Part shown: positions 1-25,243 of the stretch, piece by piece | Position numbering within the stretch: the stretch's first letter is position 1 | Layout of the letters: each line of letters opens with the position of its first letter | IMG/VR virus record: IMGVR_UViG_3300043411_001619 | Coordinates: 1 to 25,243 of that record | Length of the DNA stretch: 25,243 nt | Direction: 5' to 3' (one strand) | From: a virus | Program-made: the position numbers and the translations under genes | Notes under the pieces: generated by a model | Seen by the model: the letters and a program-made list of their open reading frames with translations, nothing else | Databases searched by the model: none | What the model was told of the DNA's origin: nothing

Positions 1-6
1 GACAAA

Positions 7-762
7 ATGAAAGTCCCCTTTAGACTTAACCCTCCCCAAGTTGATTTTATTGAAAAAAGCACTGACCGTAATGTAATCCTAAAAGCTAGAAAGATGGGCT
101 TCAGCTCTCTACTACTAGCTATCGCCTGTTTGAAGTTCCTGCATGGCAAGAATGAGCGTTGTGTGAGTATGAGTTTTGATGTAAATGCCTCTACTAAGCA
201 ACTAGAGCGAGCTAAACAGTTCATTGACTCCTATATGCAAATAAACCGCCTGGACTACAAGTTCAAATACAACACCAAAACTGAAATGGTCTTCCAAAAC
301 GTTGATGAGAATGGCGAGAAGTACACCAATACCCTAAGAATCGGTACTGCCCAGACTGCTGGATTCGGTAGAGGTGACGATATATCCTTTCTGCACCTTA
401 CTGAGGTGTCTCTAGCTGACAATTTAGAAGAATTACTAGCAGGTGTTGGTGAGGCTGTGATAAATGACGCCATGATTACCTTAGAAACCACCGCCAATGG
501 CTACAACCCCTTCAAAACCTTCTGGGACGAGGCTAGTTCTGGGGCTAGAGGCTATTCAGCCTTCTTTTATGAGCCTAAATGGGAGTATTCAGAGGAGTTT
601 TTAGCTAGAAAGCGTAAAGAACTAGGTAGATTATACGACCAAGAGTACCCTGAGAGCCCCGAAATAGCCTTTATTGCCTCTGGACTCCACTTTTTTGACA
701 CTGAGGCTATGCGTTGGTACTTAGATAATCATAAACAACCCATTAAGGACCCCTATGTTTAG
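7..762 (+). CDS. terL: Large terminase, N-terminal ATPase part (split gene)
   Basis: This is the ATP-driven motor half of the phage DNA-packaging terminase, which docks on the portal and pumps DNA into the prohead. The opening (FRLNPPQ, then NVILKARKMGFSS at residues 22-34) matches the adenine-binding/Walker A region of large terminases, with an atypical P-loop ARKMGFSS. FLHLTEV (128-134) fits the Walker B position with E133 as catalytic glutamate, and TTANG (161-165) fits the coupling motif. At 251 residues it is only half of a normal TerL (about 450-550). The frame stops at TAG 760-762, and the nuclease half continues in the +1 frame from 755. Only 6 bases lie upstream of the ATG, so its ribosome site is outside the window. 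The assignment is firm; whether it is made alone or as a fusion is open. Confidence 0.9.
   Translation: MKVPFRLNPPQVDFIEKSTDRNVILKARKMGFSSLLLAIACLKFLHGKNERCVSMSFDVNASTKQLERAKQFIDSYMQINRLDYKFKYNTKTEMVFQNVDENGEKYTNTLRIGTAQTAGFGRGDDISFLHLTEVSLADNLEELLAGVGEAVINDAMITLETTANGYNPFKTFWDEASSGARGYSAFFYEPKWEYSEEFLARKRKELGRLYDQEYPESPEIAFIASGLHFFDTEAMRWYLDNHKQPIKDPYV
745..757 (+). other. Candidate +1 frameshift site (or indel) joining the two terminase frames
   Basis: The bases read AAGGA (745-749), C, then CCC TAT in the first frame. A ribosome slipping +1 on CCC (751-753, re-pairing as CCT) would continue ATG TTT AGG and join the ATPase frame to the nuclease frame as ...KDPMFRRY..., a natural-looking TerL junction. 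The Shine-Dalgarno-like AAGGA just upstream resembles the stimulator in bacterial prfB +1 shifting, and CCC-U slippage is known in Listeria phage PSA. The same AAGGA can also be the ribosome site of the downstream ATG at 755. A single-base error in the run of four C would produce the same picture. Confidence 0.45.
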
Positions 763-1411
763 GAGATACCGTGCTTATGAACCCGATGAGTTCTATTTAG
801 TATTCGCTGATACGGCTGCTGGTGGGGGTGACTTCTGTGCTACCCAGTTTATGTGCCAAAAGAACCTAGACATACCAGTTGTTTATCATAAAAAGACCAC
901 CGCTACTGAAATGACCCCAATACTCCACCAAGAACTAGAACGTATCTATGATATTACTGGTGTTCAACCTGTAGTGGCTTATGAGCGTAACAATGGTGGT
1001 ACATTTGAGCTAGATAGATTGGCTGCTCTTAACAAACGAGGCAAATACCGCATGTATCGCACTAAAGACAAGGCTGGCACATTCAAAGGGCAACGAGATA
1101 CCCCACGTCTAGGTTGGGACACTAACTCCGCTACCCGCCCCGCTATGCTTGCTGACCTTAAACAAGCCATTGACAACAAACTAATTACTATCTATGACCG
1201 CCCCACTATAAATGAGATGTTTAGCTTTGTGGAAGTTCAGACTACTACTAGTTGGCGAGCGGCTGCCGAAAAAGGTGCTCACGATGACCTTATTATGTCA
1301 CTAGCTGGAGTATGGCAAATGTATCAAACTGAGAAACCCATACAACTCCACCGCAACAGAGTAAAAAGAGTACGAAAATATAATCAGTTTACAGGACGAG
1401 TAGAAGCATGA
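755..1411 (+). CDS. terL: Large terminase, C-terminal nuclease part (split gene)
   Basis: This is the RNase H-like nuclease half of the large terminase, which cuts concatemeric DNA at the start and end of packaging. Acidic metal-binding motifs are visible in order: FADTAAGGGD with D19, AYERNNGG with E77, and GAHDDLIMSLAG with D177/D178. Such an acidic set is the signature of the TerL nuclease fold. The ATG at 755 overlaps the end of the ATPase frame by 8 bases, with AAGGA 5 bases upstream, so separate, coupled translation is possible. The combined length of about 468 residues equals a normal TerL, so nothing is missing apart from reading-frame continuity. The fold is clear; only the expression mode is uncertain. 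Confidence 0.9.
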   Translation: MFRRYRAYEPDEFYLVFADTAAGGGDFCATQFMCQKNLDIPVVYHKKTTATEMTPILHQELERIYDITGVQPVVAYERNNGGTFELDRLAALNKRGKYRMYRTKDKAGTFKGQRDTPRLGWDTNSATRPAMLADLKQAIDNKLITIYDRPTINEMFSFVEVQTTTSWRAAAEKGAHDDLIMSLAGVWQMYQTEKPIQLHRNRVKRVRKYNQFTGRVEA

Positions 1412-1455
1412 TATTATCAATCCAAACACAAGCGAGATACATGAAAGATGAGTAA
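1408..1455 (+). CDS. Possible 15-residue coupling peptide between terminase and next gene
   Basis: An ATG at 1408 overlaps the terminase stop as ATGA and opens a 15-codon frame (MILSIQTQARYMKDE). Its stop overlaps the ATG of the next gene at 1448. It exactly spans the only sizeable gap in this part of the operon, so it could carry terminating ribosomes across to the next start. There is no strong ribosome site and no coding signature, so it may be chance. Confidence 0.2.
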   Translation: MILSIQTQARYMKDE

Positions 1456-1705
1456 ACCCCCATTCCAAACTGATGATTACGGACGAGCTGCGTATCTTGC
1501 TCTCAAGAACTTTCCGTTTCTAGGAGTGGTTGGTAAAAAAGAAGTTTACCGCAAATTATTCATCTTTGAAGACAGCCCTGAACTTAGGCAGGAATCCGAC
1601 AACTGGGAACACAACCTCACAGAAGAAGCTAGTAACTACAAGAAATACTTTATTAAGATTTCATTTATTAAAAAAGCTCTAAGAGAGGAAACCCTAGATG
1701 TCTAA
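1448..1705 (+). CDS. Small DUF5659-like protein
   Basis: This is an 85-residue soluble protein of unknown function. Its pattern FQTDDYGRAAYLALKNFPFLGV near the N-terminus, then LFIFEDSPELRQ (about 38-49), a mid-protein W, and a Lys-rich helical end resembles the small phage/bacterial DUF5659 family (F-x-T-x-D, AAYL, F-x-F-x-D pattern). I judge this by motif memory only. No catalytic motif, signal peptide or membrane segment is seen. The start ATG at 1448 has only weak ribosome-site complementarity and may rely on coupling from upstream. It overlaps the next gene by 8 bases. Its position after terminase suggests a virion or packaging accessory role, but this is inference. Confidence 0.7.
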   Translation: MSKPPFQTDDYGRAAYLALKNFPFLGVVGKKEVYRKLFIFEDSPELRQESDNWEHNLTEEASNYKKYFIKISFIKKALREETLDV

Positions 1706-3944
1706 ACCTACTATTGGTCTGTGTATAATATCGCCCGACAAACCAACCGCTAAACGTGTCATAGACCGCTACAGCCAATATTTCGATGAGGTTTACCTAG
1801 AACTTACTCCTAACATCAAGAACTTTGCTAACGCCCGCAATAAAGGACTCAAGAAAGTCAAGACTCAATACTGGTGCTGGATTGACAGCGACGACGACAT
1901 CAAGAACCCAGAGTCTATACCAAGACTAATAGAGATATTAGAGAAAGAAAACCTAGACGCTGTATACCTACCTTATGAGTATATGAAGAACGAGAACGGT
2001 GATGTGGTGGCTTACCAATGGCGAGAACGAATTATGCGAACTTCTCACCCATTCAAGTGGGTTGGAGCAATACACGAAACAGTTACTAGCAAACAACAGC
2101 CCCAAGCAACTAAAAGCGAGCTAGTGACTATCTCACACAACCACACCGAAGATGACTCTAAGCGTTCCATCGAGCGTAACGCCAAGATATTAGAAGCTGA
2201 GTACAATAAAGCTAAAAAGGCTAAAAAGGAAGTAGACCCAAGGATTCTTTACTACCTAGGCAGAACTCGCTTCGACCAGCAAAACTATGGAGAGTCTATC
2301 AAGATACTTCGGGAGTATATAGCTAGTAGTGGCTGGGACGAGGAAAAGTATTTTGCTCATATAAAGATTGCTGACTCTTTGAGTGAACTAGAGGAGTATG
2401 ACGCCGCAAAAGAGTGGGCGTTACAAGCTATGGAGATACAACCAGACTACCCAGACGCTTATTTGTCTATGGCTAAGGTTTGCTTTATGAGTGACGAACA
2501 CGATAAGTGCTTAGAGTGGATAGGCACCGCTAAAAAGAAAAAAGCCCCCCAGACCCTATCTGTCACCGACCCTACCTTATACACCTACAGACCGTTGGTG
2601 TTGGCGGCGATGTGCCATTTCCTTAAAGGACGTATAGAAAAAGCCTATGAGCTTATAGAGATAGTCCATCAAGAGAACCCTACTTTCAAAGGATTAGAGG
2701 GTACCTACCGACCCATTAAGGACTCTTACTTTGAATTGCAGGTTATCCGCCAAGCTATAACTCTCGGTGAAGTAGTGCAAGCTAAAGGCGACCTCAAAGG
2801 CTACATCAAATCCCTACCAGCTTTTATTAGAAATGACCTACGGCTGAAAGACTTACGGAAAATAGCCTATCCAGCAAGACAATGGGAAGATAACGAAATA
2901 GCTATATTCTGCGGTGAAACCTATAACCCTTGGGGACCCGACACCTTACATGAGGGTATGGGCGGAAGTGAAGAAGCCATTACCTACCTTGCTCCCGAAC
3001 TAGCTAAGCTTGGCTACAAAGTGACTGTTTATAACCAGAGGGAAGATGAGCTAGAGCAAGACGGTGTTACTTGGAAGCCCTGGGAACTATTTAACCCAGA
3101 CGACAAATTCAACGTTTTCATTGGTTGGCGACAACCAGCAACTCCTTACCAGTTAGGCATTAAGGCTAAATTTATAGGCATGGACATGCACGACTACCTA
3201 GTGGGGCATCAACTTGTAACCGACAGAGCTGCTGAATGTATTGATAGGTTTTTCTTCAAGAGCCAATATCAGCGTGAAGCCGCCAAAAACCTGCCAGATA
3301 GTAAAGCAGCTATTATTCCTAACGGCATAGTAAAAAAACAATTTGAGGGCGACATAGATAAACAACCTTTTAGTGTTGGGTACTTTAGCTCCTACGATAG
3401 AGGGCTACCAGTCTTACTAGACATGTGGCCTACGATACGAGAGGCTTGCCCTGATGCCACCCTAGACATAGCCTATGGCTGGGATAGTTTCGATGGTATG
3501 CACAAAGGCAACCCCGAACAACAACGCTGGAAGTGGTCAGTTATTAGAAAACTCAATGAGCTAAAAGATATGGGAGTGCGAGAACATGGCAGACTAAGCC
3601 ACGAAGAACTAGCTCGTCTAATGAAATCAATTAAAGTCTGGGCTTACCCCACCTCATTCAACGAGATTTCGTGCATCACAGCCATGAAAGCTATGTACTC
3701 AGGAATGATTCCAGTAACAACATACAATTATGCCTTGGTTGAAACTCTTGATAAGTTTGGTAAACAGTGGGGGGTTCCATCAATAAACATACATGAGGAC
3801 AAGAAGACTCAAGAACAATTTGTTAAACGAGTGATTGACGCACTAAAAAACGAAGACTATAATACAGACGAGCAGATAAAATACGCCGAGCAGTTTGCTT
3901 GGGAGAAAGTAGCAAAACAGTGGGCAACAGAGTTCGAGAAATAA
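1698..3944 (+). CDS. Tripartite glycosyltransferase: GT2 + TPR + GT4-like
   Basis: This 748-residue fusion contains two sugar-transfer modules. Residues 1-170 are a GT-A (GT2) domain: NARNKG (45-50), WIDSDDD with the metal-binding DxD-type cluster at 63-67, and AIHE (H126/E127). Residues about 180-330 are helical TPR-like repeats (YYLGRTRFDQQNYGES; EIQPDYPDAY). This GT2-plus-TPR order recalls SunS, the sublancin S-glycosyltransferase. Residues about 395-745 are a GT-B/GT4-like domain: MGGSEEAITYLAPELAKLGY, SSYDRG (564-569), and an E-x(7)-type end at NEISCITAMKAMYSG (655-669). The start has GAGAGGAA 7 bases upstream. Two active centres suggest successive addition of two sugars, possibly onto a protein bound by the TPR. 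Sugar donors and acceptor are unknown. Confidence 0.88.
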   Translation: MSKPTIGLCIISPDKPTAKRVIDRYSQYFDEVYLELTPNIKNFANARNKGLKKVKTQYWCWIDSDDDIKNPESIPRLIEILEKENLDAVYLPYEYMKNENGDVVAYQWRERIMRTSHPFKWVGAIHETVTSKQQPQATKSELVTISHNHTEDDSKRSIERNAKILEAEYNKAKKAKKEVDPRILYYLGRTRFDQQNYGESIKILREYIASSGWDEEKYFAHIKIADSLSELEEYDAAKEWALQAMEIQPDYPDAYLSMAKVCFMSDEHDKCLEWIGTAKKKKAPQTLSVTDPTLYTYRPLVLAAMCHFLKGRIEKAYELIEIVHQENPTFKGLEGTYRPIKDSYFELQVIRQAITLGEVVQAKGDLKGYIKSLPAFIRNDLRLKDLRKIAYPARQWEDNEIAIFCGETYNPWGPDTLHEGMGGSEEAITYLAPELAKLGYKVTVYNQREDELEQDGVTWKPWELFNPDDKFNVFIGWRQPATPYQLGIKAKFIGMDMHDYLVGHQLVTDRAAECIDRFFFKSQYQREAAKNLPDSKAAIIPNGIVKKQFEGDIDKQPFSVGYFSSYDRGLPVLLDMWPTIREACPDATLDIAYGWDSFDGMHKGNPEQQRWKWSVIRKLNELKDMGVREHGRLSHEELARLMKSIKVWAYPTSFNEISCITAMKAMYSGMIPVTTYNYALVETLDKFGKQWGVPSINIHEDKKTQEQFVKRVIDALKNEDYNTDEQIKYAEQFAWEKVAKQWATEFEK

Positions 3945-4420
3945 AACTCACTCAGGGGAAAACAGCTTTAGTAGATAAAGATGATTTCAAGCGACTTTCT
4001 CAATATAAATGGCACTACAATAGTCGAGGGTACGCTACACGGCAAGAGTACCTTGGGAAAGTAAATGGTAAGTATAAACAGAAAACTATTTGTATGCACC
4101 GAGAGGTCAACAACACCCCTGTTGGAAAAGACACCGACCATATCAATGGCAACAAGCTAGACAATCGTAGAGAGAATCTTCGGACCTGTAGTCGCTCACA
4201 AAATGTAATGAATGGCTTGCGAACTGGTAAATACACGGGCGTATCGTTCTTCCATAATAAGGCCAGAAACTGGAAAAGATATTCAGCACGGATTACCGTT
4301 GGGCAGAAGACTACATTTATTGGTTATTATAGAACCGCCGAAGAAGCAGCTTTGGCTTACAACGATGTGGCTACAAAGTATCATGGCGAGTTTGCTCGTC
4401 TTAATAAGGTGGGGGGATAA
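3920..4420 (+). CDS. HNH homing-type endonuclease with AP2 domain, no ATG start
   Basis: This is a selfish HNH nuclease of the type common in phage genomes, which nicks or cuts DNA at a target site and spreads by repair. The N-terminal EIKLTQGKTALVDKDDF motif opens the family. An HNH core follows (MHREV; DHINGNKLDNRRENLR), then a C-terminal AP2 DNA-binding domain (GVSFFHNKARNWKRYSARI ... FIGYYRTAEEAALAYN). No ATG exists at the N-terminus. The options are GTG at 3920 (used here), TTG at 3899, or ATA at 3941, which would give the family-like opening (M)KLTQGK. The gene overlaps the upstream glycosyltransferase by 25 bases or more and stops 1 base before the next ATG. Identity is firm; the start is not. 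Confidence 0.85.
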   Translation: MGNRVREIKLTQGKTALVDKDDFKRLSQYKWHYNSRGYATRQEYLGKVNGKYKQKTICMHREVNNTPVGKDTDHINGNKLDNRRENLRTCSRSQNVMNGLRTGKYTGVSFFHNKARNWKRYSARITVGQKTTFIGYYRTAEEAALAYNDVATKYHGEFARLNKVGG

Positions 4421-4421
4421 A

Positions 4422-5147
4422 ATGAGATTAGCGGCTCTAGCAGTAGCGTATAAAGAAGAACGCTTTATACCAAAGTACATACAATCTTTGCAAGATAGGG
4501 TAGACGAGATTCTAGTATTAAACAGCATCAAGCCGTGGCACGGTGAACGAGCCAAAGATGACAAAACAGCCAAAATAGCTGAGAGTCTAGGAGTTTCAGT
4601 TATACAGTACAGTTGGGACACCGAAGAAGAACAGCGTAACTGGGGGTTAGATTTTCTACAAGACTATGACTGGGTGCTAGTGCTCGACCCTGATGAATAT
4701 TTAACCGAAGACCAATGGTTAGCTCTGTATGACTGGTTAGATAAAGGTGGGGACCCAGTAGACGCCTACGTTTGTGCACAACAAAACACTTACTGGAAGA
4801 AAGGGTTCATTATCGACCCCCAAGAAGATTACAAACAGATAATAGCTGTCAAGCCTCATGTTAGGTTTATAGACAAAAGAGTAGTTAATTGTGCATGGGC
4901 TCATGCCCCAGTAACACTAGAACATTTTTCATGGGCTCGGACAGATGAAGAAGTCTGGGATAAAATAACTCACTACGGACACGCTAATGAATTTGATACC
5001 GAAAAGTGGTTTAATGAGGTGTGGAAGACAGATAGAACAGAAGACCTGCACCCCTTAACACCATCAGCATTAAAAAAAGCAATCAGGGTTCAACTCCCTG
5101 AAGAATTGGAGAAACTACAACTATGGCCCAATCAAAACAAGAGCTAG
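4422..5147 (+). CDS. GT2-family glycosyltransferase
   Basis: This 241-residue enzyme probably transfers a sugar from a nucleotide donor in the cytoplasm. The N-terminus LAALAVAYKEERFIPKYIQS is the usual GT2 opening strand and helix. DEILVLNS (28-35) is the nucleotide-binding strand, and WVLVLDPDEYLTEDQW carries the metal-binding D89-P-D91. I chose ATG 4422 because the domain begins there and GGTGGGGGG lies just upstream; the same frame extends back to 4212 through the HNH gene but makes no sense there. The C-terminal 90 residues include several Trp and His. It lies 1 base after the HNH gene and overlaps the methyltransferase by 25 bases. Donor and acceptor are unknown. Confidence 0.85.
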   Translation: MRLAALAVAYKEERFIPKYIQSLQDRVDEILVLNSIKPWHGERAKDDKTAKIAESLGVSVIQYSWDTEEEQRNWGLDFLQDYDWVLVLDPDEYLTEDQWLALYDWLDKGGDPVDAYVCAQQNTYWKKGFIIDPQEDYKQIIAVKPHVRFIDKRVVNCAWAHAPVTLEHFSWARTDEEVWDKITHYGHANEFDTEKWFNEVWKTDRTEDLHPLTPSALKKAIRVQLPEELEKLQLWPNQNKS

Positions 5148-5623
5148 AGGACTGGTATTCTAAAACAGACCCGTGGGGTTACAACGACAACTCAGACGAT
5201 AAAGTTAGAAAACAAGTTATTCTTGACGCAATTAGCCCATACGCACCATTCAAACGGGCATTAGATATAGGTGCTGGTGAGGGATTTATCACAAAAGATT
5301 TGCCAGCTAAAGAAATTGAAGCTATTGAAGTGTCCGATTCAGCCTCAGAGCGTCTACCGAGCCATGTAAAGCGAGTTAAGAAACCTACTGATAAATATGA
5401 CTTAATCATACTGACAGGCGTGTTATACGACCAATACGAGGGTCAGAAGATGCTAGATTGGGCAAAAGAACATTGTGATGGGATAATCCTAACTTGTAAC
5501 ATTAAAGACTGGGAAGTGAACCCCCTACCAAACGACAATTTAGTACATAGATACGAATTTCCGTACAGAACATATACTCAAAGTTTGAAGGTATACAAGT
5601 GGTCTGGGTCTTCCACAGAGTAG
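5123..5623 (+). CDS. SAM-dependent methyltransferase (NodS/class I type)
   Basis: This is a 166-residue class I methyltransferase. LEDWYSKTDPWGY (8-20) is the N-terminal motif shared with NodS-like and sugar methyltransferases. ALDIGAGEGFIT (46-57) is SAM motif I, EAIEVSDSASERL (66-78) the ribose-binding region, and YDLIILTGVLYDQY (92-105) motif IV. It is shorter than usual but contains all core strands. NodS methylates a de-N-acetylated chitooligosaccharide, and here the next gene is a NodB-type deacetylase, so a deacetylate-then-methylate sequence on an amino sugar is an attractive inference. It overlaps genes on both sides by 25 bases. Small-molecule or protein substrates cannot be excluded. 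Confidence 0.85.
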   Translation: MAQSKQELEDWYSKTDPWGYNDNSDDKVRKQVILDAISPYAPFKRALDIGAGEGFITKDLPAKEIEAIEVSDSASERLPSHVKRVKKPTDKYDLIILTGVLYDQYEGQKMLDWAKEHCDGIILTCNIKDWEVNPLPNDNLVHRYEFPYRTYTQSLKVYKWSGSSTE

Positions 5624-6063
5624 GCGACGAGGGCGAATATACCGACCCAATAGATAAAATCCTCGAATGTGAGGGTGAAATAACTTTTGATGGTGTGTAC
5701 ACCTCTGTCTTTGACCACCGCCATCTGTTAGCTAAAAGAATGCCAATCCTGTTTGTAACAGGTAATCAGATAGGCAGAGATGGATTTTGCAACCGAGAGC
5801 AACTTTTAGAACTGACACGTTTAGGTTTTGTTCTCGGTTGGCATGGCTGGAGCCACGATAAACTAACTGAACTTAGCGAAGACCGCATCTTAGCCGAACT
5901 CCATAAGCCAGATTGGGTAAGCAACATCTACGCCTACCCGCATGGTGACTTTAACGACACCGCAAAAAAGTGGCTAAAGAAACTGGGTTACACAAAAGCT
6001 TACTCAACCACACAAGGAGATGATGATGTCTATAGCCTCAGACGTAGCTATTTGCAAAGTTAA
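5599..6063 (+). CDS. NodB-type polysaccharide deacetylase, compact variant
   Basis: This 154-residue protein matches the NodB homology fold, which removes N- or O-acetyl groups from glycans with a metal ion. Motifs are ITFDGVYTS (28-36, D31), ILFVTGNQIG (50-59), GWHGWSHDKL (80-89, H82 and H86, the H-x3-H metal pair) and YAYPHGDF (111-118). Canonical enzymes read T-F-D-D-G; here one Asp is absent (T-F-D-G), as I recall in some polysaccharide-cluster relatives, so the metal site should still hold one Asp and two His. The start is GTG at 5599; no in-frame ATG precedes the fold. It overlaps the methyltransferase by 25 bases and the dioxygenase by 38. No signal peptide is seen, so action is cytoplasmic. 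Confidence 0.82.
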   Translation: MVWVFHRVGDEGEYTDPIDKILECEGEITFDGVYTSVFDHRHLLAKRMPILFVTGNQIGRDGFCNREQLLELTRLGFVLGWHGWSHDKLTELSEDRILAELHKPDWVSNIYAYPHGDFNDTAKKWLKKLGYTKAYSTTQGDDDVYSLRRSYLQS

Positions 6064-6643
6064 TGGCTTTGCAAGAGTAAAAAACGTCTTTACCAAGCAA
6101 GAAGTCAGCGACATGCGAGCTAAAGCCATTCTGTCTATGAGAGGTAGCCCAGAAGTGGAGATACTAAAGGGTTATCCAACAATTCTGTACCACCCCTCAG
6201 AACTTAATGAGGTAGTTAATGACCCCCGTCTACAAGAGATAGTTAAGGAATACTACGGTGATGTACCGTTTCACCTAGAAACCCAGCAGTTTTACTTCCA
6301 CCTACCAGGCGACCCAGACGAGTTCGCTTGGCATACAGACGAAAGGTTCAGACCAGGCGTGGGTAATCTTTACTTACAGACCGCCATTCTTATAGACGAC
6401 TGGGCAGAGGATAATAGTGCGGTGGAGTTCATTAAGGGTTCACATAAGAAACCGTTCACTAATAGTGGCGACCTACGAAAGTTCGAGAGGAACGGCTTGA
6501 AGGGGACTAAGTTATTTGGTGAAGCTGGCGATGTTTTTACATGGAGTAATACTGTAGTTCATGGTTCTGAAAGCAACCAAGGTAAAAATAGCCGAATGTA
6601 TTTTATGCACGGCTTCAGAGGAGCGGAACTCAGTGAGTGCTAG
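6026..6643 (+). CDS. Phytanoyl-CoA dioxygenase-like Fe(II)/2-oxoglutarate oxygenase
   Basis: This 205-residue protein has the PhyH-family jelly-roll pattern. WHTDERF contains the iron-binding H-x-D (H103, D105). VVHGSESN gives the distal His (H179), and NSRMYFMHG gives the Arg (R190) that binds 2-oxoglutarate. The opening VNGFARVKNVFTKQEV is also typical. Such enzymes hydroxylate or oxidise C-H bonds using oxygen and 2-oxoglutarate. Three ATGs are in tandem at 6020, 6023 and 6026; I chose the third because AAGGAG at 6014-6019 is then 6 bases away. Lying among glycosyltransferases, it may modify a sugar, a lipid-like carrier or a protein side chain; the sequence does not decide which. Confidence 0.85.
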   Translation: MSIASDVAICKVNGFARVKNVFTKQEVSDMRAKAILSMRGSPEVEILKGYPTILYHPSELNEVVNDPRLQEIVKEYYGDVPFHLETQQFYFHLPGDPDEFAWHTDERFRPGVGNLYLQTAILIDDWAEDNSAVEFIKGSHKKPFTNSGDLRKFERNGLKGTKLFGEAGDVFTWSNTVVHGSESNQGKNSRMYFMHGFRGAELSEC

Positions 6644-7202
6644 TATCACGATAAATATAGTCAGTTACAGATATGGGCATTTGGTTGCTCATTGTCTTGA
6701 GAGCGTGTTAGGGCAAACAGTTAAGCCAGATGTTATACGAGTTTACGATGATGGAGTGGGCGATTGTCGCCACATCAAACAACTTTACCCAGAAGTAGAG
6801 TTTATTGAACGTAAAGGTAACTTAGGTATCATAGCCAACTTCAACCAAGCCTTAAATAGAACCGACACCGAAAGAGTTATGTTTTTAGGTGCCGATAATT
6901 GGCTGGCACTCGACGCCATAGAAAAATTAAAAGATGTTGAGGGCGATATAGTTAGTTACGATGGTTGGATATGGGGTAATGGGCATAATGAACTCTGGCA
7001 CCTACCCAATCAACCACATGGTTCAGCACTTTATAATGTTAAAAAAGCTAAAGAAGTTGGTGGTTACTCAGCTAGTGGCAACGTCCACACAGAAGAAGAT
7101 TCAGTAATGTTTAATAAGATGCGTGAGGCAGGGGCTACATTTACCCACGTTTCAGAACCTCTTTTCTTTTATCGTAGGCACAGGAGTAACTTTAACCAAT
7201 GA
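6633..7202 (+). CDS. GT2-family glycosyltransferase
   Basis: This 189-residue GT-A enzyme opens with SITINIVSYRYGHLVAHCLESVL-type sequence, the usual GT2 start, followed by VIRVYDDGVGD (34-44), in which the DD binds the nucleotide, and RKGNLGIIANFNQAL (60-74). The metal motif position is FLGADNW (84-90), so the DxD is degenerate to A-D-N. HTEEDSVMFNKM near the C-terminus fits the catalytic-base (E/D-D) region. The start is GTG at 6633 with AGAGGAG 9 bases upstream; an upstream in-frame start at 6561 would lie inside the dioxygenase gene. It overlaps that gene by 11 bases and the next by 4. Donor and acceptor are unknown. Confidence 0.82.
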   Translation: MSASITINIVSYRYGHLVAHCLESVLGQTVKPDVIRVYDDGVGDCRHIKQLYPEVEFIERKGNLGIIANFNQALNRTDTERVMFLGADNWLALDAIEKLKDVEGDIVSYDGWIWGNGHNELWHLPNQPHGSALYNVKKAKEVGGYSASGNVHTEEDSVMFNKMREAGATFTHVSEPLFFYRRHRSNFNQ

Positions 7203-7804
7203 TAACTTACGCAACCAAATGCTGGAGTGGCGATTACGATAAGGTTTGGTCTTATCACCCTAACGCTGATTTAGTAGTGGGTAATAATATGTCCCCTGAT
7301 GAAATAAAGAAAGCTAGAAAAATATACAGAGATAGGTTTGTTTATGCTGGCGAGGGGCATGCTTATACTCTTGGAGAAAGATTTGCGGTAGACAATATCC
7401 ACACGGGTTACATCTTGTGGTATGCGGGTGATGTCACACCACCAAAAGAAGATTGGACAAAAGTAGCCATTAAGTTACTAGACAAATACCCGATAGTTTC
7501 ACCTTTTATGCAAGAGAACTGGGAGAACGTAGTCGGGACAGCTATAAGAGAAGAATATGGGGGTTTTGAACTAACTGATTTTGGTTATGAAGACCATTTC
7601 TTTTCTGACCACGCCTACTTTGCCAAAGTGAGTACAATGAAAAATATTGATTACGAACTAGACCACCCCATAAAAGCTAGATACCCTAGTCATGGAGAGA
7701 ATAGTTTTGAGAGGCGTGTAGCACAATGGTTGAGTGTGACGGGCAATAAGAGAGCAGTATTAAAAGATTATAGATATAGGCACACCCCAAATAATGAAAA
7801 GTAG
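7199..7804 (+). CDS. Probable GT-A-like glycosyltransferase
   Basis: This 201-residue protein is less clearly a glycosyltransferase than its neighbours. Supporting marks are the short N-terminal strand (MITYATKCWSGDYDKVW), a central ILWYAGDVTPPKEDW in which an Asp follows a hydrophobic strand as in the DxD region of GT-A folds, and a His/Asp-rich later section (FSDHAYF; YPSHGENSFERRV). No P-loop, signal peptide or membrane helix is visible. ATG 7199 overlaps the previous stop as ATGA, and AGGAG sits about 11 bases upstream. Context, between two GT2 genes, is the strongest argument. It might instead be a sugar-modifying protein of another fold. Confidence 0.65.
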   Translation: MITYATKCWSGDYDKVWSYHPNADLVVGNNMSPDEIKKARKIYRDRFVYAGEGHAYTLGERFAVDNIHTGYILWYAGDVTPPKEDWTKVAIKLLDKYPIVSPFMQENWENVVGTAIREEYGGFELTDFGYEDHFFSDHAYFAKVSTMKNIDYELDHPIKARYPSHGENSFERRVAQWLSVTGNKRAVLKDYRYRHTPNNEK

Positions 7805-8372
7805 CATGATAATCCCTAACTTATGGGCTAACGAAGAACTTTTGGATATGACTATTGGTTGTATCAAGGGGGCGTATCAAGTTGTAGACGAGATGTTAAT
7901 AATCAACGACAACCAATCCTACGCTAAGAATGTTAATAAGGGGCTAAGAGCTTGCACAGGAGATTACATAATCATCTGCAACAATGACATCAGCTTTGTT
8001 CAACCCGACTGGTTAGACCACTTACTAAAACCCCTACAAGAGGGTTACGACATATCCAGTATTCGCACTACCGATGGAGATGGCTGGGAAACAGAGGACA
8101 AGATAACCGAGGGCGATAAGTTCGGTAGTATTTGGTGCATGAAGCGTGAGGTATACGAAAAAGTGGGGCTATTAGACGAATCCTTTGGGAACTATTTTGA
8201 AGACTTGGACTACCACAAGAGAGCTGAAAATGAGGATTTTAAGGTTGCTAAGAATCACGCAGGATTAGTTGAGCACCAAGGCAAAGCCACATCAAAGACC
8301 ATCGACCCCGAAGATAAGGCGTATAATAAAGCTATGGAAATATATAGACGGAAGTGGGGAAAAGTAGAATGA
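7794..8372 (+). CDS. GT2-family glycosyltransferase (rhamnosyltransferase-like)
   Basis: This 192-residue GT-A enzyme has clear GT2 motifs: MIIPNLWANEELLDMTIGCI (5-24), EMLIINDNQSYAKNVNKGL (33-51), and IIICNNDISF (59-68), where N-N-D replaces D-x-D as in many bacterial rhamnosyl- and galactofuranosyltransferases. GLLDESFGNYFEDLDYHKRA (near 133-152) is the acceptor-side motif with the E-D-x-D catalytic pair. ATG 7794 overlaps the previous gene by 11 bases; a second ATG at 7806 directly after that stop is an alternative. The end overlaps the GT-B gene as ATGA. Of all the single-domain transferases here, this has the most complete active site. Confidence 0.87.
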   Translation: MKSSMIIPNLWANEELLDMTIGCIKGAYQVVDEMLIINDNQSYAKNVNKGLRACTGDYIIICNNDISFVQPDWLDHLLKPLQEGYDISSIRTTDGDGWETEDKITEGDKFGSIWCMKREVYEKVGLLDESFGNYFEDLDYHKRAENEDFKVAKNHAGLVEHQGKATSKTIDPEDKAYNKAMEIYRRKWGKVE

Positions 8373-9286
8373 ATATTAGCTTTTTAGTAAATCCAGTAGT
8401 AGATGGTTGGAAGCCTACAGACACACGGCTCGGTGGCACCGAAGAATCAGTGGTACGCTGGGCAGAAGAACTATTTGACCGTGGTCACTCAGTTAGAATA
8501 TACCAAAACGGTTTTGTAGGTAGTTATAACCAAGTCACCTACTACCCACGAGAAGAGTATTTGAACCGTGCTTATAATGGCTGGGCAGACGTTTGTATAA
8601 ACATAAAGTCGCCAGAGGTTAGCCCTAAAGAACTTACTTTCTACCTGACTAACGAAACTGATGCTACAAGACTAGACTTATCAGCTTATAAAGCAGTTAT
8701 ATGGCCCAGTAAATGGGCGAACGACAATATTCCAGTAAACAACAAAACAGTTATCCTGCCCCACGGCTATGACAGCGAGAAAATCAAGCCAAGTAAAAAG
8801 ATTAGCAAACAAGTGTTATACGCCAGTTCACCAGACAGAGGCTTAGACTTGCTACTAGCTTGCTGGCCTAGTGTCTACGAAGCACACCCTGACGCTAATT
8901 TAATAGTTACTTATGGGGCACCAGCTCAGGATATACCAGGAGTTACATTCTTAGGCGAAGTGGACGAGGGTATGATGAATGAACTATATGCTACAAGCGA
9001 CGTATGGGCACACCCATGCTCTGGGGGAGAGTTATACGGCATAACGGGCATAAAAGCCCAAGCAAGCGGTTGTGTGCCTGTTTATATACCAACCATGGCA
9101 CTAGCCGAGACAGTTAGGCACGGCGTGGCTTGTGATGAGTTTAATTTTAGGGATAGACTTATACAGACTTTGGGCAACGAAAAGCTGAAAGCTAACATAC
9201 GAGAGCAATTAAGTAAAGAAGATTTTGTTGACTGGAAGAAAAGTACGACTATACTAGAGAATATAATAGGAGCTAATAATGGCTGA
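8369..9286 (+). CDS. GT4-like (GT-B) glycosyltransferase
   Basis: This 305-residue GT-B-type enzyme has an N-terminal lobe with LGGTEESVVRWAEELFDRGH (21-40), the usual G-G-x-E acceptor-side motif, a linker around NNKTVILPHGYD (124-135), and a donor-binding lobe with YASSPDRGLDLLLACWPSVY (151-170), FLGEV (194-198) and GGELYGITGIKAQASG (219-234). It is compact for the family. It looks paralogous to the last third of the fusion gene at 1698: the same G-G-x-E-E start, the same DRGL helix and the same P-DA-L strand recur in order. ATG 8369 was chosen over a GTG at 8354 because it overlaps the previous stop as ATGA and starts exactly at the first strand. Confidence 0.86.
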   Translation: MNISFLVNPVVDGWKPTDTRLGGTEESVVRWAEELFDRGHSVRIYQNGFVGSYNQVTYYPREEYLNRAYNGWADVCINIKSPEVSPKELTFYLTNETDATRLDLSAYKAVIWPSKWANDNIPVNNKTVILPHGYDSEKIKPSKKISKQVLYASSPDRGLDLLLACWPSVYEAHPDANLIVTYGAPAQDIPGVTFLGEVDEGMMNELYATSDVWAHPCSGGELYGITGIKAQASGCVPVYIPTMALAETVRHGVACDEFNFRDRLIQTLGNEKLKANIREQLSKEDFVDWKKSTTILENIIGANNG

Positions 9287-9626
9287 TAAAACAGAAATAG
9301 TAGTAGAAAAAAAAGAAAAACCAGTAGAAGTACCGCACGACGCCCCTACATCATCAGAGCCAGATTTATCTTCTTTTCAGAGTATGTTAGGGCTCTCAGA
9401 GCCGAACACCCAAGAAAAAGACCAATTAAAAACAATATATGAGTGGGTTTACAGTAAGACTGAAGCAAAGACTATGCCCTCACTGATGATGGCTCTAAGG
9501 GGCTTTGAGAATAGATTATCCGCCCCCAAACTAGGTGAAACTAGATTAGGCAAGTTATATCACTATGTAAAAGCACAAAAGACAGTAGAGGAGGCTGAAA
9601 AGTGGCGGAACAGTCTACTATCTTAA
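9279..9626 (+). CDS. Hypothetical phage protein, 115 residues
   Basis: I do not recognise this gene. The first 40 residues are charged and Pro/Ser-rich (KKEKPVEVPHDAP), probably disordered. The rest is predicted helical, with MPSLMMALRGFENRLSAPKLGETRLGKLYHYVKA-like spacing of hydrophobic residues and a final EEAEKWRNSLL. No Cys and no membrane segment are seen. ATG 9279 has AGGAG 8 bases upstream and overlaps the glycosyltransferase gene by 8 bases. It marks the change from the carbohydrate block to the structural block, so it may be a small virion-associated or assembly protein; this is inference. Confidence 0.7.
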   Translation: MADKTEIVVEKKEKPVEVPHDAPTSSEPDLSSFQSMLGLSEPNTQEKDQLKTIYEWVYSKTEAKTMPSLMMALRGFENRLSAPKLGETRLGKLYHYVKAQKTVEEAEKWRNSLLS

Positions 9627-9769
9627 ATGCTACTATTTTGGTAGAATTTGAAACAGATGGTCATGTAGTCAAATTGCCACTCCATACATTATTCAAAGAA
9701 CTTGACCTCAAAGTAACAGAACAAAAACTAACAAAAACTGTACAAGAAATGGTAGAACAAAATGGCTGA
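9602..9769 (+). CDS. Small 55-residue hypothetical protein
   Basis: GTG at 9602 begins a 55-codon frame (MAEQSTILNATILVEFETDG...) that ends in TGA 9767-9769. Support is the strong ribosome site AGAGGAGG at 9587-9594, spaced 7 bases from GTG, and tidy overlaps: 25 bases with the gene before and 8 with the gene after. The first half is strand-forming with alternating hydrophobics (TILVEFETD, VVKLPLHTL). The second half is a charged helix (KVTEQKLTKTVQEMVEQ). I know no function. It directly precedes the Thr-rich structural protein and could be a chaperone or partner for it, as an inference from position alone. Confidence 0.65.
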   Translation: MAEQSTILNATILVEFETDGHVVKLPLHTLFKELDLKVTEQKLTKTVQEMVEQNG

Positions 9770-11180
9770 ATTAAGTGGCAACAACGCCAATCAAAGAGGA
9801 CAAGACGAACACTATAAGAAAACAAAAAAAGTAACAGTCTATTTTTACGATACTTCCAACGACGTACCGATAAGAGTGTCTAGCACCAACCCCTTGCCTA
9901 TATCAGGGACTTTAAGCGGTGGTGGCGATGGGGCTATATTAGATGGAGCTGACTCTGCAATAAAAGCCACCGTTAAAGACCTGACTAATTCAAACCCTTT
10001 GACTACTGCACTTGTAGATGCAAATGGCGACCAAATAACCTCTTTCGGTGGGGGTACTCAGTATACAGAAGGCGATACAGACGCTTCTTTCACTGGAACA
10101 ATCTCATTAGTAGAGGGGGCGGCCAACGCAGCAGTAACCTTGAAGCAACCTACTCAACCGACAGATACTCAACCAATCTCGGCTAATGCATTACCCCTAC
10201 CAACAGGTGCGGCGACAGCAGCAAACCAGCAAACCGACGCACTTACAGATACAGAACTCCGAGCCACACCAGTACCAGTATCAGGTACGTTTTACCAAGC
10301 AACTCAACCTGTCAGTGGAACGGTAACAGCTAACGCAGGCACAAATCTAAATACCTCTGCTCTAGCTACAGAAGCAGGCAACCTAGCTACGATTAAAACC
10401 AATACCGATAAAATACCCTCACAAGGGCAAGCTCTGGCAGCAGCCTCAACCCCTGTAGTACTCCCAGCAGCCCAAATAACAACCCTAACTCCACCAGCAG
10501 CAATAACTGGATTTGCTACTAGTGCCAACCAAGCAACAATTATCGGTCACGTTGATGGGATAGAAGCTGCTGTAGACGGTATTGAAACCCTCGTAGGGAC
10601 AACTAACACCACGCTCACAACAATAGATGGCAGGGTAGACGGACTAGAAACCTTAGTAACTTCTACGAACACAAAGCTCGATACAGCTAATACTAGCTTA
10701 GGAACATTAGATAACGCTATCTCAGGCAACGAAATGCAGGTAGACGTAGTTGCTTCCTTACCTGCTGGAACAAACAACATAGGTGACGTTGATGTTCTCT
10801 CACTCCCAGCACTCCCAGCAGGAACAAACGCTATCGGTAAACTATCAGCCAACTCTGGCGTAGATATTGGAGATGTGGACGTAACTAGCTCTGTATCGTC
10901 AACTCTCGACCACGGCTCAAACCTCGATATTGATACTACCGCAGAGCAGATAACTACTACATCATTTGCAGCTAAGTTTGGGGTAACGGTCAAATCAGCA
11001 GTAGACAACACAGGCACGGTCTACATAGGCAATTCAGACGTCACTGCTGGGACCACCGCAGCCACAGATGGTTTCCCACTAGAGCCTGGTGAGTCGATAA
11101 CCTTACCTGTAAACAACTCCAATTTGTTATATGCCATTGGTGCAGCAGCAAACCAAAAGGTATTCTGGAGTGCTGTCTAA
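9762..11180 (+). CDS. Thr-rich fibre/decoration-like virion protein
   Basis: This 472-residue protein is rich in Thr (about 73 by my count, near 15%), Ala, Ser and Asn, with no Cys. It is built of short phage-fibre-type phrases: NPLPISGTLSG, TQPVSGTVTAN and PLPTGAATAANQ recur in adhesion and neck proteins of many phages. Residues about 265-330 form coiled-coil-like heptads (VDGIEAAVDGIETL, DGRVDGLETL, NTKLDTANTSLGTLDN). A later segment repeats LPAGTN-x-IG and IGDVDV. The last 70 residues (VYIGNSDVTAGTTAATDGF, LEPGESITLPV) form a beta domain common at the ends of phage structural proteins. I infer a trimeric, surface-exposed fibre or head decoration. It is the best candidate acceptor for the upstream glycosyltransferases. 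Confidence 0.75.
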   Translation: MAELSGNNANQRGQDEHYKKTKKVTVYFYDTSNDVPIRVSSTNPLPISGTLSGGGDGAILDGADSAIKATVKDLTNSNPLTTALVDANGDQITSFGGGTQYTEGDTDASFTGTISLVEGAANAAVTLKQPTQPTDTQPISANALPLPTGAATAANQQTDALTDTELRATPVPVSGTFYQATQPVSGTVTANAGTNLNTSALATEAGNLATIKTNTDKIPSQGQALAAASTPVVLPAAQITTLTPPAAITGFATSANQATIIGHVDGIEAAVDGIETLVGTTNTTLTTIDGRVDGLETLVTSTNTKLDTANTSLGTLDNAISGNEMQVDVVASLPAGTNNIGDVDVLSLPALPAGTNAIGKLSANSGVDIGDVDVTSSVSSTLDHGSNLDIDTTAEQITTTSFAAKFGVTVKSAVDNTGTVYIGNSDVTAGTTAATDGFPLEPGESITLPVNNSNLLYAIGAAANQKVFWSAV

Positions 11181-11659
11181 TGAGTAGTTGGCACACCGCT
11201 AAACCAAGGATGATTCATTCTGTTGATACTAACGTAACAGTTACTGAGTTCTTTGGCAGTGCTGTAAACCTTGGGACTGGTGGCTCTTGTAGAGTAGACG
11301 CTCTTGAAGACAGTGAGAGAATAAGGTTAAGAATACAGATAACCTTTGGCACGAGTATGAGCATCGGTTCATTGCCTATTACGATACTTGCTTCAGACAT
11401 GCCTGTAACTATCCCTGATTTTGGAGACCAAGTTGCACAACCTGGCAACTTCGGTGCGATGTCTACCTCTGGTGGCGGTAACGAGATGTGGGTGCCAGCA
11501 CTTAATAATGTTTCTGGTCATGGTAACAGCATCTTATTTTTCAATTCGTATGGGGCGTCATTCACGAACTTTTTATTGGGTTCAGCAGTCACCCATCCAC
11601 CTGTAGCTGGAAGTATACTATTTAGTACTATAGATATATATAAGAACATGATGGGGTAA
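11180..11659 (+). CDS. Hypothetical beta-rich structural protein, 159 residues
   Basis: I do not recognise a family. The sequence is rich in Gly, Ser, Thr, Asn and Phe with alternating hydrophobics (RIRLRIQITFGTSMSIGSLP; NSILFFNSYGASFTNFLLG), consistent with a small beta-sandwich. It has one Cys and no membrane helix or signal. Its ATG uses the last base of the preceding TAA (TAATG), so it is tightly coupled to the Thr-rich protein and may be its partner, for example a tip, clamp or decoration protein. This role is inferred from composition and coupling only. Confidence 0.68.
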   Translation: MSSWHTAKPRMIHSVDTNVTVTEFFGSAVNLGTGGSCRVDALEDSERIRLRIQITFGTSMSIGSLPITILASDMPVTIPDFGDQVAQPGNFGAMSTSGGGNEMWVPALNNVSGHGNSILFFNSYGASFTNFLLGSAVTHPPVAGSILFSTIDIYKNMMG

Positions 11660-11661
11660 CA

Positions 11662-11796
11662 ATGGATAATCAATCAATAATCAACTGCCTAGAAACACTA
11701 AGAGATAAAATGACACCTGAACAAATTGCTAAGTTAGAAGCACTCAAGGAATCGACCAAGCAAGCTGGTGAGGTTATTGACGAGAATATAAAATAA
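11662..11796 (+). CDS. Small 44-residue helical hypothetical protein
   Basis: ATG 11662 starts 2 bases after the preceding stop and encodes 44 residues (MDNQSIINCLETLRDKMTPE...), ending in TAA 11794-11796. The product is one or two charged amphipathic helices (EQIAKLEALKESTKQAGEVI) with one Cys. The ribosome site is weak (ATGGGG), so it likely depends on coupling. The candidate portal promoter overlaps its 3-prime end. The gene fills the space between structural genes neatly, but no function can be given. Confidence 0.5.
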   Translation: MDNQSIINCLETLRDKMTPEQIAKLEALKESTKQAGEVIDENIK

Positions 11797-11806
11797 GGAA
11801 TATGAT
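11777..11806 (+). promoter_or_regulatory. Candidate sigma-70 promoter ahead of portal
   Basis: TTGACG (11777-11782) and TATGAT (11801-11806) are separated by 18 bases. Each matches 5 of 6 consensus bases. The predicted start near 11813 leaves a short leader before the portal ATG at 11833. The site lies in the end of the 44-residue gene and in the only gap before portal. It would let head genes be expressed apart from the carbohydrate block. Confidence 0.4.
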
Positions 11807-11832
11807 ACACTAAAAACATAAAGAGAAAAACT

Positions 11833-13761
11833 ATGCCAAACAAAAGCTATATGAAACAAAAAAAAGGAAGCGACAACGGAGAGTTTACTTCTGTTGCCCA
11901 GATGTGGCAAGAACGCTACACCAAAGCTCAGACTAATCAAGAAAAATTATTTAAGCGATTTAGCGAGTGGTACGACATGCTTTACGCAGTCATAGACACC
12001 GCTACATTCGCCCCATGGAGAAGTAAGGTATACATACCAATAATGGCTACTAAGTGTTGGAATATGGTGGCTAAGTTTACCCAGCAAAAGCCAGGGTTTG
12101 AAGTAGATGTAAAAGATGATGGTCCTGATACGGAGGAACCAGCTTTAGACGCAACTGAGAGAGAAAAACTATCAGACAAGGTTGCTAAAAAACTAGAGAG
12201 CGATTGGGATAATCCTAGATTTGAAGAACCTATGCGAGATAAATTATTTAGTCCTCTTGTAGATGCTACTGTCACAGGAACGGGTATGGCTAAAGTGGTG
12301 TGGCGAACAAAGAAGCACGTTTCTAAATCTCACCCCCTAGACGAATATGATGAAGTAGATTACGAAAACGACGTAGTGACTACCGAATCTGTTAGTTATA
12401 ACGACTTAGAGCCAGTAAATATTTTTAACGTATTTATCGCTCCAGCCGCTATTAGCTTACAATCTGCACCTTGGATAATTATTAGAGAGTTTAAGTCTTG
12501 GGCTGACTTGAAAGCCGTTAATGACGCATCAGACGCCCCTATATACAAGAACCTAGACTCTATTAAAGGAACAGGTGCCAAGAGCGATAAAGATGCTCGT
12601 TATAACCGTTCACGCAACAGACTGACTAATGAAGAAGACCCAATCAGTGCCGACCAAACAGTAGACCTTATTGAGCTATTTGAGTGCTACGAACGCTCTA
12701 GTAATAAGATTTGTACTTATGTAGCTACTTCTGCCGAACAAACAAAGAAAACACAGTGGATATTAATAAGAGAACAGACTAATCCTTACTGGCATGGTAG
12801 ATACCCACTAGTAGACTTTCATATTCGCAAACGACCTTTCCAGTTCTGGGGTGAGGGTATATTTGAAACTACTCAAAGATTACAAGCAGCCGCTAATGAC
12901 ATTTTTAACCACTACCTAGACAACTGGAACCTATCAGTTGATGGTGGAATAATGATTGACGAAACCAGCCGAGTGAACGACTTTATGGTTGAACCAGGCT
13001 TTGAATTAGTCTACTCAGGCGAAAAACCAACTCAATTTAAGTTCCCAGAACCAAACCCTAACCAGCTAACTCTAGTGATGACTGAGATACAAAAAGCGTT
13101 AGAGGACTCTACAATCTCTAACTTCGCTACAGGAGCACCACACTCAGGACTAGACAAGACGCAAGGTACAGCTACAGGTATAATTCGACTCCAAGAAGCA
13201 GCTAACGACATAATTAGCTTCATGCGAGACAACTACCAACAGTCTATTAAAGAAATTACTCGTATGTGGTTATCCAATAACCGTCAGTTTATGACCGAGG
13301 AGTTTGAAACAATGAGCTTGCAGGGCAACGAAAAGACTCTTGAAAAACTGACACCAGTAGAGATGCAATTCCCAATGGAAGTCAAGGTTGATGACATAGA
13401 CATGCAACCAGTCTCTAAGCAAGAAAAGAGAGCCAACTTCTTAGAGTACCAGAACAGTTTAATGGGATTGCAACAAAGTAGCTTACAACAGGCTCAGATA
13501 GACCCTAGCACCCCACCAGTAATCTTGGACTTCGCACAACTGGCACAAGAACTAGGACAATCGTTCAATGTTAAGAACTTTGAGAGATTTACGTTAGCAG
13601 CCAAAGCACCAGCTATGCCTGAGCAAGGTATGCCACCTGAAGGCGAAATGCCCCCAGAAGAAGGTGATTTGACAGAATTACCAGACGAAGGGCTACCAGC
13701 AGAAGATGAAGATTTAGACGCACAGATAGAACAAGCACTAATGGAACAAGGGATTGAATGA
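11833..13761 (+). CDS. Portal protein
   Basis: This 642-residue protein forms the dodecameric ring at the capsid vertex, through which DNA enters and leaves and to which terminase and tail bind. The length and features fit podovirus-type portals. An N-terminal YDMLYAVIDTATFAPWRSKV helix-loop lies near residues 47-66. The clip/stem region GEGIFETTQRLQAAAND is near 340-356, and the second helical region GLDKTQGTATGIIRLQEAAN near 439-458. The C-terminal 50 residues are acidic and Pro/Gly/Met-rich (MPPEGEMPPEEGD), probably disordered. AAAGAGAAA precedes the ATG; a second ATG at 11851 is possible. It overlaps the next gene by 4 bases (ATGA). Confidence 0.9.
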   Translation: MPNKSYMKQKKGSDNGEFTSVAQMWQERYTKAQTNQEKLFKRFSEWYDMLYAVIDTATFAPWRSKVYIPIMATKCWNMVAKFTQQKPGFEVDVKDDGPDTEEPALDATEREKLSDKVAKKLESDWDNPRFEEPMRDKLFSPLVDATVTGTGMAKVVWRTKKHVSKSHPLDEYDEVDYENDVVTTESVSYNDLEPVNIFNVFIAPAAISLQSAPWIIIREFKSWADLKAVNDASDAPIYKNLDSIKGTGAKSDKDARYNRSRNRLTNEEDPISADQTVDLIELFECYERSSNKICTYVATSAEQTKKTQWILIREQTNPYWHGRYPLVDFHIRKRPFQFWGEGIFETTQRLQAAANDIFNHYLDNWNLSVDGGIMIDETSRVNDFMVEPGFELVYSGEKPTQFKFPEPNPNQLTLVMTEIQKALEDSTISNFATGAPHSGLDKTQGTATGIIRLQEAANDIISFMRDNYQQSIKEITRMWLSNNRQFMTEEFETMSLQGNEKTLEKLTPVEMQFPMEVKVDDIDMQPVSKQEKRANFLEYQNSLMGLQQSSLQQAQIDPSTPPVILDFAQLAQELGQSFNVKNFERFTLAAKAPAMPEQGMPPEGEMPPEEGDLTELPDEGLPAEDEDLDAQIEQALMEQGIE

Positions 13762-14048
13762 ACGAAATCGAGCAAAAGAAAGAGCAACTACGCAGAGCTT
13801 CTGAACAAGGGGCTGACTTAGAAACCCTACTAGGACAACCAGGCTGGGAAACTTTTGTTGGTATTGTAACTTCTGCTCTTAAAGACACCAAAGACCAAGT
13901 ATTCTCTAGTAGCCGTGTTAAGAATTGGAACGATTACCTATACTACAGAGCAAAATATGACGCCTATTCTAAGATGATGGCTATAGTAGATATGAAAATA
14001 GAGCGGGGCAAGAAAGCCAGTAAGGAGCTAAATGGGCTCAACAGTTGA
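13758..14048 (+). CDS. Hypothetical head-morphogenesis protein, 96 residues
   Basis: This is an unrecognised small helical protein following portal with an ATGA overlap. The N-terminus is a charged helix (EIEQKKEQLRRASEQGADLE). Then come LLGQPGWETFVGIVTSAL and a Tyr-rich helix (WNDYLYYRAKYDAYSKM), ending in Lys-rich sequence. The W-E-x-F plus long-helix layout is seen in small proteins encoded after portal in other podovirus-like phages, but I cannot name a family. Its tight coupling to portal and its place before the scaffold suggest an assembly or packaging accessory role. Confidence 0.7.
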   Translation: MNEIEQKKEQLRRASEQGADLETLLGQPGWETFVGIVTSALKDTKDQVFSSSRVKNWNDYLYYRAKYDAYSKMMAIVDMKIERGKKASKELNGLNS

Positions 14049-14304
14049 CAATACCAAGCAAAACGATAAGAATAATAGAGAGTACGTCTTTATACATCAC
14101 CCAGAAGGCTCGTACCTTAAAATAGATAAGAGAGATTTTAAGCCCGAAAACAGCCCCAACCACGAACATCATTACAAACCAGACTTTGATGATGAAACAG
14201 AAGACTATTTAGCCTTTATGTGTGTAGTAGGCAACTGTAGTACAGGCAGATTAGTAAAGAAAGACGATAATCTCAAAGAGCTACTTAAAGGATTAGATAA
14301 GTAG
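14032..14304 (+). CDS. Hypothetical His/Cys-containing small protein, 90 residues
   Basis: I do not recognise this gene. ATG 14032 overlaps the previous gene by 17 bases. The middle carries a cluster of His (HH in FIHHPEG; NHEHHYKPDFDDETEDY) followed by CVVGNC, a C-x4-C pair. A small metal-binding fold is therefore possible, though the spacing is not a standard zinc finger. The end is a Lys/Leu helix (KKDDNLKELLKGLDK). It lies between portal and scaffold, where phages often keep small assembly or accessory proteins. The reading frame is uninterrupted, but the ribosome site is modest. Confidence 0.62.
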   Translation: MGSTVDNTKQNDKNNREYVFIHHPEGSYLKIDKRDFKPENSPNHEHHYKPDFDDETEDYLAFMCVVGNCSTGRLVKKDDNLKELLKGLDK

Positions 14305-14346
14305 TTGTTTGAGGCAATAGTCCTCTTAAAAAAGGAGATAAGCAAG

Positions 14347-15141
14347 ATGGCTGACGAAAACCAGCAACCAACGCAAGATGATGGAGCTAACACTTCCGAT
14401 AACAGTGTCACAGAGGAGCAGAAGACAGAAGAAATTCAGGCTCCTGCCGAGTCAAGCGAAGGTGCAAGTGAGGTTGATTCAGCCCAAGTTGAAATAGCAG
14501 AAACCCAAACCACCGCAGATGAGGAAGACTTCGACATTAACAAATGGTATCAAGACCGCTACCAACCAGGTAGTGTTATTGAACCCGATAAGCAAGGTAC
14601 TGAGCCAGAAGCCAGTTTTGCAGACCGACTCTCCAGCTTAAATGCTGATGAGCAGGGGACTGTTTCACCTGAAGATGCCGCTAGAGTATTCGAGGAAGAA
14701 TGGAATCGAAGAGAACAGCGTATTCTAAGCCAGGTGGACCAGAGAGTTCTTGGTTACGATAACGAAAAGCAAGAACTACAGGCAGTAGTAAATAGATATC
14801 CCCAGGTCAAAAGCAACCCAGCCCTGTTTGAACTAATTGCCGACAAACGGGACGCTTCAGCCATCAGAGGTGGCAACGGTAGTCTTTTAGAAGCAGCCGA
14901 GAAAGTTATGAGCCTTCAGAAAGAAACTCGTAGCGACGCCACACAAAAAGCTCAGAGGACACAGCAGATACAGGCTAGTGCCCACCTTGAAACATCTGGT
15001 GTAACGGGAGATTCAGGCGTACAACGCAAATCAGAACTCCGTGAACTAGCTGGCTCCCCTAACCAAGTTAAGGGTGCTGAGGCTCGAAGAGCATTACTCA
15101 AGAGCATGATGGAAGATGGACAAATCCAACTACCCCAGTAA
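14347..15141 (+). CDS. Capsid scaffolding protein
   Basis: This 264-residue protein is the likely internal scaffold around which capsid subunits assemble. It has the expected position directly before the major capsid gene. Its composition also fits: a long acidic, Gln/Glu/Thr-rich disordered start (EEQKTEEIQAPAESSEGASE), a middle helical section (DAARVFEEEWNRREQRILSQ, then YDNEKQELQAVVNRYPQVK), and a basic helical C-terminus (KGAEARRALLKSMMEDGQ) of the type that contacts capsid protein. There is no Cys. The start at ATG 14347 was chosen because AAAAAAGGAG lies just upstream; the frame also runs back to a TTG at 14305, which adds an implausible hydrophobic tail. The call rests on context and composition. 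Confidence 0.8.
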   Translation: MADENQQPTQDDGANTSDNSVTEEQKTEEIQAPAESSEGASEVDSAQVEIAETQTTADEEDFDINKWYQDRYQPGSVIEPDKQGTEPEASFADRLSSLNADEQGTVSPEDAARVFEEEWNRREQRILSQVDQRVLGYDNEKQELQAVVNRYPQVKSNPALFELIADKRDASAIRGGNGSLLEAAEKVMSLQKETRSDATQKAQRTQQIQASAHLETSGVTGDSGVQRKSELRELAGSPNQVKGAEARRALLKSMMEDGQIQLPQ

Positions 15142-15190
15142 GCTGTACAAAAACATACATTAAAAACCAAAAGAAAAGGAAACCAATCAA

Positions 15191-16087
15191 ATGGCCGAAT
15201 TTACATATAATGATAACGCTATTCGTGAGGACCTTGCAGACATAATTACCAACCTAAACCCAACTGATTACCAGTTGTACACAGGTCTTGGTAAGACTTC
15301 TGCTAAGTCTACACTCCACGAATGGCTAACAGATACTTACAAAACTGTAGGTACTAACGCACAAGTAGAAGGATTTACTCCAAGCTACGCCGCAAGGACT
15401 CGACCAGCAAGAGTTCGCAACCACACGCAGATTATTTCTGTAGACGTTGAAGTTACTGACACAGAACGTGCAGTAGACCAAGCTGGATTTGCTGATAGAT
15501 ACTCATACGAGCTTGACAAAGCTATGGTTGAGTGGAAGAACGACGCTGAATACGCTCTTATGCGTGGTGCAAGCGACGTTACTGGTACAGGTTCAGCAGC
15601 TCGTTACATGGTGGGAATCAAGGGTGCGATTACAACAGTCGTAACTAACCCATCAGGTGTTTCGCTAAGTGAAAACATGTTCAACGACTACCTAAACAAC
15701 GTTTGGAACACTTCTAAAGAAGTAGTAGACGAAGTTTATGTCGGTGGACCACTAAAGCGACGTATTTCAGGCTTTACAGCAGGAAGTACAAAGAATGTAG
15801 ACGCAGAGGACAAGCGATTGACAAACTCTGTAAATGTTTACGAATCAGACTTTGGTATCGTGAAAGTGTTCTTACACCGACACGTTAGCATCGCTGGTAC
15901 AGATACTAACAACGATATGGTTGGTATCAAGAACGACCTATTTAAGGTCGCTCACCTAGAAGGACGAACTCCTAAGCACGTTCCACTTGCAAAAGTTGGT
16001 TCGACAACTAGGGGCATGGTCGAGGGTGAACTTACCCTTGAATACCGAAATCAACTCGGTGCCTTCAAAACTACTGGCTTGCTATAA
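15191..16087 (+). CDS. Major capsid protein (DUF5309/SU10 family)
   Basis: This 298-residue protein is the shell-forming capsid subunit. It matches the DUF5309/SU10-type HK97-fold family: an N-terminal DLADIITNLNPTDYQLYTGL, the STLHEWLTDTY motif (about 40-50), a spine-helix region with RYSYELDKAMVEWKNDAEYA (about 98-117), a VYVGGPLKRRIS segment, and a C-terminal HLEGRTPKHVPLAKVG typical of the A-domain end. AAAAGGAAA precedes the ATG. Codon choice is more uniform (many GGT, GAC, AAC, CGT) than in the carbohydrate genes, as expected for the most highly expressed virion gene. A hairpin follows 12 bases after its stop. Confidence 0.9.
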   Translation: MAEFTYNDNAIREDLADIITNLNPTDYQLYTGLGKTSAKSTLHEWLTDTYKTVGTNAQVEGFTPSYAARTRPARVRNHTQIISVDVEVTDTERAVDQAGFADRYSYELDKAMVEWKNDAEYALMRGASDVTGTGSAARYMVGIKGAITTVVTNPSGVSLSENMFNDYLNNVWNTSKEVVDEVYVGGPLKRRISGFTAGSTKNVDAEDKRLTNSVNVYESDFGIVKVFLHRHVSIAGTDTNNDMVGIKNDLFKVAHLEGRTPKHVPLAKVGSTTRGMVEGELTLEYRNQLGAFKTTGLL

Positions 16088-16099
16088 GTCAGTTCCAAT

Positions 16100-16125
16100 G
16101 GGGAGTGGCAATTCCGCCACTTCCC
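16100..16125 (+). promoter_or_regulatory. RNA hairpin after the capsid gene
   Basis: GGGGAGTGGC (16100-16109) can pair with GCCACTTCCC (16116-16125) across the loop AATTCC: a 10-base-pair stem with a single G-U pair. It lies between the capsid stop and the next ribosome site AAGGAG. There is no T-run after it, so it is not a classic intrinsic terminator. It could be a partial terminator or a 3-prime-end stabiliser that raises capsid mRNA relative to downstream genes. Confidence 0.6.
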
Positions 16126-16142
16126 TACTAAGGAGACAAAAA

Positions 16143-16556
16143 ATGGATTTAGCTTATATCAGAAAGAAAAACAAAGAAATGGTAGACGTAATAATGAACG
16201 AGCCTAAGCCTCACAAGCGGGCTAAAATGGCTACCGATTTGTGGTTAAAGCTAAACCCATGGGTAAAACTTCCGAACGGCAAGTACACGACTGCACGACT
16301 AGAGAATATGAACGTGCTTGAAGATGTTAAAGAAAAACGCAAGATGTGGGAGATGGCTAACCGAGGGAAAAATATTAAAGGTGACAGAGGCAAATGGGGG
16401 CAACAGATGGCTTATGAACTCCCTTCTGACTTATTAACGATAATCAACTTGTTTTGCCCTGACATGCTAAGTGGTAAGGGCGATGAACAAAAACAAAACT
16501 TTAGGAAAACCATGCGAGAGCTGAAACAATATCAAATACCAACGAGGGACGTATAA
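16143..16556 (+). CDS. Hypothetical protein, 137 residues, after capsid
   Basis: I do not recognise a family. The protein is strongly basic (many Lys and Arg; KEKRKMWEMANRGKNIKGDR) with Trp-rich helical segments (MATDLWLKLNPWVKLPNGKY) and a final helix QNFRKTMRELKQYQIPTRD. There is one Cys. The start at ATG 16143 is set by AAGGAG 8 bases before it; the same frame extends back into the capsid gene to 15987 but without meaning. It lies between capsid and adaptor and overlaps the adaptor ATG by 1 base (TAATG). A DNA- or RNA-contacting head-completion role is possible but unproven. Confidence 0.72.
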   Translation: MDLAYIRKKNKEMVDVIMNEPKPHKRAKMATDLWLKLNPWVKLPNGKYTTARLENMNVLEDVKEKRKMWEMANRGKNIKGDRGKWGQQMAYELPSDLLTIINLFCPDMLSGKGDEQKQNFRKTMRELKQYQIPTRDV

Positions 16557-17191
16557 TGGCTATAAATCAAACAGATGTATTAGAAGACCTATCCTTTTTA
16601 CTTGGCGAAAGCACTGTACCGACAAGCGGTATAGATGACCGCAAGAGATTTATTCAACGAACTTTAAGAGAAGTGTGGACTAATTACCCTTGGGAGTTTG
16701 CCAAGACATCAGCCACTTTTGCCGTTTCGAGTGGTACTGGCTCGCTACCAACAAATGTTATGCAAGATACAGCTATGGAAATTAGACAGGTAGTATCTGG
16801 TGACGATAACGACTATATATATACTCAAGTGCCTTTTGATGAAAAAGACGAATACCATGCAGGGGATTACAAGTACTGGTTGACTGGTTATGAAGGGGCG
16901 TTAGTCCTAAACACCAAAGAAAGCAATGCTACCCTAGATATTCGCTACACCACTACACCACCCGTAGTAAACGCTTCACTAACCGCACCATTTCCAGACG
17001 CTATGCCTATAGCTCTAGGAGCTCTACGATACGTTAGAATAGGCGAAAACCCAGAAGCCGATATCTCTCAAGAAGAGTCTAACTTCCAAAGACGACTAGA
17101 AGAAGTTTGGGCAAATTACAATATGAATAAACCTAGAGGAGAACGTAAGACTTGGCAACGTAAAAGTGGACATTTCACAGGAATGATTTAA
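16556..17191 (+). CDS. Head-tail adaptor (neck) protein
   Basis: This 211-residue protein probably forms the ring below the portal that joins head and tail, like T7 gp11 or related gatekeepers. Supporting features are the N-terminal helical DVLEDLSFLLGE and RKRFIQRTLREVWTNYPWEF (29-48), a beta-rich middle (QVVSGDDNDYIYTQVPFDEK; YKYWLTGYEGALVLNT), and a C-terminal helix FQRRLEEVWANYNMNKPRGE. This helix-sheet-helix layout, the length near 200, and its place immediately before a nozzle-type gene all agree. No sequence motif is diagnostic, so the assignment is by pattern and order. Its ATG overlaps the previous stop by 1 base. Confidence 0.75.
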   Translation: MAINQTDVLEDLSFLLGESTVPTSGIDDRKRFIQRTLREVWTNYPWEFAKTSATFAVSSGTGSLPTNVMQDTAMEIRQVVSGDDNDYIYTQVPFDEKDEYHAGDYKYWLTGYEGALVLNTKESNATLDIRYTTTPPVVNASLTAPFPDAMPIALGALRYVRIGENPEADISQEESNFQRRLEEVWANYNMNKPRGERKTWQRKSGHFTGMI

Positions 17192-17195
17192 TAAT

Positions 17196-18815
17196 ATGGC
17201 AAGAACACCGCTCGCACCAAGAAGAAGAGCTAGAAACGTACAGACTAAGAAAGTTATTAATCCTGGCAAGGGGCTAAACAACTTAGTATCAGATAACCTA
17301 GTAGACGATGCTGAAGCTTCAGACCTGCTTAATATCCAGTATGTTGAGGCTGGGGCGATTTCTAAGCGAAACGGTTATAGGCAGATAGGTACAACCCTTA
17401 GCAACAACCCTAGAGGGCTAGGGGTCTACACACCTACCTCTGGTACTCGTTACATGGTCACTATAGACGGAACTACCCTAAAATACATCTCTGCCCCTAC
17501 AGGCACTTTCACGGCAGCTACAGGCTCTACTTTTACAGCCGACAGTACAGTTACGTTTACTCAAGCTAGAGGCACACTATATGTATGGAACGGAGTTGAG
17601 GGAGGCACTACTTTCGACGGTTCGGCTTGTGCAAGACCAGGAACAATGCCTAAAGCTTCATTTGGATTATTTTATAAGAGTTATCACTGGGTGTCGGGCG
17701 TAGCTGGTCAGGTAAACCGTTTATACATTTCAGTCGCTACAGATGCCTCAGATTTTACTAACGCCGCTACTACACTACACAACTCTACAGAAGTGCCAGG
17801 TGCTACAGTATTCGCTGGTACAGGTGCAGCGTTCGTGGATATTGATAAAGATGATGGAGACTCCATAACTGGGTTGGCTACATTCCAAGACAGTGTTATC
17901 GTGTTTAAACGTCGCTCAATCCACCAGATAACCCTAGATAGCTCTGGTACACCAACAGTGGTTTTAATTACACGCTCAATAGGTTGTGCCTCACACAGAA
18001 GCATAGAGAACGTAGAAAATGACGTGTTCTTCTTGAGCCGTCAAGGTTACTTCGTATTAGGTAACGAACCAAACTTCTTTAATGCAGTTAGGACTAACGA
18101 GGTTAGTGTCAGAATCCACCCAACGATAGACTTAATCAGTGAGGCTAACTTTAGTAAGGTGTCTTCAATCTTTTATAACAACCGTTACTACTCAGGTATT
18201 CCAGAGGGGGGAGCGAGTGCTAACAATGTCGTGCTAACCTACGACAGAAGATTCTTGGCTTGGGCGAGGAATGAGTTCGCTGCTGAATCATGGACAGTTT
18301 ATACAGATAGTAACGAAGTAGAACACCTTTGTTTCACTAGTGCCAACTCAGCTAAGGTTTACGAGATAGACAACAACTATTCAGATGACGGTTCTGCTAT
18401 AAGTTCATACTGGACTAGCAAGGCTTACGATTTAGGGGAGTTTGACCTACAAAAACGTTGGGTAGACGTAACTATGTTGTTTAGGCAAATCTCAGGCACA
18501 GTCACGATACAGGTGTTTACAGATAATGATACATTAGCAGCCAGTACAACCGTAGAGCCCTCACCTACAGGTGGAGACATGGGAACGATAACGCTAGGGC
18601 TAGAGTTACTGGGCGGTAACGCTGACGACCAAGTATCAACCACCAACAACACCACTAACATCCCTTACCGACTAAGAATATCTAAGAACAGCCGAACAGT
18701 TAAGTTGAAGGTATCGAATGGCATAAACAACGAGAACTTTGTACTACTAGGTATTAACTGGGCATTCTACCCATTCAGCCATTTCAAATTCGACTCAGCA
18801 AATAAACTGTTTTGA
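17196..18815 (+). CDS. Tail nozzle / tubular-protein-B-like virion protein
   Basis: This 539-residue beta-rich protein likely forms the short tail tube or nozzle below the adaptor. The N-terminal basic tail (RTPLAPRRRARNVQTKKV) leads into LNNLVSDNLVDDAEASDLLN (28-47) and GAISKRNGYRQIG, a signature found at the start of many podovirus nozzle proteins. Repeated short strands follow (GTRYMVTIDGTTLKYI; GVEGGTTFDGS; DSVIVFKRRSIHQI; SIENVENDVFFLSRQGYFVL), consistent with a propeller. The stop at 18813-18815 is followed within 2 bases by AAGGAG for the next tiny gene. Name by family resemblance and gene order; I see no tail-length or tape-measure gene, which favours a short tail. Confidence 0.78.
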   Translation: MARTPLAPRRRARNVQTKKVINPGKGLNNLVSDNLVDDAEASDLLNIQYVEAGAISKRNGYRQIGTTLSNNPRGLGVYTPTSGTRYMVTIDGTTLKYISAPTGTFTAATGSTFTADSTVTFTQARGTLYVWNGVEGGTTFDGSACARPGTMPKASFGLFYKSYHWVSGVAGQVNRLYISVATDASDFTNAATTLHNSTEVPGATVFAGTGAAFVDIDKDDGDSITGLATFQDSVIVFKRRSIHQITLDSSGTPTVVLITRSIGCASHRSIENVENDVFFLSRQGYFVLGNEPNFFNAVRTNEVSVRIHPTIDLISEANFSKVSSIFYNNRYYSGIPEGGASANNVVLTYDRRFLAWARNEFAAESWTVYTDSNEVEHLCFTSANSAKVYEIDNNYSDDGSAISSYWTSKAYDLGEFDLQKRWVDVTMLFRQISGTVTIQVFTDNDTLAASTTVEPSPTGGDMGTITLGLELLGGNADDQVSTTNNTTNIPYRLRISKNSRTVKLKVSNGINNENFVLLGINWAFYPFSHFKFDSANKLF

Positions 18816-18827
18816 CAAGGAGCCTAT

Positions 18828-18896
18828 ATGAGTATTAAGATTAAGATAAGCAAGATTACAAAAAAGATAAAAAACTTAACAAATAGAGGAAAATAA
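18828..18896 (+). CDS. 22-residue cationic peptide gene
   Basis: ATG 18828 has AAGGAG at 18817-18822, spaced 5 bases, and encodes 22 residues ending in TAA 18894-18896. The peptide begins MSIKIKISKITKKIKNL and is almost only Ile, Lys, Ser, Thr and Asn: seven Lys plus one Arg and no acidic residue. It is amphipathic in parts. The strong ribosome site in a tightly packed operon makes it more than chance. It could bind DNA or membranes, or only couple the nozzle gene to the next gene, which starts 2 bases after its stop. Confidence 0.45.
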   Translation: MSIKIKISKITKKIKNLTNRGK

Positions 18897-18897
18897 A

Positions 18898-19902
18898 ATG
18901 TACGGCAAAACTACACCGTTTATAAATAGCATAACTTCTGGGCAAGCTAAACAACAAGATTTACAGAAAAGGGCCTACAGGAAACCACCAGCCCCTAGTG
19001 GTGCAGCTAGAAGCCTTAGTATTAGTGCCCCTACAGGTTGGGTGGCATCTGCTATTAGTGGCCCCTCTGGCGGTGGTAGTGGCGGCGGGCAACCCTGGGG
19101 CGGTGCAAGCTACGCTCCTAGTGGCGAAGGCGGAGGCGGGGCTGCACCAAGCCAAGAACAGCTAGACGCACAACGAGCAGGAGAATTAAGAAAAGTTATT
19201 GGGGCTAAAAGAAATAGACTGAACCAGTTATTTGATACTTTACTAGATGATGTAGACCGAGTTACTACTGCAAGACGAGGAGAGTTACAGAAATCCTACG
19301 ACCAAGAACTTACTAACTCAAGAGAGGGCTTTACTCAGAAATCAGACGAATTAGTTAAAACATTTGCAGGGCGTGGACTTGCTGATAGTTCATACCGAAT
19401 AGAGGGTGAAGCAAACGCCGCTACTCAATTCAAACGAGCATTAGATGAATTAGGAAGGCAGAACCAATCTGCATTAGGTGAACTAGGACAATCGGCAGCC
19501 GAGAAAAGAGCGGCTATTGGAGCTGACAGGTCGTCATTGGCTCAGATTAACCTAGACGAATTAAAAGACGATGTTTCAGGATTAACTCAGGCTCGCAACC
19601 AAATAACCAAGATGATTATTGAGGCACAGAGACAACGTTCTAGCTTAGACACACCTGGCGGTTACCGTGGTACTTTGAACAAAATATCCCCAGCTAAAGG
19701 ACAAGCACAAGCTCTCAGAGCTCAACTAGACGCTTTAATACAATCTAATACACCACAAGTAGTAAAAGACGCTATAGCTAGTGGGTTAATAGGTAACTAT
19801 GGTGGAGTCGATACAGATGTTTGGAATCAGTATTACCAAAACGCACAGCAACAAGCTCCTGCTCCACAGGCAACCCCAGCACCACAACCAGCAGTAGCAT
19901 AA
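18898..19902 (+). CDS. Coiled-coil internal virion-like protein
   Basis: This 334-residue protein has an N-terminal basic region, then a Gly/Ser-rich linker (GPSGGGSGGGQPWGGASY, about 55-72). A long helical/coiled-coil part runs from about 85 to 290 (ELRKVIGAKRNRLNQLFDTL; RRGELQKSYDQELTNSREGF; TQFKRALDELGRQNQSALGE), and the tail is Gln/Pro/Ala-rich. The motif FAGRGLADSSYRIEGEANA inside the helices occurs in phage proteins encoded between nozzle and large internal proteins. The layout and position match small internal core (ejection) proteins such as T7 gp14/gp15 in role, though sequence identity to them is not claimed. GAGG 8 bases upstream of ATG supports the start. Confidence 0.7.
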   Translation: MYGKTTPFINSITSGQAKQQDLQKRAYRKPPAPSGAARSLSISAPTGWVASAISGPSGGGSGGGQPWGGASYAPSGEGGGGAAPSQEQLDAQRAGELRKVIGAKRNRLNQLFDTLLDDVDRVTTARRGELQKSYDQELTNSREGFTQKSDELVKTFAGRGLADSSYRIEGEANAATQFKRALDELGRQNQSALGELGQSAAEKRAAIGADRSSLAQINLDELKDDVSGLTQARNQITKMIIEAQRQRSSLDTPGGYRGTLNKISPAKGQAQALRAQLDALIQSNTPQVVKDAIASGLIGNYGGVDTDVWNQYYQNAQQQAPAPQATPAPQPAVA

Positions 19903-19907
19903 GGAGG
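19901..19907 (+). promoter_or_regulatory. Strong ribosome site facing an ATA codon
   Basis: AAGGAGG is a perfect Shine-Dalgarno sequence, and 8 bases further is ATA (19916-19918), in frame with the giant gene, opening (M)GFFDSVKRFGQG. No ATG, GTG or TTG lies at a usable distance in this frame; the first ATG is at 19973. The site therefore decides the likely start. Confidence 0.6.
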
Positions 19908-19915
19908 ATAGAGCC

Positions 19916-22900
19916 ATAGGTTTCTTTGATAGCGTAAAACGCTTTGGACAAGGAGTATACAACCAAGTTCGCATGGGCGAAGGTAAGACTTTTAGTGATG
20001 CCTATAATACCCCTGAAGAAGAGCGTAGACGACGAGCGAGGGAAGCTGCTAAACAAGCCCCACAAACTCAGCGACCCCAAAATACTCAGTATGTTAATGG
20101 GTTAGTATCTGGTGGGGGCGTAAGAGCCCAAGAAGACCGTAGGCGTGAAGTAGCCAGAAACGCCGCTCGTCAACAGGTACAAAATCCTATTGGTGGTTTC
20201 CTATCTGGGGTACTAAGCAAAGGTAAAGATGTAGTTGACCTAGCTCAAAAAGGCGTAGAGTTTAACGTAGATTTATTAAAAAACCCTGAAAAGCTAGTAG
20301 ATGCTGGTGAAACAGCTAGAAAAGCTATTATTAATGCCACCCCTCCAGCCCAACTTTATAATCGAATCAGAACAGACCAAAGGGTTCAAAAGAATAGGCA
20401 GGAAGTAGACCAAGCCGAACAACGCATAAATAGCCAGCTTAAAGAGCAAACAGGTGGGCAAGTAAGCGACCTAACCTCGGCAATAAAAACTCTATCCGCT
20501 AGACGTAGCGAACTAAGCCCCGAAGGAAAGAAGTCTTTATTAAGTTTACTAGATATAAATAGGCAACTAGCAGGGGCTAGGCAACAAACTGAAGAAGTAA
20601 ACCTACAAAACGTAGACCCAGTAGGCATATTAGAAGATGCTTTATTCACTGGGGGGCAACCTGTAGCTGATATGGCTAGAGAGCTTAGTGCTAGAGGTGG
20701 GGCTAGAATTGTTAAAGAGTTGGAGGACAACAGACTAGCTAAAGCGATGGTGCCGTTCATAGGAGAGACATCAAAGGGTATAGATATTGCACAAGGAAGC
20801 AACCTTGGTAAGTTTGTATTTGGTAGGGGTAAAGTAGATAAAGCATCAGATGATATTAAAAGCTTCACTAAAGACATACCAATCCTTAGAGATATATTCA
20901 AATACGCTCCCCTAGCAACAGCAGGTGGTATCGCTATTAACCTACCTGGAATTGGTGGGACTAAGGCTGGTAAATTTGCAAAAGCATCTAAGGAATTATC
21001 TTTAGTAGATAATGTTGACGATGTTGTAAAAGTAATTGGTAAGTATGATGATTTGAATAAGTTGTTTGGTGAGGTGGACGACACCCTCAAACCAATACTA
21101 CTAGAACGCCTAGCCAAAGAAACAAAACCTAAAGAGATACAAAAATCAATAAGAGGTTCACTAGAAGCAACAAAACGACTCCAACTAGAAGCCCCACAAG
21201 TAGGTAAGACAGACCCACTAGAATCCCTAAAGGGAGAGGCTAAAGACATCAAGACTAGAACTATCAAGACCGCAGACGGTAAGAATGAATATGTTGCTCA
21301 GTTAGGCAATAAAGTAACCGACAGAGTAGGCAGAGAAACAGGGTTCAAAGCCACCGCCACATCTCCAAACTTCAAGTCCGAAGGTGAAATGCAGAAATGG
21401 ATTAGCCAGAACATAGATAACCAATCCACAGCCCCTAAGACAAAGGGAGTAGCCCCTCAACCTACTAAGACAGACCCCCTAGACTCCCTAAAAGCAGAGG
21501 CTAGGAAGTATAAGAGTGCTGCAGACTACCAGTACACTACAGGCGACCCAAAGATTGACGCACAAATCAAACAAGTAGCTGAAATGTCACCCGATGAGTA
21601 TCTGAAGCAAGCGTTTGAAGCTACAGACGGGAAACTAGGTGGGTCTTACGACTCGTGGCTTAAATCCAATGCTCAAGATGCTATGGTGGCTAAGAGATAC
21701 GCTGAAGCTATGCAGAATGGCGACAAGTTCCCAATTGCTTACATAGATAAGGCTATGGGTTCACAAGATGGTCGCAACCGAGCATTGGCAGCAAAGCTAG
21801 CTGGGCGTGACAAAATGCCCGTTGGTATAATCCCCGAAATGACTACAGCAGAGAAAATAGCATTTGCCGAAGCACAGATAAAAAAATATCCCGAAAAGAG
21901 TTACTTAGGTAATAAGTATCGTCGTGAACTTACCAACCTCTACAACCAAGCCACCCAACCCCCTAAGGGTGTGGACAATACTCTTGATGAACTACAAAAC
22001 CTCCAACCAGAAGAAATAGCCAAAATAGATGATTTAGCTAAACAAGCTGGATTTAAGGGGTTAGATGATGTGGCTCAATCCCTAAAACCTAAAGCTGTTA
22101 GTGATATAAGTGAGGCAACCCCACCCAAGACTCCTGTAGACGTTGTGAGCGACGTTAAGAATGAAGTTACTCTTGCACCTAGAACCACAGACCAAGCTGT
22201 TAGAGAGATTGCTGGAGCGTTAGGCAGGGACATTGGTGAGGTAGATGAAAGCCTAGGCACATCTGCAAAAGCTATAAGTGCTGTAACGGGTGGCAAGTTT
22301 ACCAACACCAGAAAACTAAACCCATTTAGACTACTCTCGGATTATCTAGGTGGGGGAGTGGCAAAACAGGGCGAAAAAGCTATAACAGGTAAAGGCTCTA
22401 AGACGTTAAGGGGTATCGAGGGCTTTTTTGGTGGTGCTGGGCGAACTGCTAACGTTAAACAGATACCTAGACAGTTTGAGGGACGACTTGCTAACATTGG
22501 TGACCTAGTAGGCAAAGCCAACAAAGAGTCCAACCGTATACTTGATAGCATTAAAGACGCTAGAAAACAGTTAGACCTTGTAATGCGAGATAAAGCATAC
22601 ATAAAAAGAGTGTATGGCGATGGTGCGGAAAAACTATCTCCTGACAACTTGCCTCCTAAGCTGAAGAAAGTCTACGAACAATACACGGACGCTAACAAGG
22701 TGGTAAACGACATCAACTTGCAGACTAAAGTCATAGACAAAGCTCAGTGGCTTGGTGGCACCAAAGGTCAACATATTGCTCGTAAGTTTGATATACCTAA
22801 AGGCGAAAAAGAAGTTATTAGGGACCACGTTAGAGCTTTATTTGACCAAACAGCAGGGGTTAAACGTAAGGATATATCTAAGTTTGAGGACGAGTTAATC

Positions 22901-25243
22901 GCACTCCTCGATAAAGACCCAATTAAAGCCATAGAGTTTAGAACTGAAATGGCACTAAGAAACCTTGCATTCACTGAAGCACTTGATGGGTTCAAAGCTA
23001 ACGACTTTATTAAGAATGTCGCACCGAACAAAGGCTTTATACAGATGACTGGTAAGAGGTGGGGCAAATATGATGGCAAGTTTATAGAGCGTGGAGCGTA
23101 TGAGCAGCTATCAGGCAATAGACAATTCTTGAGTGATATGTCTACCTCATTTAATAACTTACTTGAAACCTACCAAAGAAGTGGCATCGGACAGTTAGAC
23201 CGAATCCAAAAAGCCTTCAAAACTACCTTAAATGCTGGTACTAGCGTAGGTAACTTATTGTCTAACCCGTTCTTATTCAACCTAGGTGCTGGTACTAACC
23301 CAGTTACTCAGCTATACGATATGGCGGGGGCGTTCAAACAAATGCGTAAGGGTATGTCTGAGGGTAATGTATATCTAGCCAGAGAATTAGGAGTTATTGG
23401 TGGAGACACTGGGCGGATATTAACTGGTTCATCTAATAAGGCAGCTTCAGCATTAGGTGACGCTACGATTGGTATACCGAGAAAAGTATTAAATAAAGCA
23501 GGACAGATTTATGGCGGTATAGATGATGTGGCCAAGCTAGGATTATTTAACCGACTTGTAAAAAAAGGCGTAGACCCTCAAGAAGCCGCCCAAGAAGTTG
23601 CTAGATTTACCCAAGATTACAACCAGGTTGGTAGAACTGTTCAGCTAATAGCTGATATGCCTGTTGTTGGTAAACCTTTCGCTCGATTCTCACCAGAGTT
23701 AGTTAGGATTATCAAGAACAATGTTACGAGAGCACCACACAGAATAATTGCTGGGGTGGCTGGACTTGCATACTTAAATAACCGACTTTCTAAAGACGCC
23801 AACGAAACAGACGAAGAGCGTCGCACTAGAGAAGATGCGGTAGGACAGACTATGATTCCTGGCACAGCTTGGATAAACAAACAAATGGGTGGTCCTGAAA
23901 GAGATGTATCTTTGAACATACCTATAAATGATAGTGCCGTTAATATTGCTCGTATGGTGGGGCTAAACTTCCCTATTGAGCCAGGCATAGACCCAAGCAG
24001 AGCGTTACTAGAACAACTTATACCAGTAGAAATACCAATTAGAAAAAACGCCATAGGAGAGACAGTCTTTGACCCCACTAAAATAGTTACCTCAATGACC
24101 TTTAGACCAATCATCGAACAAGTATTTGACCAAAACTTCATGGACAAGAAAATATCTGACCCAACTAACGTAACCTACGATTCTCAGGGTAACGTTATGA
24201 AAAACACCCCGCCATCCACTAAAGACCAACTAATAAATAGAGGGTTAGCATTTGGAGCGTCGGTACTGCCTATGGGGTATGAGGCGACTTCTATTGGCTC
24301 AAGTATTGCTGGACGACCAGGACCAACAGGCAAAAACCGTAGTGTGATTGACTCAGTGTTGAGAAGTTTTGGGCTAAAGGCTGAAAAGAACGACTCTGAA
24401 GCAAGAGCTAAACGCACCGATACCGCTAACTTCTTTGAAGTAACCAAACCCGCTCAAGACAAGTTCTTACAAGAGAACAAAGACCTAGAGAGCCTATACT
24501 TCCAAGTTTATCCAAAAACCAAAGACCGAAACACTGGCAAGAAAATTAGCGACCAGATAAGCCCTGAAAAGTGGGCAAAGGTTAGTGCTGAGAAGTCGGG
24601 TAGGTTGTTTGAGTTTATGAAAAGTCAAGCAGTTGAGGCTAATAAGCGAGATAAAACCCAACCAATAGACCCTATCTACAAGCTCAAGAAGGACCAAGCA
24701 AGAGAAGTGTTGCGACTACGGGCTAGGCCTACTGGTGATGATGTAGAGCGTGAGCAGATACTACGAGCAAATACGGACTGGTATCCTAAATTAGAACAAA
24801 ACGAGCGAGCTTACTACAAAGATTTAAGCAAATACTTTGATAAGTTGAAAAAAGAAGGGGTAGACATCGACTCCTCACTTAATGACCGAGTGAAGAAGTA
24901 TAACAACGTCAAATACCCTGAACAACCAAAACTACTTAAAGACTACTACAAAATAAAGAGTAAAGACCAAGCCAAAGCATACTTAAAACAATTTGATAAG
25001 GATTGGGTGAGTAGCCAGTTCGATAAAGATTCAGCTAATAGGCTGGAGTATGTGAATGCTAAGAGGGCTATAGAGGGAGCTCCACCTATCTCTAAAAAAG
25101 TTTGGGATAATGTAACCTTTGGCTATGAAGACGATGAGGATAAGGTTGCTACAAAACTTTACTTCAAGGGTAAAGGCAAAGGCTATGGCTATGGTTCGGG
25201 TAGTGGTTCAGGTGGTAAGGGTGGAAAATCAGGCAAAACTGCT
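19916..25243 (+). CDS. Giant polyvalent / internal virion protein (3-prime end cut by window)
   Basis: One uninterrupted frame of 1776 codons runs to the window edge. The N-terminal 300 residues are helical and charged. A ParB-like segment near 590-640 includes MSPDEYLKQAFEA upstream and SQDGRNRALAAKLAGRDKMP, with the D-G-R-x-R core at 618-622. Residues about 1030-1260 carry a layout I recall from large polyvalent proteins of phages: GKYDGKFIERGAYEQL, then TSVGNLLSNPF, then GIDDVAKLGLFNRLVKKGVD, AARFTQDY-like sequence and PFARF. The visible end turns Gly/Lys-rich (KGKGKGYGYGSGSGSGG). Such proteins are packed in the capsid and injected with DNA, sometimes carrying enzymatic domains. The start is inferred as ATA 19916 from the ribosome site; ATG 19973 is the conservative alternative and costs 19 residues. 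Confidence 0.8.
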   Translation, partial: MGFFDSVKRFGQGVYNQVRMGEGKTFSDAYNTPEEERRRRAREAAKQAPQTQRPQNTQYVNGLVSGGGVRAQEDRRREVARNAARQQVQNPIGGFLSGVLSKGKDVVDLAQKGVEFNVDLLKNPEKLVDAGETARKAIINATPPAQLYNRIRTDQRVQKNRQEVDQAEQRINSQLKEQTGGQVSDLTSAIKTLSARRSELSPEGKKSLLSLLDINRQLAGARQQTEEVNLQNVDPVGILEDALFTGGQPVADMARELSARGGARIVKELEDNRLAKAMVPFIGETSKGIDIAQGSNLGKFVFGRGKVDKASDDIKSFTKDIPILRDIFKYAPLATAGGIAINLPGIGGTKAGKFAKASKELSLVDNVDDVVKVIGKYDDLNKLFGEVDDTLKPILLERLAKETKPKEIQKSIRGSLEATKRLQLEAPQVGKTDPLESLKGEAKDIKTRTIKTADGKNEYVAQLGNKVTDRVGRETGFKATATSPNFKSEGEMQKWISQNIDNQSTAPKTKGVAPQPTKTDPLDSLKAEARKYKSAADYQYTTGDPKIDAQIKQVAEMSPDEYLKQAFEATDGKLGGSYDSWLKSNAQDAMVAKRYAEAMQNGDKFPIAYIDKAMGSQDGRNRALAAKLAGRDKMPVGIIPEMTTAEKIAFAEAQIKKYPEKSYLGNKYRRELTNLYNQATQPPKGVDNTLDELQNLQPEEIAKIDDLAKQAGFKGLDDVAQSLKPKAVSDISEATPPKTPVDVVSDVKNEVTLAPRTTDQAVREIAGALGRDIGEVDESLGTSAKAISAVTGGKFTNTRKLNPFRLLSDYLGGGVAKQGEKAITGKGSKTLRGIEGFFGGAGRTANVKQIPRQFEGRLANIGDLVGKANKESNRILDSIKDARKQLDLVMRDKAYIKRVYGDGAEKLSPDNLPPKLKKVYEQYTDANKVVNDINLQTKVIDKAQWLGGTKGQHIARKFDIPKGEKEVIRDHVRALFDQTAGVKRKDISKFEDELIALLDKDPIKAIEFRTEMALRNLAFTEALDGFKANDFIKNVAPNKGFIQMTGKRWGKYDGKFIERGAYEQLSGNRQFLSDMSTSFNNLLETYQRSGIGQLDRIQKAFKTTLNAGTSVGNLLSNPFLFNLGAGTNPVTQLYDMAGAFKQMRKGMSEGNVYLARELGVIGGDTGRILTGSSNKAASALGDATIGIPRKVLNKAGQIYGGIDDVAKLGLFNRLVKKGVDPQEAAQEVARFTQDYNQVGRTVQLIADMPVVGKPFARFSPELVRIIKNNVTRAPHRIIAGVAGLAYLNNRLSKDANETDEERRTREDAVGQTMIPGTAWINKQMGGPERDVSLNIPINDSAVNIARMVGLNFPIEPGIDPSRALLEQLIPVEIPIRKNAIGETVFDPTKIVTSMTFRPIIEQVFDQNFMDKKISDPTNVTYDSQGNVMKNTPPSTKDQLINRGLAFGASVLPMGYEATSIGSSIAGRPGPTGKNRSVIDSVLRSFGLKAEKNDSEARAKRTDTANFFEVTKPAQDKFLQENKDLESLYFQVYPKTKDRNTGKKISDQISPEKWAKVSAEKSGRLFEFMKSQAVEANKRDKTQPIDPIYKLKKDQAREVLRLRARPTGDDVEREQILRANTDWYPKLEQNERAYYKDLSKYFDKLKKEGVDIDSSLNDRVKKYNNVKYPEQPKLLKDYYKIKSKDQAKAYLKQFDKDWVSSQFDKDSANRLEYVNAKRAIEGAPPISKKVWDNVTFGYEDDEDKVATKLYFKGKGKGYGYGSGSGSGGKGGKSGKTA
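21206..21241 (+). repeat. Internal linker repeat, copy 1
   Basis: This copy encodes KTDPLESLKGEAK from residue 431 of the giant protein. It matches the copy at 21467 over about 36 bases with only a few mismatches, 261 bases (87 codons) apart, in the same frame. Confidence 0.7.
21467..21502 (+). repeat. Internal linker repeat, copy 2
   Basis: This copy encodes KTDPLDSLKAEAR from residue 518 of the giant protein, preceded by a Pro/Lys/Thr-rich stretch. It lies just before the ParB-like segment, and the spacing to copy 1 is an exact multiple of three. Confidence 0.7.

Follow-up and report, generated by a model that had tools for sequence, protein, structure and literature searches.

Background

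It is already known that phages purge restriction sites from their genomes. The palindromic sites of orthodox Type II systems are eliminated chiefly in non-temperate phages, and roughly one in ten viral genomes with a known host has lost a site completely or nearly so (Rusinov et al. 2018; PMC6286503). In haloviruses of the HF1 group, CTAG and GATC are totally absent, one member has also lost AGCT, and no member contains any of 21 six-base palindromes (PMC7230728). Staphylococcus phage K, whose host is known, is free of GATC, a loss that is attributed to the host enzyme Sau3A (cited in PMC6532042).

The DNA considered here, called the window, is the whole of IMG/VR record IMGVR_UViG_3300043411_001619, 25,243 bases at 43% G+C, a fragment of the genome of an uncultured phage. 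It is a strong further case of site purging. Phage K lacks one site, whereas the window lacks four tetramers (GATC, GCGC, CCGG and CGCG) and others besides. The set of Rusinov et al. was built on known hosts; here several degenerate sites have gone along with the four tetramers, and missing sets are compared within one clade. That clade differs also from the HF1 group, where the missing set is nearly common to all members: in the clade the sets differ widely and run up to seven tetramers. The closest annotated relative, Caudoviricetes sp. ctf1B273 from Manatee Spring (MW202497.1; portal 38% and stabilization protein 45% identical), is without CGCG and GCGC and nearly without GGCC, but unlike the window it has kept GATC and CCGG. 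What is new is the extent of the purge and its turnover inside one clade.

The genes of the window

The features referred to below are collected in Table 1. Because the record is a fragment, the early genes, with possible methylases and anti-restriction proteins among them, lie outside the sequence.

Table 1. Features of the window, with positions, strand and the family matches behind each assignment
Feature	Position	Strand	Match	Remark
Terminase large subunit, N-terminal (ATPase) part	7..762	+	PHROG phrog_2, E 3e-11	Separate overlapping ORF
Terminase, C-terminal (nuclease) part	755..1411	+	phrog_24361, E 3e-12	Other frame
Large glycosyltransferase gene	1698..3944	+	phrog_13126, E 1e-23	Free of avoided words; homologues in relatives
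HNH endonuclease gene	3959..4420	+	PF13392, E 8e-9	0 of four words; one GGCC at 4261
Portal protein	11833..13761	+	phrog_1216, E 2e-19	Basis of clade and tree
Major capsid protein (DUF5309-like)	15191..16087	+	phrog_1328, E 3e-59	
Head-completion / phage stabilization-like protein	17196..18815	+	phrog_3287, E 1e-17	45% identity to MW202497.1
Very long ORF, runs off record end	19973..25243	+	No family match	Without the four words

The terminase large subunit is spread over two overlapping ORFs in different frames, whereas the matching relative L001 has a single ORF. This may reflect a natural split, a programmed frameshift or an assembly indel. Between terminase and portal (1698-9286) lies a long series of genes of glycosyltransferase, polysaccharide deacetylase, PhyH-like and small-methyltransferase type, which perhaps serve glycan synthesis for the virion or the host surface.

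Four tetramers are absent beyond what composition allows

The first-pass annotation, working by eye, had reported that GATC, GCGC, CCGG and CGCG are totally absent and that a dozen or so GGCC remain. Exact counting over the 25,243 bases gives zero for each of the four and 11 for GGCC, and the four words are absent from each half of the window. A first-order Markov model expects 52 GATC, 42 GCGC, 41 CCGG, 28 CGCG and 62 GGCC, and a second-order model expects 58, 34, 23, 22 and 62 of the same words. The annotation had named a Markov-corrected count as the check on its claim, and with zeros set against 22 to 58 expected per word, composition is not the answer.

Nor is the use of codons or amino acids. 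When synonymous codons are shuffled with the proteins kept (2000 shuffles), the mean counts are 63 GATC, 41 GCGC, 39 CCGG and 24 CGCG, and the minima are 41, 20, 21 and 12. By this null each of the four words, with 24 to 63 sites expected, qualifies as avoided at the level used here, an observed/expected ratio under 0.1 where the expectation exceeds 15 sites. The strictest null fixes the codon junction and the preceding bases as well and absorbs much of any real effect. It still expects 13 GATC, 18 GCGC, 22 CCGG and 4.6 CGCG, a sum of 58 that never falls below 37 in 2000 shuffles. GATC, GCGC and CCGG remain significant under it; CGCG by itself does not reach significance, its minimum being 0.

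The mechanism is directly visible in the choice of codons. Where the next codon begins with C, aspartate is written GAT at none of 84 positions; at the other positions it is GAT 255 times in 485 (p 1e-24). Isoleucine is never written ATC after a codon ending in G (0/76 vs 89/367 elsewhere; p 8e-9). The same holds before G for CGC among the CGN arginine codons (0/62 vs 38/142 elsewhere; p 3e-7) and for CCG among the proline codons (0/130 vs 23/229; p 2e-5). The codon is switched only where a word would form, and therefore composition is not the cause. The HNH gene had also been said to obey the avoidance. It does contain none of the four words, but this is weak evidence, because in 462 bases only about 3 sites are expected.

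The purge extends to other sites and follows known enzymes

Other sites have gone with the four tetramers. Against the codon shuffle, the window contains no CCSGG (12 expected), no YACGTR (15 expected) and no CYCGRG (9 expected), and the FokI site GGATG/CATCC is sevenfold down, at 4 against 28. CCWGG (23 vs 30 expected) and GANTC (63 vs 63) are near normal. Some of these contrasts are of the kind that an enzyme makes: CCSGG is gone and CCWGG is not, YACGTR is gone and ACGT stands at 62 of 80 expected. All six-base palindromes together number 131 against 346 expected, and those without the five rare tetramers number 129 against 290. The shuffle null behind these five-base, six-base and degenerate-site figures has two small genes misframed, about 4% of codons. 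The tetramers AGCT, CTAG, ATAT and TATA are at their normal level. The annotation's view that there is no general loss of palindromes thus stands for tetramers and fails for six-base words.

A separate depletion concerns the non-palindromic GGAGG/CCTCC, found 10 times against 33 expected in the window. This may be avoidance of ribosome-binding sites.

Are six-base palindromes lost as palindromes or as sites? The list of known enzymes was taken from Bio.Restriction (REBASE). Of the six-base palindromes without the five rare tetramers, the 39 that have an enzyme occur 85 times in the window against 253 expected, and the five that have none (ATATAT, TAATTA, TAGCTA, TATATA and TTGCAA) occur 44 times against 38. 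The ratios of the two groups are fully separated in rank (p 1.3e-4), with the caveat that all five enzyme-free palindromes are AT-rich, a possible confound. Across 35 records of the clade, five-base words of the form abSb'a' or abWb'a' have been eliminated in 56 of 650 cells where an enzyme is known and in 1 of 447 where none is (label permutation p 2.5e-4). Six-base words in the 35 records have been eliminated in 185 of 631 cells and 3 of 96 cells, respectively; the pooled six-base ratios of the clade do not differ significantly between the two groups (p 0.14). Taken together, the counts support the conclusion that loss follows known enzyme specificities, not palindromy.

The missing set turns over among relatives

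No direct DNA relative of the window was found in the phage collection. Its clade, uncultured tailed phages, was reached through the capsid and portal proteins, and the tree comprises 57 portal rows. The clade belongs to the Caudoviricetes and is characterized by a DUF5309 capsid and by portal, capsid and stabilization genes that are homologous and keep their order, features which the window shares. The nearest relative is L003 (IMGVR_UViG_3300045391_003513), with a portal 52% and a capsid 64% identical. Within its 33 kb only GATC is missing (0 vs 95 expected). GCGC occurs 150 times, and CCGG is in excess (223 vs 137 expected).

Other members lack other sets. CGCG, GCGC and GGCC are gone or nearly so from L028 and L032; ACGT and TCGA from L042/L043; CGCG, GATC and TCGA from L057-L060; and CCGG, CGCG, GATC, GCGC and GGCC from L067. 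In 14 of the 57 portal rows no tetramer is missing. The extreme relative is L085 (G032, 37,946 bases), which goes far beyond the window: seven of the 16 palindromic tetramers (ACGT, AGCT, CATG, CGCG, GATC, GCGC and TCGA) are at zero where about 817 sites are expected in total. It also lacks CTNAG, CASTG, GTSAC, CGWCG and GGWCC, and CCWGG is at 1/50.

Two side observations belong here. L063 (G021) groups as extreme with L085/L101-L102 (G032), seven tetramers and the same five words, CTNAG to GGWCC, being missing. L043 (G013, 23,482 bases), from which ACGT and TCGA are absent, has an approximately threefold excess of CCGG (184/64) and GATC (186/58).

The portal tree requires at least 10 changes each for CGCG and GATC, 8 for GCGC, 7 for GGCC, 6 for CATG, 5 for CCGG, and 3 each for ACGT and TCGA. 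AATT, ATAT, TATA, TGCA and TTAA are never lost across it. So many changes mean that the avoided set shifts readily in the clade, even among close kin (L066 vs L063).

How common is such a state? Among 70 random viral contigs of at least 8 kb, picked by an arbitrary 14-mer, at least one tetramer is missing in 31 and at least four in 4, so that the four missing tetramers put the window in about the top 6% and do not make it unique. One of these 4, L221 (IMGVR_UViG_3300037189_004223; 13,187 bases), lacks exactly the window's four, an independent loss. L221 is ruled out as a relative, since it resembles Streptomyces phages, a different phage group; possibly it meets the same enzymes in a different host.

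Methylases and nucleases in the clade

The window, a fragment of 25,243 bases with the early region outside the record, contains no recognised DNA methylase. In the related virus records searched, a C5 methylase match occurs only in G005 and G027, and a CcrM/DpnA-like methylase in G029. G005 (the record of L032; 42 kb) is almost without CGCG and GCGC, with 3 and 2 sites left. Of these, two CGCG and one GCGC lie in its methylase gene (15,126-16,436; L112), whose nearest solved relative is the HhaI methylase. The simplest reading is that this gene would be a recent acquisition in which purging is incomplete.

The near-complete G032 (37.9 kb) was scanned with Pfam. No restriction endonuclease family appeared among the scanned ORFs, which carry ordinary phage genes only.

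The search for a host

Bacterial assemblies gave a single clade match, a phage-sized contig of 37.6 kb in a groundwater Candidatus Poribacteria bin. Poribacteria were not accepted as the host. The contig may be mis-binned; the clade member there is a remote relative. In that phage CCWGG is at 1/38, GGCC at 1/98 and GAWTC at 0/94. The bin contains an EcoRII-type (CCWGG) restriction gene that adjoins a C5 methylase, and nine N6/N4 methylase matches lie above the cut-off elsewhere. No HaeIII-type enzyme that would fit the loss of GGCC was found in the bin. Loss of CCWGG and an EcoRII-type system in the same bin are consistent with restriction-driven avoidance, weakly so because 10 of the 35 clade records avoid CCWGG. 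Neither the methylase of the related phage nor the relatives of the glycosyltransferase gave an informative lead to a host.

What removes the sites?

I propose that the sites have been removed by purifying selection exerted by host Type II restriction enzymes on phages that would mostly be without protective methylases, and I consider this very probable. A copy of the genome in which a GATC, GCGC, CCGG, CGCG, CCSGG, YACGTR, CYCGRG or GGATG, or any of many six-base sites, is unmethylated would risk being cut at entry. Synonymous or near-synonymous site-free variants would then take over until zero sites remain. Selection against restriction sites was what the first-pass annotation had suggested, and the suggestion has been strengthened: the loss survives codon-level nulls, follows enzyme specificities, and concerns a set that turns over between relatives. 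I infer that the cutting is done by an enzyme of the host, and that for every missing site the host has, or recently had, a matching enzyme. The predicted enzyme repertoire of the host should accordingly be widened beyond the four tetramers.

An alternative view is that these words are recognized not by Type II restriction but by another host system, such as a phosphorothioation-linked or methylation-dependent defence. Such systems are discussed for the HF1 haloviruses (PMC7230728), GATC doubles as a motif linked to phosphorothioation or Dam, and evidence from a single word would look alike. Across the clade, however, the lost words include CCSGG, YACGTR, GGWCC, CTNAG, GTSAC and CGWCG, and the breadth and degeneracy of this list fit Type II specificities, which makes the alternative improbable.

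Less probable again is that the phage or its relatives encode a sequence-specific nuclease of their own that degrades host DNA and spares a site-free phage. This would equally yield total absence, the window has an HNH gene, and its early region is outside the record. But one phage would require a dozen or more specificities, and in G032, which lacks seven tetramers, the scanned ORFs show an ordinary gene content, so that selection by a nuclease of the phage's own making is disfavoured.

Mutational or codon-usage bias has next to no chance of being the cause: under-use of the dinucleotides CG and TC does lower the expectations, but the four words together would still number 58 to 167 where zero are observed, the closest relative is rich in CCGG and GCGC and lacks GATC only, and the codon-junction nulls refute it.

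Implications

If host Type II enzymes are indeed the selecting agent, then the clade may survive largely by purging sites and not by modification or inhibitors, and may re-tune quickly. The missing words would be a readable multi-enzyme fingerprint of the host, with up to seven tetramers and about ten five-base sites in one phage. I offer this broader view tentatively, at a little short of even confidence. A phage whose host is not in culture is difficult to assign. If the missing words can be read as the host's enzyme list, then host assignment becomes a testable comparison with the restriction genes that candidate genomes carry. The many independent gains or losses of avoidance in the clade, at least 10 for GATC and as many for CGCG, could serve to measure the speed of purging and to see whether gaining a methylase relaxes it. 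The clade merits follow-up: it would face many enzymes together, has few methylases and changes its avoided set readily.

Follow-up and report, generated by a model that had tools for sequence, protein, structure and literature searches.

The window analysed here, a 25,243-nucleotide stretch of viral DNA (IMG/VR record IMGVR_UViG_3300043411_001619), carries a cassette of carbohydrate-related genes between its large terminase and portal genes, with every feature described below on the plus strand. At the left border, the large terminase (TerL; 7-1411, PHROG terminase) is divided into two ORFs (7-762 and 755-1411), each half being 64-65% identical to the single intact 490-aa TerL of the relative L030. 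The last gene ahead of the insertion point (1448-1705) encodes a small protein with weak phmmer homologues (17-18 bits) in the class C relative L012 and in the empty-site loci L026 and L033; a small gene after TerL, matching in position and size elsewhere, is kept in most relatives, including those free of the cassette. To the right lie a small protein that classes A and B encode 3' of their cassettes (9279-9626; phmmer homologues in L004, L016, L017, L024 and L030) and the portal (11833-13761, PHROG portal). Between these borders, at 1698-9286, we recovered all ten ORFs of the original prediction: six glycosyltransferase genes, a NodS-like methyltransferase, a NodB-like deacetylase, a PhyH dioxygenase and an HNH nuclease. 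The reading of this region as a block for glycan synthesis and tailoring is supported. The ten genes had further been described as consecutive and overlapping, which requires amendment at one junction, where the HNH gene and its neighbour abut, 1 nt apart. Gene overlaps extend beyond the block on either side (the gene at 1448-1705 with that starting at 1698, and the gene starting at 9279 with that ending at 9286), and the cassette is thus embedded in the late gene array. Promoter and terminator scans returned sites no more numerous than in shuffled sequence.

Five of the six predicted transferase genes score above cut-off with Pfam GT2 or GT4 models. GT_A (1698-3944), the double one, is a single 748-aa protein of three parts, GT2-TPR-GT4; GT_B (4422-5147) is of the GT2 family and has a homologue in L024 (323 bits); GT_C (6561-7202) is treated below; and GT_D (7794-8372, GT2) and GT_E (8354-9286, GT4), both with homologues in L024 and L004, are conserved in class A. 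The start of GT_E is likely the ATG at 8370. GT_B had been listed from 4212, and the ATG at 4422 is the more likely start, which removes its overlap with the preceding HNH_3 nuclease gene (3899-4420, Pfam/PHROG HNH). That gene, although present as predicted, stands outside glycan chemistry and is missing between GT_A and GT_B in the closest relative, L024; it is probably an insertion, encoding a putative free-standing homing endonuclease. The sixth transferase (7199-7804) has no match in Pfam, PHROG or NCBIfam, and was identified by its predicted structure: the best solved matches of an AF2 model of moderate confidence (mean pLDDT 61, pTM 0.65) are GT-A glycosyltransferases (Foldseek E 2e-5; VIA Z 12.8), and GT-A enzymes make up most of the top matches from both programs, the others including some nucleotidyltransferases whose fold is related. 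On this basis the count of six is right. Homologues of this protein lie near GT_D in L004, L021, L063 and L065.

The four inner genes (5123-7202), in the order MT-NodB-PhyH-GT2, form a quartet. For the first, the methyltransferase (MT; 5123-5623), the Pfam match is weak and below the Pfam cut-off, and the best solved match of the family profile is NodS (3ofj, E 2e-6), at the level of distant homology only; against the NCBIfam NodS equivalog model it scores 18.3 bits, far under the cut-off of 300, such that the predicted label NodS-like is apt for the nearest solved structure but does not extend to NodS itself. The second (5599-6063, Pfam Polysacc_deac_1) has the fold of the NodB/CE4 polysaccharide deacetylases, with a confident AF2 model (pLDDT 91.9) closest to PplD, IcaB and PgaB (VIA Z 16.8, 16.4 and 15.2, respectively) and an HxxxH metal motif (H82, H86) invariant in 22 sequences. 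Its motif 1, however, reads FDG in 22/22 sequences against TFDDG in CE4/NodB enzymes, where a catalytic and a metal-ligand Asp are both present, and one Asp is therefore missing. We accordingly call the protein NodB-like by fold; deacetylation is unproven, and this tempers the predicted scheme in which a glycan is built and then deacetylated, methylated and hydroxylated, while leaving the block itself as one of synthesis and tailoring. The third gene (6020-6643) encodes the predicted PhyH-type Fe(II)/2-oxoglutarate dioxygenase, with a Pfam PhyH score of 57.9 bits (cut-off 22), a profile match to EctD (E 4e-19), and an iron triad (H105-x-D107, H181) and 2-oxoglutarate-binding R192 that are invariant in 13 aligned sequences. 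The fourth, GT_C, is a GT2-family glycosyltransferase whose family of 14 members shares an invariant GADN motif.

A search of phage and metagenomic genomes, proposed along with the original prediction, did recover the same arrangement: TerL is visible in 17 portal relatives, of which 12 carry glycosyltransferases in the terL-portal slot, and in the remaining five the site is empty, TerL and portal being separated by only one gene of about 90 aa. A block unique to this phage can thereby be rejected, and its position, rightly called unusual with respect to phages in general, is usual within this clade. In the portal tree the filled class A forms one clade and the empty class D another. GT_A has a homologue in all filled slots seen whole (the L004 contig begins inside its cassette), and further homologues lie 3' of the major capsid protein (MCP) in L021, L023 and L063, while the interior genes differ among the window, L024 and L004.

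The quartet ranges more widely. With clusters defined at 90% MT identity, it recurs in 21 sequence clusters, the window included, from contigs of 0.31-0.67 GC, and MT is directly followed by NodB in 21/21; the window MT is 48% identical to that of L034. In eight clusters (the window and seven others) the quartet lies among virion genes: 3' of MCP in L034, flanked by MCP or head protease on one side and the tail terminator on the other in L038 and L039, between MCP and tail genes in L042, between TerL and an unrelated portal of another PHROG family in L061 and L043, and directly 5' of TerL and portal in L060. In one WhiB-carrying group (L046, L051, L054, L055) it instead adjoins a recA/UvsX-type gene and replication genes. 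An IMG/VR scan with a single PhyH sequence found none, unlike the MT profile scan, which did retrieve relatives; in INPHARED just one record (MW202801) contains MT, PhyH or NodB, and none contains GT_C or a homologue of the 7199-7804 protein. A genome scan for MT, resting on two peptide patterns only, gave a sole match in a contig of a Chloroflexi MAG (L035), which we did not count as a cellular relative, its genes, read by eye, looking like those of a phage. Gene content and order indicate that the quartet is a portable phage operon recurring in many unrelated phages, and these phages thus probably attach unusual sugars to their own virions.

Immediately downstream of the cassette lie a Ser/Thr-rich (23%), acidic, probable virion surface protein (9762-11180) and a second Ser/Thr-rich (20%) probable virion protein (11180-11659), both recognized by composition. 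Relatives carry different Ser/Thr-rich proteins at the position equivalent to the former, and in classes A and B the virion-type proteins encoded nearby are mostly 19-32% Ser/Thr, versus 10-13% in portals; in class C the slot contains transferases, but no Ser/Thr-rich block adjoins it. We consider it fairly probable that the cassette constitutes a virus-encoded soluble pathway, which would act late in infection, within the cytoplasm of the host, to decorate a virion protein. The downstream Ser/Thr-rich surface proteins (9762-11659) would be the most likely acceptors, or else the capsid, whose MCP is encoded at 15191-16087. In such a pathway, the shared frame of GT_A, GT_B, GT_D and GT_E would build the glycan, while the inner quartet may serve as an exchangeable module, in which GT_C would add a sugar, the NodB-like protein might remove its N-acetyl group, the NodS-like enzyme might N-methylate the freed amine, and the PhyH enzyme would hydroxylate the sugar. 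If these reactions proceed in this manner and order, then the product would be a deacetylated, N-methylated and hydroxylated amino sugar, probably of benefit to the phage through shielding or adhesion. More tentatively, the MT-NodB-PhyH-GT set might be a phage-specific, horizontally shared operon making an undescribed N-methylated, hydroxylated amino sugar for the virions of many unrelated uncultured phages.

The cytoplasmic glycosylation of a virion protein had been favoured over export from the outset, and is strengthened here by the lack of membrane partners and by placement in the virion modules of several unrelated phages, though the acceptor is inferred and one group keeps the quartet beside recA/UvsX. 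The latter association bears on an unlikely alternative, in which the cassette hypermodifies phage DNA, the sugar on a glycosylated hydroxymethyl-type base being subsequently deacetylated, methylated and hydroxylated for protection from host nucleases. Glycosylation of DNA by phages is established, for example in T4, and a 2-oxoglutarate dioxygenase, or the radical SAM gene of L034, could act on bases. DNA glycosylation has also been proposed for transferases of freshwater actinophages (PMC10202952). Nonetheless, thymidylate-synthase-type hydroxymethylases (PF00303) were absent from all 20 related records, three complete circular genomes among them, with positive controls, the window representing part of an incomplete genome; TET/JBP (PF12851) was likewise found in 0/20, in a search without a working control; C5-methyltransferase occurred in only 1/20; and virion genes surround the cassette in eight clusters, that of the window included.

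Next in plausibility, and similarly improbable, is that the infecting phage uses the cassette to change glycans on the host surface, by superinfection exclusion or receptor masking akin to serotype conversion. Many phage glycosyltransferases modify such glycans, and the deacetylase fold resembles IcaB, PgaB and PplD, which act on cell-surface polysaccharides. These three enzymes work outside the cytoplasm, however, whereas the NodB-like protein bears no export signal, and none of the cassette proteins contains a hydrophobic run of the kind that marks a signal peptide or membrane segment. The predicted lack of a flippase also holds, in that GtrA and Wzx were absent from the 20 records with positive controls, the window being a 25-kb part of its genome. 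Moreover, the cassette lies among virion genes, and relatives that pair the block with host-surface or lysogeny genes, a finding that would have told against the prediction, were not encountered: integrase is found in only 3/20 records, and in L034 some 15 kb separate it from the cassette. A portal profile found no relative in 85k bacterial and archaeal genomes, hence no prophage or host, and WhiB, present in only 2/20 records and in none of the window's clade, leaves an actinobacterial host unsupported for this phage. That the block is instead cargo without a dedicated virion role, hitch-hiking sugar genes moved by the HNH endonuclease, is very improbable: the HNH gene within it, the varying interior and the empty sites would suit such an origin, but GT_A is constant in the filled slots, the block of the closest relative has no HNH gene, and the universal MT-NodB pairing, with conserved putative active-site residues, argues for selection.

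To our knowledge, glycosylated phage particles have been documented in few isolates only. A multi-enzyme pathway fixed among the virion genes of one clade, an empty-site sister clade that serves as a comparison, and the recurrence of its core genes across uncultured phages of widely differing base composition together make it testable whether custom-made sugars are a common coating on the virions of environmental phages, and raise the further question of whether the module predicts which sugars virions carry.

While phage virion glycosylation is already known, we found no description of the MT-NodB-PhyH-GT2 operon; open-access papers on phage with NodB and NodS, or with PhyH and glycosyltransferase, yielded nothing relevant, subscription literature being mostly outside the search. 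The cassette shares phage-borne glycosyltransferases with GtrABC-type serotype conversion, but lacks a membrane protein, and the GtrA flippase was absent from the 20 related records, the window genome being incomplete. In pairing a deacetylase with an N-methyltransferase whose family has NodS as nearest solved match, it recalls the rhizobial NodB-NodS pair of Nod factor synthesis; yet the two are not orthologous, given an MT score of 18 bits against a cut-off of 300, and a NodB-like protein that is nearest PplD, IcaB and PgaB and is missing the motif-1 Asp. A similar arrangement is that of phage MW202801 (ctQWt234, Manatee Spring), where a GT-PhyH-MT-NodB-GT block lies directly 3' of the MCP gene, its MT and PhyH being 48% and 42% identical to those of the window, albeit in another gene order and slot, with an extra radical SAM gene and an integrase. 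The capsids of mycobacteriophages Che8 and Rita are reported to be glycosylated (Freeman et al., 2023 and others, per PMC11256854) and, like the window cassette, involve phage-encoded glycosyltransferases, there tied to glycans on virion proteins. In the related Maravista the transferases lie near the genome 3' end, and not in the terL-portal slot; the window system, with its predicted glycan, differs further in uniting six transferases with a deacetylase-like protein, a methyltransferase and a dioxygenase. As far as we know, the glycosylation pathway of chlorovirus PBCV-1, a large algal virus rather than a tailed phage, includes no NodB-PhyH set. PBCV-1 itself supplies most or all of the machinery that glycosylates its capsid protein in the cytoplasm (PMC5408694), which is the arrangement that we propose here from the genes of a phage.

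The glycan synthesis and tailoring block of the original prediction was confirmed, and all ten of its named genes are present in the window, which derives from an IMG/VR virus record (25,243 bases) with TerL at the left end, the portal at 11833, the major capsid protein (MCP) at 15191, and more virion genes. Pfam matches identify a GT2+TPR+GT4 glycosyltransferase (GT_A, 1698-3944), an HNH protein (3899-4420), a GT2 transferase (GT_B, 4422-5147), a methyltransferase (MT, 5123-5623; a weak match), a NodB-like deacetylase (5599-6063), PhyH (6020-6643), two further GT2 transferases (GT_C, 6561-7202; GT_D, 7794-8372) and a GT4 transferase (GT_E, 8354-9286). The remaining protein (7199-7804) matched no family; the top solved matches of its AF2 model (five sequences, pLDDT 61, pTM 0.65) are GT-A glycosyltransferases, so the predicted count of six transferases holds. 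The HNH reading frame is without a clear start of its own, the sole listed start being a TTG at 3899, within the end of GT_A, and its C-terminal part appears AP2-like by eye. In both GT4 domains, also by eye, Lys replaces the second Glu of the E-x7-E motif (NEISCITAMK in 1698-3944; GELYGITGIK in 8354-9286). TerL (7-1411) is carried on two reading frames which overlap at ATGTTTAG, the frame jump falling in the linker (727-757); the TerL of a relative, L030, is a single intact frame of 490 aa, with 64-65% identity to each half; the break in the window may be a sequencing indel or a real split. A very long reading frame of 1757 aa (19973-25243), which extends beyond the window end and has no Pfam match, probably encodes an internal virion or polyvalent protein.

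A portal search recovered 27 IMG/VR loci (L numbers) and one close GenBank record, and reading the genes upstream of the portal distinguished four arrangements. Class A (the window, L004, and L024, whose portal is 54% identical to that of the window) comprises the transferase cassette, a 112-115-aa gene, S/T-rich virion-type proteins and the portal; class B (L016, L017, L030) a fused GT_A, one methyltransferase, a small gene of the same 112-115-aa type, S/T-rich proteins and the portal; class C (L005-L013, L018, L022) the N-terminal half of GT_A, GroEL, the C-terminal half, a methyltransferase and the portal; and class D (L025-L028, L033) only TerL, a gene of ~90 aa and the portal. The GroEL that splits GT_A in class C was confirmed by Pfam in L022 (35734-37302, minus strand), and a GroES-like (Cpn10) gene directly follows the fused GT_A of L016. 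Where TerL is visible, the slot is filled in 12 loci (L006-L013, L016, L018, L022, L030) and empty in five, counts that include near-copies (L008/L009 among filled, L026/L033 among empty). In the portal tree, classes A and D each form one clade and group together (support 92/64), and class B is scattered; class D is thus a sister clade in which the site is empty. The placement of the cassette, originally deemed unusual, is so relative to other phages, but is normal within this clade, given how common filled slots are among portal relatives.

L024 retains GT_A, GT_B, GT_D and GT_E, with two other methyltransferases in place of the MT-NodB-PhyH-GT_C quartet (5123-7202) and 7199-7804, and is missing the HNH gene; in L004 there is a gene of the 7199 type, together with a methyltransferase that shares 52% identity with one of the L024 pair. 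The outer transferases thus make up a frame around an exchanged interior. The most interesting part of our result is the portable MT-NodB-PhyH-GT operon. Among GenBank phages, the PhyH, NodB and MT proteins of the window each matched only MW202801 (L034), in which the order GT-PhyH-MT-NodB-GT lies directly downstream of the MCP, whereas the quartet of the window lies between terL and portal. A radical SAM/SPASM gene (19640-20704) stands at the head of the MW202801 cassette. Matches to an MT profile came from 26 loci of IMG/VR and from a single MAG contig; with the window and L034 counted in, they formed 21 clusters at 90% MT identity. NodB comes directly after MT in 21/21 clusters (with a 73-aa ORF between them in L043), and PhyH adjoins in most clusters; as partner transferase there is either a GT_C-type or another GT2-type enzyme. 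GC content ranges from 0.31 to 0.67 among quartet contigs, and a sugar epimerase gene (by Pfam for one) is additionally present in L035, L042, L046, L060 and L061. L038 and L039 have a gene order identical to that of the window and encode the closest proteins found (PhyH, 61-62%). A search of the open-access literature gave no paper describing the quartet.

In setting assignments that leave out L035, L036, L040, L041 and L059, the quartet occupies a virion context in the window, L034 and six other loci: between a head protease or MCP and the tail terminator in L038 and L039, between the MCP and tail genes in L042, immediately ahead of TerL and portal in L060, and, in L061 and L043, flanked by TerL on one side and a phrog_10963 portal on the other. 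The last two have the quartet in the slot used by the window, but with a portal that is unrelated, an apparent case of convergence. In L046, from a WhiB-carrying phage group, the quartet (9998-12351) precedes genes for a UvsX/RecA-type protein and a primase; the same recA-like start lies beside it, by eye, in L051, L054 and L055, and L044, L045, L049 and L050 appear broadly similar to L046. It is this placement that speaks most strongly against a role tied to the virion alone.

In PhyH, whose profile best matches EctD, H105-x-D107, H181 and R192 are invariant (13/13 sequences), as is GADN in GT_C (14/14); MT conserves a glycine-rich SAM motif, and its best solved match is NodS. The NodB-like protein gave a strong model, nearest to PplD, IcaB and PgaB, and its HxxxH is invariant. 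Motif 1 reads FDG, not FDDG, in 22/22 sequences, and this form, being fixed across the family, does not reflect decay in the window. For the putative activity of this enzyme, a comparison is offered by BA3943, a CE4 pseudoenzyme that likewise occurs in the list of structure matches. Another structure matched by the model (5599-6063), at VIA Z 10.7, is the Haloferax tailed virus 1 turret protein (8qpg), suggesting that a virion protein there has a deacetylase-like domain.

No cassette protein contains a membrane-type hydrophobic stretch, and neither GtrA and Wzx families nor thymidylate synthase/hydroxymethylase were found in 20 related records (3/20 complete circular genomes), with positive controls; TET/JBP was likewise unmatched in these 20 records, but its control gave no signal either. 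The block is joined by gene overlaps to the array of virion genes, and downstream of it in classes A and B lie genes for variable proteins of virion type that are rich in S/T (mostly 19-32%, versus 10-13% in portals); from this we infer that these proteins are the first candidate acceptors. A high S/T content in the absence of glycans is common in beta-rich virion proteins. The original reading of virion-protein glycosylation is plausible, and comparison with relatives strengthens it, with the S/T-rich proteins as candidate acceptors. Reports of glycosylated capsids in the phages Che8 and Rita are cited in PMC11256854, and PBCV-1, which runs its own pathway for glycosylating its capsid in the cytoplasm (PMC5408694), is a precedent for virus-owned machinery. 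Phage virion glycosylation is already known as a kind, of which the cassette described here would be a variant.
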